Of a stretch of 64,000 nt of DNA, positions 1 to 64,000 are shown piece after piece (positions within the stretch are counted from its first letter, which is position 1; every line of letters begins with the position of its first letter). The position numbers were made by a program, and so were the translations under genes. Under the pieces are notes generated by a model that did no database searches, was not told the DNA's origin, and saw nothing but the letters and a program-made list of their open reading frames with translations. Source of the stretch: Burkholderiaceae bacterium (GTDB taxonomy: Bacteria > Pseudomonadota > Gammaproteobacteria > Burkholderiales > Burkholderiaceae_C); assembly GCA_023954035.1 (NCBI GenBank), contig JAMLIT010000008.1, positions 26,506 to 90,505 of the forward strand. Direction: 5' to 3'.

Positions 1-687
1 GTCGGAGAGCGGGTAGGCGATGTGCCAGAGCGAGCCGTCTTTCTCTTCACTCTCGACTTCGAGGTCCGACACGGCGGACTGCAACTTGGGGTCCCAGTTC
101 ACCAGGCGCTTGCCGCGGTAAATCAGGCCTTGCTCGTACAGGCGCACAAAGGTGTCGGTGACCACCGCGCTCAGCTTGTCGTCCATGGTGAAGTATTCGC
201 GGCTCCAGTCCACGCTGTCGCCCATGCGGCGCATCTGCGTGGTGATGGTGTTGCCGCTGTGCTCCTTCCACTCCCAGACCTTGGCGACGAAGTTCTTGCG
301 CGCCACATCCGGTGTCGGGCCCATGTCGTGGCGGCTGATGCCTTGCTCCTGCAACTGGCGCTCGACCACGATCTGCGTCGCAATGCCGGCATGGTCGGTG
401 CCCGGCACCCACACCGTGTTGAAGCCCCGCATGCGGTGGTAGCGCGTCAGGCTGTCCATGATGGTCTGGTTGAACGCGTGCCCCATGTGCAGCGTGCCCG
501 TGACGTTGGGCGGCGGCAGCTGGATGGCAAACGAGGGTGCGTCCTGCTGCGGCACGCCGGTGCCGCGCACGCCCGCGCGACCGTAGCCGCGGCGCTCCCA
601 TTCGGGACCCCAGTGCGATTCCAGCGCGGAGGGCTCAAAGGATTTGGACAGGGATTGCAGGCCGGGTTGGCTGACGGCGTCGGTCAT
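1..687 (-). CDS. valS: Valyl-tRNA synthetase, N-terminal part (runs off the window)
   Basis: Charges tRNA-Val with valine in the cytoplasm. The first 229 codons are present, and the frame is open to the window edge. The start ATG (685-687) gives [20 protein letters not shown]. The class I signature [15 protein letters not shown] (HIGH region) follows at about residues 58-72, and [12 protein letters not shown] lies further on; both are typical of ValRS. The KMSKS loop and the anticodon-binding domain would lie outside the window. The gene sits downstream of a terminator-like hairpin that separates it from the MFS operon, so it probably has its own promoter in 688-703 or within the hairpin region. 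Identification is firm from sequence alone. Confidence 0.97.
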
Positions 688-703
688 GGCTGGGGCGGTC
701 TTC

Positions 704-736
704 AGAAAAACACATCGGCATCCCCTCGGGATGCCG
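704..736 (-). terminator. Rho-independent terminator of the MFS operon
   Basis: A perfect 9-bp stem (cggcatccc / gggatgccg, 716-724 and 728-736) has a 3-nt loop. On the minus strand it is followed by a short T-rich run (tgtttttc). It lies 62 bp beyond the stop of the MFS gene and just before valS, which fits an end point for the minus-strand operon that begins at 5709. Confidence 0.7.
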
Positions 737-798
737 CTGGGCCACAGGGCGTGGCAGTGAGGGGGAGGTGCGGGCAATTTTATGCGAACGCAACAGTG

Positions 799-1974
799 TC
801 AAGCCCGCATGCGGCGCAGCTGGGGCATTGCCAGCGCCGACAGCAATGCAATACCGGCCAAGCCCAAGCCCGCCATGGCGATGGCGCTGGTGACTCCGGT
901 GCTGCGCACCAGCGCACCAGCTGCTACGCCCGAGGCGGCCGGCACCACCTGCGAAATGATGGAATACATGCCCATGATGCGCCCGCGCAGCGCGGCGGGT
1001 GCCTGGCCCTGGATGCCTGCGATGACGAAGCTGATGACCAAGCCGCCCAGCAAGCCCATGCCGCCCAGTGCGGTGGTTGATGCGGCGGCGGCGTTCCAGT
1101 GGCCGAGCGACGCAAACAGCAGGCTGGCGGCGATCGTGCCCCCGAAAATGGCAGCGCCGTGGCGAAGGCGTTTGCCCAGCAGCAGAGCGGCGACGCCCCC
1201 GGAAATCAGCGCCAGCGCCATCAGACCCAGGTAGCCGCCACGCTGAAGTTCGGACAGGCCCAGCACTTCGCGCGCCAGCTTCGGTAACAGGATCTGCATG
1301 GGGCCGGTCATGGCGTAGGCCACGATGGCGGCCACGATGAGCTGCGCCAGCAAGGGGTTGGCACCCACGGCGGAAAATCCCTCGCGCAGCTCGCGCACCA
1401 CGCCCAGGCTGGGGCGGTCGCTGCCGTGCGTGCGTGTGCCCAGCAGCAGCAGGGACGAGGCGACAAACAAGGCCATGCCGGTGGCGAACACAGCGGGCCA
1501 GCCAGCGTGGCTGCGCACCACGCCAATGACCACGGGCGCCAGGCCAAACCCCAGCAGCACCTGCAGGTTGAAGACGATGGTGGCCGGTTTGAGCTTGTCC
1601 ACCGGAGCAATCTGCCCCAGGGTGGTGAGCCGGGCCGGGCCGACAAACGACCAGGCCAGGCCGCCCAGAAAGGCCGAAAACAGGGTGCAGACCACCCGGC
1701 TTTGGCCGGTGCTTGCTGCGTCGGTCCACCACAGGCCGGCCAGGCACAGCACAAACAGGGCCTGGGCGCCGTGGATCACCCGTGCCGGAGCCATGCGGTC
1801 GCACAAAACGCCGGCAAACCAGCCAAACACGAGCGAGCTGCCGAACGACAGACCAAACCCCACGCCAGACAGCCAGTCCGAACCCACCTTCTCCTGCAGG
1901 TACAGGATGACGGTGTAGTTGACCATGTGCCCGCCAGTGAACGCCAGCAGGCAGGAGAGATAAAAGCGCAGCAT
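799..1974 (-). CDS. MFS transporter
   Basis: A 391-residue integral membrane protein of the major facilitator superfamily. About 10-12 hydrophobic segments run through the whole length. An MFS loop 2-3 motif is visible near residue 55 (GVLCDRMAPARVI), and the second half has the matching GRIMGMYSIISQ loop. The start ATG at 1974 was chosen because the first membrane segment begins at once (MLRFYLSCLLAF) and the gene starts 17 bp after the upstream stop; the open frame further upstream has non-coding composition. It is the last gene of the operon BASS transporter - epimerase - beta-propeller - MFS. Direction of transport and substrate are unknown. Confidence 0.88.
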   Translation of the reverse strand: MLRFYLSCLLAFTGGHMVNYTVILYLQEKVGSDWLSGVGFGLSFGSSLVFGWFAGVLCDRMAPARVIHGAQALFVLCLAGLWWTDAASTGQSRVVCTLFSAFLGGLAWSFVGPARLTTLGQIAPVDKLKPATIVFNLQVLLGFGLAPVVIGVVRSHAGWPAVFATGMALFVASSLLLLGTRTHGSDRPSLGVVRELREGFSAVGANPLLAQLIVAAIVAYAMTGPMQILLPKLAREVLGLSELQRGGYLGLMALALISGGVAALLLGKRLRHGAAIFGGTIAASLLFASLGHWNAAAASTTALGGMGLLGGLVISFVIAGIQGQAPAALRGRIMGMYSIISQVVPAASGVAAGALVRSTGVTSAIAMAGLGLAGIALLSALAMPQLRRMRA

Positions 1975-1991
1975 GCCGGCTGGGGGGCTGC

Positions 1992-3797
1992 TCAACGCGG
2001 GGTGATTTCGATGAGGGTGGGCTGCGCGTCTTCGATGTGCCAGCTGGGGAAAGAGGCGCTCGTCACGTACACCTGCCCTTTGGGCGAAATCTCCACGTCC
2101 CGGGTAAAGGTCACCCGGCGCTGCATCGGGAACATGCTCCAGGCCTGCGTGGCAATGTCGTAGCGATAGACGGAATCGGAATTGGTGCCGTTGACCCACA
2201 CCTGGTGGCGCGAGCGGTCCACGTTGAGCGAATACGGCGTGTCGCTGCCCTTGGGCACGACGGGCAGGTCCAGGCGCAGGAATTCGCCGGTGCTCGGGGT
2301 ATAGCGTGCAATTTGCGACGCGTTGAAGGCCACGATCCACAAATTGCCGTCGCGGTCGCTGCGCAGGCGCCGGGGCGCGCTGAATGGCGTTTTGATCATG
2401 GTCACTTTGCCGCTGTCGGGGTCCACCGACGCAATCTCGTCGGTATGCAGGCGTGCAATCCAGGCCTTGCCGTCGGGGGTGATATCAATGCCGTAGGGCA
2501 AGGGCACGCCTGTGGAAACGTGATCCACTTTGACGTAGTTGGCCACCGGGATCCCCCAGCCGAGCAGCTTGAAGATGAACGGTGTCAGCTTGACCGTGAT
2601 GCGTTCCATCAGGCTGCGAAACGGCAGATCGTAGAGAGTGAACTTGTTTGCTGCACGGTCGTACATGCCGACCTGGTTGCTCAGGGCCAGCGTGAACCAC
2701 ACGCGGTCCTTGGCGTCGAAACGCAGGGTGTGCGGGTAAAAGCCGCTGTCCATCTCGTGGTAGCGAAAAGCCTTGGTTTGGGGGTCGAACTCGATCAGAC
2801 GCCGCTGGTACGAGGGCGTGATGAAGATGTGCCCGTCTTTGGGTGACTCGGCCAGCGAATGGATGCCCTGGTAGGTTTCGTGCTTGGGGAAGTCGCGCAG
2901 CCGTCCCGCCAGCAGTCCGCCAAGCTGGTCGCCCGGCCGGGGCGGAATTTTGTAGACGGTGTATTTGCCTGTCGCAGGGTCCACTTCGTAGACCCGGTCC
3001 TGCAGGTTGTCTCCCACGTACACCATGCCGTTGGTGTGCAGCAGCAAGTCGTGCATTTGCGACATGCTGTCGCCAATGGGCAGCTCGCGGATCGTCGCTT
3101 GCGCCAGTGCGGGGTTCCAGGGTGTGCCGGCGGGCACCAGAGCGGGGTTGGCGTGGATTTTTTTCCAGTGCGCCTCCAGCAGGGCGGGAATCGTCTTTTG
3201 GCCCTCGGTCGAGAGCCGGGCGCCGTAGCGCACCATGCGTTTGATGGCGCTGTCCCAGTCGTCGGCAGAGCGTTCCCGGCGCAGCATCGCACCGCCTTGC
3301 TGGTGGCAGAAGTTGCACTGCAGCATGAACTCTTTTTTCAAGGCGGCATTCGCAAAATCGATGGTGGACGACCAGGCGTTGGCTGGTTGCTGCTCGGCCA
3401 GGGCGGCGGGATCGCTTTCAGCTGCCATGACGATGGGTTTGCTGCCCAAATCAGCCGCCAGCAGGCTCTGGTCCTGGTAACCGGGTTTGCGCAAACGAAT
3501 TTTCCAGGGATGCTCGGCCGCTGGAATGTCGGCCTGCCCCTGGGCGTCGGTAAAACGGGCCAACTCCACGTAGGCTTGCTGCGGCTTTGCGCTGGCCGGG
3601 TAGCCGTTGTCCGAGGTGTCCACAGCCGCCGCCTGGACGGGTTGGCGGCTAACCATCACCGTGGGCAAGGGTTTGCCAGTAGCGTCCTGTACGGTGATGG
3701 GCACGGCGTGCGCTGGTGTGGTCAGCAGGGCGACGCAGGTCAGCGCGCCAGCGAGAGTGCGAACACGGGGGTGGGGTGCGGCAATGCGGATGGGCAT
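1992..3797 (-). CDS. Periplasmic Vgb/NHL-like beta-propeller protein with a c-type haem motif
   Basis: A 601-residue exported protein. A signal peptide (about residues 1-31, ending PAHA) is followed by a carboxypeptidase-regulatory-like beta-sandwich segment (about 33-125). A single CXXCH motif (CNFCH, 161-165) follows. The C-terminal 380 residues carry repeated blade motifs (MVYVGDNLQDRVYEVD, VWVNGTNSDSVYRYD) like virginiamycin-B-lyase/NHL propellers. The haem motif, propeller and carboxypeptidase-like region together suggest a periplasmic redox or sensor protein rather than an antibiotic lyase; that is inference. It is flanked 11 bp away by the epimerase gene and 17 bp away by the MFS gene, so it is co-transcribed with them. 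Substrate unknown. Confidence 0.75.
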   Translation of the reverse strand: MPIRIAAPHPRVRTLAGALTCVALLTTPAHAVPITVQDATGKPLPTVMVSRQPVQAAAVDTSDNGYPASAKPQQAYVELARFTDAQGQADIPAAEHPWKIRLRKPGYQDQSLLAADLGSKPIVMAAESDPAALAEQQPANAWSSTIDFANAALKKEFMLQCNFCHQQGGAMLRRERSADDWDSAIKRMVRYGARLSTEGQKTIPALLEAHWKKIHANPALVPAGTPWNPALAQATIRELPIGDSMSQMHDLLLHTNGMVYVGDNLQDRVYEVDPATGKYTVYKIPPRPGDQLGGLLAGRLRDFPKHETYQGIHSLAESPKDGHIFITPSYQRRLIEFDPQTKAFRYHEMDSGFYPHTLRFDAKDRVWFTLALSNQVGMYDRAANKFTLYDLPFRSLMERITVKLTPFIFKLLGWGIPVANYVKVDHVSTGVPLPYGIDITPDGKAWIARLHTDEIASVDPDSGKVTMIKTPFSAPRRLRSDRDGNLWIVAFNASQIARYTPSTGEFLRLDLPVVPKGSDTPYSLNVDRSRHQVWVNGTNSDSVYRYDIATQAWSMFPMQRRVTFTRDVEISPKGQVYVTSASFPSWHIEDAQPTLIEITPR

Positions 3798-3808
3798 GGC
3801 GGGATTTC

Positions 3809-4777
3809 CTATGCGGTTTGTTCAGTTCGGGATTGCCGATACAACTCGAACACCTCGGCCGAGGTGTAGGTGGGCGTGTAGCCAAACGTGGTCTTGAGCT
3901 TGGAGTTCAGCAGCACCGGCCGGTAGCGCAGAAAGTCCAGCTGCTCAGGGCCGTACTGGGTCAGCCCCAGCGGTTTGAGCACGGCCAGCGCGGCCTGCAC
4001 CAGCCCGGCGGGCAGTTGCAGTGTGGGCTTGCCCAGGCGCTGGGCGATCTCGTGGATGGTGAGGGCGCCGTCGCCCGCTACGTTGTAGATGCCCGGCGGG
4101 CCGCCCGAGACGGCGCGCAGGATGATGCCCACCACATCCTGGTCCCAGATGAAGACGAAGGGGCTGTCGCTGCCCCGGACGGCCAGCAGACGGGGTTTCT
4201 CGAACAGGTCGGTGATCTGGTTGCGCACTGTGGCGCCCAGGATGGTGCCGATGCGCAGCACCACCTGCTCCAGCGCCGGGTGGCTCAGGCGGTACTCGGC
4301 CAGCATTTCTTCCACCAGCCTTTTGTGGTGGGCATAGGCAAACACCTCGTTGCCGCGCACGGGCATGTTTTCGGTCAGCCAGGCCGGGTTGTCGGCGTGG
4401 TAGCCATAGGCGGCGCCGCTGGACGACACCACGATGCGCTGCACGCCCTGCTGCACACAGGCCTGCAGCAGGTTGCGGGTGCCGTTCACGTCCACGTCGT
4501 ACTCAAAGTCGCGGCGGCTGTTCTTGCCGGGCGTCACGATGGAAGCCAGATGCACCACGGTGTCGATGTGATGCCGCGCCAAGGCGTCTGCGATGCGCGG
4601 GTCGCGGATGTCGGCCTCCTCGACCACCACACCGGGCAGGCGCTCGGCGGGCGTGCGGATGTCGTGCGCCACCACCAGGTCCGGGCGGTTCTCCAGGGTC
4701 GGGTCGGCCAGGCGGGCGACCACCTGGCGGCCCAGGTAGCCGCTGGCCCCTGTTACCAGCACGCGGTGGGCCGTCAT
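3809..4777 (-). CDS. NAD-dependent epimerase/dehydratase family protein
   Basis: A 322-residue extended-SDR protein. The N-terminal Rossmann motif GASGYLG starts at about residue 10. DIRDPRIADAL and VVHLASIVTPG match the cofactor pocket, SSSGAAYG the catalytic Ser region, and YAHHK the YxxxK pair. The start ATG at 4777 gives MTAHRVLVTGASG and overlaps the stop of the preceding transporter gene by 4 bp (ATGA), indicating translational coupling; the open frame further upstream is an overlap artefact. Probable substrates are sugar nucleotides, sterols or related hydroxy compounds, but the family is broad and the sequence does not decide. Confidence 0.88.
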   Translation of the reverse strand: MTAHRVLVTGASGYLGRQVVARLADPTLENRPDLVVAHDIRTPAERLPGVVVEEADIRDPRIADALARHHIDTVVHLASIVTPGKNSRRDFEYDVDVNGTRNLLQACVQQGVQRIVVSSSGAAYGYHADNPAWLTENMPVRGNEVFAYAHHKRLVEEMLAEYRLSHPALEQVVLRIGTILGATVRNQITDLFEKPRLLAVRGSDSPFVFIWDQDVVGIILRAVSGGPPGIYNVAGDGALTIHEIAQRLGKPTLQLPAGLVQAALAVLKPLGLTQYGPEQLDFLRYRPVLLNSKLKTTFGYTPTYTSAEVFELYRQSRTEQTA

Positions 4778-5709
4778 GGCGCTGCTGCTGCGGCCTGGAC
4801 GGTCGGGGCGCCGCCGGGGTCGCGGCGCTTCCAGTACAGGGCCAGCGTCATGCCCGCCACGATGTGCCAGATGCCCCACCATGCCGTGACGATGGCCATG
4901 CCGCCCAGACCGTCGAAGAAGTTGAAAATCAGGATCAGCCCCAGGCCCGAGTTCTGGATGCCCATCTCGAAGGTGATCGCGCGCCGGTCGCGCTCAGGCA
5001 GCCCCAGCGCGGCCGACAGGCCATAGCCGGTGGCCAGCGCCAGCAGGTTGTGGATGAACACCACCAGGACGACAAACTGGATGTAGGCCAGAAAATGCTG
5101 GAAGTTGGCCGCCAGCGCGCCGCCGATGAAGCCCACCAGCACCAGGAGGGACAGCCACTTCATGGGCTTGCGGATGCGTGCGGCAAAACCGGGGTAGCGG
5201 CGCGCCACCCCCATGCCCAGCACCAGCGGCACCCCCAGCAGCAGCACGACGACCTGGAGCATCTCCCAGGGGCTCATGGCCACCTGTTTCATCAAGCTGC
5301 TGGTGACCGGGCTCAGGTTGCCCCAGAAGGCGAAGTTGAGCGGCGTCATCACCAGCGCCGCCAGCGTGGACAGTGCGCTTACGCTGACCGACAGCGCCGT
5401 ATTGCCGCGCGAGAAATGCACCAGGAAGTTGGAGATATGCCCCGCCGGGCAGGACGACACCAGAATCATGCCCAGCGCAATGCTGGGCTGGGGCTGAAGA
5501 ATCCAGACCAGCACATAGGTCATGGCCGGAAACAGCACATGGTGGCCCAGCAGCCCCAGGGCCAGCGCCTTGGGCGTTCTGAGCGCGACGCGAAAATCCT
5601 CCACCCGCAGGTCCAGCGCCACGCCGAACATCACCAGCCCCAGCACGGCGTTGAGGATCTGCAGCGTCTGCGGGTTGAAATGCAGTTGCACCTGGTCAAT
5701 GGGCGCCAT
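4774..5709 (-). CDS. Bile acid:sodium symporter (BASS/SBF) family transporter
   Basis: A 311-residue inner-membrane protein with 8-10 hydrophobic segments. Hallmarks of the SBF fold are visible: VMFGVALDLRVEDF near the N-terminus, SSCPAGHISNFLVH in the first crossover helix and FEMGIQNSGLGLIL in the second. Bacterial BASS proteins import organic anions with sodium; the ligand here is unknown. It is the first gene of the four-gene minus-strand operon and lies divergent from an AraC-type regulator, with 128 bp between the two starts, so that regulator probably controls it. Confidence 0.9.
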   Translation of the reverse strand: MAPIDQVQLHFNPQTLQILNAVLGLVMFGVALDLRVEDFRVALRTPKALALGLLGHHVLFPAMTYVLVWILQPQPSIALGMILVSSCPAGHISNFLVHFSRGNTALSVSVSALSTLAALVMTPLNFAFWGNLSPVTSSLMKQVAMSPWEMLQVVVLLLGVPLVLGMGVARRYPGFAARIRKPMKWLSLLVLVGFIGGALAANFQHFLAYIQFVVLVVFIHNLLALATGYGLSAALGLPERDRRAITFEMGIQNSGLGLILIFNFFDGLGGMAIVTAWWGIWHIVAGMTLALYWKRRDPGGAPTVQAAAAAP

Positions 5710-5837
5710 GGTGTGTCTCCTGGTTGTTCCCGGGCAATGGGCAGAATGCGTCCGCCCATCTCCTGGATTTTTCGGGCCACTGTAGGGGAATCACTGGACG
5801 GCGTCTCGGGTCATCCGGGACACTGGGGCGTCAATTC

Positions 5838-6839
5838 ATGACCGGAAGGCAAACGAACACCATGCAGCGCGAGAGCTTCAGCGTCACGGCGCGCTTCGCC
5901 CAGGCCCTGGTCGAAGCCATTGCACGCCAGGGCGGGCAAGTGCCCGAGGCTTTGCGGCCGGGTAGGACGCAGGAGGGGCGGGTGGACATGGCGCGCCAGG
6001 AGGCGCTTTGGGCGCTGTTCGTCGAGGCCTGTGCGGACGATCCGCTGGCCGCGCTGCGCCTGGGCACGGATCTGCAGGCCGGGCACCTGGACATCGTGGG
6101 CATGCTGCTGCTCAGCTGCGACACCCTGGGCGATGGCCTGGAGGTGCTGACCGAATACGCGCCCATCATTGGCGACAACGCCCATTTCGAGGTGGCTGCG
6201 CTGGCAGACCCAGTGCAACTGCGCTATGTGCCAGGCTATGTGCTGTACCAGCAGCAGCGGGTGGAGGCGACGCTCGGCTGCGTGGTGAGCCTGGCGCGCT
6301 GGATGACGAGTGGCCGCTTTCGGGCGCGCGAGGTGCTGCTGGCGCACGCTGCGCGCACCGACGCTGCGGACTACGAGGCGTTGCTGGGCTGCCCCGTGCG
6401 TTTCGGCCAGCCGGTGAATGCCGTGTGCATGGACGCTTCCGAGCTGAACCATGCGCTGGTGCAGGTCAGCAGCACGCTGCACCAGCATCTGCGCGTCCTG
6501 GCCGACGGCATGCTGGCGTCGCTGGTGCAGGACGGTGTTTCGGCGCGGGTCCAGCAATGGGTACGCGCACACCCCCGCTGGGGCAAGGAGCGCATTGCCG
6601 AGCAACTGGGGATGAGCGGGCGCCACCTCAACCGCAAGCTGGCTTTGGAGGCCATTTCCTTCAAGGGACTGCGCGAAGCCCTGCTGCACGACATGGCCCT
6701 GCAGGCCTTGCGCGACGGCCAGAAGATTGCTGCAGTCAGCGAGGCCCTGGGCTTTTGCGACGAGAACGCGTTTTCACGGGCCTTTCGCCGCTGGACCGGG
6801 CAGTCGCCAGCGCAGTATCAAAAAACAGAAAGAAAATAG
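5838..6839 (+). CDS. AraC family transcriptional regulator (arabinose-binding-like N-terminal domain)
   Basis: A 333-residue DNA-binding regulator. The N-terminal 220 residues resemble the ligand/dimerisation domain of OruR/ArgR-type AraC proteins (GHLDIVGMLLLSCDTLGDGL). The C-terminal 90 residues hold two helix-turn-helix units (RIAEQLGMSGRHLNRKL and AVSEALGFCDENAFSRAFRR) and the usual ending RRWTGQSPAQYQ. Start uncertain: ATG 5838 is used; ATG 5862 (MQRESFS) is also possible, with ggaagg upstream. It is divergent from the BASS-epimerase-propeller-MFS operon, the usual layout for a local activator. A copy of the dispersed palindromic repeat overlaps its stop codon. Confidence 0.9.
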   Translation: MTGRQTNTMQRESFSVTARFAQALVEAIARQGGQVPEALRPGRTQEGRVDMARQEALWALFVEACADDPLAALRLGTDLQAGHLDIVGMLLLSCDTLGDGLEVLTEYAPIIGDNAHFEVAALADPVQLRYVPGYVLYQQQRVEATLGCVVSLARWMTSGRFRAREVLLAHAARTDAADYEALLGCPVRFGQPVNAVCMDASELNHALVQVSSTLHQHLRVLADGMLASLVQDGVSARVQQWVRAHPRWGKERIAEQLGMSGRHLNRKLALEAISFKGLREALLHDMALQALRDGQKIAAVSEALGFCDENAFSRAFRRWTGQSPAQYQKTERK

Positions 6840-6892
6840 CCTCTAGCGCTTATGCAGCAAGCTCTTGCAGCTCTCATTTCAAGAGCATATCG
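6832..6892 (-). repeat. Dispersed palindromic repeat, copy 1
   Basis: Read on the minus strand it contains agagctgcaagagcttgctg followed by cataagcgctagaggct. This matches the core agctgc-ttgcgc-N-aagcgctagaggc found at seven other places in the window. It covers the stop codon of the AraC gene and fills the gap to the convergent yceI-like gene, where its hairpin could act as a terminator. Confidence 0.75.
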
Positions 6893-6906
6893 CCTGGCCC
6901 GCAGGC

Positions 6907-7470
6907 CTATCGTTTCGCCGCTTCGATCTGCACCACCAGGCGCACCTGCTTGGGCATGCCCATGGCGACGAGGTAGTCCATGCCCCACTGCGTTCGGTCG
7001 ATGCCGCCCGTGAAATCACCGCCACACACCTCGGCCTTGAGCATGGGGCTCTGATAGCAGTTGAACTGCGTGGCGCTGAGCACCAGCGGCCCCGTCTTGC
7101 CCAGCAGCGTGAGCTGGCCGTGCACCTTGGCTACCCGGTCGCCATCGAACTCGAAGCGGTCGGAAACAAAGCGCATTTCCGGGTACTTGGCCGTGTGGAA
7201 CAGGTCGGCGCTTTGCAGGTGTTTGTCGAACTCTGCCGACCCGCTGTGCACGGAGGTGGTGTCCACGCGCACGTCCACCTTGCCGCTTCTGGCAGCCCGG
7301 TCGAAGTCAATGCTGCCGCTCGTCTTCTCAAACTGTGCGCGGTTGGTCGAGGTACCGAAATGGCCGATCTCGAAGGCCACATACGTGTGGTGGGGGTCGA
7401 TGGCGTACTCGGCAGCCAGGGCCGGGCCGGTGGCGATGAACAGGGCGGCGAGGGCGAATGGGGTGCGCAT
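6907..7470 (-). CDS. YceI family periplasmic protein
   Basis: A 187-residue exported protein of the YceI lipocalin-like fold (isoprenoid-binding in characterised members). An N-terminal signal peptide ends at about residue 21 (MRTPFALAALFIATGPALA). It is followed by AEYAIDPHHTYVAFEIGHFG, the typical first strand, and later by VDVRVDTTSVHSG and FHTAKYPEMRF. The ATG at 7470 has an AGGAG box 6 bp upstream. It stands alone between the AraC gene and hemY on the minus strand. In this family the role is usually stress-related or unknown. Confidence 0.92.
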   Translation of the reverse strand: MRTPFALAALFIATGPALAAEYAIDPHHTYVAFEIGHFGTSTNRAQFEKTSGSIDFDRAARSGKVDVRVDTTSVHSGSAEFDKHLQSADLFHTAKYPEMRFVSDRFEFDGDRVAKVHGQLTLLGKTGPLVLSATQFNCYQSPMLKAEVCGGDFTGGIDRTQWGMDYLVAMGMPKQVRLVVQIEAAKR

Positions 7471-7534
7471 GGGTTCTCCTTGGAATGGGGCAATGGTGAG
7501 GCAGCGGTGCTGCGACATGGCGCCGCGCCCGGAC

Positions 7535-8815
7535 TCAGGCGACGTCCTGCGCCGCGCTTTTCCAGGCCGCCAGGGCGCCTTCAAGATCGCCGCGCCGCTC
7601 GGCCAGTTGGGCCAGGTGGCGCCAGGCATGGGTGCGCAGGCCGGCGTCTTGCAGCTTCGGCGCTGCTTGACTGAGCAGTTGCTGCGCCTTGCCCCAGAGC
7701 TGGCGCTGCATGCAGGCGACTCCGGCCAGGTATTGCAGCCGCGCGTCGCGTGGATTGGCTTGCTGCGCCGCTTCGATGCGTGCCAGCCACTGCGCGTCCA
7801 GGCTCTCGAGCGCGGTTTCCAACGCACGCACCAGTCGCCGTGCGTCGAGATCGCCGAGGTCGCCCGGGCGCTCCACCAACTGCTGCCACACCGGCTCCAG
7901 CCAGCGGCGCACCTGCGCTGGCTCGCCGCCGAGCTCGGCCAGGCGCTGTGCAGCGTGAATGGCCAGTTCGGGCATGTCGCGCTCGGCCGGATCGAGCGCC
8001 ATCCAGTGGGCGGTGAGTTGATCGGGGTCATGGGCGTTGCGGATCAGCTCGGTGGCCAGGCCGCGCACGATGCTTTGCGCCGCCGCCGGGGAAAACGCCC
8101 GGTGCTTGCCCAGCAGGCGCGCGGTGTCCAGCGCCGCCTGCGTTTGCTGCGCCAGGCGCGTGGCCTTGAGCCTGATGCGAAGCGCCAGCGTGCGCCGCGC
8201 CGCGCCCTGTGACAGGCTGGCCAGGCGTTCGAGTGCGGCCAGCGGCTCGCGGTCGTCCAGCGCCCAGCGTGCGGCCCGCAGTTGCGTTCCTTCCTGAAGT
8301 TCCAGCGGCCGCGCCGCTTCGCTGCCCTCGGGCGCGGCCAATGCCTGTTGAAGATGCAGGTCGCGGGCACTGCGGTCCTGCAGCGCGTGCGAGGCGTCCG
8401 CCGCCACCAGATGCGACATGACGCGCAGCGCCTCGCCCTGGGGCACAGCGGTGCCGCCGCTGCGCAGGCTGGCTTCCTGCTCCAGCGCGGCCTGCGCGGC
8501 CTTGCGCGAGCGCAGGAAGCGTCCGCTCATGAGTTGGGCCAGCGCGTCCAGCAGGGCTCCGTGCATGGCGCGTTCCTTTTGCTGCAAGCGCCAGCGCTGC
8601 GCCTGGCGGGGCAGGGCCACCAGCGCGGCCAGGGCCCGCAGAGCGGCGTAGAGCGTGGTGAAAGCCAAGGCCAGCGCCAGCAGAACGAAGTTGAGCGACA
8701 GGTCGAGCCGCCAGGGTGGCCAGAAGATGGTGACCGTGCCCTGGTTGTTGCCGGCAAACAAGGCCGACGCCACTGCCACGGCAAACAGCGCCAGGAGCCA
8801 CAGCGTTGCGCGCAT
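7535..8815 (-). CDS. hemY: HemY, haem biosynthesis-associated membrane TPR protein
   Basis: A 426-residue inner-membrane protein. Two N-terminal hydrophobic segments (LWLLALFAVAVASALFAG and FVLLALALAFTTLYAALRAL) form the HemY_N domain, including GNNQGTVTIFWPPWRLDLSL. A long alpha-helical TPR-like region with many Ala/Leu/Arg residues follows to the C-terminus. In Escherichia coli the gene lies in the hemCDXY operon, and its product is linked to regulation of late haem synthesis; its exact biochemical role is not settled. ATG 8815 is used because the membrane segment starts immediately; the frame upstream to 8890 lacks protein-like composition. It lies downstream of hemX, with an unusually long 246-bp gap. 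Confidence 0.9.
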   Translation of the reverse strand: MRATLWLLALFAVAVASALFAGNNQGTVTIFWPPWRLDLSLNFVLLALALAFTTLYAALRALAALVALPRQAQRWRLQQKERAMHGALLDALAQLMSGRFLRSRKAAQAALEQEASLRSGGTAVPQGEALRVMSHLVAADASHALQDRSARDLHLQQALAAPEGSEAARPLELQEGTQLRAARWALDDREPLAALERLASLSQGAARRTLALRIRLKATRLAQQTQAALDTARLLGKHRAFSPAAAQSIVRGLATELIRNAHDPDQLTAHWMALDPAERDMPELAIHAAQRLAELGGEPAQVRRWLEPVWQQLVERPGDLGDLDARRLVRALETALESLDAQWLARIEAAQQANPRDARLQYLAGVACMQRQLWGKAQQLLSQAAPKLQDAGLRTHAWRHLAQLAERRGDLEGALAAWKSAAQDVA

Positions 8816-8969
8816 GTCAGTGCTCCGCGGCGCTGCGCGCAACCCGCATGGCATGAAACCGGCGCGGCCCAGGCGTGGGCAGCCGCGCAAGGGCCGCCCC
8901 GCCGCGCTGGCTGCGTTCCCCTGCCCGCACTGCGCAGCAATGCGAGAGCGGGGGCTGAGGGCCGCGGCT

Positions 8970-8993
8970 CCAGGCCTGCCTGCGCAGGCCTGG
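8970..8993. other. Strong hairpin in the hemX-hemY gap
   Basis: ccaggcctg (8970-8978) and caggcctgg (8985-8993) form a perfect 9-bp stem with a 6-nt loop. There is no T-run on either side, so it is not a classical terminator. It could lower read-through, or protect mRNA ends between hemX and hemY. The rest of 8816-9061 holds no credible gene. Confidence 0.5.
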
Positions 8994-9061
8994 ACGTGCC
9001 CGAAGAGCTGACGCTTCTAGCGGCTGCGCCGAGGCGCGAAGCGGCTCAGGGGTGTGTTCCA

Positions 9062-10138
9062 TCATCTTCCGGCCGCCGCCGTGGCGAGCGCGGACAGGGT
9101 TTCGTCGAGGCGCGGGGCTTCGGCCGTCTTGAGGTGCGCCTGAATCTGCTGCAACGCGGTGGCCGCGGTCTGGGTGCGGCGCGCCGCCGGGTCAAAGTAT
9201 TTGTTGAGCGCCGTGCTGGCGGTGAGCAGATCGGAGCGCGCGGCATCGAGCTGGCGCGCCAGAATGCCCAGGCGGGCGTTGAGGAGCATGAGTTTCAGGT
9301 TCTCGCGCAGGAAAAAGGCCTGGTCGGGCGAAATCAGAATGGCTTCGGGCTGGTCGATGCGGCGCACGCGCACCAGGCCGCGCAATTCCTCCTTCACGGC
9401 CTCCCAGCCACGCTGAAGCGGCGCCATCCAGACGGGCAGCATGGAAGCAGGGTCGGCGGCGGAGCCTGGCCCCGAGCTTGGCCGCGCGCTGGCTGCAAGA
9501 CGCTGCGTGGCTGCGGCCTGGGCCACGGCGTTCTTGAGCGGCAGCTCGTCCACCTGGCGCAGCAGTTCGTCCAGGCGCGCCAGCAGGCCGGCGGTGTCGG
9601 TGACGCTGGCGCTGGCCAGGCGTTCCAGATCCAGCGCCAAGGCACGCTGCACCGGGGCGAGGCGCGGCTGGGCGGCGCGGTCGATGCGCTGCTGCGCGCT
9701 TTTGAGCGCCGCCACCAGGGGCTGCATGCTGCCGGTCAACTGGGCCTGCTGCTGGGCCAGGCGCAGGTTGGCCTCGATGTCGACCACCAGGTTCTCGTCG
9801 CGCGATCGCGAGAGGCTTTGCATCAGTTCTTCGAGCTGGTTGCGCTGCAGGGCGACTTCGCTCAGGCGCGTCTCCTGCACCGCCAGACGCGCGGCCGACT
9901 CCTGTGCCAGCTCGCTCGCCTGGCGTGCCAAAGCGCGCGCCTCGATGGCCTGGCGCCCGGCATCCTGGCTTTGCTGCGCCAGCGCTTGCTGGATGTTGCC
10001 GAGCTTTTGCCACATCAGCAGGCTGCCGGCAACTCCGATCAGTGCCAACACGGCCACCAGCACCAGCGCCCAGCCCAGCAGGCGGTTGCTGCTCAGGGGC
10101 GCGGCGGAAGCGCCGGCGGAATCGACGGAATGGCTCAT
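9062..10138 (-). CDS. hemX: HemX-like uroporphyrinogen-III C-methyltransferase-family membrane protein
   Basis: A 358-residue protein with one N-terminal membrane anchor (LLGWALVLVAVLALIGVAGSL). A long coiled-coil, rich in Gln/Ala/Leu, follows (about residues 45-170), then the HemX C-terminal segment with VRRIDQPEAILISPDQAFFL, typical of the family. Despite the old name it has no methyltransferase motif; it is thought to scaffold haem-pathway enzymes. The start ATG at 10138 (MSHSVDSAG) overlaps the hemD stop by 4 bp, so the two are translationally coupled. Confidence 0.9.
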   Translation of the reverse strand: MSHSVDSAGASAAPLSSNRLLGWALVLVAVLALIGVAGSLLMWQKLGNIQQALAQQSQDAGRQAIEARALARQASELAQESAARLAVQETRLSEVALQRNQLEELMQSLSRSRDENLVVDIEANLRLAQQQAQLTGSMQPLVAALKSAQQRIDRAAQPRLAPVQRALALDLERLASASVTDTAGLLARLDELLRQVDELPLKNAVAQAAATQRLAASARPSSGPGSAADPASMLPVWMAPLQRGWEAVKEELRGLVRVRRIDQPEAILISPDQAFFLRENLKLMLLNARLGILARQLDAARSDLLTASTALNKYFDPAARRTQTAATALQQIQAHLKTAEAPRLDETLSALATAAAGR

Positions 10139-10938
10139 GCCGCGGATTCTATAGACGCCGCCACGTCGGCCAGAGCCGGCCGGCACGCCAGAACCTGGCC
10201 AAAACCCGCAGCGCGCGCGGCCTGCCCGATGCGTGGGTGCGTGACCAAGGCGCGGGCGCCCGCCCACGATTGCTCGGGCAGGGCCTGGCGCAGGTGCTCC
10301 AGCGCCTGCGTGCTGCTCAGCACCCACAGCGAGCCATCGGTGGCGCCAGCCTGGGCCAGCGCCCGCTGCTGCGGGCTCCAGGGCGGCGCGGTGCGGGTGT
10401 AGGCAACGACAAAATCCACGGCGCCGCCGGCGGCGCGGATCTGCTCGCTCAGCCAGTCGCGGCCCGTGCCGGTGTCGCCGCTGTCGGGTTCCGCGCCGCG
10501 AACGATCAGCACGCGGTTGCCCGGCCGCACATGGGGGCCCACCGTCTTCCACAGCGATTCGGAATCGAACTGGCCGGCGTCGGCCGCGGGCTGGTCAATG
10601 CGCCCTGGCGGCACGCCCAGAGCCTGGAGCATGGCGGCCGTGCCGGGGCCGGGCGCCCAAACTCTTGTTTTGATAGCTGCTTGCGCTTGCTGGATAAGCG
10701 CTAGGGCCTGATTTGATCCAAAAAAATGTCGCGCTGCGCTGCCGCTGACCACCATCAGCGCGTCGTAGTCGCCCAGATATTCCTGCGCGCGGGCAAGCGC
10801 CTGCGGGTCGGGCGCGCCGGCGATGCAGATCAGCGGCAGGGCGCAGGCGGCAATGCCGCGCGCGGTCAGCGCCTGCACCCAGTGCGAGGCCTCGGGTTCC
10901 GGGCGCGTGATGAGGGCGCGGAGCGGGGCGGCCGACAT
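10135..10938 (-). CDS. hemD: Uroporphyrinogen-III synthase
   Basis: Cyclises hydroxymethylbilane to uroporphyrinogen III in the cytoplasm. The 267-residue protein has the family's weakly conserved two-lobe pattern: ALITRPEPEASHW at the start, ALMVVSGSAARHFF in the first lobe, and WVLSSTQALEHL with ALVTHPRIGQAARAAGF in the second. It lies 14 bp after hemC and overlaps hemX by 4 bp. Odd: a copy of the window's dispersed palindromic repeat (10662-10726) lies inside the frame and encodes roughly ALALIQQAQAAIKTRVW, an added or altered surface segment in the first lobe. The frame remains open through it. Confidence 0.93.
   Translation of the reverse strand: MSAAPLRALITRPEPEASHWVQALTARGIAACALPLICIAGAPDPQALARAQEYLGDYDALMVVSGSAARHFFGSNQALALIQQAQAAIKTRVWAPGPGTAAMLQALGVPPGRIDQPAADAGQFDSESLWKTVGPHVRPGNRVLIVRGAEPDSGDTGTGRDWLSEQIRAAGGAVDFVVAYTRTAPPWSPQQRALAQAGATDGSLWVLSSTQALEHLRQALPEQSWAGARALVTHPRIGQAARAAGFGQVLACRPALADVAASIESAA
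10662..10726 (+). repeat. Dispersed palindromic repeat, copy 2, inside hemD
   Basis: Contains ttgatagctgcttgcgcttg followed by ctggataagcgctagggcc, then a tract of six a's. The order of parts (T-rich left end, tagctgcttgcgc, aagcgctag, A-rich right end) is the same as in the intergenic copies at 19967 and 21205. Here it is translated in frame. Confidence 0.8.
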
Positions 10939-10952
10939 GCTGCGCCGCCCTG

Positions 10953-11924
10953 TCAGTGCGCGCCGCGTTCGCGCAGCTGTGTGGCCACGGCCTGGCCCAG
11001 CGCTTCGGCCTGTTCCAGTGTGGTTGCAAGGCCGCTCTGGCTGGCGCGCAGCAGCGGCGTGCGCGCCTCGGGGCCGCCCAGGCTAGGGTCGCCCCAGGCG
11101 GCGTCGATGTGCAGTTGCGCGCCGTCGAGCCGGGCGTGCGCCGCCAGCGGCATCGAGCAGCTGCCGCCCATGGCGCGGCTGACGGCGCGCTCGGCCGCCA
11201 CGCGCAGCCAGGTGGGCTGGTGCACCAGTGGCGCCAGGGCTTCGATCAGATCGCTGCGGCCGGCGCGCACCTCAATGCCCAGCGCACCCTGGCCAGCGGC
11301 GGGCAGCATCTCGGTTTCGTCAAACTCGCAGCGGATGCGCTCTTGCAGCCCCAGACGCTTGAGTCCCGCAGCGGCCAGCACGATGGCTTCGTACTGGCCT
11401 TCGTCGAGCTTGCGCAGCCGGGTGTCGAGGTTGCCGCGCAGCGGCTCGATGCGCAGGTCGGGCCGCAGCGCCTGCAGCAGCACGGTGCGGCGCAGGCTGG
11501 ACGTGCCCACCACGGCGCCCTGGGGCAAATCTTGCAGGCGGGCATGGCGCGGCGAGACAAAGGCATCGCGCGCGTCCTCGCGCTCCATCACGCAGGCCAG
11601 CAGCATGCCCTCGGGCAGTTCCATGGGAACGTCCTTGAGCGAGTGCACGGCAATGTCGGCGCGGCCGTCTTCCAGCGCGGTTTCCAGTTCTTTGACAAAC
11701 AGCCCCTTGCCGCCCACTTTGGAGAGCGTGCGGTCCAGAATCTGGTCGCCCAGTGTCGTCATGCCCAGCAGGCTGACCTGGTGGCCGCGCGCCGCCAGCA
11801 GGGATTGCACATGCTCGGCCTGCCACAGGGCCAAACGGCTTTCGCGCGTGGCGATGACGATGTTCAGGGGGTGGGAATTCACGGCGCGGGGACGGACGGG
11901 GAATCGAGTGGGGAATGCTAGCAT
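10953..11924 (-). CDS. hemC: Hydroxymethylbilane synthase (porphobilinogen deaminase)
   Basis: Polymerises four porphobilinogens into hydroxymethylbilane in the cytoplasm. All hallmarks are visible: [16 protein letters not shown] at the N-terminus, KGLFVKELE, the catalytic-loop region [24 protein letters not shown], and [12 protein letters not shown], which contains the cysteine that carries the dipyrromethane cofactor. The longest frame starts at ATG 11924; GTG 11882 (giving [15 protein letters not shown]) fits the usual family length better and may be the true start. First gene of the hemC-hemD-hemX-hemY operon, divergent from ppc with about 50-90 bp between starts. Confidence 0.95.
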
Positions 11925-11974
11925 GCTGCGCCGCAGCAGCGCCCACCGCGCGGCGCATCTACCGGAGACAAGGC

Positions 11975-14776
11975 ATGGCCAGCACGCGCAAGAACGACAA
12001 AGACCAACCCCTCATCGACGACATCCGCCTGCTCGGCCGGATTCTGGGCGACGTGATCCGTGAGCAGGAGGGCGCTGCCGCGTTCGAGCTGATCGAGCAG
12101 GTGCGCCAGCTCTCGGTCGCTTTCCGGCGCGACGCTGATCATGAGGCCAACCGTGCACTGAAGAAGCTGCTCAAGAGCCTCTCGGCAGACCAGACCGTGA
12201 GCGTGATCCGCGCCTTCACCTATTTTTCGCACCTGGCCAACCTGGCCGAAGACCGCCACCACATTCGCCGCCGCACCATCCGCGAGCGCGCGGGCGATAC
12301 GCAGGAAGGCAGCATCGACGTTGCCCTGGCACGCCTGCGCTGGGCCGGCATTGCGCCCGGCACCGTGGCGCACACCCTGGCCGGCAGCTACGTCTCGCCC
12401 GTGCTCACCGCCCACCCCACCGAGGTGCAGCGCAAAAGCATTCTGGACGCCGAGCGCGCCATTGCCAAATTGCTGGCCGCGCGCAGCGACCTGCAGGAAC
12501 GCGCCCAGCTCTACAACAGCGCCCGCGACGCGCTGACGCCGCGCGAACTGGCCCGCAACGAGGCGCAACTGCGCGCCCACGTCACGCAGCTGTGGCAGAC
12601 GCGGCTGCTGCGCTACACCAAGCTGACCGTGGCCGACGAAATCGAAAACGCGCTGAGCTATTACGAAGCGACGTTTTTGCGCGAGATTCCCAAAATCTAT
12701 GCCGAGATGGAACAATCGCTCGGCCAGGGCAGCGTGGCCAGCTTTCTGCGCATGGGCCAATGGATTGGCGGCGACCGCGACGGCAACCCCAACGTCGGCG
12801 CCGATACCCTGGTGCAAGCGCTGCGCCGGCAAAGCGAAGTGGCGCTGCGCCACTACCTGACCGAAGTGCACCTGCTGGGCGCCGAGCTCTCGCTCTCTGC
12901 ACGGCTGGTGGAAGTGTCCAGCGACATGCAGCGCCTGGCAGAAAGCTCGCCCGACACCAGCGAGCACCGCCAGGACGAGCCCTATCGCCGCGCGCTCACC
13001 GGCATTTACGCGCGCCTTGCAGCCACGCTGGCCGAGCTGACAGGCGGCCAGGCCGCGCGCCATGCCGTCGCGCCGCAAAACCCCTACCCGCACGCCGAGG
13101 AGTTTCTGGCCGAGCTGCGCACCATTGCCTGGTCGCTCGCCACACACCACGGTGACGCCCTGGGCGCGCAGCGCCTGCACCCGCTGATCCGCGCGGTCGA
13201 GGTATTCGGCTTTCACCTGGCCACGGTGGACCTGCGCCAAAGCTCGGACCAGCACGAACGTGTGATTGCCGAACTGCTGGCCACCGCGCGCGTGGCGCCC
13301 GACTACGCACTGCTGGATGAGGCGGCGCGCTGCGCCTTGCTGCTGCAACTGCTGCAGGACGCCCGGCCGCTGCGGGTCGTGGGCGCGCAGTACAGCGAAC
13401 ACACGCTGGGCGAGATGGCGGTGTTTGAAACTGCGCGTACCCTGCGCCAGCGCTATGGCCGGCAGGCCATCGTCCACTACATCACCAGCCACACCGAAAC
13501 CGTGAGCGACCTGCTCGAAGTGCTGCTGCTGCAAAAGGAAGTGGGGCTGATGCACGGGAGCCTCGGCACATCGGACGCCCGCGCCGACCTCATCGTCGTG
13601 CCCTTGTTCGAGACCATCGAAGACCTGCAGAGCGCCGCCAGCATCATGCGCGGCTTCTACCAGACCCCCGGCATCGCCGCGCTGGTGCAGCGCTCGGGCG
13701 GCCAGCAGGACATCATGCTGGGCTACTCGGACAGCAACAAGGACGGCGGCATCTTCACGAGCAACTGGGAGCTGTACCGCGCCGAGATCGCGCTGGTGGA
13801 GTTTTTTGACGAGCTGGCGGCCACCACCCCCATCCGCCTGCGCATGTTCCACGGCCGGGGCGGCACCGTGGGGCGCGGCGGTGGGCCGAGCTACCAGGCC
13901 ATCCTGGCGCAGCCACCCGGCACCGTGCGCGGCCAGATTCGGCTGACCGAGCAGGGCGAGGTGATCGCCTCGAAGTACGCCAACCCCGAAATCGGCCGGC
14001 GCAACCTGGAAACCCTGGTGGCCGCCACCCTGGAGGCCACGCTATTGCAACCCACCAAACCGGCGACGCCGGCGTTTCTGGACGCCGCCGCGCAGTTGTC
14101 GCTGGCCAGCATGGCGGCCTACCGCGCCCTGGTGTACGAGACCCCCGGCTTCACCGACTATTTCTTCAATTCCACGCCGATCCGCGAAATCGCCGAACTC
14201 AACATCGGCTCGCGCCCGGCGTCGCGCAAACCCAGCCAGAAGATTGAAGACTTGCGCGCCATTCCCTGGGGCTTCAGCTGGGGCCAGTGCCGCCTCACCC
14301 TGCCGGGCTGGTACGGTTTTGGCTCGGCCGTGGAGGCATTCCTCAGTGCCCCCGGCAAAGACCCCAAAGCCCAGCTCGCGCTGCTGCGCAAGATGGTGCG
14401 CGAATGGCCGTTCTTCAGCACCTTGCTGTCCAACATGGACATGGTGCTCGCCAAGAGCGACCTGGCGCTGGCGTCGCGCTACAGCGAGCTGGTGCAAGAC
14501 GCCCGCCTGCGCAAAAAAGTGTTCGGCGCCATGGAAGCCGAGTGGCACCGCACCGCCGATGCGCTGACCCGCATCACCGGCGACAAGCAGCGCCTGGCGC
14601 ACAACACCGCGCTGGCACGCTCCATCCGCCACCGCTTCCCCTACATCGACCCGCTCCACCACCTGCAGGTCGAGCTGATCCGCCGCTGGCGCGCCGGGCA
14701 GGGCGACGAGCGGGTGCAGACCGGGATTCACATTTCGATCAACGGGATTGCGGCGGGGTTGCGCAATACCGGTTGA
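11975..14776 (+). CDS. ppc: Phosphoenolpyruvate carboxylase
   Basis: Carboxylates PEP to oxaloacetate, an anaplerotic cytoplasmic reaction. The protein is 933 residues, normal for the family. Catalytic regions are intact: [13 protein letters not shown] (active-site His), [12 protein letters not shown], the glycine loop [14 protein letters not shown], and the conserved C-terminus ending RNTG. ATG 11975 is preceded by a ggag box (11964-11967); the open frame back to 11915 overlaps the hemC start and is not protein-like. The ppc/hemC divergent layout is common in this bacterial family. No T-run terminator reads on the plus strand after it; the hairpin at 14871 faces the other way. Confidence 0.98.
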
Positions 14777-14864
14777 TATCTATTGCTGGGGCAGATAGAA
14801 ATGCGCTCTTAAAGCGTCTGCCAGATGCTCCTGGGCGGTGATCTGCATTGCAGGTGGGGGCATG

Positions 14865-14898
14865 AAAAAACCCGCCCGAAAGTCGACTTTCGGGCGGG
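14865..14898 (-). terminator. Rho-independent terminator after the IPTL-CTERM gene
   Basis: A perfect 14-bp-arm palindrome (cccgcccgaaagtc / gactttcgggcggg, 14871-14898) is followed on the minus strand by six T residues. It ends the minus-strand gene that stops at 14921. Because it is symmetric it may also stop ppc transcripts from the other side. Confidence 0.85.
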
Positions 14899-14920
14899 TG
14901 GATGGCAGAGTATTTAAAAA

Positions 14921-15607
14921 TTAAGCCAGACGGCGGCGCAATCCGAATACAGCTGCGATCGCTATGAGTGTTGAAAGGAGGAGCAGGCTCCATTCTGACA
15001 ATGTCGGGATTGATTGCGCATTCGGAGCCGATGCCGATGCACTTCCAAAAGTGATATTATCAAACCCCGTTTGATTAGAGCTTCCTGTATACACCACCGA
15101 TCTCGCAACTCCAGAAAATGTTACGCCTAACTCGGTCCAGTTACAAAACCCCCCGGTCGGGTCGCCGACACAGGAGTTGCCTGTATGCTGAGCTGGCCCA
15201 TTTGCCGTTGCCAGTACCGAGCCAGTCCCGTTCAAGCCATCGTAAATCGTAACAGTTACTGGAACTGACGATGAATAGAAAAATGCGTAACCTGTATCGA
15301 ATCCGGCGGCCACATTCATGGTGAATGACGACCCACTCATCCAATAAACAATTGTACTGGGACTTGGCTCATTGGCAAAACTTCCGCCTCCGCCAGCATC
15401 CGAATCAATAATTGCCAATGCACTGGAGTCAAAAGCAACCCCTACATTCGGGCCGACGCTGCCAAGACTGCCGGTACCACCATTATAAAAATTCAAAACG
15501 GCTTCGCTGTTCTGTAATCCTTCAAATGTTAGCTGTGTTACGGCCGCATAAGCACTCATGCAGAACATGCCAAGCAGCACTACCAAACTTGCCTTTATCG
15601 ATTTCAT
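14921..15607 (-). CDS. Exported protein with IPTL-CTERM sorting signal (1)
   Basis: A 228-residue protein. It has a signal peptide (MKSIKASLVVLLGMFCMSAYA), then a Gly/Ser/Thr-rich beta-type ectodomain with FDTGYAFFYSSSVPVTVTIYDG. It ends in the sorting tripartite IPTLSEW - hydrophobic segment - GLRRRLA, the IPTL-CTERM signal recognised by exosortase H (present at 21880). The ectodomain resembles filament- or lectin-like surface proteins, but no precise family is recognised. ATG 15607 follows a gaggg box. Base composition is clearly less GC-rich than the neighbours, and many A/T-ending codons are used, suggesting transfer or relaxed codon choice. Likely processed in the periplasm and placed on the cell surface or matrix. 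Confidence 0.88.
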   Translation of the reverse strand: MKSIKASLVVLLGMFCMSAYAAVTQLTFEGLQNSEAVLNFYNGGTGSLGSVGPNVGVAFDSSALAIIDSDAGGGGSFANEPSPSTIVYWMSGSSFTMNVAAGFDTGYAFFYSSSVPVTVTIYDGLNGTGSVLATANGPAQHTGNSCVGDPTGGFCNWTELGVTFSGVARSVVYTGSSNQTGFDNITFGSASASAPNAQSIPTLSEWSLLLLSTLIAIAAVFGLRRRLA

Positions 15608-16026
15608 ATTCTTTCCCTCTCGTGACTGAATAAACTTACTGGATCAATGCAAAATGGTGAATTTATGAAAGCCGGGCCAATCAGATTGACTGAATAAAAA
15701 TCAATTTAAAACAAAAAACAATCTTACACAGTTCTCCCCAGAAAGACAATGAACCAACAGGCAGACGTGTTGCGCGGTTCCAACAGCTGCCGTCCCATAG
15801 GGGGCGATTGGGGCAAATAATCCCCAGCTGCTCTTATCAGGTCACACGCTGCCTGCGGAGCCGACATCGCTGCGAAGTCGCTGATGTCGCGGTGCGGACG
15901 CAGCCTGGCGGTGCCTTCCCGGTCCCAACTAGTCCGGCATCTGGCTTGGCGTACGGCCAAGTTCCCTTGGCAGTTGCCCTTGGCCCAAGGCTTTGCTGTG
16001 CGCGGAGGGGTTGCCTCTCGAGACCC
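15608..16026. other. Gene-free stretch upstream of the IPTL-CTERM gene
   Basis: The first 110 bp (15608-15720) are A/T-rich and should contain the minus-strand promoter of the IPTL-CTERM gene, though no clear -10/-35 pair could be fixed. From about 15830 to 16026 the composition returns to GC-rich, but the frames are not protein-like. No gene, RNA or repeat was recognised. Confidence 0.5.
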
Positions 16027-17220
16027 TCAATTCCCCAGCAGCTCCCCCACCGCGTGCAGGTCTTCCACGCGGTCGCACACCGCTTTGACGGCCATCATGA
16101 TGGGGATGCCCAGCAACAGCCCCCACAAGCCCCAGAGCCAACCCCAGGCCAGGACGCTGACGAACACCGCCACCGGGCTCAGGCTGCTGGCGCGGCTGGT
16201 GAGCCAGGGCGTGAGCAGGTTGCCCACCAGGGTGTGGATCACCAGAGAGGCGCCGCCAATCGCAAAGGCCATGTCGAGGGTGCCGAACTGCAGAAACGCC
16301 ACCAGTGCCGAGGCACCGGTGACGATGAGCGAGCCGATGTAGGGCGCCAGGTTGAGCACGCCCGCAATCACCCCCCAGACCGCGGCGTTGTCCAGGCCCA
16401 GCGCGGCATAGGCCAGCCCTGTGGCGACACCGACGACAGCGCTGGTGACCACCTGCACCAGCAGATAGCGCTGCACCTGGCCGTTGATTTCGTCGATGAC
16501 CTGCAAGGTCACCTTGCGCCGCGCCAGGCTGGGGCCGGCGATGCGCATCAGCTTGTGGCGAAAGGTGTCGCCCGCGGTCAGGGCGAAGAAGCTGAGAAAC
16601 AGGACGATGGTCAGCTGCCCGAGCACCGACATCAAGCCCATGGTGCCGCTCCAGAGGTAGTCCCGGACGTTGAGCGGGCTGCGCTCGATCTGCACGCGCT
16701 GCACGCCGCGCCGGGCGACCGAGGGGGCGGAGGTCTCGGCCGCGGCCTGCTCGATTTGCGCTGCTGCTTTTTGCACCGTCTCGATCGGGCTGGGCTGGCG
16801 GGCACGTTCGCGCATCTTGTCGCGCACTTTCGAGGCAGCCTTGGGCAGTGAGTCGACCACCTGCGAAGCACCGTCGCTCAACTGGTACACGGTCCCCGCG
16901 AGGGAACCGGTCAAGGACAGAAGCAGGACGGCTGCCGAGACGGCCCGGGGAACGCGGTGGCGGTGCAGTCGGCTTACCACCGGCGAGAGCGCGCAGATCA
17001 TCAGCGCGCTCATGGCAATCGGGATGAACACCGCCGCCGCCCAGTGCAGCACGGCCAGCACCGCGCACAAGGCGATCAGGGCCAGCGAGGCGCTGCGCAC
17101 GCCGACGGGCAGGTGGACCGGGATGGCCTGCGCCGGGCGCTCGACCGGGGTGAGCACCACCGCGCCATCGCCTTCGCACGGCGGGGTGGGGGCTGGCGCG
17201 CTGGGGCTGGGTTCGCTCAT
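16027..17220 (-). CDS. AI-2E transporter family permease
   Basis: A 397-residue inner-membrane protein of the AI-2E/PerM family (PF01594-type). A proline-rich cytoplasmic N-terminus is followed by two hydrophobic segments, a charged soluble loop (about residues 115-190), and five or more C-terminal membrane segments. Family motifs include LNLAPYIGSLIV and the closing LLLGIPIMMAVKAVCDRVEDL. Members export small molecules or ions; the label AI-2 exporter applies to only a few of them and cannot be assumed here. Monocistronic on the minus strand. Confidence 0.9.
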   Translation of the reverse strand: MSEPSPSAPAPTPPCEGDGAVVLTPVERPAQAIPVHLPVGVRSASLALIALCAVLAVLHWAAAVFIPIAMSALMICALSPVVSRLHRHRVPRAVSAAVLLLSLTGSLAGTVYQLSDGASQVVDSLPKAASKVRDKMRERARQPSPIETVQKAAAQIEQAAAETSAPSVARRGVQRVQIERSPLNVRDYLWSGTMGLMSVLGQLTIVLFLSFFALTAGDTFRHKLMRIAGPSLARRKVTLQVIDEINGQVQRYLLVQVVTSAVVGVATGLAYAALGLDNAAVWGVIAGVLNLAPYIGSLIVTGASALVAFLQFGTLDMAFAIGGASLVIHTLVGNLLTPWLTSRASSLSPVAVFVSVLAWGWLWGLWGLLLGIPIMMAVKAVCDRVEDLHAVGELLGN

Positions 17221-17308
17221 GCGCGAATTGTGGCGCGTCCGGTGCGCCCCGTTTGTAGGCGCTCACGCGCTTAGGCCCCCGGGAAAGGACTGGAGCCCAG
17301 CCAGATCC

Positions 17309-18505
17309 TTAGCAGGCGGGCCAGCTTCGGTTGTTGTTGTATGCGTCCACTGTGCCCAGCAGCTTCGTCCAGTACGCGGGAAGCGCGGACCAGCGGCTGC
17401 CCGTTCCGTCCAGGTCGGTGACGTACATCCGCCCGGTGTTGACCCGCGCCTTGCTCGCGGTCGCGACAGTGCTCTGCATGGCGGTGCAGGTGTTGGCGCT
17501 GTGCACCAGCGCGGCTTGCCGGGTATTGTCCTGGCCGTAGACCCAGGTGTGTGCGGGCTGGGGGTCGTGGCTTTGGTAAGCCGACGCATTGCCTTCAAAG
17601 GTCACGAGCACATCGGCCACGCTGGCGTAGCCAGCGTCCGGGAAGCTGCCAGGGTTGCCAATGACCAGCAGGCCTTTGCCATGCACGTAGGTGTAGAGGT
17701 CGGTGTAGAAAGGCAGCCGATCGCTTGCCGAAGCCATTTCTCCGAAGTAAATGCCATCGAGCAGGCCCGGATACAGCGCGAGGTATTGATCGACCGTGGT
17801 CTTGATGTCCGCCACCGAGAGTGTGCCGCTGCCCAGAGCGGTAGCCACGTAGCCCACCACCTTCTGATTGCCCGGCTGCACTGCCTTGAAAGCGGTGATT
17901 GCCTTGAGCAGATCGGCATCGACTTTGCTGGTGCCCGTCAGGATGCCGTCGCCAGATTTGGCCACCGCGGTGATCTTCACATTGGGATAGCTGGCAGCGC
18001 CGCTGGTCAGGGTGTCCCACGGTGAGCCTTTGGCCGCACTGAAGAAGGCTGGCACCAGCAGTTCCAGATCCTTGGGCTTGGGCCGGATGAACAGTGCCAG
18101 GCGGTCGCTGTCCGAATGCGTCTTGCTGGTCGCCGTCGCCTCCACCTGCACCGCGCCGGGCTGGGTGTCTTGCATCTCCGAGGCGGCCGTGCCGGCCACC
18201 GTGGCGGTCACTGGGCGCGTCAGGCGCGCGGTAGGACGGCTGGCGCTGAGCGTCACCAGCGTGCCATCCGGGGCACTTTTGCCCTCTACCGCGACACTGA
18301 TCTGCAAGTTGATTGGCGAATTGGTGTCATGCACGCTGCCATCGGTGACGGGGCCGCTGAAGCGCACGCTGATCGGGCCGGCCGGCGGAGGCGGCGGTGC
18401 AGGCGCCGGCGCCGGCTCGGTGGTGCCCCCGCAACCTGCCAGGGCAGCGGTCAGAAACAGCAAGCCTGCGGCGACGCGGCTGTTCGCGTGGGTGCGTTGG
18501 CGCAT
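17309..18505 (-). CDS. Lipoprotein with Spherulation-specific family 4 domain
   Basis: A 398-residue secreted lipoprotein. It has a signal sequence with lipobox LAGC followed by a Pro/Ala linker (PAPAPAPPPPPAGP), and a beta-rich segment (about 40-145). The C-terminal 250 residues match the Spherulin-4/glycosidase-like TIM-barrel family: LLVPAFFSA, ASYPNVKITAVAKSGDGIL, VVGYVATALGS and DGIYFGEM. The start ATG 18505 was chosen over ATG 18526 because aaggagag lies just upstream. The family was named from slime moulds and also includes secreted fungal and bacterial proteins; an endo-galactosaminidase-like fold suggests action on polysaccharide. Nearby genes do not refine the role. Confidence 0.82.
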   Translation of the reverse strand: MRQRTHANSRVAAGLLFLTAALAGCGGTTEPAPAPAPPPPPAGPISVRFSGPVTDGSVHDTNSPINLQISVAVEGKSAPDGTLVTLSASRPTARLTRPVTATVAGTAASEMQDTQPGAVQVEATATSKTHSDSDRLALFIRPKPKDLELLVPAFFSAAKGSPWDTLTSGAASYPNVKITAVAKSGDGILTGTSKVDADLLKAITAFKAVQPGNQKVVGYVATALGSGTLSVADIKTTVDQYLALYPGLLDGIYFGEMASASDRLPFYTDLYTYVHGKGLLVIGNPGSFPDAGYASVADVLVTFEGNASAYQSHDPQPAHTWVYGQDNTRQAALVHSANTCTAMQSTVATASKARVNTGRMYVTDLDGTGSRWSALPAYWTKLLGTVDAYNNNRSWPAC

Positions 18506-18630
18506 TTTTCTCTCCTTCAAGTTCATGCCATTGTGAGGGATTGTTGGTCCTTGGCGCCGCTGGGAAAAAGCGCTTCTGGTCGGGAAACACCGGTTTGTTG
18601 CGCCGATTGCGGGCCCGGCAGGTGGCTACC

Positions 18631-19368
18631 ATGGATCGCATGCCTCCACCCATCCTCCACCTCCGGGCACTCGCGCCTTTGCTGGCTGCCGCGCTGCTGG
18701 GCGCGTGCGGCACCCTGGATGTGCCGCGTGCCGACAACTACCCTGCCACCGGCCAGAAAAAGGCGCGCGCCGTGCACCATTGGGACGTGCTGGCCGGCGA
18801 CGTGGCCACGCGGGTGGTGGAGAAAATATCCGAATGGCCAAAGGGCGACTACCCCATTCATGTCACCGTGCCCGACAACTCCAGTTTCAACCAGGGTTTT
18901 CTCAAGCTCTTGCGGGTGCAGCTGCTCGACCGGGGCGTGGTCCTGTCCACCGTGCCGACGGCGGTCGAATTGCAGGTTCAGACGCAGTTGGTGCAGCACG
19001 GTGCCGATGTGCCGCGCAGCCTGCCCATTCCCCTGGGCGGGACAATGCTGGGGGCAGGCGTGGGCGTATGGCGCGACTGGAAGGAGCATTACTCCAACCG
19101 CGTGCTGCTGCCTGGCGCCGCCACCGCCATCGGTATTGGCGCGGGCCTGGCCCTGGATATCGCGCATCTCTATACCCAGGGCGCGGCAGCAGGCGGCCCC
19201 ACCCGCACCGAGGTGCTGATTACCACCACCCTCACAAGCCATGACCGCTACCTGGCAGGCTCGGCAGACATGTATTACATCGAGCGGGACGATGCCGTGC
19301 TGTACCAGCCTGAGCTGCCCGCAGCGCCGCCCACCCCGGTCAAAACCTGGCTGGTGGTCAAGCCATGA
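18631..19368 (+). CDS. Putative outer-membrane lipoprotein coupled to a FlgO-like protein
   Basis: A 245-residue lipoprotein with lipobox LLGAC at about residues 22-26 (ATG 18631; ATG 18640 is also possible). The mature part contains PIHVTVPDNSSFNQGFLKLLRVQLLDRG-type sequence, a Gly-rich stretch (PLGGTMLGAGVG), and a second hydrophobic Gly/Ala segment (AIGIGAGLALDIAHL). No named family is recognised with confidence. The stop overlaps the start of the FlgO-like gene by 4 bp, so the two are co-translated and probably act together in the outer membrane. Confidence 0.75.
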   Translation: MDRMPPPILHLRALAPLLAAALLGACGTLDVPRADNYPATGQKKARAVHHWDVLAGDVATRVVEKISEWPKGDYPIHVTVPDNSSFNQGFLKLLRVQLLDRGVVLSTVPTAVELQVQTQLVQHGADVPRSLPIPLGGTMLGAGVGVWRDWKEHYSNRVLLPGAATAIGIGAGLALDIAHLYTQGAAAGGPTRTEVLITTTLTSHDRYLAGSADMYYIERDDAVLYQPELPAAPPTPVKTWLVVKP

Positions 19369-19940
19369 AGCCGGGGGGTTTGATGGCGCCCCGGAGCCTT
19401 GCGGCGCTGGCGCTGGCCGTGCTGGCGGCGGGCGCGCTCACTGGCTGCGCCGGCTATTACTACGGCGACAAGTACGGTCCGACGCTGGCCTTGTCGCCCC
19501 ACGCCGACATGGTGGGAAGCAGCTACGCCGCCGCCGATGCCCTATTGCGAAACGCGCCGCTGGACCTGCATACGCCGGTGCTGGTGACCACGCTGGTCGA
19601 TCTGGACCACCTGGGTGCGTCGTCGCGCTTTGGCCGCGTGGTGGCCGAGCAGATGGCCGGGCGCCTGACGCAGCGCGGTCTGCCCGTGCCCGAGCTGCGC
19701 CTGCGCGAATCCGTGGCGCTGGTGCCGCATGAGGGTGCACTGCTGCTCTCGCGCGAGCTGCGCGAGGTCAGCCGCGCGCACGCGGCGCAGGCCGTGGTGG
19801 TCGGAACCTACGCGGTGTCGAGCCGGCAGGTGTTTGTGAGCCTCAAGCTCGTGCGGCCCGAAGGCAACCTGACGATTGCCGCGCACGACTATGCCCTGGT
19901 GCTGGACGAGGAACTGCGCAGTCTGCTCGGACTGCGCTGA
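19365..19940 (+). CDS. FlgO-like outer membrane lipoprotein
   Basis: A 191-residue lipoprotein with lipobox LTGC (about residue 26). The mature domain matches the FlgO fold: YAAADALLRNAPL, PVLVTTLVDLDHLGASSRFG, and VVVGTYAVSSRQVFVSLKLV. In Vibrio, FlgO and FlgP are outer-membrane proteins needed for motility. Here no flagellar structural genes adjoin, although flhDC lies 3 kb downstream. It overlaps the preceding lipoprotein gene by ATGA. Function in motility is an inference from family membership. Confidence 0.8.
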   Translation: MKPGGLMAPRSLAALALAVLAAGALTGCAGYYYGDKYGPTLALSPHADMVGSSYAAADALLRNAPLDLHTPVLVTTLVDLDHLGASSRFGRVVAEQMAGRLTQRGLPVPELRLRESVALVPHEGALLLSRELREVSRAHAAQAVVVGTYAVSSRQVFVSLKLVRPEGNLTIAAHDYALVLDEELRSLLGLR

Positions 19941-19966
19941 GCAAGGCGAACTTGGCTGTTGCCGGG

Positions 19967-20024
19967 CACCGGGTGCGCTTCTGTTTTTATAGCTAACAGC
20001 GCTTGCTGAATAAGCGCTAGAGGC
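19967..20024 (+). repeat. 58-bp direct repeat, left copy, containing dispersed repeat copy 3
   Basis: caccgggtgcgcttctgttt through aagcgctagaggc is identical to 21205-21262. The inner tagctaacagcgcttgctga-ataagcgctag is the dispersed palindrome. Weaker similarity continues for about 50 bp to the right in both copies (gaaatttt-cgctggttt). Confidence 0.9.
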
Positions 20025-20032
20025 AGAAAATA

Positions 20033-20254
20033 CTGAAATTTTCGCTGGTTTTGTTCTCGGCCGGTACCCGCACCGGTGGTCGCGTGGTGTGCAGCGCCAA
20101 CCCCGTACCGCAGGGCGCCAACGCTACCTGCACCGCCACGCCCATCGTAGTTGAGCGCTTTATCAGCTTGGGCGGTCAATGCAGTGGCACCACCCTGTCT
20201 TGTACATGCTTGACAGAGTGCAAATCGACGGGTCCACAACCGCTTTGGGTCTAA
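20033..20254 (+). pseudogene. Remnant of an IPTL-CTERM-type surface protein (A)
   Basis: One open frame reads TGGRVVCSANPVPQGANATC, then TATP, then GGQCSGTTLSCT. This is the Cys-containing repeat module that normally precedes IPTL-CTERM tails (pattern G-V-x-C-x-PVPxGxxxTCTATP-x-CSGT-LSCTLT). There is no ATG start or signal peptide, and the frame ends in CKSTGPQPLWV instead of a sorting signal. It therefore looks like a truncated, decayed gene. Remnant B at 21561 carries the missing tail. Confidence 0.65.
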
Positions 20255-20275
20255 ATTGGTCGGCATTCCCCATAG

Positions 20276-20290
20276 AATCACTTTGTGATT
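20276..20290. promoter_or_regulatory. Inverted repeat upstream of an IPTL-CTERM gene
   Basis: aatcac-ttt-gtgatt is a perfect 6-3-6 inverted repeat lying 34 bp before the start codon at 20325, where the untranslated leader or promoter should be. It could be an operator half-site pair or a small leader hairpin; no known regulator box was recognised. Confidence 0.35.
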
Positions 20291-20324
20291 TAGGACACAT
20301 CAACTCAACCGGAGGAGAACTGCC

Positions 20325-20924
20325 ATGAACAACTTGAAAGATGCCTTTGCCGCGATAGTGCGACAGCCCGTGCGCCTGCTGCTCGTGCTGACTGTGGCAC
20401 TGACCAGCACGATGGCCGCGGCGCAGATGACGGGCCAGACCGTGCGCGCCCAGCACTACTACCCTGATCTGAGCACGACGTACAGCGCCGCAGTCGACAG
20501 CGTGGTGGGAGCTGGCGTCGAGGTCACTGGTTTTCCTGCCTCGGATCCCTGGACAAACATCGACTACTCAGCCAACTCAATCCGGATCGCTTACACCGGG
20601 GCTGCCGGATGGTCTGCAGCTACTTTCAACGGAGTGGTCTTTTCTGATCTCAACAGCACCATTCCGGCCATCACCGGCGTCACCCTCAACCCCGCCAGCA
20701 ACATGGTCGGGCTGGACGCTTCGCGGCTCACCTTTACCGCCGACACGGTTTCGATCAACTGGCAAAACCTGGCTTTCGATGCCAGCACCGTGGTGGTGCT
20801 CGACCTGAGCTTTGCCAACGGGGGCGCAGCCACGCCCGTGCCGACACTGTCCGAATGGATGTTGATCGTCCTGATGCTGATGGTGGCAGCTGTCGGAATC
20901 ACCTGGACACGCCGGCGCCACTGA
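20325..20924 (+). CDS. Exported protein with IPTL-CTERM-like sorting signal (2)
   Basis: A 199-residue protein. The signal peptide (hydrophobic stretch LLLVLTVALTSTMAAAQ after a basic start) is followed by a beta-type domain of about 135 residues (YSANSIRIAYTGAAGWSAATF). The C-terminus is PVPTLSEW - hydrophobic - TWTRRRH, a variant of the IPTL-CTERM signal with Val for Ile. A strong ggaggag box precedes ATG 20325. It sits 955 bp upstream of exosortase H, its presumed processing enzyme, between two copies of a 58-bp direct repeat. Ectodomain function unknown. Confidence 0.88.
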   Translation: MNNLKDAFAAIVRQPVRLLLVLTVALTSTMAAAQMTGQTVRAQHYYPDLSTTYSAAVDSVVGAGVEVTGFPASDPWTNIDYSANSIRIAYTGAAGWSAATFNGVVFSDLNSTIPAITGVTLNPASNMVGLDASRLTFTADTVSINWQNLAFDASTVVVLDLSFANGGAATPVPTLSEWMLIVLMLMVAAVGITWTRRRH

Positions 20925-21560
20925 ATCGCTACACCACGAAGACGTGCGTTCGCCGCGGCAGGGTCTTCGCCGCGGCAGGCCCACTCTTGACGGGCGAAAC
21001 GCCCCAGCGTCTGAACGCTTTCTTCTGCGGACGAGGTGGAACGCCAGCAACGGCTTGCCACCAAAGCCTTCCGGCAAATTCAACACTGCTCGACGGATAG
21101 GTGTTTCAGCCAGATGGAGCCAAGTCAAGCACGGGTTTTGGGCCACCCAAGGCCTTTGACCTGCGCAGCTTGATTGGGGGCCGCCGACCCCGGCTGCTGC
21201 CATGCACCGGGTGCGCTTCTGTTTTTATAGCTAACAGCGCTTGCTGAATAAGCGCTAGAGGCCAAAAACATCCGAAATTTCCGCTGGTTTAGCTCTTGGC
21301 CGATCCCGCCAGAATCTGCACAGGCGGCAGGCGCAGCACCGGATTTCTCTCGCTTGCTAGCAAGCAGGCTCTGGCGCTGCTGCATGGATACAAATTCGCA
21401 TGCCGATGCAAAAAATACCGCCACGGGCCCGGGGCCTGCGCAGCGCGAAGTGCTGGTGATCTGAGGCAAGGGCGCTTGCTTCGCCTTGTTTTGCATCAAC
21501 AGCCATCAAACAAACGCTTGGCGTAAACGCCAGGGCTTGGCTTGTTACCCAGACACATAA
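20925..21560. other. Gene-free stretch with repeats
   Basis: Between the second IPTL-CTERM gene and remnant B. It holds a near-perfect tandem of ttcgccgcggcagg (about 20949-20979) and the right-hand 58-bp direct repeat (21205-21262). A stretch after 21265 is weakly similar to the start of remnant A. No intact gene was seen; the short frames are not protein-like. Confidence 0.55.
21205..21262 (+). repeat. 58-bp direct repeat, right copy, containing dispersed repeat copy 4
   Basis: Identical to 19967-20024 over 58 bp, a distance of 1238 bp. It includes the dispersed palindrome tagctaacagcgcttgctga-ataagcgctagaggc. The two copies bracket remnant A and the second IPTL-CTERM gene. Confidence 0.9.
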
Positions 21561-21785
21561 AATGTTACAGGCTATGTTGCCCTCGCTCCAGCGTGTGGCA
21601 GTCAATTCAGCGGCACCGCCCTGTCTTGCACCCTGACCGCAGTAACCGCACCGGCCAGCGTCACGGCGCAATTTGCGCCGCAGTCCGCGTCGGCGCAGGC
21701 CATTCCGACCCTGGGGGAATGGGCTATGCTCCTGCTCTCGGGCCTGATGGGTATTGCCGCATTGGGAGTCTTGCGCAGGCGGTGA
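21561..21785 (+). pseudogene. Remnant of an IPTL-CTERM surface protein (B), C-terminal part
   Basis: The frame after a stop at 21558 reads GYVALAPACGSQFSGTALSC, then TLTAVTAPASVTAQF, then AQAIPTLGEWAMLLL, and ends GVLRRR. It is a full IPTL-CTERM tail (IPTLGEW, hydrophobic helix, Arg cluster) with the preceding Cys module, but it has no start codon, signal peptide or N-terminal domain. It is the decayed 3' end of a once complete exosortase H substrate. It lies 94 bp before the exosortase gene, where a substrate gene is often found. Confidence 0.75.
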
Positions 21786-21879
21786 TGGGCGGAAAGGGCG
21801 GCTGCATGGCGCGCTGTCCGCCTTGCCGTACGTTGCGGCGGCGGTGCTCTGGCGCTGCCTTGCATGAACTTTTTGACTT

Positions 21880-22398
21880 ATGGTGCGTTTCCTCGGAATT
21901 TTTGGCGTCTCGCTGCTGGTGCTGTTTCGCATCGACATGCTCGACAGCGTTCAGCGCACGGTAATCGCCCCGTGGTCAGACTGGCTTGCCGTCGTCAGTG
22001 GGTTGTTGATGACGCCGTTTGACTCCGATGTCATGCATTCGGGGCGATTGCTCTACAGCAAATCGACGGGTTTTGCCGTGTCCATCGAAGCGGGGTGCAA
22101 TGGCATCGAGGCGGCCATCGTGCTGCTTGCGGGTGTCTTGGCCTTCCCTGCCACCTGGGCGCAAAAGGCCTGGGGTTTTATTGCTGGGTTTGGCACGATT
22201 CAGGTGGCCAACTTGCTGCGTATCATCAGCTTGTATTACCTGGGGCGATGGAACATGGAGTGGTTTGAGTTTGCCCATCTCTATTTGTGGCAGGCGTTGA
22301 TCATGCTCGATGTGCTGGTGGTCTGGTTGCTATGGATTCGCTGGGTGGGCCGGAACGCGGTACAGGCCAAAAACGCCCCAACTGCCCATGCGATCTAA
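21880..22398 (+). CDS. xrtH: Exosortase H (IPTL-CTERM-specific sorting transpeptidase)
   Basis: A 172-residue polytopic inner-membrane protein of the exosortase/archaeosortase family. The catalytic residues are in place: Cys73 in EAGCNGIEA, Arg114 in NLLRIISLYYLG and His133 in FAHLYLWQ. It cleaves the IPTL-CTERM tail of exported proteins; substrates here are the genes at 14921 and 20325. The short length, the loop sequences and the adjoining partner gene fit the XrtH type. No clear ribosome-binding site is visible before ATG 21880. It overlaps the next gene by 11 bp. Confidence 0.92.
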   Translation: MVRFLGIFGVSLLVLFRIDMLDSVQRTVIAPWSDWLAVVSGLLMTPFDSDVMHSGRLLYSKSTGFAVSIEAGCNGIEAAIVLLAGVLAFPATWAQKAWGFIAGFGTIQVANLLRIISLYYLGRWNMEWFEFAHLYLWQALIMLDVLVVWLLWIRWVGRNAVQAKNAPTAHAI

Positions 22399-23020
22399 TT
22401 CTTTGCCCCTTTTTTTGCTGCTTTCTGTGGCCGGGCTGCTCTGCCTGATGCCCATTTGGTACTTTTTTCTGGCGCCCTGGCTGGCCGCTCCGGTTTTCTA
22501 CCTGGCGGGGGAGGCCGTATCGAATGCATTTCACTGGGTGGTGACCTACGAGCGCACGGGAAGCAAGGGCACCCTGTTGACGAGCCTGCAGTTCATTGCC
22601 GAACAAGGGCAGGGCCGGACCGGAAAGCTGGCTCCGGTGGCGGATTATCGGATGCACGGCTATGGCTTGGTCATGCTGTGGGCCATGTTGCTGGCCTCGC
22701 GTCCTGCCGCTCTGTGGCGCAAGCTATTTCTGGGAACCGGGGTGATGCTGTTCATTGCGGCTTCGGGGGTGACGCTGCAATGGCTCAACGATATTTTCAA
22801 TCGGTCTGGCCCCCACGTGCTGGCGCAAACGCGCGCGTCCGCTGTGCTGGCAGAAGCCGTGGAGTTCGGTTTTCACTTCAACCTGTTTGTTTTTACCGCT
22901 CTTGCGCCCCTGCTGTTGTGGGTGGTGATGAACCGCGCATTTGTGCAGGCGCTGTGGAATGATGCAATAAAGGCTCCAGCACCGGCGGGACAATCCGACG
23001 AAACCGGACAGGCCGATTGA
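22388..23020 (+). CDS. Exosortase H-associated membrane protein
   Basis: A 210-residue protein with about four hydrophobic segments (FLLLSVAGLLCLMPIWYFFL, MLWAMLLASR, LFLGTGVMLFIAASGV, LFVFTALAPLLLWVVM). It is the second gene of the xrtH operon, starting inside the xrtH 3' end (ATG 22388, 11-bp overlap). Proteins of this size and topology regularly follow xrtH and are presumed to help substrate processing; no catalytic motif is seen. Convergent with flhC, 35 bp apart. Confidence 0.8.
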   Translation: MRSNSLPLFLLLSVAGLLCLMPIWYFFLAPWLAAPVFYLAGEAVSNAFHWVVTYERTGSKGTLLTSLQFIAEQGQGRTGKLAPVADYRMHGYGLVMLWAMLLASRPAALWRKLFLGTGVMLFIAASGVTLQWLNDIFNRSGPHVLAQTRASAVLAEAVEFGFHFNLFVFTALAPLLLWVVMNRAFVQALWNDAIKAPAPAGQSDETGQAD

Positions 23021-23055
23021 CGCTGCCGCGGCGCTGCGGCTGCACACGCCTGGGT

Positions 23056-23631
23056 TCAGTGCAGCATCAGGGCGCCGCTGGTCTTGCTTTTGCCCGCGCG
23101 CGCCGGTGGGTTGCACAGGCCACAGACATAACCACGGTTCTCGTACAGCTCGGTGACAAACTGGCCCTTGCAGTCGCTGCATTGGGTGCGGGTGAGCATG
23201 CCGGCGTCGACAAACTTCACCAGGCGCCAGGCGCGGGTGAAAGACAGCAGGGGTTCTACCTGGGCGATCTCGATCTGCTCGTTGTAGAGCCGGTAGGCTT
23301 TGGTGAGCAGTTCGACCGAGTCCAGCTCCATGCCCTTGCCCAGGTATTCGTAGATGTTGAGGAACAGCGAGCTGTGGATGTTTTCCTGCCAGGTCAGGAA
23401 CCAGTCGGTAGAGAACGGCAGCTGGCCTTTGGAGGGCGACTTGCCCGCGATCTCCTTGTACAGCCGGATCAGCCGCTCGTAGGACAGCGTGGTTTCCGAT
23501 TCAAGCACCTGCATGCGTGCGCCCATGCCGATAAGCAGGGCAGCGCGTTCGATCTGGCGCGATTCGTTCAGCACGCTCTTGACGGCGGCGCGCTTGGCAG
23601 TGCTGGCGGTGGTGTCGGTCGTTGTGGTCAT
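23056..23631 (-). CDS. flhC: Flagellar transcriptional activator FlhC
   Basis: A 191-residue subunit of the FlhD4C2 master activator of flagellar class II promoters. The zinc-binding Cys quartet is intact near the C-terminus (CSDC at about 149-152 and CGLC at about 169-172). The N-terminal helices include ESRQIERAALLIGMGARM, and LPFSTDWFLTWQENIHSSLF is a strong family signature. It lies 43 bp downstream of flhD in one operon. No other flagellar or chemotaxis genes are in the window. Confidence 0.97.
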   Translation of the reverse strand: MTTTTDTTASTAKRAAVKSVLNESRQIERAALLIGMGARMQVLESETTLSYERLIRLYKEIAGKSPSKGQLPFSTDWFLTWQENIHSSLFLNIYEYLGKGMELDSVELLTKAYRLYNEQIEIAQVEPLLSFTRAWRLVKFVDAGMLTRTQCSDCKGQFVTELYENRGYVCGLCNPPARAGKSKTSGALMLH

Positions 23632-23674
23632 GGCGTTCTCTGTCAGGTGAGGTGGAGAGCGAAGGGCCGGTTGC

Positions 23675-24004
23675 TCAGAGCACTTCGGAGACGCGGCTGG
23701 CCATCAGGATGTTGGCGTGCAAGGTGTTGGTGGCTTCGTTGCCCACCTTGCGCGGTGTGTCGTGGTTGGTCAGCAGACCCCAGACCAGGCTGTCGTCCAC
23801 GCGGAAGCTGCACAGCAAGGTGTTGCGCGACGCAATCTTCATCACCTGCGCCGCAGAGAGCGACGCCAGCAGGTCGGCCGCTTCTTCGTTGAGCCCGAGA
23901 CGGAACACCGCCTCAGCCTTGTCCTGGCGGATCAGCGTCTGCGCCAGCATCAGGTAGGTCAGGTTGGCTTCGCGGATTTCTGCGAGCACTTGTTCGTGGT
24001 TCAT
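23675..24004 (-). CDS. flhD: Flagellar transcriptional activator FlhD
   Basis: A 109-residue partner of FlhC. Family signatures include EIREANLTYLMLAQTLIRQD, AVFRLGLNEEAADLLASLS and MKIASRNTLLCSFR. The start ATG at 24004 has aaagga upstream (minus-strand aaaaggaaagtgcc), and the longer frame to 24091 is not conserved-looking. The 188 bp between it and the upstream hydrolase gene (24005-24192) must hold the flhDC promoter. Confidence 0.97.
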   Translation of the reverse strand: MNHEQVLAEIREANLTYLMLAQTLIRQDKAEAVFRLGLNEEAADLLASLSAAQVMKIASRNTLLCSFRVDDSLVWGLLTNHDTPRKVGNEATNTLHANILMASRVSEVL

Positions 24005-24192
24005 GGCACTTTCCTTTTCAGGTGGAGGGCACCTTGCATGCCTTATGCGTGCTTTGGTGATCCGGTGAAATGGATTGTGAAACGGGCCCAAAAGGAAATT
24101 AAGTCGGCGTCTGGCTGCGCGGCGCGTCTGGTTTTGGGGCGGGACGTGTAGGAAATTGCCTTACAAGCGGCTGCGCCATGGGCCTGCGCGGT

Positions 24193-25050
24193 TCAGCGCG
24201 GCGCCCTGCTGCCCGCCGGGGGGCGCGGCGTGGCGCTGCTCTGTGCGACGGCCGCCAGATTCAGCAGTGCCGCTTCCACCGCCGCAGCGCTCGCGCGCGG
24301 CTGCTCCATGGGAAACAGATGCGTTCCGTCGAGCATGGTGATGCGACCCTCGACGACGCGCCGCGTCATCGCCATGCCCACCTGCTGCATTTCCACCGAC
24401 GCGAGTCCGCCGATGAACGCCGCAGGGCAGGCGAGCGGATGCTTGCGCAGCAAGTGGGCCAGGTTGTGCGGCAGCGTGTTGTAGATGGCGGTCTCCACGT
24501 CGCGGTCAAAGCGCAGCACGCGCTGGCCGTCGCTGTCTTCCAGGCCATGCGCAATGTAGTCGCGCAGCACCTGCGGGTCCCAGAGCGCAAAGGCCTTCTT
24601 GCGCGCGAAATGCTCCAGCGCCTCGCCGTCGCTCGCCCAATGCTTGCGCCGCCTGCGGCTGACGCGGCCTGGGGACACCGAGCCCACCATTTGCGTGCGC
24701 TTGGCCACGCTGACCGCGTTGGCCTTCCAGCCGCTGATCAGCGGCGAATCGAGCATCAGGACCGCACGCGCGAGGTCCGGGTGCTGGGCCGCGGTCATCA
24801 CGCTGAGGATGCCGCCCAGCGAATGCCCGACAAGAAACACCGGTTGGCCGAGCTGCTGCACCTGCGACCGGGCGAAGTCGGCCAACTGCTGCACCAGATG
24901 CGGCCAGTTGCTGGTGACGGGGTAGCGCGGGTCGTGGCCAAATCGGTCGATGGCGCTCACGGTGAACCCGCGTGCGCGCAGTTGCTCGAACAGCACGCTG
25001 TAGGTGCCTCCCGGGAAGCTGTTGCCGTGCGAGAAAACAATGTGGGACAT
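24193..25050 (-). CDS. Alpha/beta hydrolase
   Basis: A 285-residue hydrolase with the nucleophile elbow GHSLGG (Ser at about residue 96), the oxyanion motif SHGNSFPGGTY near the N-terminus, and a C-terminal His in DGTHLFPME. An acidic partner is likely in the region FIGGLASVEMQQVG. A basic RRRRKH patch lies in the cap region. It has the same orientation as, and lies 75 bp after, the Anbu-type peptidase gene, so co-transcription is plausible. Substrate unknown. Confidence 0.88.
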   Translation of the reverse strand: MSHIVFSHGNSFPGGTYSVLFEQLRARGFTVSAIDRFGHDPRYPVTSNWPHLVQQLADFARSQVQQLGQPVFLVGHSLGGILSVMTAAQHPDLARAVLMLDSPLISGWKANAVSVAKRTQMVGSVSPGRVSRRRRKHWASDGEALEHFARKKAFALWDPQVLRDYIAHGLEDSDGQRVLRFDRDVETAIYNTLPHNLAHLLRKHPLACPAAFIGGLASVEMQQVGMAMTRRVVEGRITMLDGTHLFPMEQPRASAAAVEAALLNLAAVAQSSATPRPPAGSRAPR

Positions 25051-25125
25051 GGGGCAGGAAAGAAGCAGTGGAAGAGGTGCCTGGGTGGCGGCGAGCGGCT
25101 GAAGCAGCGCGGCCCGCCCCCGGTC

Positions 25126-25953
25126 TCAGCAGTCGAAGGGACCGAGCGTCTTGCGCAAGGGCTGGTAGCGGCAGGTGGCGGGACGCAGCGGCGCTGTGCC
25201 GGCCGGCGCGGCGCTCCAGCGCGGGCTCTCGATGGTATCGAAAGCCTTGCGCAGCTGCGCGCCCCAGCGGTCGTGCAGCATGCGAAAGTAGGGATTGGCC
25301 TCGTCGATGCAGACGATCTTGTCGCTTTCGTAGCGGTTGTTTTCGTACAGCACCATGTCCAGCGGCAAGCCTACCGACAGGTTGGACTTGAGCGTGCTGT
25401 CCATGGACACCAGCGCGCATTTGGCAGCGTCGTCCAGCGAGGTTTGGGGCGTGAGCAGGCGGTCGAGCACCGGTTTTCCGTACTTGGATTCGCCGATCTG
25501 GAAATAAGGCGTCTCGTCCGTCGCTTCGATGAAGTTGCCCGCCGAATACACCTGGAACAGGCGCATCTGCTCGCCGCGAATCTGCCCACCGAGCAACAGC
25601 GAGACGTTGAAGTCCACGCCTGCCTGCCTGAGCGCTTCGCCGTCGCGCTCGTGCACGTTGCGCACCGCGCAGCCCAGCACGCGGGCGGCATCGAACATGC
25701 TGCCCGCGTTCCAGATGGTGGTGGGCTCGCTGCGGCGCTCGTCGTCCGTCAGCTGCGTGGTCTGAAGCGCTTCGCGCACCGACTGCGCGATCGACAGATT
25801 GCCGGCCGACAGCAGCACCATGAAGCGGCTTGCGCGCTTCTCATAGATCATCATCTTGCGAAACGAACTGACCTGGTCCAGCCCGGCATTGGTGCGCGAG
25901 TCGGAGAGGAACACCATTCCGGCGTTGAGTTTGATGGCGACGCAGTACGTCAT
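25126..25953 (-). CDS. Anbu-type proteasome-related peptidase
   Basis: A 275-residue Ntn-hydrolase of the bacterial proteasome beta-subunit homologue (Anbu/BPH) group. After removal of Met the protein would begin with the catalytic Thr (MTYCVAIKLNAGMVFLSDSR). ATG 25953 was chosen for that reason rather than the longer frame to 26016. Asp/Ser/Arg in LSDSRTNAG, VLLSAGNLS and GESKYGKPVLDRLL match the fold. Anbu operons usually also carry ATP-grasp, alpha-E and transglutaminase-like genes; none is present here, so this copy stands apart with only an alpha/beta hydrolase downstream. Confidence 0.88.
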   Translation of the reverse strand: MTYCVAIKLNAGMVFLSDSRTNAGLDQVSSFRKMMIYEKRASRFMVLLSAGNLSIAQSVREALQTTQLTDDERRSEPTTIWNAGSMFDAARVLGCAVRNVHERDGEALRQAGVDFNVSLLLGGQIRGEQMRLFQVYSAGNFIEATDETPYFQIGESKYGKPVLDRLLTPQTSLDDAAKCALVSMDSTLKSNLSVGLPLDMVLYENNRYESDKIVCIDEANPYFRMLHDRWGAQLRKAFDTIESPRWSAAPAGTAPLRPATCRYQPLRKTLGPFDC

Positions 25954-26050
25954 GGGCCCGGGAAAGCGGAGGGGAGAACAGTGCGGCGGAACGCAAAGCA
26001 TCGTGGCGATGTGCACCAGGGCAGCCGGTTGCGCTGTGCCTCGGCAGCGG

Positions 26051-27709
<1,659 letters not shown>

Positions 27710-27755
27710 GGCGTGGCCTTGTCTGCAATGCGGGTGCGGTGCATGGTGGTTCCTC

Positions 27756-29210
27756 TCAGCAGGTGCAATGGGCTTCTTCGGCCGTGGGGTTGTGCCAGCC
27801 GCCGTCGGCAGCAATCAAGGCATCGGCCTCCTTGGGGCCCCAGCTTGCGCGCGCATAGACGATCGCCGGGGCGTGGTCGGTCAGTACCGGATCGACTGCG
27901 CGCCATGCTGCTTCCACGGCGTCCTGGCGCGAAAACAGCGTGGGGTCGCCGGCCAGGGCATCGGTCAGCAGGCGCTCGTAGGGGGTTTGCTCGCCGGGTT
28001 CTTCCTCGATCATCACCAGTTCGCGCTGCTCGCCGACAAAGGCTTTGCCCTTTTGCTTGGCGCGGGCAGCCAGCGCAATGAGCGAATGCGGCGACAGGCG
28101 AAAGCGCAGGTAGTTGGGCTGTGCTCCGGGTGCGACGGCGTCCTCGAACAGGCGCACCGGGGGTGGCTCCAGGCGCACCAGGACCTCGCAGGCCGTATGG
28201 GCAAGGCACTTGCCCGAGCGCAGATACCAGGGCACGCCTTGCCAGCGCCAGGAATCGACATACAGGCGCAAGGCGCAGAAGGTTTCCACATCGGAATCCG
28301 GGGCCACGTGCGCCTCGCTGCGGTAGCCCTCGTACTGGCCGCGCACCAGGTCGGCGGGCGAGAGCGGGCGCATGGCGTCAAAGACCTTGAACTTTTCCGC
28401 ATCCACCGCGGCGAAATGCCGGCTGCCCGGCGGCTCCATGGCAAGCAGGGCCAGCACCTGGAACAAATGGTTTTGCACCACGTCGCGCAGGCAGCCCGCG
28501 CTTTCGTAGAAGCCGCCGCGCCCCGCCACGCCAAAATCTTCGGCCAGGGTGATCTGCACGCTGGTGACGTACTTGCGGTTCCAGATGGGTTCGAGAAAGG
28601 CGTTGGCAAAGCGGAAATACAGCAGGTTCATGATCGCTTCCTTGCCCAGGAAGTGGTCCATGCGAAAGATCGAGGTTTCGGCAAACGCTGCCTGCGCCAC
28701 CCGGTTGAGCGCGCGCGCCGAGGCCAGGTCGCGACCAAAGGGCTTTTCAATGACGATGCGTCCGCCCGCGGCCAGGCCCGACGCCTGCAGCGCCTCGATC
28801 ACGGTGGCAAACAGCGCCGGAGGAATGGCCAGGTAAAAAGCTGGGCGCTTTGCAGAGTGCAAGGCGTGCTTGAGCGCAGAAAAGGTGGCGGTATTTTTGT
28901 AGTCGCCGCTGACGTACTGCAGCCGCGCCAGAAAAGCGCCGAGAGCGGCGGCGCGCGGGTCCGGCGCGCCGGCCTCGCCCGCGCGCTGCGCGTCCGTCAC
29001 GCAAGCCCTTGCGTGCTCGCGAAATTGCTCGCTGCTCCACGGCTGCAGCGCGACGCCGATCACCGGCACATGGAGCGCGCCATGCTGCTGCATGGCGAAG
29101 AGAGCCGGCAGCACCATTTTGCGGGCCAGATCCCCGGTGGCGCCAAAGACGACGAGCGCGTCCGACGGCGCCGCGTGCGCGGCCGAAGGGGCTGGGGCTG
29201 CAGGCGTCAT
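27756..29210 (-). CDS. zwf: Glucose-6-phosphate 1-dehydrogenase
   Basis: Oxidises glucose-6-phosphate to 6-phosphogluconolactone with NAD(P). In the 484-residue protein the cofactor motif is [11 protein letters not shown], the substrate and catalytic region [15 protein letters not shown], and further blocks are [11 protein letters not shown] and [11 protein letters not shown]. Normal family length. The start at 29210 overlaps the gnd stop by 4 bp (ATGA), so translation is coupled. Confidence 0.97.
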
Positions 29211-30247
29211 ACACCGTCCTTTCTGAGCGAAGTGTCGCCGAGTTTCTCCACGTGCCCCCCAAACTCGCGGCGCATTGCCGATTGCACCCGGTTGGCAAAA
29301 TCAGCCTCGCCGCGCGAGCCAAAGCGCGCGTACAACGCGGCGCTGAGCACCGGCGCGGGAACGGCGGCGTCGATGGCGGCCTGGATGGTCCAGCGGCCCT
29401 CGCCCGAATCGGACACGCGCCCGGCGAAACCTTGCAGCTCGCGGTCCGATGCCAGGGCCTGGGCCGTCAGATCGAGAAGCCAGGAGCCGATGACGCTGCC
29501 GCGCCGCCAGAGCTCGGCGATGTCGGCAAGGTCCAGATCGTACTGGTAGCGCTCGGGATGGCGCAGCGGCGTGGTTTCTGCGTCGACCGCGTGCGTTTGC
29601 CGGCCGACGTTGGCGTGGCGCAGGATGTTGAGCCCCTCCGCATAGGCCGCCATGATTCCGTACTCGATGCCGTTGTGCACCATTTTCACGAAGTGCCCTG
29701 CGCCATGCGTGCCGCAGTGCAGCCAGCCGCGGTCGGCGGTGCTGGTGTGCGCTGCGCGCCCTGGGGTGGGCGCCGCCGCGCCGCGGCCGGGGGCCAGCGT
29801 CTCGAAAATGGGCGTCAGTCGGGCCACGGCCTCGGCCTTGCCGCCGACCATCAGGCAATAGCCCCGCGTGAGGCCGGCGACGCCGCCGCTGGTACCCACG
29901 TCGAGGTAGTGGATGCCTTGCGCCTCGAACTGCTCAGCGCGGCGCAGGTCGTCGTGGTAGTAGGAATTGCCCCCGTCGACGACCACGTCGCCCGGGCTGA
30001 GCAGGGACTGCAGCGCGTCGAGCACGCCATCGACGGCGGCGGCCGGCACCATGAGCCAGATGGCGCGGGGCGCGCTGAGTGCAGAGACAAAATTTTGCAG
30101 GCTGGTGCTGCCCGTAGCGCCCTCGGCCACCAGCGGCACTGCCGCGCCGCTCTGGTGGTCGTGCACCACGCAGGCATGCCCGCCGCGCAGCAAGCGGGTG
30201 ACCATGCTGGCCCCCATGCGTCCCAATCCAATCATTCCGAGCTGCAT
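29207..30247 (-). CDS. gnd: 6-phosphogluconate dehydrogenase (decarboxylating), short type
   Basis: Converts 6-phosphogluconate to ribulose-5-phosphate and CO2. The 346-residue protein begins [16 protein letters not shown] (Rossmann fold). It has [14 protein letters not shown], the signature [33 protein letters not shown]-type catalytic sequence and an Arg-rich C-terminus. It is much shorter than the 468-residue E. coli enzyme and belongs to the short GndA/YqeC-like branch, often NAD-dependent; the cofactor choice here is not certain. ATG 30247 is preceded by a weak gga box. First gene of gnd-zwf-pgi. Confidence 0.93.
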
Positions 30248-30431
30248 CCCATGGTCCTGTTCTTTCGCGTCGACTGGGTTTTCACTGCGTTCGCGGCTGT
30301 CGTCGGCACGGGTGTGGGGCAGTCGAGCGGGGCAACCCCGGCAGGTTCGGCCTCCGGGTGCAGCGACCATGCTAGCGCCTGCCCGCCGGCAAGCGCTGTC
30401 GGCGAAGGCCGACAGTGGTGGCTGGAGGGGC

Positions 30432-30695
30432 TCACTCCTCCCAGAAAGCTTCGATCAATGCGCCCGCCGCATCCAGCAGCCACCACTCGATCACCACGCC
30501 CCGCGGCCCCAGACCCAGAATGCCCAGCGGCCCGCGCGGCGCCGAGCGGCGCGGGCAGCGCCAGAGCTGGTCGCCCGGCTTCGCGATGGCGAGCACCGCC
30601 TGGCGCACGCTGGCGGGCACTTCGGGGGCGTGCACGTCCACGGCCCGGTCTTCGTTGACGCCGCGGTCCTGGGTTGGCGGGCTGGGTGGGGGCAT
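30432..30695 (-). CDS. Small hypothetical protein downstream of a decayed DNA methyltransferase
   Basis: An 87-residue acidic-ended protein with no recognised family. The C-terminal two thirds look protein-like (VRQAVLAIAKPGDQLWRCPR, LGILGLGPRGVVIEWWLLDA, ending IEAFWEE). The start ATG lies one base after the stop of the methyltransferase remnant, which suggests that it was the next gene of the same operon and has outlived its neighbour. It might once have belonged to a methyltransferase module; that is inference. Confidence 0.55.
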   Translation of the reverse strand: MPPPSPPTQDRGVNEDRAVDVHAPEVPASVRQAVLAIAKPGDQLWRCPRRSAPRGPLGILGLGPRGVVIEWWLLDAAGALIEAFWEE

Positions 30696-30696
30696 G

Positions 30697-31016
30697 TCAG
30701 CCTTTTTCGGCGGCGCTGCGCGCCCGGTTCAGCGCCAGCAGGCGGCGCGGGATTTCGTCGTCGGGCAGGGCGGACGTGTCGCCGTCCCAAGCATAGGCCG
30801 TCGCCACGGCAGCGCCGCGCTGCGCATGCGCGCCAGCCAGCCAGGCGGGGCGCTGAGTTTAGCGCTTGGTGAGGGTGCGCCGGGCGAGCGCTTTTTCAAA
30901 GCCCGCCTTGGCCATGTTGCGGTCGGGGCAGGGCGATGCGTCCACGCTAAGCGGCACCACTTCAGGCACGCGCTCTGTCCACTCGCGCGGTTGAGCCAGG
31001 CTTCGCGCAGAGTATC
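30697..31016 (-). pseudogene. Decayed C-terminus of a class I SAM-dependent DNA methyltransferase (MmeI/YeeA-like)
   Basis: Reading back from the TGA at 30697 the frame gives TQRPAWLAGAHAQRGAAVAT, then AYAWDGD, then RRLLALNRARSAAEKG. This is the ending seen in large MmeI-like methyltransferases (RPAWL-x-AH...A-A-YGW...LLALN). It is interrupted by an in-frame TAA at 30859-30861, where a Tyr codon is expected. Upstream, the same frame continues TERVPEVVPLSVDASP and FEKALARRTLTKR. A further part (DTLREAWLNR, about 30990-31016) lies in a different frame, indicating a frameshift. The catalytic N-terminal part is missing, so this is a dead remnant. Confidence 0.7.
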
Positions 31017-31061
31017 AGACGCTGCGCCGCCTGGGCGATGGCGGTGGACAGGCTGTCGCAA

Positions 31062-31130
31062 TGCTATCGTTTCGCTAGCTTATTGCACTACTCCCATGAG
31101 CGCTAGAGGCTCTTTTGGTCCAAATTTTTG
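31062..31130 (+). repeat. Dispersed palindromic repeat, copy 5
   Basis: Contains tttcgctagcttattgcact, then actcccatgagcgctagagg, then a tail ttggtccaaattttt. It matches the other copies in the AGCGCTAGAGGC core and the T/A-rich right end. It lies in the intergenic region between the methyltransferase remnant and tctA; no other feature was seen in 31131-31280. Confidence 0.75.
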
Positions 31131-31280
31131 CGCTGTGCATGGGCTGGGTGTGCCGGGAGCGCTCTCGCCCAAATGGCGCAGCGCCTCGATCCACCCACGT
31201 GCTGAGCACTGCATTGGGTCGCCGCCGCAATTTCTTGCGCGGAGCGCAGTACGGCTGCGCCGCTCGCCGGGCGCGGCGCA

Positions 31281-32783
31281 TCAGGCGACGGTCTTGCGTT
31301 TCATGCTGCCCCAGATCGACCAGATCAACAAGCCCGCGCAGACCGCAAGCGCCACAGCGGTGATCGGCCGCTCGACAAACACGCTGAAGCTGCCGCGCGA
31401 GAGCAGCAGCGTTCGGCGGAAGTTCTCCTCCAGCATCGGCCCCAGAATCAGGCCCAGCAACACCGGCACCACCTCCAGGCGCAGCAGCGCCATCAGAAAG
31501 CCCACGATGCCAAAGCCCAGCAAAATCCAGACGTCAAAGGTGCTGTTGCTGGTGCTGTACACGCCGATGCAGGTGAACAGCACGATGGCCGGAAACATCA
31601 GGTGGTAGGGAATGGACAGCAGCTTGACCCACATGCCGATCAGCGGAATGTTCAGGATCACCAGGAAAAGGTTACCAATCCAGAAACTCACAATCAGGCC
31701 CCAGAACAGGTCGGGGTGGCTGGTAAGCACCTGAGGGCCGGGCTGAATGCCCTGGATGGTGAGAGCCCCCAACATCAGCGCCATGATGGCGTCGCCCGGG
31801 ATGCCCAGCGTCAGCGTCGGAATGAAGGCGGTGCCCACACCGGCGTTGTTGCAGGCCTCGGGACCGGCAATCCCTTCGATCGCGCCCTTGCCGAACTGTT
31901 CCGGGTGCTTGGAAATCCGCTTTTCCATCGAATAAGACAGAAAAGTTGCCATGCCACCGCTGGTGCCAGGGAGCGAACCAAAGAACGCCCCCAGCCCGGA
32001 GCCGCGCAGCATCGGGCCGAAGGAGCGGCGCCAGTCTTCGCGCGTGGGCATCTGGTCGCGCAGCGAAAAACTTTGCTCTTGCGGCGTCACTCGTGACGTG
32101 TTGGCGCTCTTGATGACTTCGGTGATCGCAAACAGACCCATGGCCATGGCCACCAGGCTGATGCCGTCGGTCAGTTCGGGAATATCAAAAGCAAAGCGCG
32201 AGACCCCGCTGTTGATGTCGGTTCCCACGACGCCCAGGATCAAGCCGAGGAACACCATCGCTACGCCCTTGATGGGCGAACCCTGACCCACGGTGGAGGC
32301 TGCAATCAGGCCCAGCAGCATGAGCGCGCAGTATTCCGACGGCCCGAAATTCAAGGCCCAGCCTGCCAGTATCGGCGCAAAGAACATGAGCAGCACAATG
32401 CCTACGGCCGAACCCCAGAACGAGGCGACGCACTTCATGAACAAGGCGATGCCGCCGCGCCCCTGCTTGGCCATGGGGTAGCCGTCGAGCACGTCGACGG
32501 CTGCGGCCGCGTGTCCAGGCACGCCCAGCAAAATCGAGCAGGTGCCGCCTCCGTAGTCGGCACCAAAGTACACCCCGGCCAGCATGATGAGTGCCCCGGT
32601 GGCAGGCAGGTGGTAGGTGATGGGCAGCAGCAGCGAAATCGCGATCAGCGAACCCAGCCCCGGAAGTACGCCGACCAGCGTGCCCAGAAACACCCCGACA
32701 AAGCAGTACCAGAGGTTGGTGAGCGTGACCGCTTCGTTGATGCCGATGGCGAGGTTGGCACCGAAAGTTGAAAAGATGTCCAT
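31281..32783 (-). CDS. tctA: Tripartite tricarboxylate transporter, large permease TctA
   Basis: A 500-residue inner-membrane protein with about 12 hydrophobic segments. TctA signatures are clear: GVLPGLGSLIAISLLLP, the Gly-rich GVYFGADYGGGTCSILLG, LPGTSGGMATFLSYSMEK and ACNNAGVGTAFIPTLTLGIP. It moves carboxylates using the cation gradient with TctB and a periplasmic TctC. It lies 3 bp after tctB on the minus strand. The ligand may be the compound handled by the surrounding CoA-pathway genes. Confidence 0.95.
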   Translation of the reverse strand: MDIFSTFGANLAIGINEAVTLTNLWYCFVGVFLGTLVGVLPGLGSLIAISLLLPITYHLPATGALIMLAGVYFGADYGGGTCSILLGVPGHAAAAVDVLDGYPMAKQGRGGIALFMKCVASFWGSAVGIVLLMFFAPILAGWALNFGPSEYCALMLLGLIAASTVGQGSPIKGVAMVFLGLILGVVGTDINSGVSRFAFDIPELTDGISLVAMAMGLFAITEVIKSANTSRVTPQEQSFSLRDQMPTREDWRRSFGPMLRGSGLGAFFGSLPGTSGGMATFLSYSMEKRISKHPEQFGKGAIEGIAGPEACNNAGVGTAFIPTLTLGIPGDAIMALMLGALTIQGIQPGPQVLTSHPDLFWGLIVSFWIGNLFLVILNIPLIGMWVKLLSIPYHLMFPAIVLFTCIGVYSTSNSTFDVWILLGFGIVGFLMALLRLEVVPVLLGLILGPMLEENFRRTLLLSRGSFSVFVERPITAVALAVCAGLLIWSIWGSMKRKTVA

Positions 32784-32786
32784 GGC

Positions 32787-33242
32787 CTAGAACCCCCAGG
32801 CAAAGGCGGGCAGAGTCATCTGCAGGCCGAAGGAAAAGATGAGCCAGGCGAGAACCGAAAGGGACACACCCAGCACCAGGGCACGCGCCGGTCGAAAGCT
32901 GTTGCTTCCCGAGGCGGTGACGATGACCATCAGGATGGTGGTGGGGATGAGCCCGATGCGCGTGATCAACAAGGCAAACAGCGCCACCGCAGCGATGACG
33001 GCGATGAAGGGTCGGGGCGTGAAGGGCGGCGGTTTGAGCACGTGCACGACGTGGCGAAACGAGAGCGCCGCAATGACCAGGCCCAGAAACGCCAGGATCG
33101 CCCCGAGCAGCGTGGGGAAGTAGCCTGGTCCCATGCGGGCGGCATCGCCCACTTGGTAGTGGCTCGATGCGTACAAGCTCACAGAACCGCCGATGGCCAC
33201 CATGAGGACGCCGGCGATCAGGTCGCGGATATCAGGTTTCAC
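32787..33242 (-). CDS. tctB: Tripartite tricarboxylate transporter, small permease TctB
   Basis: A 151-residue membrane protein with four hydrophobic segments (LIAGVLMVAIGGSVSLYAS, LLGAILAFLGLVIAAL, IAVIAAVALFALLI, LVLGVSLSVLAWLIFSFGL) and MGPGYFPTLLG, typical of TctB. The start is taken as GTG 33242, which has ggag 6 bp upstream and gives the normal length. The frame stays open to 33479 but that part is not TctB-like. First gene of tctBA, divergent from the tctC array. Confidence 0.9.
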   Translation of the reverse strand: MKPDIRDLIAGVLMVAIGGSVSLYASSHYQVGDAARMGPGYFPTLLGAILAFLGLVIAALSFRHVVHVLKPPPFTPRPFIAVIAAVALFALLITRIGLIPTTILMVIVTASGSNSFRPARALVLGVSLSVLAWLIFSFGLQMTLPAFAWGF

Positions 33243-33555
33243 AAGTTGCTCCAAGAATGTTGGGTGACGAGCTGAGGCCGGAAATTTCCCTCGCATGGGA
33301 CTTTGCTGGGCGCGCAGCGGCTCCGGGGCGAAGTGGAACGCGAGTTGGGGCTTGCTGAGTATCACGTTGGTGACTGTATCGCGCATGCGCTGCGCGGACG
33401 GGCCATTGCGTTGCGCTCGCTCGCTCTCGACCACCTGGGCCCATGGCTCGGGTAATTGCGCATCACCGACGGTGATCACCAGCTCAAACCAGTTGTCTTC
33501 CTCGGGTTGTCATACCGTCTGAAACTGCTTGCAACCGACACGACATGGAGACGTC
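33243..33555. promoter_or_regulatory. Divergent promoter region between tctBA and the tctC array
   Basis: 313 bp between two divergent transcription units, so promoters for both should lie here. On the minus strand 33243-33515 is a single open frame with protein-like stretches (VITVGDAQLPEPWAQVVESE; MRDTVTNVILSKPQLAFHFA) but no recognised family. It may be a remnant of another gene or chance. No LysR-type T-N11-A box could be assigned with confidence. Confidence 0.45.
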
Positions 33556-34518
33556 ATGAAGATTTCCCGCTGGCTGTGTGCCCTGGCACTCGCTCTTCCG
33601 TTCGCCACCAGCGCATCCGCGCAGGATTGGCCGACCAAGCCCATCCAGGTGATCGTGCCCTTCCCGCCTGGTTCGGTGGACGCTAAGGCGCGTGTGGTGA
33701 CCGAGGCTGTCTCGAACATCCTTGGGCAACCCCTGGTCATCATCAACAAGCCCGGCGCCGGCATGCTGATCGGTACCGAGCAAATGGTTCGTTCGGCACC
33801 CGACGGCTACACCATCGGGGTCGCGGTTCAGGCAAGTACCTGGATCAGTCCGCTGATCGAGCCGAGTGCCAAGTACTCGGCCAGTGACATGACGATGCTG
33901 GGCATCGCCTACGAGGCACCCATGGTGCTTGTGGCGGCGCCAAATTCCGAGCTGCGTTCGGTACAAGACCTGCTGCGCGCCGCCCGCGCCAAGCCCGGCA
34001 AGTTGAACTTTGCCGCACCGACGGGCGGCTCGATCTTTCGGATCGCATTCGAGACGCTCAAAACCATGACGGGCATCGATGTGGCTTTCGTCCCCTACCG
34101 GGGCCTGGCGCTCGCACTCAAGGACGTCATGGGCGGTCAGGTTGAGGTGGGCTTCGCGGATACCAGCTCCCTGCCCCTGTTCCAATCCGGGCAGCTGCGG
34201 CCGCTTGCCGTGACGTCCCTCAAGCGCTGGCCGCAAATGCCGGACGTTCCCACCTTTCTGGAACTCGGCATTGCACTGGACACGCAGTCCTGGCTGGGGT
34301 TTGCGGCGCCTCAGGGTTTGCCGCCTGCAGTGGAGAAGCGATTGACCTCCGCCTTGGCCGAAGCGCTCAAGAAGCCCGAGGTGCGCTCAGCCATTGAGGC
34401 CAATGGTGTTGCGTCCGTGGTTGCCGATCCCAGTCCGCAGGCGATGCGAAAGCGCATCGAGCGCGAGACGGCCGAATTCAAGAAGAACGTCAAGCCAGGC
34501 ACGATCACTTTCAACTGA
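33556..34518 (+). CDS. Bug/TctC family periplasmic solute-binding protein (1)
   Basis: A 320-residue exported binding protein. Signal peptide about 1-23, ending ATSASA. The mature N-terminus QDWPTKPIQVIVPFPPGSVD is the classic Bug motif; GQPLVIINKPGAGMLIGTE and the ligand-loop region APTGGSIFRIAFE follow. ATG 33556 has ggag 5 bp upstream. It supplies a carboxylate to the TctAB permease. It starts the array tctC1-ech1-tctC2-ech2-tctC3 and is strongly similar to copy 2 over its full length, ending in the same KKNVKPGTITFN. Confidence 0.93.
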   Translation: MKISRWLCALALALPFATSASAQDWPTKPIQVIVPFPPGSVDAKARVVTEAVSNILGQPLVIINKPGAGMLIGTEQMVRSAPDGYTIGVAVQASTWISPLIEPSAKYSASDMTMLGIAYEAPMVLVAAPNSELRSVQDLLRAARAKPGKLNFAAPTGGSIFRIAFETLKTMTGIDVAFVPYRGLALALKDVMGGQVEVGFADTSSLPLFQSGQLRPLAVTSLKRWPQMPDVPTFLELGIALDTQSWLGFAAPQGLPPAVEKRLTSALAEALKKPEVRSAIEANGVASVVADPSPQAMRKRIERETAEFKKNVKPGTITFN

Positions 34519-34574
34519 GCTGCCCGCCGCTCACGGTGTGCAGCAGCCCTTTTTTCACTTCAAGCGAGCAAGAC

Positions 34575-35447
34575 ATGGAATTCGAAACCCTGAAATACGA
34601 GAAGAACGAAGCCGGCTATGCCGTGGTCACGTTCAACCGCCCGGAGCGACTGAACGCCTTCAGCCGCAAACTCAACGAAGAGATGGATCTGGCGATCCAC
34701 GACGTCCTCACCGACGACGCCGTCAAGGTGATGATCATCACGGGTGGGCCGCGCGCCGACGGACGCCCCTGCTTCAGCGCCGGCGGTGACCTCAAGGACG
34801 ACACCCAGGGCATTCCCCGCTGGGACTACCCCGACCATGTCGGCCCGCTGCAGCGCAAAGAGGACAAACTGTTCAAGGCGAACACGGCGGCTGGCCGGCT
34901 CTGGTACAAGCGTCCACGGCTCATCTCGCCCAAGTACACGAACCTGCTCTGGTCGCCGAAGATCGTCATTGCGGCCGTTGACGGCATCGCCACCGCAGGG
35001 GGTCTCGAGATGGCGCTCGCCTGCGACATCATCATCGCGTCCGAGACAGCGCAATTCACCGACTCCCACGTCAAGAACCTGAAGATCGCCATCGGCAAAG
35101 GCTCGGTGACCACCGGACTGGCCCGGCGCGTCGGCTACAACAAGGCCCTGGAGCTGTGCCTGCTGGGCGAATTCATCGACGGCAAGGAAGCGTACCGGAT
35201 CGGCCTGGCCAACCGGGTTACCGCACCGGAGAAGCTGATGGAAGAGGCCCGCGCCATGGCCACCAAGATCGCCGGCATGCGCCAGGAGGCCGTTCAGGTG
35301 ACCAAACTGGCATGCCGCACGGCCGAGGACTCGAACCTCAATGACTCCTGGGCCAACGCCGACGAGTTGCTCGAGTGGATGACGTCCGACCCCAATTACC
35401 AAGGGCTGCAATCGGTCACATCGGAGTGGGCCAGCAAGAAGAAGTGA
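34575..35447 (+). CDS. Enoyl-CoA hydratase/isomerase family protein (copy 1)
   Basis: A 290-residue crotonase-fold enzyme. Visible: FNRPERLNAFSRKLNEEMD, an oxyanion-hole segment FSAGGDLKDD, and VDGIATAGGLEMALACDIII with the second oxyanion glycines. The usual catalytic Glu positions are replaced around SHVKNLKIAIGKGS, so hydration activity is likely but not certain; dehydratase, isomerase or hydrolase activity is possible. The protein is identical to copy 2 (36741-37613), and the genes are nearly identical in DNA. It lies 56 bp after tctC1 and is followed by a terminator. Confidence 0.9.
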   Translation: MEFETLKYEKNEAGYAVVTFNRPERLNAFSRKLNEEMDLAIHDVLTDDAVKVMIITGGPRADGRPCFSAGGDLKDDTQGIPRWDYPDHVGPLQRKEDKLFKANTAAGRLWYKRPRLISPKYTNLLWSPKIVIAAVDGIATAGGLEMALACDIIIASETAQFTDSHVKNLKIAIGKGSVTTGLARRVGYNKALELCLLGEFIDGKEAYRIGLANRVTAPEKLMEEARAMATKIAGMRQEAVQVTKLACRTAEDSNLNDSWANADELLEWMTSDPNYQGLQSVTSEWASKKK

Positions 35448-35472
35448 TGCGCTTGCACGTTCCCTGAAAAAA

Positions 35473-35506
35473 GGCCCGAACCGATCACCGGATCGGGCTT
35501 TTTTTT
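35473..35506 (+). terminator. Rho-independent terminator after enoyl-CoA hydratase copy 1
   Basis: GCCCGA (35474-35479) pairs with TCGGGC (35493-35498), with an inner cgatc/gatcg possibility, followed by eight T residues. It would end the tctC1-ech1 transcript, so tctC2 probably has its own promoter in 35507-35655. Confidence 0.75.
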
Positions 35507-35655
35507 GGCGTCTCCGGCGTCAAAGGGCCGAGGCGGCCGTTCTGCGTGCATACCGGTGGTAATCGGAGGTGGCTCACAGTTGCCTAGCGGATGCGGGCCG
35601 CAGGTTCCAATATTTGCACCAAGCCGTCTTTTTGCGGCGCGAAGGAGACGCAAGC

Positions 35656-36618
35656 ATGCTCACGCAATTGAAATGGGTCTGTACGGCGCTGTTGTTGGGC
35701 CTTGCGCCGCTGGTGCAAGCACAGGACTGGCCAACCAAGCCGATCCAGGTCATCGTGCCCTTTCCTCCCGGGTCGGTCGATGCGAAGGTGCGCATCGTCA
35801 CCGAAGAGATGTCCAGAATACTTGGCCAACCGCTTGTCATGATCAACAAGCCTGGTGCTGGCATGCTTATCGGCACCGAACAAATGGTTCGTTCGGCCCC
35901 CGATGGCTACACGATTGGGGTGGCTCTCCAGGCCAGTACCTGGATCAGCCCGCTCATCGAGACAAACGCCACCTACTCAGCAAGCGACATGACCATGCTG
36001 GGCGTCGCATACGAAGCCCCGATGGTTCTTGTCGCAGGACCGAAGACGGAAATACGCTCCGTACAAGAGCTGTTGAGCGCTGCACGCGCGAGCCCTGGCA
36101 AGTTGAACTTTGCTGCGCCCACCGGCGGCTCCATCTTTCGCATTACGTTCGAGATGCTGAAGACATTGACTGGCATCAACGTCGCCTTCGTCCCATACCG
36201 CGGCCTGGCGCTCGCACTCAAGGACATCATGGGTGGTCAGGTCGAGGTCGGTTTTGCCGACACCGGCTCGCTGCCCTTGCTTCAATCCGGCCAGCTGCGA
36301 CCCCTTGCCGTGACGTCTCTCAAACGCTGGCCGCAGCTGCCGGACGTGCCGTCCCTCCATGAATTGGGCATTCCCCTCGAATCGAAGCCGTGGGTTGGCT
36401 TCGCGGCGCCCAAGGGCTTGCCGCCCGCAGTCGAGAAGCGGCTGACTTCCGCTTTGGCGGAGGCGGTTCGCAAGCCCGAGGTGCGCTCGGCGCTTGAGGC
36501 GAACGGTTTGGCATCCATGGTGGCCGATCCAAGTTCGCAGGCCATGCGCCAGCGTATTGATGGCGAGATTGCCGAATTCAAAAAGAACGTCAAACCAGGC
36601 ACGATCACTTTTAATTAG
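35656..36618 (+). CDS. Bug/TctC family periplasmic solute-binding protein (2)
   Basis: A 320-residue paralogue of the protein at 33556, of equal length. Signal peptide ends LAPLVQA; mature start QDWPTKPIQVIVPFPPGSVD. It differs from copy 1 at roughly 50 positions spread along the chain (for example GQPLVMINKPGAGML against GQPLVIINKPGAGML) but shares every ligand-loop motif. aaggag lies 8 bp before ATG 35656. It probably binds the same or a closely related carboxylate. Confidence 0.92.
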   Translation: MLTQLKWVCTALLLGLAPLVQAQDWPTKPIQVIVPFPPGSVDAKVRIVTEEMSRILGQPLVMINKPGAGMLIGTEQMVRSAPDGYTIGVALQASTWISPLIETNATYSASDMTMLGVAYEAPMVLVAGPKTEIRSVQELLSAARASPGKLNFAAPTGGSIFRITFEMLKTLTGINVAFVPYRGLALALKDIMGGQVEVGFADTGSLPLLQSGQLRPLAVTSLKRWPQLPDVPSLHELGIPLESKPWVGFAAPKGLPPAVEKRLTSALAEAVRKPEVRSALEANGLASMVADPSSQAMRQRIDGEIAEFKKNVKPGTITFN

Positions 36619-36740
36619 TGGCCTGAGGTGAGCCTTCTCAAACCAAATATTTTGACGCTCGAAAGAATTTCTTCGGCGGTCTTGGCCGAGACCCACGGCT
36701 TGGGCAACGCCTCCCTTCTTTCACTTCAAGTGAGCAAGAC

Positions 36741-37613
36741 ATGGAATTTGAAACCCTGAAATACGAGAAGAACGAAGCCGGCTATGCCGTGGTCACGTTC
36801 AACCGCCCGGAGCGACTGAACGCCTTCAGCCGCAAACTCAACGAAGAGATGGATCTGGCGATCCACGACGTCCTCACCGACGACGCCGTCAAGGTGATGA
36901 TCATCACGGGTGGGCCGCGCGCCGACGGACGCCCCTGCTTCAGCGCCGGCGGTGACCTCAAGGACGACACCCAGGGCATTCCCCGCTGGGACTACCCCGA
37001 CCATGTCGGCCCGCTGCAGCGCAAAGAGGACAAACTGTTCAAGGCGAACACGGCGGCTGGCCGGCTCTGGTACAAGCGTCCACGGCTCATCTCGCCCAAG
37101 TACACGAACCTGCTCTGGTCGCCGAAGATCGTCATTGCGGCCGTTGACGGCATCGCCACCGCAGGGGGTCTCGAGATGGCGCTCGCCTGCGACATCATCA
37201 TCGCGTCCGAGACAGCGCAATTCACCGACTCCCACGTCAAGAACCTGAAGATCGCCATCGGCAAAGGCTCGGTGACCACCGGACTGGCCCGGCGCGTCGG
37301 CTACAACAAGGCCCTGGAGCTGTGCCTGCTGGGCGAATTCATCGACGGCAAGGAAGCGTACCGGATCGGCCTGGCCAACCGGGTTACCGCACCGGAGAAG
37401 CTGATGGAAGAGGCCCGCGCCATGGCCACCAAGATCGCCGGCATGCGCCAGGAGGCCGTTCAGGTGACCAAACTGGCATGCCGCACGGCCGAGGACTCGA
37501 ACCTCAATGACTCCTGGGCCAACGCCGACGAGTTGCTCGAGTGGATGACGTCCGACCCCAATTACCAAGGGCTGCAATCGGTCACATCGGAGTGGGCCAG
37601 CAAGAAGAAGTGA
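36741..37613 (+). CDS. Enoyl-CoA hydratase/isomerase family protein (copy 2)
   Basis: The same 290-residue sequence as copy 1, 2166 bp further on. The only coding-strand difference noticed is the third codon (ttt here, ttc in copy 1). The identity extends about 25 bp upstream (cttcaag-gagcaagac) and about 50 bp downstream with a few changes. The adjacent tctC copies have diverged far more, so this copy has either been duplicated recently or kept identical by gene conversion. Confidence 0.92.
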   Translation: MEFETLKYEKNEAGYAVVTFNRPERLNAFSRKLNEEMDLAIHDVLTDDAVKVMIITGGPRADGRPCFSAGGDLKDDTQGIPRWDYPDHVGPLQRKEDKLFKANTAAGRLWYKRPRLISPKYTNLLWSPKIVIAAVDGIATAGGLEMALACDIIIASETAQFTDSHVKNLKIAIGKGSVTTGLARRVGYNKALELCLLGEFIDGKEAYRIGLANRVTAPEKLMEEARAMATKIAGMRQEAVQVTKLACRTAEDSNLNDSWANADELLEWMTSDPNYQGLQSVTSEWASKKK

Positions 37614-37634
37614 TGCGCTTGCGCGTTCCCTGAA

Positions 37635-37671
37635 AAAAGGCCCGAACCGATCGCCGGATCGAACCTTTTTC
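37635..37671 (+). terminator. Degenerate copy of the terminator after enoyl-CoA hydratase copy 2
   Basis: It corresponds to 35473-35506, but the right arm has changed from TCGGGC to TCGAAC, so the outer stem no longer pairs. Only the inner cgatc/gatcg stem remains before five T residues. Read-through into tctC3 is likely. Confidence 0.5.
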
Positions 37672-37723
37672 CCCTGGTGCTCGATAGAGGCGTCCAAAGC
37701 AGCGACGCGAAGGAGATACAAGC

Positions 37724-38686
37724 ATGATCAAACGTTGGAGTTGGGTTGCTGCGGCGCTGCTGATGAGCCTCTCAGCGCTGGTGCAAGCGCAGGACTGGCC
37801 GACCAAGCCGATCCAGGTCATCGTGCCCTTCCCACCGGGATCGGTGGACGCAAAAGCACGCATCGTCACCGATCAAGTGTCCAAGATCCTTGGGCAGCCC
37901 CTGGTCATCCTGAACAAGCCCGGCGCTGGCATGCGCATTGGCACCGAGCAGCTCTTGCGCTCGCCGCCCGATGGCTACACCCTGGAAGTGGTGGTGCAGG
38001 CGGTGGCCTGGATGGGGCCCATGATTGATCCCGCCGTGACCTACCAGCCGCTAACCGACATGACGATGCTGGCGCTGGCCTACGAGAACCCGATGGTCCT
38101 CGTTGTCAGCCAGGAAAGCGGCATCAAGAGCGTCGATGAACTGCTGCGCGCTGCACGTGCCCAGCCGGGCAAACTCAACTGGGCGGGCCCTGCAGGCGCG
38201 TCAGGCTACCGGGTTTGGTTTGAGGTTTTCAAGGGCATGACGGGCCTGGACGTCACCTACGTTGCCTATCGCGGCTTGACGCCCGCGCTTACCGATGTGG
38301 CGGGCGGCTTCGGGCAAGTCGCCTTTGCGGACTACTCGTCCCTGCCGCTCATTCTCGATGGCAAGCTGCGCCCTCTGGCCGTTACCGGGCCGATGCGGTC
38401 TGCGCAGCTGCCCAATGTCCCCACACTGAAAGAGGCGGGCATTGGATTCGAGGCCATGCAATGGCTCGGGTTTGCTGCCCCTGCAGGGCTGCCGCCAGCG
38501 GTCGCGTCGCGGCTCTCTGAAGCCTTTGCCAAGGCACTTCAAAATCCGGCGACGCGAGCAGCCATCGAGTCCGATGGCGCGCAAGTCATCCTCGACTCGA
38601 GCCCGAGTGCCATGCGCGCTCGCATCACGAGTGAAATGGCTCAGTTCCGCCAGAACGTGAAGCCTGGTGCGATCAAGATCGACTAG
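37724..38686 (+). CDS. Bug/TctC family periplasmic solute-binding protein (3)
   Basis: 320 residues, the same length as copies 1 and 2 and with the same signal peptide and mature start (VQAQDWPTKPIQVIVPFPPG). The ligand loops differ: PAGASGYRVWFEVFK replaces PTGGSIFRIAFETLK, and YRGLTPALTDVAGG replaces YRGLALALKDVMGG. It may therefore bind a different carboxylate. gaaggag precedes ATG 37724. Confidence 0.92.
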   Translation: MIKRWSWVAAALLMSLSALVQAQDWPTKPIQVIVPFPPGSVDAKARIVTDQVSKILGQPLVILNKPGAGMRIGTEQLLRSPPDGYTLEVVVQAVAWMGPMIDPAVTYQPLTDMTMLALAYENPMVLVVSQESGIKSVDELLRAARAQPGKLNWAGPAGASGYRVWFEVFKGMTGLDVTYVAYRGLTPALTDVAGGFGQVAFADYSSLPLILDGKLRPLAVTGPMRSAQLPNVPTLKEAGIGFEAMQWLGFAAPAGLPPAVASRLSEAFAKALQNPATRAAIESDGAQVILDSSPSAMRARITSEMAQFRQNVKPGAIKID

Positions 38687-38873
38687 TGCCGTGGGTGGGA
38701 AGTGCGTTCGATGCTGCCCTATTCGCCTGCGCATGGCCTGGTGGGAAGGAGCGCCAAAAGCATTTGCACCTGGTGTGTGCGGCGCATCCAAGTTCAATGA
38801 CTAACACATGGAGCGCCAACTCGATGAGCGATCGACGAACTAGCTGCGGTATCCGAAATTATCAAGGTGCAAC

Positions 38874-39650
38874 ATGGGCGTGATGGGCCTTTTCCGGCTG
38901 GATGGCAAAGTGGCGCTCGTGACCGGTGGTTCACGCGGACTGGGTCTGCAGCTTGCCGCGGGTCTGGGCGAGGCGGGCTGCAGGCTCGCCATCGCCGCCC
39001 GCAAGGCCGACGAGCTTGCGGCCGCCGAGGCGCTGCTGCGCGCTCGTGGCATCGAAGCCGCGGGGTTCGTCTGCGACCTGCGACGTCCCGCAGGCATTCC
39101 AGCGCTGGTCGAATCGGTGGTGCAGCGCATGGGCCCCATCGACGTGCTCGTCAACAACGCAGGAACCATTTGGTCGGCGCCTGCAGAGGATCACCCGGAC
39201 GAGGGCTGGCACAAGGTGATGCAGCTCAACGTGGACGCGCCTTTCTTCCTGTCGCGCGAGGTGGCGCGGCGCTGCATGATCCCGCGCGGTCAGGGAAAGA
39301 TCGTCAACATCGGCTCGGTGGCGGGACTCAAGGGCACGCAGGCCGGTGTGCACACCGTGGCCTACAACACGTCCAAGGCCGCGTTGTTGAACCTGACCCG
39401 TACGCTGGCCTGCGAGTGGGGGCCCTATGGCATCCACGTCAACGCCCTGTGTCCAGGCTTGTTTCCCACGCAGGAGGAAGGGCGCAGCGTGCTGGGCCAC
39501 GTGCGAGAACCGGTCCGGGCGCGCACTCCGCTTCAGCGCCTGGGCGGAGAGGAGGACCTCAAAGGTTCCATCGTCTTTCTCGCCAGCGAGGCGTCCAGCC
39601 ACATCACCGGGCAAGTTTTGGTGGTGGACGGCGGAGAGTCGGTGCGCTGA
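38874..39650 (+). CDS. SDR family oxidoreductase
   Basis: A 258-residue classical short-chain dehydrogenase. Cofactor motif TGGSRGLG (about 18-25), NNAG (about 94-97), catalytic Ser in GSVAGLKG, the YxxxK pair in YNTSK, and the closing ITGQVLVVDGG. ATG 38874 has aaggtg 4 bp upstream; ATG 38883 is an alternative. It is last in the plus-strand row after the tctC/ech array and probably oxidises a 3-hydroxyacyl-CoA or a ring alcohol in the same pathway; that is inferred from context. Confidence 0.9.
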   Translation: MGVMGLFRLDGKVALVTGGSRGLGLQLAAGLGEAGCRLAIAARKADELAAAEALLRARGIEAAGFVCDLRRPAGIPALVESVVQRMGPIDVLVNNAGTIWSAPAEDHPDEGWHKVMQLNVDAPFFLSREVARRCMIPRGQGKIVNIGSVAGLKGTQAGVHTVAYNTSKAALLNLTRTLACEWGPYGIHVNALCPGLFPTQEEGRSVLGHVREPVRARTPLQRLGGEEDLKGSIVFLASEASSHITGQVLVVDGGESVR

Positions 39651-39729
39651 GCCTGCGCGCGGGCGCTGCATGCACCCAGAGGCACTTCGGAATAGGAGCT
39701 TGGGACGCTCCTTGTGGCGAGAACGGGCA

Positions 39730-40689
39730 CTAACTGTGGGCGATGCGGTTCAGTCGTGCAAGCACCCAACCCGATTCCTCGACGATGCGGCGCACGACGT
39801 CACCGGCGCTCGGCACGTCGTCGAGCAGGCCGATACATTGTCCGGTCGAGAGCACGCCACGGTCCATACGTCCTTCCAGGATGGTCTCGAGATAGGCTTC
39901 TGCGCCGACGATGTGGCGCAGCTGCTCAAAGCTGGCGCCCTCGCGCTCGAGCGCGAGCACGGCCTCAGCCTGAGGCGTACGCAGAACCCGGCGAGCCTTG
40001 CGCAGGGTGCGCTCGATCATTACCGTGTCGTGCTGGTTCGCCTGTAGCAACGCTTGTTTCATGTCGGGATGCAGCACGGACTCGCGCGTGAGCACAAAGC
40101 GGGTGCCGATCTGTACGCCTTCCGCGCCCCAGGCGAGCGCGGCCACCATGCTGCGCCCATCGCTGATGCCACCGGCCGCGATGACCGGAATCTCCAGTTC
40201 GACCGACGCCTTGCGCACCAGGACTGAAAGGGCCACATCGTCCATCCCCGGGTGGCCGCCGGCCTCGAAGCCGACCAGTACCACACCGTCGGCACCGAGC
40301 TGCTGCGCCTTGAGTGCGAAGTGCACGGCCGGCGCGACGTGAACCCACTTCATGCCGTGGCGTTGGATGCGATCGACAAAAGCTTCCGGGTTGTGGCCCG
40401 AAGTGAAGACGATGCCGACACCAAGATCACAAATGCAATCGACGAAATCGCTCATGGAGCGCCTCGATCCGATGGATATGTTGACGCCAACCGGCTGCTC
40501 GGTCAGCAGGCGCGCACGCGCAATCTCCGCCTCCAGTTCCGCGCGCGTCTCGAAGCAGCCCGCAGTGACAAGGCCCAGCCCCCCGGCCTCCGACACCGCC
40601 GCCGCCAGTTCTGCGCGCCCCAGCCCCTGGAGGCCGCCCTGGATGATGGGGTAGCGCACGCCCAGCAGTTCGGTGATGCGTGTCTTCAC
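39730..40689 (-). CDS. Nitronate monooxygenase / 2-nitropropane dioxygenase-like FMN protein
   Basis: A 319-residue TIM-barrel flavoprotein of the NMO/NPD family. Characteristic segments are RYPIIQGGLQGLGRAELAAA, EQPVGVNISIG, VGFEAGGHPGMDD, VIAAGGISDGRSMVAALAWG and VQIGTRFVLTRES. Many family members oxidise nitronates; others are enoyl-reductase-like (FabK-type). Starts at GTG 40689. Last gene of the minus-strand thiolase - ligase - small protein - NMO row, convergent with the SDR gene. Confidence 0.88.
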   Translation of the reverse strand: MKTRITELLGVRYPIIQGGLQGLGRAELAAAVSEAGGLGLVTAGCFETRAELEAEIARARLLTEQPVGVNISIGSRRSMSDFVDCICDLGVGIVFTSGHNPEAFVDRIQRHGMKWVHVAPAVHFALKAQQLGADGVVLVGFEAGGHPGMDDVALSVLVRKASVELEIPVIAAGGISDGRSMVAALAWGAEGVQIGTRFVLTRESVLHPDMKQALLQANQHDTVMIERTLRKARRVLRTPQAEAVLALEREGASFEQLRHIVGAEAYLETILEGRMDRGVLSTGQCIGLLDDVPSAGDVVRRIVEESGWVLARLNRIAHS

Positions 40690-40735
40690 GGCGTGCAGCG
40701 ATCAGGCCGCGGATGGGCTGGTGCGGCTGTGGTGT

Positions 40736-40921
40736 TCAGGCATCAACGCTGTCGCGGTCGCCGAGTTCCTTCAGAAGCCGACGCAGGGACCGGTCGATCA
40801 TGTCCAGTTCGCGGCCCACGAGATCGCTGCAATTGGGGTATCCGATTGCAGCGACTTGCGTCTGCAGCGCGCGCAGGCTCGAAAGCAGAGCGTCGGCATC
40901 GAGTGGCGCAGCGGCGTTCAT
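40736..40921 (-). CDS. Small protein translationally coupled to the PaaK-like ligase
   Basis: A 61-residue protein (MNAAAPLDADALLSSLRALQ at the start, DMIDRSLRRLLKELGDRD near the end), mostly alpha-helical with one Cys. No family is recognised. Its start codon overlaps the stop of the ligase gene (ATGA, 40918-40921). This overlap and its own composition support it as a real gene. It may be a small subunit or regulator of the ligase. Confidence 0.6.
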   Translation of the reverse strand: MNAAAPLDADALLSSLRALQTQVAAIGYPNCSDLVGRELDMIDRSLRRLLKELGDRDSVDA

Positions 40922-42282
40922 AGCTGTTGCCTGCGTTGGTCTTTCCATCGTTTTTCCTTGTAGGCAAAGCGCTCGATCTCACCGGGACGCGCCTCGCTGA
41001 TTTCCATGCCCACGCCCGTGTTCTCTTTGATTTTCGAGCGCAGCTCCCCGAGCACGTGCGCACGGTGCGCGGCGTCGGGGGGGGTGCCGGCCTTGAACTC
41101 CACCAGGACCCGCGCGACTTCGCGGCCGTTTTCTGCCACTCCGAGGCGTCCGTTGTATTCGTCCACCTCGGGATGCGCCAGAACGATGGCGTCGATGGCT
41201 TCCGGCCACAGGTTCATGCCGCGGATCTTGAGCATGGTGTCGTAGCGCGAGACGGTTCCTGCCTCGATGCCGTCGAAGGGTCGGCCGCAGGCACATTGCC
41301 GGTGCGATTTGAAGACCACCTTGTCGTCGGTGCGAAAGCGCAGGATGGGCATGGCCTCCCGGCCGAAGGCGGTAAGAATGACCTCACCTTCCTCATCCTC
41401 GCGCGCAGGTTCGCCAGTTTCGGGGTTCAGCACCTCTGCGTAGACCTTGTGCTCGGGAAAATGCATCATCCCGCGCCGGCCATCGGGCAGGAAGGTGCCA
41501 TGCTCACAGGTGCTCGCGATGCCGCCGCCACACTGCGTCGACGCGTAGGTGTCGATCAATTTCGCGCCCCAGAACGCCTCCATCTCCTGCGCCCAGGGCA
41601 CGTCGAAGCCAAAGCTGCCGAGCTTGATCGCCTTGAGCGCCGGAAAGGCGCGCCGCGGATCGATGCCCTGTTCGCGGCAGATCGTCGTCAAGCGCCGCAG
41701 ATACACCGGACCGGTGGAGAAAAAGTGCGGCGGGAAGCGCTGCATCATCTCGAGCCGCGCCTCGCCCTCCATATTGCCCACCGCGAAGGTACGCAGGCCA
41801 TAGTGCTGGAAGGCGGAGAGAAGCGTCACCGGGCCGGCGGTCACTCCAATCGGCACCATGTGGTAGGCCGTGTCGCCCGGCATCACGCCCGCCCAGTGCA
41901 GCGAAGCGGCCCAGCTCGTCAGCGATTCGGCGACGTCGGCAGCTGTATAGGCATGCACCTCTTGGCCCTTGCCCGAGGTGCCGCTGGTAAGAAAGCAGTA
42001 CTCGACCAAGGCGTCGGGCACTGCGACCACCGAGCCGAAGGGCGGACGCTCGCGCTGGTCCGCGAGGACGTCGAGCTTGTCCACCGTCGGCACGCGGCGG
42101 CGGAAGTCCTCCGGCGTGCGGATGTCGTCCGGCGTCACGCCGGCGCGCTGCATGCGTGCGCGGTAGAACGCGCTGGAAGCGTAGGTGCGCTCAAGCGTGG
42201 CGCGCAATCGGCGCCAACGCAGTGCGTCCAGCTCGGCACGCGGCATCCTTTCGATGATCGGATTGAAGAGGCGTCGTTGCAC
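40918..42282 (-). CDS. PaaK-like phenylacetate-CoA ligase family protein
   Basis: A 454-residue AMP-forming acyl-CoA ligase. Visible: the P-loop-like FLTSGTSGKGQEVHAYT, IGVTAGPVTLLSAFQHYG, DTYASTQCGGGIAS, TDDKVVFKSHRQCACGRPF, and C-terminal DTMLKIRGMNLWPEAID, the typical PaaK end-domain hinge. It activates an aromatic or similar acid to its CoA thioester with ATP. Starts at GTG 42282, with aaggac 6 bp upstream. Lies 39 bp downstream of the thiolase gene. Probably acts on the acid imported by the Tct system; the exact acid is unknown. Confidence 0.9.
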   Translation of the reverse strand: MQRRLFNPIIERMPRAELDALRWRRLRATLERTYASSAFYRARMQRAGVTPDDIRTPEDFRRRVPTVDKLDVLADQRERPPFGSVVAVPDALVEYCFLTSGTSGKGQEVHAYTAADVAESLTSWAASLHWAGVMPGDTAYHMVPIGVTAGPVTLLSAFQHYGLRTFAVGNMEGEARLEMMQRFPPHFFSTGPVYLRRLTTICREQGIDPRRAFPALKAIKLGSFGFDVPWAQEMEAFWGAKLIDTYASTQCGGGIASTCEHGTFLPDGRRGMMHFPEHKVYAEVLNPETGEPAREDEEGEVILTAFGREAMPILRFRTDDKVVFKSHRQCACGRPFDGIEAGTVSRYDTMLKIRGMNLWPEAIDAIVLAHPEVDEYNGRLGVAENGREVARVLVEFKAGTPPDAAHRAHVLGELRSKIKENTGVGMEISEARPGEIERFAYKEKRWKDQRRQQL

Positions 42283-42321
42283 TTGATGTCCTTTGGGTTG
42301 TGGCCGCTGCTGGCGTCCCGT

Positions 42322-43563
42322 TCAAGCCTTGCCGAGGATGGTCGTCGCCGAGACGGCTTCTTCTCCGTCGTAGCTGCCTCCGCCGTTGCTGGCCGCAGCA
42401 ATGCGCGCACCTGCCACCTGCCGCTCGCCCGCTTCTCCGCGCAGCTGCGTGACCAACTCGTGGATCATGATGGCGCCCGTGGCGGCAACGGGATGCCCCT
42501 TGGCGAGCAGGCCGCCCGAGGGATTGACCGGCACGCGCCCGCCGAGCCTGGTCGCGCCGCTCTCCGCGAGCAGACCGCCTTCGCCCGCCGGGCAAAGCCC
42601 GAGCGCCTCGGTGTGCTTGATCTCGCCAAAGGCGGTCGCGTCGTGCACCTCGGCCAACGAGACGTCATCGGGCCCAAGCCCGGCCAGCTCGTAGGCTTTG
42701 AGCGCAGCCAGGCGCGCCACCTTTTTTTCGCTGTCGGTGGGCTCGTGGATGACACCGGACGCGAGCGCCGTCGCAAGCACCTGCACCGCTCGCTTGCGGT
42801 TGAAGCGTGCAAGCGCTTCCTTGGAGCAGACGACGATGGCCGCTGCTCCATCGCTGATCGGAGCGCACATGGCGCGCGTCAGTGGCCAAGCGACGAGGCG
42901 GTCGGCGAGCACCTCTTCGATGGTGCGCGGCGTCTTGTAGTGCGACAGCGGGTTCATCGACGCATGCCAATGGTTTTTTGCCGCGACCGCTGCCAGTTGG
43001 CGCTGCGTCAGTCCGTATTTCATCATGTGGTAACGCGCGCCAGCGGCGTACGCATCCATGAAGATGCTGCGCTCGCCGGTGTCGGTCATGGCTTCAGGGG
43101 GCAAAGGCATATCGGCCACCAGGGCGATGCTTTTTCTGACGTGTTCTTCTCCAATTTCGCGGTCCATCGCGCCCTTGAAGGCCTCGAACATCAGCTCGCG
43201 CTTTTCAGGGTAGTTCATCTTCTCGGTGCCGACGACCAAGGCCACGTCGGCCATGCCGGCGCGGATGTACGCGACTGCCTGGTTCAGTCCGGTTGTCGAA
43301 CTGACGCAGGCGTTGTCGGTATTGATGATGGGCAATCCCTCGAAACCGTAAGCCCGCAGCGCGCATTGGCCGCGAATGCCGTACTGGCCTTCCATCACGC
43401 CCTGGCGGGTATTGGAGAACCAGGCGACCTCGATCGCCTCCTTGGTGCAGCCGGCATCGGCGAGCGCTGCGTCGATGGCGATTTTCGACAACTGCTTGAC
43501 CGACTTGTCCAGATGGCGGCCCAGCGAAGTCATTCCAACGCCGACGATGTATGCAGAATTCAT
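42322..43563 (-). CDS. Thiolase family protein (SCP-x / acetyl-CoA acetyltransferase-like)
   Basis: A 413-residue thiolase-fold protein. The N-terminal nucleophile Cys lies in NTDNACVSSTTGLNQA, the conserved His in EVHDATAFGEIKHTEALG, and VNPSGGLLAKGHPVAATG carries the GHP motif. The terminal CxG motif is replaced by the NGGG of ASNGGGSYDGEE, as in SCP-x-like thiolases. It should cleave a 3-ketoacyl-CoA at the end of the pathway. Starts at ATG 43563 with aagga upstream. First structural gene of the minus-strand row, 195 bp downstream of the LysR gene. Confidence 0.9.
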   Translation of the reverse strand: MNSAYIVGVGMTSLGRHLDKSVKQLSKIAIDAALADAGCTKEAIEVAWFSNTRQGVMEGQYGIRGQCALRAYGFEGLPIINTDNACVSSTTGLNQAVAYIRAGMADVALVVGTEKMNYPEKRELMFEAFKGAMDREIGEEHVRKSIALVADMPLPPEAMTDTGERSIFMDAYAAGARYHMMKYGLTQRQLAAVAAKNHWHASMNPLSHYKTPRTIEEVLADRLVAWPLTRAMCAPISDGAAAIVVCSKEALARFNRKRAVQVLATALASGVIHEPTDSEKKVARLAALKAYELAGLGPDDVSLAEVHDATAFGEIKHTEALGLCPAGEGGLLAESGATRLGGRVPVNPSGGLLAKGHPVAATGAIMIHELVTQLRGEAGERQVAGARIAAASNGGGSYDGEEAVSATTILGKA

Positions 43564-43758
43564 GGAGCGATCCTTGTGAGAAAAACGCAGCGTCTATGAG
43601 ATGACTGGCCTGCGACTGCACCGCTCTGTGGCCCGAGCCTGCGCGTCATGCCCAAGAAGGTCTGTCGCGCTGCGGGGGATGACCAAACGGTGGTCAAAAG
43701 ATACCGCCAGGGGCGGCGGCGCCATAGACAGGCACCGCGAACGCGCGATTACCGGCGG

Positions 43759-44724
43759 TTAGCGCCTGGGCTTGGCGGCCGAAGCCCGTGGCTCGAGCCG
43801 GGGACGGACATGCACGGCCGCCTCTTCGCGACAACGCTCGGCGAGTTCGCCGGCCAGCGCGTTTTGCGGAAAGTCTGCGCGGTGGATCAGTGCGACCGCG
43901 ATTTCGGGAAGCGGCGCACCATCGAAAAGTATGGACGCGCCGGCCACGCGCTGGTCCTCGAGCTTGGTTGCAAGCGAGAGTCCGACCAGATCCGTGCTGG
44001 CGATCAGGTCCCAGTACAGCGAGGAGGAGTCGCACTGGATGGGGCGGCTGAAGGCGGGCAGATGTCTGCTGATGGCAAGGCGTTCGACCATGCCGTCCAG
44101 CACGCCACCGCGGCGCGGGGTGATCCAGTGGCAGCTGGCCAATTCCGCCAGGCTTTGCGCAGGTGCGCGCGGGTGACCAGAGCGACCGACGACGACGACA
44201 CGGGTGTGAAAGAGCGGCCGTGTTCGCAAGTCGATGAGCGCATCGCGTTGTGCCACCGGGATGATCGCGAAGTCGACCACGCCCTGGCGCACTTCGGCGA
44301 TGAGCTTGGCTTGCACGCCCTCGAAGATCTGGACATGCAAGTTGGGTTCACGTTGGTGAAGCGAGGCGACCGCGCGCGCCACGAACTCCAGTGGCGTTGC
44401 CATGGAGACGCCGATCGAAACGGAATGCAGCGCGCCGCCCCGCAGCAACTCCAGGTCTTCCGCAGTGCGCCGCATCTCCGACTCGATCGCGCGCGCGCGC
44501 GCCACCACGCGCTGGCCTGCGTTGGTCAGGGTCACGCCGTGGCTGCTGCGCACCAACAGCGACAGCGCAGTCTGCTCCTCGAGCTGGCGCAGACTCTTGG
44601 TCAGCGAAGGTTGGGTCAGGCCGAGCTTGCGCGCCGCTGCGCGCAGACTCCCCGTCTCGACGACCGCAAGCAGATCGCGAAGATGGTGCAATCGGAGGGT
44701 GGACCAGGGATCGACGCTAGTCAT
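43759..44724 (-). CDS. LysR family transcriptional regulator
   Basis: A 321-residue regulator with an N-terminal winged helix (LRDLLAVVETGSLRAAARKL, then GLTQPSLTKSLRQLEEQ), a linker helix and a two-lobe effector domain (VSIGVSMATPLEFVARAV). It is upstream of, and on the same strand as, the thiolase-ligase row, and likely controls it and perhaps the tctC/tctBA units; the inducer should be a pathway intermediate. The intergenic stretch 43564-43758 is the expected promoter region. Confidence 0.92.
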   Translation of the reverse strand: MTSVDPWSTLRLHHLRDLLAVVETGSLRAAARKLGLTQPSLTKSLRQLEEQTALSLLVRSSHGVTLTNAGQRVVARARAIESEMRRTAEDLELLRGGALHSVSIGVSMATPLEFVARAVASLHQREPNLHVQIFEGVQAKLIAEVRQGVVDFAIIPVAQRDALIDLRTRPLFHTRVVVVGRSGHPRAPAQSLAELASCHWITPRRGGVLDGMVERLAISRHLPAFSRPIQCDSSSLYWDLIASTDLVGLSLATKLEDQRVAGASILFDGAPLPEIAVALIHRADFPQNALAGELAERCREEAAVHVRPRLEPRASAAKPRR

Positions 44725-44891
44725 GGACGAGGGGTCAGTGAATGGGGCTCGCGCGGTGGCCGGAGCTTACAGTCTCCCACTCTTTCGAGGGCAGCGGATC
44801 GGAAGCGGCGCGGTCGGGCTTTTCTGACCGATGCCGCCAGCGTGTTTGGAGATGGTGGAACTCCCGTCCAGCGGCATGGGCCATGGGCGGG

Positions 44892-47489
44892 TCAAGCGCC
44901 CGGCATTGCTGCCTTGAGCTGGTACAGCACGTCCAGCGCCTCGCGCGGGCTGAGCTTGTCGGGGTCGATGGCGGCCAAGGCGGCTTCGACGCGGCTGGGC
45001 GTGGGCATGTCGGGGGCGGGCGGCGGGGCAAACAAGTCCACCTGCAGCTTGCCCTCGCCGGCGCGCGCCTCCAGGGCTTCGAGTGCGTGGCGGGCGTGGT
45101 TGAGCACGGCGGCGGGCATGCCGGCGAGTTTCGCAACCTGGATGCCATAGCTGCGGCTGGCGGGGCCGGGGGCGATTTCGTGCAGGAAGACGATGTCGTT
45201 GCCTGATTCGGCCGCGCTCACATGCATGTTGACCGCGTGGCGCGCCTTGGCGGGCAGTTCGGTCAGCTCGAAGTAGTGCGTGGCAAACAGGGTGAAGGCG
45301 CGCGTCTTGTCGTGCAGCTGCGTGGCAATGCTGCCGGCCAGCGCCAGGCCGTCAAAGGTGCTGGTGCCGCGGCCGATTTCGTCCATCAGCACCAGGCTGT
45401 GCGGCGTGGCGGCGTGCAGGATTTGCGCGGCCTCCAGCATCTCCAGCATGAAGGTCGATTGGGCGTTGGCCAAATCGTCCGCCGCGCCAATGCGGGTGTG
45501 GATGGCGTCGATGGGCCCCAGCCGGCAACTGGCGGCCGGCACATGGCTGCCGATGCTGGCGAGCAGAACGATGAGCGCCACCTGGCGCATGTAGGTCGAT
45601 TTGCCGCCCATGTTCGGGCCGGTGATGACCTGCATGCGCGTGTTGGCGTTCAGGCGTGTGCTGTTGGCGATGAAGGCGCCGCTCGACGTTTCCGCCAGGC
45701 GCGCTTCCACCACCGGGTGGCGGCCGGCTTCGATCTCGATACAGGGCTCGGCCACAAGCTGCGGCGCGCACCAGTTCAGCGTGAGCGAGCGCTCGGCCAG
45801 GCAACACAGCACGTCCAGCGTGGCCAGCGCCTCGGCCAGGCGGGTGAGCGCCGGCACATGGGGCTGGAGCTGCGCCAGCACTTGGTCGTAAAGCCACTTT
45901 TCGCGCGCCAGCGCCCGCTCGGAGGCCGACAGCGCCTTGTCTTCAAACGCCTTGAGCTCGGGTGTGATGAAGCGCTCGGCGTTCTTGAGCGTCTGGCGGC
46001 GGCGGTAGTCCTCCGGCACTTTCCCGATCTGGCTGCTGGTGACTTCGATATAGAAGCCGTGCACCTTGTTGAATTGCACGCGCAGGTTGGCGATCCCGCT
46101 CTTCTCGCGTTCGCGCGCTTCCAGATCCAGCAGAAAGGAGTCGCAGTTGGTCTGGATGGCGCGCAGTTCGTCCAGCTCGGCGTCAAAGCCGCTGGCGATG
46201 ACGCCGCCGTCGCGCACCAGCGCGGCCGGCTCGGGGGCGATGGCGCGCGCCAGCAAGGCGGTGCAGTCGGCGGGCGGCGTGAGGGCAGCAAAAATATGAG
46301 CCAAATAGGGCTCTAGCGCTTGTCTTGATTGCGCTAGCAGCTCTGTTTTTTGTAGCGTCTGGCCCAACGCCAGCAACTCGCGCGGGCGCACCTGGCCAAG
46401 GGCGACGCGGGCCGTGATGCGTTCCACGTCGCACACGCCCTTGAGCGCGGCGCGCAGGCGCGTCCAGCTGCCGCCCTCGCGCAGCGCAGTCGTGGCCGAC
46501 AGGCGCGCGCGCGCCGGTGCGCGGTCGCGCTCGGGCTCCAGCAGCCAGCGGCGCAGCAGGCGGCTGCCCATGCCGGTCATGCAGGTGTCGAGCAAGGAGA
46601 ACAGCGTCGGCGCGTCGTCGCCGCGCAGCGTCTTGACGAGTTCAAGGTTGCGCCGGGTGGTGGCGGGCAGGTCGATCAGTTCGCTGCCCCGCTGCACGCG
46701 CAGGCTGTGGATGTGTGTGAGCGGCCGGCCCTGGGTGTGCTCGGCGTAATGCAAGAGCGCGGCGGCCGCCGCCTGGGCCTCGTGCAGCTCGTGCGCGCCA
46801 AAGGCCTGCAGCGTGGCGACCTGCAGGTGCGCGAGCAGCGTGCGCTCGCCCAGCGCAGCATCAAACTGCCAGTCGGGGCGCGGCGCCAGCGGGCAGCCCA
46901 AAGCGCCTTGCTGGCGCAGGGTTTGGAGGTGGTGCTCAAAGCGCTCGGTAACGCCGGCGCTGTAGATCAGTTCGCTGGGCGCAATGCGGGCCAGCCAGGC
47001 GGGCAGTTCGTCCAGCGCGCACTCGGCCAGCAGCACGCAGCCCTGCGTCACGCTCAACCACGCCAGGCCGCAGCGCGCGCGCTTGCCGGCGTGCACAGCG
47101 AGCAGGGTGGACTCCTGCTTGTCGGACAGCAGTTCGGTGTCCGTCAGCGTGCCGGGCGTGACCACGCGCACCACCTTGCGCTCCACCGGACCCTTGGCAG
47201 CGCCGACCTCGCCCACCTGCTCGCAAATGGCGACCGATTCGCCCAGCTTGATGAGCCTCGCCAAATAGCCTTCCAGTGCATGAAAGGGAACGCCTGCCAT
47301 GGTCACCGGCTCGCCCGCCGACTGGCCGCGCTGGGTCAGCGTGATGTCGAGCAGGCGCGCGGCTTTTTCGGCGTCGGCGTAAAACAGCTCGTAGAAGTCG
47401 CCCATACGGTAGAGCAGCAGCGTATCCGGGTAGCCCGCCTTGAGGGCAAGGTACTGCTGGATCATGGGGGTGTGGGCGATGTCGGGCAT
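44892..47489 (-). CDS. mutS: DNA mismatch repair protein MutS
   Basis: An 865-residue mismatch-recognition ATPase. The N-terminal DNA-reading motif is [18 protein letters not shown]; the ATPase has Walker [15 protein letters not shown], Walker [17 protein letters not shown] and the signature [14 protein letters not shown] 47489 gives [14 protein letters not shown]. Odd: a copy of the dispersed repeat (46289-46355) lies in the core/lever region and is read in frame as about [20 protein letters not shown]. The frame is intact, so the protein is probably functional. Divergent from the c-di-GMP operon. Confidence 0.98.
46289..46355 (-). repeat. Dispersed palindromic repeat, copy 6, inside mutS
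   Basis: On the minus strand: a purine-rich left end, then agagctgctagcgcaatcaa, then gacaagcgctagagcc, then a T-rich right end. Same order of parts as the intergenic copies, here in frame within mutS. Confidence 0.75.
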
Positions 47490-47713
47490 GCAGTGCGACA
47501 GGGTGTGGACGGGTGCTTGGGTGCGTCCCTGGGCTGGCATTGTCCACGATGGCCGCGCGCCGCCCGGCATGCCGACAGCCATCGCACCGGTGAGGCAGCC
47601 CTGTGTGATTTAGTTACGTTTTGACATACTATCGCCCGACCGGCCTCGTATACCCTTCGAGGCCTCATCCGGTGCGCCCCGCACCGTTCGCCTTGTCTGC
47701 GGGAGGTTTTCGT

Positions 47714-50260
47714 GTGACAGACACCCCGTCCGTGCTACCCCACCCCGCGCGCGGGCCGGCAGATCCGTCGGTGTCTGCGCAGGGCTTTTCGCTGCAGTCG
47801 TTCCTGGATGCGGTGCCGGTGGCCCTTCTCGCGTTTCGGCTGCGGGGAGCGCAGTTGTATTTGCTGTCGGCCAATGCCGCCGCACGGCAGGTGCAAGGCT
47901 TGCGGTCCGCGCTGTCTCCGGGGGTATCGGCAGCCAAGGTGTTCGTTCCATTGGCGGGAACGGTCTTGGTCGAGCAACTGGAGTTGGTGGCGCGCACGGG
48001 CGAGCCGCATGCCAGCAGACATGTGCTGCGCGACCAGGGGCGGCTGCTGCTGGCGTGGAAGATTCAGGCCCACCGCACGGAGCCGGGCAGCATCTTGGTG
48101 ACCGTACAGGACATGGGCGAGCTGGAACAGGCGCGCTTGCAACTGGCCGAAGCCGAGGCGGTGCTGCAAGATACCCGGCTCGAGCTGCAGGAGCAGACCG
48201 AAGTGTTCAGCACCATGGAGAGCATGGCCCGCAGCGGCTACTGGCGGCGGATTCGGGATGCCGGCGAATCCGTGCTGCTGTGGTCGCCCGGCCTGTGCGA
48301 CATTGCCGGGTTCGAGCGACAGGAGTGGATCAGCACGGAGCGCGCCCTCAGCGGCGTTCTGCCGGAAGACCGTCACGCGCTCGGCCCGGTGGCTACGACC
48401 GGGATCGGCAGCGACCTTGAATACCGCTGGCGCCGGCCCGACGGCGAAGTGCGTTGGATGCGTTCGCGCACCCGCCGCTCGGCCCAGGAGGGCGGCGTCA
48501 TGGTGGAAATGGGCGTGGTGCAGGACGTGACCGAGGAGCACCGTACGGCGGCCCGCTTGCGCGACCAGCTCGACTTCATCCAGAGTATTGCCAGCAGCAT
48601 TCCGGGGTTCATCTACCAGTGCCGCGTGCATCCGGACGGCAGCCACAGCCTGCCGTACGTGAGCGAGGCGGTGAACGAGTTGATGGGCGTTTCGCAGAAA
48701 CTGGTGCGCCAGGACACGCAGGCGCTCGAGCGCAATGTCCTGCCCGCAGACCTGCCCATGCTGCGCCGATCGCTCGGCCGGGCCGTGCGCACGCTGCGGC
48801 CCTGGCACTGCGAATACCGTGTGCTCGCCCCCGATGGTGCAGTGCGTTGGCACATGACAAGCGCCGCTTTGCAGGCCGAGACGGATGGAACGGTCTTGAT
48901 GCACGGATACACCATCGACATCACGGACCGCAAGCACGCCGCGCAGGAAATCGAGCGCCTGGCCTTTTACGACGCGCTCACCCAACTGCCGAACCGGCGC
49001 TTGCTGCTTGACCGGTTGCAGCGCTCGGTCCTCAGCAGCCAGCGCAACCACCAGCATGGCGCGCTGCTGTTCATCGACCTGGACAACTTCAAGGACCTCA
49101 ACGACACCCTGGGCCACGACATGGGCGACCAGCTGCTCAGCCAGGTCGCCGCGCGACTGGTCGGCAGCGTGCGCCAGTGCGATACCGTCGCCCGCTTTGG
49201 CGGCGACGAATTCGTCGTGCTGATCGATGGCTTGGACGAAGGCCTGGCGCAGGCCCGCGTGCAGGCCGAAGCCGTGGCCGTCAAGCTGCTGCTTTGCCTG
49301 AACAAGCCGTTCGAACTGGCGGGCCAGCAGCACTACAGCACGCCGAGCATCGGGCTGACCTTGTTCGGTCAGGAGCGCTTGAGCGTGGACGAGCTGCTCA
49401 AGCGCGCCGACCTGGCGATGTACGAGTCCAAGGCCGCGGGCCGAAACACGCATCGGTTTTTTGACCCCGGCATGCAGGAGGCGCTGCATGCGCGCTCGAG
49501 CATGGAGGTCGACCTGCGCCAGGCGCTTGCCAGGGGAGAACTGTTCGCGCATTACCAGCCTGTGGTCGACGCACAGGGAAAAGTGCACGGCGTGGAGGCT
49601 CTGGCGCGCTGGAACCACCCCGAGCGCGGGGCCATCAGCCCTTTGGAATTCATTCCGCTGGCCGAACAGACCGGCCTGATTTTGCCGCTGGGCGAGCAGA
49701 TTTTGCGCGGTGCCTGCGAGCAATTGGTGCGTTGGTCGGCGAATGCGCGCACGGCGCACTTGACGATTGCGGTCAACGTGAGCGCGCGGCAGTTCCGGCA
49801 GGTCGATTTCGCGGCGCAAGTGCTGCAGATCCTGCACGACACCGGCGCCCATCCCTCCCGCCTTCGTCTCGAATTGACCGAAAGCCTCCTGCTCGGAGAC
49901 ATTGAAGGCACGGTGGCACGCATGGAGGAGCTCAAGCGCGCGGGGGTGGGATTCGCGCTGGACGACTTCGGCACGGGCTATTCCAGCCTGGCCTACCTCA
50001 AGCGCCTGCCGCTGGACCAGCTCAAGATCGACCGCGGCTTCGTGCGCGATGTGCTGACCAATCCGAACGACGCGGCCATCGTGCGCACGGTTTTGGCCCT
50101 GGCAGACAGCCTGGACCTCACCGTGGTGGCCGAAGGTGTGGAAACCGTGGAGCAACTGGCGTTTCTGCGCTTGCATGGCTGTGCGCAGTTTCAGGGTTTC
50201 CTTTTTGGCCGGCCGGATCCGGTGGGCGACGTGGAGGCACTGCTCGATGGCAATGCCTGA
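47714..50260 (+). CDS. PAS-containing diguanylate cyclase/phosphodiesterase (GGDEF-EAL)
   Basis: An 848-residue protein. Start GTG 47714, preceded by gggagg at 7 bp; a longer frame begins only with TTG 47621. It has three PAS-like regions (about 15-120, 170-290 and 295-415) with the PAC endings MGVVQDVTEEHR and HGYTIDITDRKH. The cyclase domain follows with intact RFGGDEFVVL, then the phosphodiesterase domain with VEALARWNHP, ELTESLLLGD, DDFGTGYSSL and EGVETVEQL. Both catalytic sites look complete, so it may make or degrade c-di-GMP. First gene of an operon with the hybrid kinase (24 bp) and the HD-GYP regulator. Confidence 0.95.
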   Translation: MTDTPSVLPHPARGPADPSVSAQGFSLQSFLDAVPVALLAFRLRGAQLYLLSANAAARQVQGLRSALSPGVSAAKVFVPLAGTVLVEQLELVARTGEPHASRHVLRDQGRLLLAWKIQAHRTEPGSILVTVQDMGELEQARLQLAEAEAVLQDTRLELQEQTEVFSTMESMARSGYWRRIRDAGESVLLWSPGLCDIAGFERQEWISTERALSGVLPEDRHALGPVATTGIGSDLEYRWRRPDGEVRWMRSRTRRSAQEGGVMVEMGVVQDVTEEHRTAARLRDQLDFIQSIASSIPGFIYQCRVHPDGSHSLPYVSEAVNELMGVSQKLVRQDTQALERNVLPADLPMLRRSLGRAVRTLRPWHCEYRVLAPDGAVRWHMTSAALQAETDGTVLMHGYTIDITDRKHAAQEIERLAFYDALTQLPNRRLLLDRLQRSVLSSQRNHQHGALLFIDLDNFKDLNDTLGHDMGDQLLSQVAARLVGSVRQCDTVARFGGDEFVVLIDGLDEGLAQARVQAEAVAVKLLLCLNKPFELAGQQHYSTPSIGLTLFGQERLSVDELLKRADLAMYESKAAGRNTHRFFDPGMQEALHARSSMEVDLRQALARGELFAHYQPVVDAQGKVHGVEALARWNHPERGAISPLEFIPLAEQTGLILPLGEQILRGACEQLVRWSANARTAHLTIAVNVSARQFRQVDFAAQVLQILHDTGAHPSRLRLELTESLLLGDIEGTVARMEELKRAGVGFALDDFGTGYSSLAYLKRLPLDQLKIDRGFVRDVLTNPNDAAIVRTVLALADSLDLTVVAEGVETVEQLAFLRLHGCAQFQGFLFGRPDPVGDVEALLDGNA

Positions 50261-50284
50261 GCCCAGGCGCCGGAGCGCTGTGCC

Positions 50285-55211
<4,927 letters not shown>

Positions 55212-55222
<11 letters not shown>

Positions 55223-56336
55223 CGATGTTGTCCAAGAACCCGCCGAACGGCTGGTCAGCCAGTTGCCCACCGTGCTGGTGGTCGACGATACGCCAGACAA
55301 TCTGGCGTTCATGTCGGCTTTGCTGGGCGAGCATTACCGTGTCAAGGTGGCAAGCAGCGGCGCCCGGGCCCTCAAGGCGGCGCAGGCGGCGCCCGTGCCC
55401 GATCTGATCCTGCTGGACATCATGATGCCCGACATGGACGGGTACGAAGTCTGCGGCCAGCTCAAGGCCAACGATGCCACGCGGGACATTCCGGTGATTT
55501 TTCTCACCGCGCGCGCCGACACCGAAGACGAGCGCAAGGGCTTTGCCCTGGGCGCGGTGGACTACGTCACCAAGCCTGTCAGCCCACCCATTGTGCTGGC
55601 GCGCGTGCAAACCCATCTGGCACTCAAGGCCACGGCCGATTTCCTGCGCGACAAAAGCGCCTACCTGGAGCGCGAGGTGGCGCTGCGCACGCTGGAAGTG
55701 CAGGCGATCCAAGATGTGACCATCATGGCCATGGCGTCGCTCGCCGAAACGCGGGACGATGAAACTGGCAACCACATCCGCCGCACCCAGTTGTACGTCA
55801 AGGTGCTGGCCGAGCGGCTGCGTTCACACCCCCGGTTCGAGGCGGTGCTGAGCAGGCGCATGATCGAGCTGCTTTACAAGTCGGCGCCGCTGCACGACAT
55901 CGGCAAGATCGGCGTGGCCGACCATTTGCTGCTCAAACCCGGCAAGCTGAGCGAGAGCGAATACGAGGCCGTCAAGCAACACAGCCGGCTGGGACGCAAG
56001 GCCATCGAGAGTGCCGAACGGCGCCTGGGCATGCGGGTGCCGTTTCTGAATGTGGCCAAAGAAATGGCCTGCAGCCACCACGAGCGCTGGGACGGTGCAG
56101 GCTATCCCGAGGGCCTGGCTGGCGACGCGATTCCGGTGCCGGCGCGCCTGATGGCGCTGGCCGACGTCTACGACGCCATCATCAGCCAGCGCGTGTACAA
56201 GGCCGCGGGGACGCACGAACAGGCCTGTGTGGCCATCGTCAAGGGGCGGGGCACGCAGTTTGACCCGGACGTCGTCGACGCCTTCATCGACATCGCGGAG
56301 GAATTTCGCAGCATTGCCCAGCGCTTTCCAGATTGA
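55212..56336 (+). CDS. Response regulator with HD-GYP c-di-GMP phosphodiesterase domain
   Basis: A 374-residue cytoplasmic regulator. The receiver domain (about 20-135) has VLVVDDTPDN, phospho-acceptor Asp69 in LILLDIMMPDMDG and the Lys in DYVTKPVSPP. The HD-GYP domain (about 160-365) has LHDIGKIGVADHLL, CSHHERWDGAGYPEGLAG and DVYDAI; all metal-binding His/Asp residues appear present. It hydrolyses c-di-GMP when phosphorylated, most likely by the hybrid kinase whose gene it overlaps. With the GGDEF-EAL protein it forms a local c-di-GMP control unit. Confidence 0.95.
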
Positions 56337-56339
56337 GCG

Positions 56340-57248
56340 TCAAAGCGGCGCGCCGCCTTCGTCCGACGCTTGTGCGCTGCTTTCCTGGGGCGCCAGCGCC
56401 TGCTCGGCCTGGCGCACGGCGGCCTTTTCTCCTGCGGTGGCGAACTTGCTGTATTTGCCCAAAATTTGCACCAGCTGGCCGTAGACGCGCGGCGTGCCGG
56501 CCAGGCATTCGCGCTGTTCCATGAAGTCCGCTTCGCCAGTGAAGTTGCCGATCAGGCCGCCAGCCTCGGTGACCAGCAGCGAACCCGCTGCCACGTCCCA
56601 GATCGACAGGCCGGTTTCAAAAAAAGCTTCGGTGTAGCCGGCCGCCACATAGGCCAGATCCAACGCTGCAGCGCCGGGGCGGCGCAGGCCGGCGGTACGC
56701 TGCATCACGTCGCCCATCATGTTCAGGTAGCTCTTGAAGTTGTCTCCGGTACGGTAGGGAAACCCGGTGGAGATCAGCGATTGCTTGAGCTGCGTGCGCT
56801 TGGAGACGCGGATGCGGCGCTCGTTCTGAAACGCGCCGCGCCCCTTGGTGGCCGTGAACAAGTCGTTGCGGCTGGGGTCGTAGATGACAGCCTGCTCGAC
56901 CTTGCCGCGCACCGCGAGGGCGATGCTCACGCAATAGACCGGAAAACCGTGGATGAAGTTGGTGGTGCCGTCCAGTGGGTCGATGATCCAGACGTATTCC
57001 GAATCCTTGGCACCATGCGCGCTGCCTGATTCCTCGGCAATGATGCCGTGGCCGGGGTAGGCCGTCAGCAGCGTCTCTATGATGGCTTGCTCGCTCGCGT
57101 GGTCGACTTCGGTGACAAAGTCATTGATCTGCTTTTGCGAGATGCGCACCGATTCCACGTCCAGCGCCGCGCGGTTGATGATGGCGCCAGCGGCGCGGGC
57201 GGCCTTGATGGCCACGTTGAGCATGGGGTGCAGGTTGGGGGACGACAT
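56340..57248 (-). CDS. suhB: Inositol-1-monophosphatase family protein (SuhB-like)
   Basis: 302 residues. Metal-dependent phosphatase motifs are [23 protein letters not shown] and [15 protein letters not shown]. SuhB also takes part in rRNA antitermination complexes in some bacteria. ATG 57248 ([21 protein letters not shown]) matches the usual start; the frame to 57293 is not conserved-looking. The C-terminus has an extended Ala/Glu-rich tail. Convergent with the HD-GYP gene (3 bp) and divergent from trmJ. Confidence 0.94.
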
Positions 57249-57388
57249 GGAATTTTGAAACGAACGGGCGGCGTGCCAGGGCGGCGCGGGCACGGCGGCA
57301 GGAACGGGAAATCTCCAGCCGGCGATGCGGCGGCGACAATAAGCCCCCGATTTTACGCGCCGCCCATGGGGCCGGCCGCGAGCGTTCC

Positions 57389-58201
57389 ATGAAAACCCGC
57401 TTCATCCTGCTTCGTACCAGCCACGCCGGCAACGTGGGCGCCACCGCCCGCGCCATGAAAACCATGGGCTTTGGCGATCTGGTGCTGGTGGCCCCGCGCT
57501 GGCCCAACGTCTTGCGGCGCGAGGAAACCATCCAGCGCGCCAGCGGCGCCCTCGACGTGCTGGAGAACGCGCGCATCGTCGCCACGCTGGACGAGGCGCT
57601 CGATGGCGTCAGCCACCTCTGCGCCACCGCCATGACACCGCGCGATTTTGGCCCGCCCACGGTGGCGCCGCGCGCGCATTTCGAATCGCTATTGAAAGAG
57701 GAGCTGCTTGAGCATGAACAGCAAGCGTCAGAGGCCAAAAACAATCAAAATCGGGCCTTTCCCGATGCCTTGGAAGCCGCTTCGCGTTCCCTGGCGGGTG
57801 TCGCCTTTCTGTTCGGTTCCGAGCGTTTTGGCATGGCCAACGAAGACGTCTACCGCTGCCATGCGGCGCTCTCCATTCCCGCCAACCCGCATTTTGGTTC
57901 GCTCAACCTGGCCGCAGCCGTGCAGCTCATTGCCTACGAGTGGCGCCAGGCCTTGGGTGGCTACCCGGTGCGCAGCAGCACAGCGCCCGCGCAGATCGCC
58001 GACGCGCAGCAGCTGGCGGGCATGCTGGCGCACTGGGAGCAAGCGCTCGCTGCCATCGGTTTTCTGGACCCGGCCGCACCCAAAAAGCTGATGCCGCGCC
58101 TGAACCAGCTGTTCAACCGCGCGCAGCCGACGCAGGAGGAAATCCACATCTTGCGCGGTGTCGCCAAGGCCATGATCGAGAGCGCGCAGCCGAAGCGCTA
58201 G
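57389..58201 (+). CDS. trmJ: tRNA (cytidine/uridine-2'-O-)-methyltransferase TrmJ
   Basis: A 270-residue SPOUT methyltransferase that modifies position 32 of tRNAs. Features: [20 protein letters not shown], the SAM-knot region [19 protein letters not shown] and [19 protein letters not shown] degenerate copy of the dispersed repeat falls at 57688-57752 and encodes about [20 protein letters not shown], a segment between the two halves of the domain. The frame is unbroken. Upstream is suhB in the opposite direction; cysE follows by 34 bp. Confidence 0.93.
57688..57752 (+). repeat. Probable dispersed palindromic repeat, copy 7 (degenerate), inside trmJ
   Basis: gaggagctgcttgagcatga, then acagcaagcgtcagaggcc, then aaaaacaatcaaaat. 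It follows the order and spacing of the other copies (agctgcttg...aagcg-agaggc-A-rich) but has lost the full AGCGCTAG core. Confidence 0.5.
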
Positions 58202-58235
58202 ACTGAGTCCCCTTTTTGTCACGGCATCACCGCCC

Positions 58236-59012
58236 ATGTTCTCCCGCCTGCGCTCCGACATCCAATGCATCCTGGAGCGCGACCCGGCCGCGCGCAGCAC
58301 GTTCGAGGTGCTCACCTGCTACCCCGGCCTGCACGCCTTGTGGCTGCACCGGCGCGCGCACTGGTGCTGGACGCACGGCCTGAAGTGGCTGGGCCGGTTC
58401 ATCTCGCACCTGGCGCGCTGGTTCACCGGCATTGAAATCCACCCCGGCGCCAAGATCGGCGAGCGCGTGTTTTTTGACCACGCCATGGGCGTGGTGGTGG
58501 GCGAGACCGCCGAAATCGGCGACGGCTGCACCATTTACCAGGGCGTCACACTCGGCGGCACCTCGCTGTACAAGGGGGCCAAACGCCATCCCACGCTGGG
58601 CAAGGATGTGGTCGTCAGCGCCGGCGCCAAAGTGCTGGGCGGCTTCGAGATTGGCGACGGCGCAAAAATTGGCAGCAACGCCGTGGTCATCAAACCCGTT
58701 CCCGCAGGCGCCACGGCGGTGGGCATTCCGGCGCGCATCATTCCGTCGAAGGCAGGCGAGAGTGCCGACGTGACCGAACCCCAGGCCCCCAAGTTCACGG
58801 CCTACGGCATCACGCAAGAGGACGACCCGCTCTCGCAGGCCATGCGCGGCCTGGTGGAAAGCGCCGGCTCGCAGGAGCACCAGATCGCACTGCTCTGGCA
58901 AGCCATTGAAAAACTATCGGCTGGCCAGCACACCCAGAGCTGTGTACCGGGTGACGCGGCGCTGAAAGAGCAGTTCGAGGCGGGCAAGTTCAATGATTTG
59001 ATCGGCAAATAG
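58236..59012 (+). CDS. cysE: Serine O-acetyltransferase
   Basis: Makes O-acetylserine for cysteine synthesis. The 258-residue left-handed beta-helix protein has hexapeptide repeats ([57 protein letters not shown]) and the catalytic His in [14 protein letters not shown]. The C-terminus is longer than in the shortest CysE proteins and ends GKFNDLIGK. Follows trmJ by 34 bp. Confidence 0.95.
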
Positions 59013-59232
59013 CTAGCGAATGAACCTTCACGCCATCGCTGCGCTCGGCAGGGTGCTGAACAGAGAGCGCGGCGCAGGCATTGGGGTCGGATAACGATTT
59101 TGCACAACAAAACTCGTTCTCCAATCCCGGACTGTTGAGCGCAGCCTTGCTGAGAGGCCTGCTTTGCGGGAATTCGCAGGCTGCCCCAGGGTGTTTCAGT
59201 GATCTTGCTATTCGGGCCAGTTCTTCGCTGCT

Positions 59233-60249
59233 TCATGCGGGCCGAAGAATCTCTTTCAGATGTTTGGGTAGCGCTCCGAGGCTGAGGAAGGTCAGTTCAT
59301 ACATGGCCGTCAGCCCTGCGGCCTGCTCCTCATCGAGATCGGTGGCGCAGATCACAAAATGGCTTCGTGGCAGCCCGAGGCGCTTGCGCAGTCGCAAGTA
59401 CTTGTCGATGTCGCGGCGAAATTCCCCCGACTTGCACTCGATGCACAGCGGCGTGCCGCCTTGCGGCAGGCACAGCACGTCCAGCTCATGCAGGTCTTCA
59501 TTGGGGAAAACAACTTTCACGCCACGGGCGCAAGAGAACGGCCCGCCCGATTGGTTGGCACGCTCCAGTTGCAGCATGAAGACATACCACTCCAGCCAGC
59601 CGCCGTCGAAAAACTGGCGTACCGCAGGTGCCGGTTGCAGCGTCAGGCGAACGATCTTTTCTGCCTTCTGGTAGTGGTAGCGGGCAAAAAACGTGTGGCT
59701 GTAGAGCTGGCGGCACAGGGTGTTGATGGCCTGCGCATCCTTTTGTGACAGGTTTGCCAGCTCCAGGTTCACCCAGCTGTGGCTCTTGCGATAGGCGAAG
59801 CGAATGCGCTCCATGAGTTCGCCAAAGAGCGCGTATCCGTCGCCGATCAGGCGGGCGGCATCGTCGAAAAAGCCGCTGGTATCGATGAGCGATGGATCAA
59901 AGCGCGCCTCAATCTGGCGCGCAGCGAACCAGGCTTGCAGGGGTGCGTGCTGCTCGGGCGTTGCGAGCGCGCTGGTGTTGTGCAGATCCACATCCAGGTA
60001 GGGCGCAGTGCTTTCCTGGCCTGGCTGATCCTCTGACTGCTCAGGCGGCGGCTCGGCGCTTTCGCTGGCGCGCAGCGCCGTGAGTTCGCGCGTCGCAGCA
60101 AAGTAGCGCTCCACGAGCTTCTCGACATAGAACACCGTTCCAAAGACGGTGCTGGGTGTGCCGCAGCGCGAGCATGGGGTTTGCGCACCCACAGGAAGGA
60201 GGGCGCCTTCGGCCACAAGGCCACATTGGTTACAGCGGTAAATGGGCAT
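59233..60249 (-). CDS. Zinc-ribbon protein with a Card1/Can2-like (DUF1887-type) nuclease domain
   Basis: 338 residues. The N-terminal zinc ribbon has four Cys (C6, C9, C26, C29: CNQC...CSRC). A linker rich in Glu/Pro/Gln and an alpha-helical middle follow. The C-terminal domain (about 210-335) has FFDGGWLEWYVF, ELDVLCLPQGG (Asp257) and CIECKSGEFRRD (Glu271, Lys273), then YLRLRKRLGLP. This is the PD-(D/E)XK metal-dependent nuclease pattern of the Card1/Can2 effectors of type III CRISPR systems, but no CARF sensor domain is present, and no CRISPR genes are nearby. Function unknown: RNA or DNA cleavage is predicted from the active-site residues only. Ends 220 bp from cysE (convergent); 33 bp from mogA. 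Confidence 0.7.
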   Translation of the reverse strand: MPIYRCNQCGLVAEGALLPVGAQTPCSRCGTPSTVFGTVFYVEKLVERYFAATRELTALRASESAEPPPEQSEDQPGQESTAPYLDVDLHNTSALATPEQHAPLQAWFAARQIEARFDPSLIDTSGFFDDAARLIGDGYALFGELMERIRFAYRKSHSWVNLELANLSQKDAQAINTLCRQLYSHTFFARYHYQKAEKIVRLTLQPAPAVRQFFDGGWLEWYVFMLQLERANQSGGPFSCARGVKVVFPNEDLHELDVLCLPQGGTPLCIECKSGEFRRDIDKYLRLRKRLGLPRSHFVICATDLDEEQAAGLTAMYELTFLSLGALPKHLKEILRPA

Positions 60250-60282
60250 CGGTGCAAAGGGGTGAAAATCAGGGAACAGGCC

Positions 60283-60891
60283 CTAGTCGCGCAAAGGCCG
60301 TTGCGCCGTCTTGGGCCGAAACGCCTTGCACACCGCCTCGCGCGTCTCCAGGTACGGTCCACCAATCAGGTCGATGCAGTACGGCACGGCGGCAAAAATG
60401 CCGGCGGCCAGCAGGCTGCCATCGGCGGCGCGGGCGCCTTCCAGGGTTTCGGCAATGGCCTTGGGCTGGCCGGGCAGGTTGATGATCAGGCTCTGGCTGC
60501 GAACCACCGCCACCTGGCGCGAGAGGATGGCCGTGGGCACAAAGCGCAGGCTGATGCTGCGCATCTGCTCGCCAAAGCCCGGCATCTCCTTGTGCGCGAT
60601 GGCCAGCGTCGCCTCGGGCGTCACGTCGCGCGGCGCGGGGCCGGTGCCGCCGGTGGTCAGCACCAGGCTGCAGCCGGCGTCCACCAGAGCCACCAGGGTG
60701 TCGCTGATGGTCTGCTGCTCGTCGGCAATCAGGCGCGGCACAAACTCGATGGGGTTGTGCAATGCGCGCACCAGCCAGTCTTGCAGCGCCGGCAGGCCCT
60801 TGTCTTCGTACACGCCGCTGCTGGCGCGGTCGCTGATGGAAACGATGCCGATCTTCACCGGCTCGGGTGGGGGCAGGGCGGGGTCAGTCAT
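60283..60891 (-). CDS. mogA: Molybdopterin adenylyltransferase
   Basis: A 202-residue MogA/MoeA-fold enzyme that adenylylates molybdopterin in molybdenum cofactor synthesis. Motifs: IGIVSISDRASSGVYEDKG, LVLTTGGTGPAPRDVTPEAT and LINLPGQPKAIAETL. ATG 60891 (MTDPALPPPEPV) overlaps the end of darP by 8 bp; the longer frame to 61017 lies inside darP. Other molybdenum cofactor genes are not in the window. Confidence 0.94.
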   Translation of the reverse strand: MTDPALPPPEPVKIGIVSISDRASSGVYEDKGLPALQDWLVRALHNPIEFVPRLIADEQQTISDTLVALVDAGCSLVLTTGGTGPAPRDVTPEATLAIAHKEMPGFGEQMRSISLRFVPTAILSRQVAVVRSQSLIINLPGQPKAIAETLEGARAADGSLLAAGIFAAVPYCIDLIGGPYLETREAVCKAFRPKTAQRPLRD

Positions 60892-61552
60892 TGGGCTCGT
60901 CTTCGTCGGGGGCTTCGTCGCCGGCATGGTCCGTGCCGCCAAGTTGGGCGCGCACCAGCGCAAACAGCTCGCGGTAGGCGCGGCCCTTGCGCGGCGCAAC
61001 GCCGGTGGACTCGGCAACTTTGGCGTCGTGGGCGCTCTGCGCGTCTTTGCGTGCCTGGCGGATCAGTGCGCGCAGTTGCTGGATGTCGGTGTCGGGATGC
61101 TGGGCAATCCACTCGGCCTGCGCGGCGTCTTCGGCGATCAGGCGGTCGCGCCACTGCTCGGCCTGGTGCAGCGCCATCTTCTCTTGGGCCGAGCCGCTGT
61201 GCTGCACGTCGAGTGCGGCGCGGGCGGCCTCCACGGTGGCCTCGTCAAGCTTGCGCATGAGCTTGCCGACAAACTGCATCTGCCGGCGCTTGCCCTCGAA
61301 ATTGGTGATGCGCCGCGCCTCCTGCAGGGCGTCTTGCAGCTTGTCGGGCAGTTGCAGGCCGGCGAGCAGGTCGGCGCGCAGCGTGAGCAATTCTTTGCCC
61401 AGATCTTGCAGGGCATCGCTCTCGCGCTTGAGATCGGTGCGGCTCGCATCGGGCGTGCCTTTGAGCTCGGCTTTGAGTTCGACGTCGAGTTCGCTGCCTT
61501 CGGCAACGAACTGGCCGCGCACGTAGTAGCCTTTTTTGGGTTTGCGTGACAT
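60884..61552 (-). CDS. darP: Ribosome biogenesis factor DarP (YjgA family)
   Basis: A 222-residue alpha-helical protein of the DUF615/YjgA family that associates with the late 50S subunit. N-terminal MSRKPKKGYYVRGQFVAEG; helical blocks RRITNFEGKRRQMQFVGKLM and LRALIRQARKDAQ; an acidic tail (DEAPDEDEPND). Start ATG 61552. It overlaps mogA by 8 bp and is divergent from pmbA; the darP-pmbA divergent pair is conserved in many proteobacteria. Confidence 0.95.
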   Translation of the reverse strand: MSRKPKKGYYVRGQFVAEGSELDVELKAELKGTPDASRTDLKRESDALQDLGKELLTLRADLLAGLQLPDKLQDALQEARRITNFEGKRRQMQFVGKLMRKLDEATVEAARAALDVQHSGSAQEKMALHQAEQWRDRLIAEDAAQAEWIAQHPDTDIQQLRALIRQARKDAQSAHDAKVAESTGVAPRKGRAYRELFALVRAQLGGTDHAGDEAPDEDEPND

Positions 61553-61626
61553 GTGGAAATCCGGGGGGTGGGCGGCCCGTGCTGTGGCCCGTGGGTGCGG
61601 TGGCGGCAAGTATCATAGCCCTCGCC

Positions 61627-63015
61627 ATGAACCCAAAAGAACCCTCCGCCGACACCGGCTTCAGCTATTCCCGTTCTTTTTTCGAGGAGCTGGTCGATCA
61701 GGCGCTGGCGCATGCCAAAAAGCTCGGCGCCACCGACGCCGCAGCCGAAGCCTCCGAAGGCAGCGGCCTGTCGGTGGGCGTGCGCAAGGGCGAGCTGGAG
61801 ACCGTGGAGCGCAACCGCGACAAATCGCTGGGCGTCACGGTCTACGTCGGCCAGCGGCGCGGCAATGCGAGCACGTCGGACTTTTCGCGCGCCGCCATCG
61901 AGCAAACCGTGCAAGCGGCCTACGACATTGCCCGCTTCACCGCAGCCGACCCCATGGCCGGCCTGCCCGACGAAGCCGACATCGCCCCGCCCGAGACGCA
62001 CCGCACCGATCTGGAGCTGTTCCACCCCTGGGCCTTGACGAGCGAGGAAGCGGCGCGCATTGCACTGGAATGCGAGGCGGCTGCCTTCGCCACCAGCCGG
62101 CGCATCACCAACAGCGAAGGCGCCGGCGTATCGGCGCAGCAAAGCCATTTCTTCACCGCCCACACGCGCGGCTTTCGCGGCGGCTACGCCACCTCGCGCC
62201 ACAGCCTTTCCTGCGCGCCCATTGCCAAGAGCCCCGGCAAGCGCGGCGACATGCAGCGCGACGCCTGGTACACCTCCATGCGCGACCCGCAGGAGCTCGC
62301 TGCGCCCGCAGCCGTGGGCCGCTACGCCGCCGAACGCGCCCTCTCACGCCTGGGCAGCCGCAAGATGCCCACCACCGAATGCCCGGTGCTCTTTGAGTCC
62401 ACCCTGGCCGCTGGTCTGCTCGGCGCCTTTGTGCAGGCCGTCAGTGGCGGCGCGCTGTACCGCAAGAGCAGCTTTTTGCTCGACGCGCTGGGCAAGCAGG
62501 TGCTGCCGAAGCACATCGATCTGCTCGAAGACCCCTTTGTCCGGCGCGGCAAGGGCAGCTCGCCCTTTGACGAAGAGGGCGTGCGCGTGCAGCCCCGCAA
62601 GGTGGTGGACGCCGGGCGCGTGCAGGGCTACTTCCTCAGCAGCTATTCGGCGCGCAAGCTCGGCATGAAGACCACCGGCAACGCAGGCGGCTCGCACAAC
62701 CTGGTGCTCACGTCCCGCCGCACCAAGAAAGACGACGACCTGGCCGCCATGCTGCAAAAGCTGGGTACGGGCCTATTCGTCGTCGAACTCATGGGCCAGG
62801 GCGTGAACTACGTGACGGGCGACTACTCGCGCGGCGCCAGCGGTTTCTGGGTGGAGAACGGCGAAATCGCCTTTCCGGTGCACGAGATTACCATCGCCGG
62901 CAACATGCGCGACATGCTCAAGGGTATCGAAGCCGTGGGCGCGGATGTCTACAACTACGGCGCCAAGACGGTGGGCTCGGTGCTGGTGAATCGGATGAAG
63001 GTGGCGGGGAGCTGA
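61627..63015 (+). CDS. pmbA: Metalloprotease PmbA/TldE
   Basis: 462 residues. It partners TldD in processing peptides such as microcin B17 and in antitoxin turnover. Family segments: VRKGELETVERNRDKSLGVT, SRRITNSEGAGVSAQQSH, FESTLAAGLLGAFVQAVSGG, LLEDPFVRRGKGSSPFDEEG and FPVHEITIAGNMRDMLKGIE. TldE lacks the metal-binding HExxxH of TldD, and none is seen here. Starts at ATG 61627. tldD itself is not in the window. Confidence 0.95.
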   Translation: MNPKEPSADTGFSYSRSFFEELVDQALAHAKKLGATDAAAEASEGSGLSVGVRKGELETVERNRDKSLGVTVYVGQRRGNASTSDFSRAAIEQTVQAAYDIARFTAADPMAGLPDEADIAPPETHRTDLELFHPWALTSEEAARIALECEAAAFATSRRITNSEGAGVSAQQSHFFTAHTRGFRGGYATSRHSLSCAPIAKSPGKRGDMQRDAWYTSMRDPQELAAPAAVGRYAAERALSRLGSRKMPTTECPVLFESTLAAGLLGAFVQAVSGGALYRKSSFLLDALGKQVLPKHIDLLEDPFVRRGKGSSPFDEEGVRVQPRKVVDAGRVQGYFLSSYSARKLGMKTTGNAGGSHNLVLTSRRTKKDDDLAAMLQKLGTGLFVVELMGQGVNYVTGDYSRGASGFWVENGEIAFPVHEITIAGNMRDMLKGIEAVGADVYNYGAKTVGSVLVNRMKVAGS

Positions 63016-63020
63016 GGGCG

Positions 63021-63656
63021 ATGGCACAGCAGCGTGTCTGCCTGCGCGAACCCATTGCGGACATCGTGCAGGCCGCTGCGCTCCTCGATCATGCCGTGAC
63101 CGCTCACTTGCTCGGCCGTACTGACGAAGCTGAGCATTTGATCAGCCAGGCCGACATGCCGAAAGTCTGGGAATGGACGGAATCCATCCTGGGGAAAAAT
63201 AGTCCCCATGCGATACCCGATGGTTCTTGTCGTGAACCCAGTCTCCCCCTTGCGCTGCGGACGCCTGCGCGCATGCCGAGCATGCAGGAAAAGTCCTGGC
63301 TCCATGCGCGGGATGGCTACCACTGCCGGTTCTGCGGTATTCCCGTTATTCGCTCCGAAATTCGCGAAAAAATCCGCCGCGTCTATCCCGGTGCCGTGCG
63401 CTGGGGCAAGCGCAACGCGGAACGGCACGCGGCGTTCTTTGCTCTGTGGGTGCAGTACGATCATTTGCTGCCGCATGCCAAGGGCGGCGGCAATGAGCTC
63501 TCGAACCTGGTCGTTACCTGTGCCGCCTGCAACTATGGGCGTGGCGGTTACACGCTGGAGAAGATGGGTCTTTGCAATCCGCTGGACAGGCCCCCGATCC
63601 AGTCGCCATGGGATGGGCTAGAGCGTTTTGATCGGGCAACTCGGCGATTGGGGTAA
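63021..63656 (+). CDS. HNH endonuclease
   Basis: A 211-residue protein with a C-terminal HNH nuclease: the Cys pair C102/C105 (CRFC), a His in the catalytic stretch YDHLLPHAKGGGNELSNLVV (H148, H152), and a second Cys pair C167/C170 (CAAC). The first 80 residues resemble no known domain (IVQAAALLDHAVTAHLLGRT looks helical). It is 5 bp after pmbA and on the same strand. Its role (restriction, repair or mobile) is undetermined. Ends at the dispersed repeat. Confidence 0.85.
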   Translation: MAQQRVCLREPIADIVQAAALLDHAVTAHLLGRTDEAEHLISQADMPKVWEWTESILGKNSPHAIPDGSCREPSLPLALRTPARMPSMQEKSWLHARDGYHCRFCGIPVIRSEIREKIRRVYPGAVRWGKRNAERHAAFFALWVQYDHLLPHAKGGGNELSNLVVTCAACNYGRGGYTLEKMGLCNPLDRPPIQSPWDGLERFDRATRRLG

Positions 63657-63711
63657 AAATTCCATCCAACGCATCAGGGATATGCGTTGGTAGCTCTCAA
63701 ATAAAGAGCTC
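63655..63711 (-). repeat. Dispersed palindromic repeat, copy 8 (variant)
   Basis: ccaacgcat and atgcgttgg form a perfect 9-bp stem around 63665-63689, followed by agctct-N-agagct. On the minus strand it reads gagagctaccaacgc, the same framework as the other copies but with the AGCGCTAG arms changed to CAACGC/GCGTTG. It lies between the HNH gene and the convergent dehydrogenase gene, where it could act as a bidirectional terminator. Confidence 0.6.
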
Positions 63712-63712
63712 A

Positions 63713-64000
63713 TTACCGAATCAACGCGGCTATCGCTTCCCCCACCTGCGTCGTATTCGCCGTCCCGCCCAAATCCGGCGTGCGCGGTCCGTTTTTGATG
63801 ACTTCTTCCATCGCCGCCACGATGGCGTCGTGCGCGGCGCGCCCGGCGCCCTGGCCGTGGGTCAGAAAATCGAGCATCAGCGCGCCCGACCAGATCATGG
63901 CGATGGGGTTGGCGATGTTCTGGCCGTAGATGTCGGGCGCCGAGCCGTGCACGGGCTCGAACAGGCTGGGGAACAGGCGCTCGGGGTTGAGGTTGGCGGA
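63713..64000 (-). CDS. Tartrate dehydrogenase / 3-isopropylmalate dehydrogenase-like protein, C-terminal part
   Basis: The last 95 residues of a beta-decarboxylating dehydrogenase; the N-terminal part is outside the window. Visible: FEPVHGSAPDIYGQNIANPI (the conserved substrate/NAD loop), AMIWSGALMLDFLTHGQGAG, and the end TPDLGGTANTTQVGEAIAAL. The WSGALMLDF block fits the tartrate dehydrogenase/decarboxylase branch better than LeuB, but this cannot be proved from the fragment. Confidence 0.85.
   Translation of the reverse strand, partial: SANLNPERLFPSLFEPVHGSAPDIYGQNIANPIAMIWSGALMLDFLTHGQGAGRAAHDAIVAAMEEVIKNGPRTPDLGGTANTTQVGEAIAALIR

What the first reader, a model, noticed from the sequence alone, without database searches (positions are those of the whole stretch)
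6832..63711. Eight-member palindromic repeat family, placed in frame inside hemD, mutS and probably trmJ
Copies at 6832, 10662, 19967, 21205, 31062, 46289, 57688 and 63655 share a layout: T/A-rich end, agctgcttgcgc, short spacer, aagcgctagaggc, A/T-rich end. Five are intergenic. Two clear copies and one degenerate one lie in frame inside conserved genes (hemD, mutS, trmJ), where they encode short Gln/Ala/Leu-rich segments. No transposase is linked to any copy, so the family looks like REP or MITE DNA that can be exapted into coding sequence. Such elements are common in this bacterial group, but translated copies in core genes are notable.
Basis: partly seen in the sequence, partly recalled or inferred. 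Interest (0 to 1): 0.7.

Follow-up and report, generated by a model that had tools for sequence, protein, structure and literature searches.

The report
Conserved 68-bp repeat inside core genes
A 68-base DNA repeat found in hundreds of copies in relatives of Acidovorax has kept its place in genes such as mutS and hemD across genera, which looks less like inserted junk DNA and more like a chromosome-wide docking site for a protein not yet identified.

Summary
The family is real. A sequence-only model finds 7 of the 8 window copies at 33.9 bits or more; the eighth (63655) is half a copy. The genome has 197 sites within one mismatch of the 13-base core against 4 for the reversed pattern.

The hemD (antisense), mutS and trmJ copies are confirmed and lie at orthologous positions across genera. 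Only trmJ looks like an insertion, and only against distant outgroups; mutS shows none.

The element behaves as a conserved duplex-DNA site rather than decaying mobile DNA:
- 34 of 35 testable places carry it between the same flanks in a sister species.
- Its fixed columns differ at 8.0%, its variable columns at 24.8%.
- A and T interchange where G/C are excluded; the stems show no covariation.
- mutS and hemD, but not trmJ, keep rare codons that spell the element.
- A three-genome clade nested among bearers has almost none.

Transposase (RAYT-type) presence does not track it. Pfam DUF1010 is partly its translation. Best reading: binding site of an unidentified lineage-specific protein, mostly at gene 3' ends. 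The binder is inferred, not shown.

The parts
6821..6889 (-). Full copy between convergent genes, overlapping the 3' end of the AraC-like gene at 5862-6839
   Evidence: R1 52.6 bits; gene calls; same place in G012, G018 and G007
10661..10722 (+). Full copy inside hemD, antisense to the gene
   Evidence: R1 42.7 bits; same position in hemD of the bearers fetched
10135..10938 (-). hemD (uroporphyrinogen-III synthase) carrying a copy
   Evidence: Pfam HEM4, E 4e-21
19976..20042 (+). Full intergenic copy, first of a locally duplicated pair
   Evidence: R1 60.1 bits; shared flank with 21214
21214..21280 (+). Full intergenic copy, second of the pair
   Evidence: R1 61.6 bits
31061..31128 (+). Full intergenic copy
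   Evidence: R1 33.9 bits
46291..46358 (-). Full copy inside mutS, sense
   Evidence: R1 44.6 bits; rare codons kept across bearers
44892..47489 (-). mutS carrying a copy in the MutS domain III region
   Evidence: Pfam MutS domains; gene call
57685..57751 (+). Degenerate full-length copy inside trmJ, sense
   Evidence: R1 34.9 bits; same position in 22 of 24 bearers (my count)
57389..58201 (+). trmJ (SpoU-family tRNA methyltransferase) carrying a copy
   Evidence: Pfam SpoU_methylase, E 1.5e-20; PDB TrmJ matches
63679..63710 (-). Half copy, model positions 4-35 only
   Evidence: R1 13.4 bits, E 0.0027

Best explanation
The element is a 68-bp duplex-DNA site, present roughly 400 times per genome by extrapolation, bound by an unidentified, lineage-specific DNA-binding and probably DNA-bending protein. 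Two short motifs (ATAGCT, and AGCGCTT-N-AAGCGCTAGAGGC) and blocks that must be A or T, but need not be either one, are held at fixed spacing. Most sites lie just behind stop codons, in either orientation, where a bound complex could act on chromosome topology or stop transcription; a few lie inside genes, where the coding sequence carries the site at the cost of rare codons. Shown: the family, its location, vertical inheritance, nucleotide-level constraint, lack of base-pair covariation, near-complete absence from one nested clade. Inferred: that a protein binds it, that DNA is bent, and what the complex does.
For: In 24 copies shared with G012, fixed columns differ at 48 of 600 sites and variable columns at 178 of 719; 21 of 24 copies go that way. 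Even a halved neutral rate leaves 48 against 74 expected, P 0.0004. A/T columns are 89-99% A or T, mostly with both letters common, and in orthologues A-T exchanges are 14 of 33 changes there against 29 of 178 in variable columns. Stem pairs occur as often as independent columns predict. Conserved rare codons: mutS 6 of 23 element columns against 16 of 814 elsewhere, hemD 4 of 21 against 2 of 235. 34 of 35 places are shared with G012. 37 of 45 intergenic copies lie within -25 to +50 nt of a stop codon; in tandem gene pairs 18 are oriented with the genes and 13 against. G002, G005 and G008 (0, 2 and 1 copies) form one clade among bearers.
Against: No binding protein was sought by experiment or found. 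trmJ shows no conserved rare codons (0 of 22 against 4 of 229) and has drifted. Raw synonymous identity is raised only in hemD. Column classes were defined on the G000 copies, some of which are in the orthologue test (partly met). The A/T-block test has few changes (33), and the flanks are G+C-rich. A/T periodicity near 10.5 bp is not strong in the mean profile. The position of the element-free clade within the bearers has support 0.648 only.
Confidence: 0.58

Rival explanations
1. REP/REPIN- or MITE-type mobile DNA: an old family spread by a transposase, now mostly fixed, with some copies translated and tolerated or exapted.
For: High copy number, palindromic core, intergenic bias, abutting stop codons, a local duplication; trmJ longer than in distant outgroups; elements lie at some synteny breaks; a weak 13.2-bit partial match lies near the one Y1 transposase gene.
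Against: One clear absence in 35 places; constraint on individual copies; rare codons kept in mutS and hemD; Y1 transposase genes occur with and without the element, and G003 has none; mutS copy is not an insertion.
Confidence: 0.25
2. RNA-level element: a 3'-UTR hairpin or terminator that acts in the transcript.
For: Location behind stop codons; mean folding energy -14.7 kcal/mol, with 26 of 91 copies below z = -2; two G004 copies are near-perfect hairpins followed by a T run.
Against: No covariation; median z only -1.04; 18 against 13 orientation in tandem pairs; AAA and TTT interchange in the block behind the core; sense copies inside mutS and trmJ.
Confidence: 0.1
3. A gyrase or topoisomerase site like E. 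coli BIME-2.
For: 3'-end location and A/T blocks around a G/C-rich core; BIME-2 elements and regions downstream of transcription units are associated with gyrase in E. coli (PMC6379681, passages).
Against: The E. coli gyrase motif is 130 bp with 10.75-bp G/C periodicity on both sides; here A/T frequency is flat outside about -40 to +32. Gyrase is universal (recalled), so near-loss of the element in one clade is unexplained.
Confidence: 0.08

Closest known systems
Motif pairs of Acidovorax ebreus, GCTTAT(N)5AAGCG (114 copies), and Polaromonas naphthalenivorans, ATAGCT(N)22CAAAAG (125 copies); PMC5217627, passages and section 13 read
   Same: Motifs and spacing fit this element (inference, not aligned); mostly intergenic, often between convergent genes, a few in genes (5 and 18).
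   Different: Reported there as unexplained motif pairs; no full element, no orthologue comparison, no account of the copies in genes in the section read.
REP/REPIN repeats with RAYT transposases (PMC8049555, abstract and outline; PMC3733652, searched for six genus names without hits)
   Same: Hundreds of copies, palindromic core, intergenic.
   Different: Longer (68 nt), no tracking of Y1 transposase genes, no stem covariation, copies vertically inherited and constrained in place.
Rickettsia palindromic elements (PMC10969869, passages)
   Same: Repeats read in frame inside unrelated genes.
   Different: RPEs are about 150 bp and described as insertions; here copies in genes are old, shared across genera, not clearly insertions in mutS, and conserved at nucleotide level.
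Beta-proteobacterial repeat element BRE (PMC3110155, passages and section 14)
   Same: Repeat of Bordetella and Comamonadaceae, some copies inside genes.
   Different: About 90 bp, 69% G+C, tandem arrays, at most 29 copies; this element is A/T-rich, single and about 400 copies.
Pfam DUF1010 (PF06231)
   Same: Its positions 1-28 match translations of the element's minus strand; 23 of 47 matches at E up to 1 in the genome overlap element copies against 0.3 expected.
   Different: A protein family drawn from open frames that cross the repeat; whether any is a real protein is unknown.

Membership tests
REP/REPIN with RAYT | A Y1 (RAYT-type) transposase in genomes that bear the repeat | tested here: not met
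   G003, 99% complete with at least 83 copies, has none at E 1e-5; element-free G002, G005 and G008 have 3-4
REP/REPIN with RAYT | Repeat copies flank the transposase gene | tested here: inconclusive
   Only a 13.2-bit, 38-nt partial match within 0.4 kb in G000; not tested in other genomes
REP/REPIN with RAYT | Palindrome kept as a hairpin | tested here: not met
   15 stem pairs in 91 rows pair as expected for independent columns; RNAalifold covariation term 0
MITE | Terminal inverted repeats and target-site duplication with an autonomous relative | not tested
   No clean empty site was found to read a duplication from; IS elements were not surveyed
Rickettsia palindromic element-like | In-frame insertion into genes | tested here: inconclusive
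   mutS no, hemD unclear, trmJ against distant outgroups only
E. coli gyrase motif / BIME-2 | 130-bp motif with 10.75-bp G/C periodicity | tested here: not met
   A/T frequency flat outside about -40 to +32; weak 10.5-11 bp power
Protein-binding DNA site | Specific binding by a protein | not testable with these tools
   Sequence signature only
Replichore-polar sites (KOPS-like) | Orientation bias by replichore | tested here: not met
   150 best copies of G004: best two-arm statistic 44, mean of 300 shuffles 42.2
Rfam families | Match to a described RNA family | tested here: not met
   0 matches in the window; 10 further loci gave one weak hit off the element

The most novel reading that the evidence does not exclude
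A chromosome-wide, lineage-specific DNA-protein system of Comamonadaceae: a few hundred 68-bp sites held by selection since before genera split, some overprinted on core genes such as mutS and hemD, recognised by an undescribed nucleoid or topology protein whose loss in the Giesbergeria anulus clade let the sites decay.
Probability: 0.4. Interest if true: 0.82.

Novelty: new variant of a known kind. Interest (0 to 1): 0.62.

Why it matters
High-copy bacterial repeats are usually filed as REP or MITE DNA and read as junk with occasional exaptation. Here individual copies carry a selective signature down to rare codons inside mutS and hemD, so function can be asked of a repeat family directly. 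A nested clade that has almost none gives a subtractive route to the binder. It also warns annotators that Pfam DUF1010, including the open frame between blaOXA-2 and aadA5 on a plasmid from a human source (45.3-bit near-full copy), is at least partly the translation of a repeat.

Tried and rejected
Rfam: window at gathering threshold, 0 matches; 10 of the 40 loci then fetched by place, one weak hit off the element. Replichore orientation bias in the one-contig genome G004: absent. RAYT dependence: one Y1 gene in the own genome, no tracking in 60 genomes; a check made while mending this report found a 13.2-bit partial match near that gene, which I had not looked for before. Mirror-image second arm as a subfamily: most apparent mirrored hits are the same palindromic cores read on the other strand. 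Raw synonymous identity: raised clearly only in hemD, P 4e-5; mutS P 0.05, trmJ P 0.19. I then turned to conserved rare codons, a form chosen, with cut-offs of my own (usage up to 0.35, shared by 80%). Gyrase motif: not matched. Plasmid search with one copy: 5 records, 4 of them annotated DUF1010 at the match. Literature searches: (open-access papers only). For DUF1010 papers I saw the listing only. No structure prediction was run.

Rows dropped before counts; 54 of the 58 matches; the other 4 are the same elements on the opposite strand; 91 rows from 89 places, two places being read on both strands; 36 rows, which are 35 places; 29 with the element at a gap of up to 200 nt, 5 with it inside a longer gap, 1 without; 24 rows; dropped are the 6 with a gap over 200 nt (one of them without an element), the duplicate strand of L060 and 5 with both flanks over 98.5% identical. 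One search repeats this and then drops 5 coding pairs. One search is an earlier form with 14 pairs (core 34 of 320, variable 85 of 252, flank 206 of 1124); 20 of 91 rows had both flanks in a smaller G012 sample, all 20 with an element. Of 91 rows, 55 lacked one or both flanks in the G012 stretches fetched and say nothing.
Full report
WHAT IS THERE. From 45 copies in the window's genome (G000, 3.33 Mb, 76 contigs) that hold the exact 13-mer AAGCGCTAGAGGC, a 71-column alignment without gaps gives the consensus nnTTGCTATnnAATTnATAGCTnnnAGCGCTTnnnGAATAAGCGCTAGAGGCCAATTTnACTnnAAATTTn. The 13-mer columns are invariant there by selection. A model of sequence alone (R1) finds seven full copies in the window, 33.9 to 61.6 bits, and one half copy at 63679-63710 (13.4 bits); four of the seven were not in the model. 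The core with up to one mismatch occurs 197 times in the genome against 4 for the reversed pattern. 464 kb of G000 hold 54 copies of at least 14.9 bits, which extrapolates to nearly 400 per genome.

WHERE IT OCCURS. Genera g5 and g11 reach the cap, g3 and g4 have 64 and 68, g10 17, g7 2, and g2, g6, g8 and g9 none; none of 24 order-level genomes has any (strict filters). In wider draws 39 of 150 family genomes match (own included), and 1 of 184 class genomes, the window's own. Equal contig lengths identify G007 with Simplicispira hankyongi, G035 with Diaphorobacter nitroreducens and G002 with Giesbergeria anulus. The hemD copy is found at its place in 45 of 80 loci brought in by HemD (best 80 of 518), among them Acidovorax, Alicycliphilus, Comamonas, Diaphorobacter, Simplicispira and Rhodoferax records, the weakest at 13.8 bits; the Giesbergeria anulus locus L355 has none (my count of rows at that position; two of the 45 lie on one contig).

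POSITION. With my own codon-model gene calls, 45 of 54 copies are intergenic: 18 between tandem genes in the gene direction, 13 against it, 11 convergent, 3 divergent. 37 of the 45 lie within -25 to +50 nt of a stop codon (counted from the rows). The other 9 lie in a gene, one of them across its end. Copies inside genes were found in hemD, mutS and trmJ and in genes with the Pfam domains of a UvrD-type helicase, a UvrA-type protein, PurK, a penicillin-binding protein, a type II secretin, an FAD oxidase/Fe-S protein and a short-chain dehydrogenase. By residue number the helicase, UvrA-type, penicillin-binding, secretin and FAD-oxidase copies lie between or before Pfam domains; those in PurK and the dehydrogenase lie inside one.

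ARE THE CODING COPIES INSERTIONS? Not simply. In mutS the stretch compared is 74 residues in the six bearers shown and in G002, G005, G008, G031, G032 and G034, 73-75 in 10 of 11 order-level genomes (79 in the other), and 82-85 in element-free G033, G026 and G030. In hemD bearers have 64-66 residues; element-free G002, G005 and G033 have 64, G031 61, G026, G030 and G032 59, G055 55, and G034 (17 copies elsewhere, none in hemD) 69. TrmJ has about 38 residues between two conserved stretches where the TrmJ structure 4xbo has about 10, but G002 and G008 have a linker of much the same length without the element. Counting rows at the expected place (E up to 5), the element is in hemD of 24 of 24 bearers, mutS of 24 of 26 and trmJ of 22 of 24 (own genome included; bearers). 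The copies are therefore older than these genera.

DNA, NOT RNA OR PEPTIDE. (a) Stems: the 15 pairs of the two palindromes pair as often as independent columns predict in 91 rows; mutual information shows chiefly local coupling, TTT or AAA at columns 16-18; RNAalifold finds no covariation. Single copies do fold somewhat better than shuffles: median z -1.04, 26 of 91 below -2. (b) A/T blocks: columns -28 to -26, 15 to 18 and 25 to 29 are 89-99% A or T, mostly with both letters common (column 26 is mostly A). In orthologous copies A-T exchanges are 14 of 33 changes in such columns, 29 of 178 in variable columns and 14 of 331 in flanks; the flanks are G+C-richer. (c) Constraint in place: in 24 copies shared with G012, fixed columns differ at 48 of 600 sites, A/T-block columns at 33 of 309, variable columns at 178 of 719 and flanks, which include coding DNA, at 331 of 2203; in 21 of 24 copies fixed is below variable, in 2 above, 1 tie. 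Four-fold sites in 86 genes differ at 0.206, median gene 0.238, so variable columns look neutral. Columns were classed on G000 copies, so I halved the neutral rate as a worst case: 48 against 74 expected, P 0.0004; without 5 coding pairs 37 against 60, P 0.0004. G000 and G012 depart from the majority base about equally, 50 and 53 times, so ascertainment is small. (d) Rare codons shared by at least 80% of bearers: mutS 6 of 23 element columns against 16 of 814 elsewhere, including CTA in 25 of 25 where CTA is 1% of leucine codons; hemD 4 of 21 against 2 of 235, including AGA in 22 of 23 where AGA is otherwise near 0%; trmJ 0 of 22 against 4 of 229. trmJ does not support nucleotide-level constraint.

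STABILITY AND LOSS. Of 89 distinct places with flanks, 35 had both flanks in the 1.68 Mb of G012 fetched; 34 have the element between them, one (L173 near 11853) does not. G002, G005 and G008 form a clade (support 1.0) inside the bearers in a MutS tree made without the element region; its exact place has support 0.648. Near-complete loss, once, is what one expects if a trans-acting partner was lost, and less so for inert DNA.

MOBILITY. The one Y1 transposase gene in G000 lies on C39; the listed full copies there are several kb away, and a 13.2-bit partial match lies within 0.4 kb. Across 60 genomes such genes occur with and without the element; G003, 99% complete, has none at E 1e-5. A local duplication made the 19976/21214 pair. 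Elements lie at some synteny breaks between the window and its relatives, which I did not test against other intergenic regions.

DUF1010. The minus strand of the element reads as positions 1-28 of Pfam PF06231 in a window frame (19.0 bits, below the curated cut-off of 25). 23 of 47 matches at E up to 1 in the genome overlap known copies, against 0.3 expected (the list of copies is the capped 150 plus 13). The DUF1010 frame between blaOXA-2 and aadA5 on an E. coli plasmid (probably an integron cassette, inference) holds a copy of 45.3 bits, model positions 3-67.

READING. The best explanation is a conserved duplex-DNA site for an unidentified protein. What the complex does is open; the 3'-end position and orientation neutrality suggest topology or roadblock functions. 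Gyrase is possible but its published motif does not fit. PMC5217627 very probably saw pieces of this family in Acidovorax ebreus and Polaromonas as unexplained motif pairs; that identification rests on motif and spacing. That nothing fuller is in print rests on the searches in open-access papers only.

Noticed in passing
L222:587-651 (plasmid NZ_KJ541071.1): A DUF1010 open frame between blaOXA-2 and aadA5 contains a near-full copy of the element (45.3 bits).
   Followed up: partly
L007, L013 and window 44892-47489: Three of about ten genes with internal copies are DNA-repair genes by Pfam (UvrD-type, UvrA-type, MutS); whether this is more than chance was not tested.
   Followed up: no
L192 around 8700-8950 (G007): A roughly 150-nt insert with inverted ends interrupts an element copy downstream of the ppc-like gene, where G012 has an intact copy and the window has other DNA.
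   Followed up: partly
window 20043-23054: About 3 kb including the second element copy lies directly behind the element in the window but is absent from G012 and G007, where the element is followed at once by the next shared segment.
   Followed up: partly
L201 near 16233-16289 and 18874-18929 (G004): Two variant copies form near-perfect long hairpins followed by a T run, as an intrinsic terminator would.
   Followed up: no
several G000 loci against G012 (C1:98888, C16:45090, C51:6788): A few regions are 99-100% identical between two genomes that elsewhere differ by about 10%, which suggests recent transfer or assembly contamination.
   Followed up: no
window 34547-34846 and 36713-37012: A 300-nt segment is repeated at 99% identity among related transport-like genes.
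   Followed up: no
window 53943-54113: A 9-bp unit is repeated in tandem inside the long open frame 50285-55222.
   Followed up: no
L001: The Y1 transposase gene is flanked by GGGGTCAGA/GGGGTCTGACCCC-type repeats of its own.
   Followed up: no
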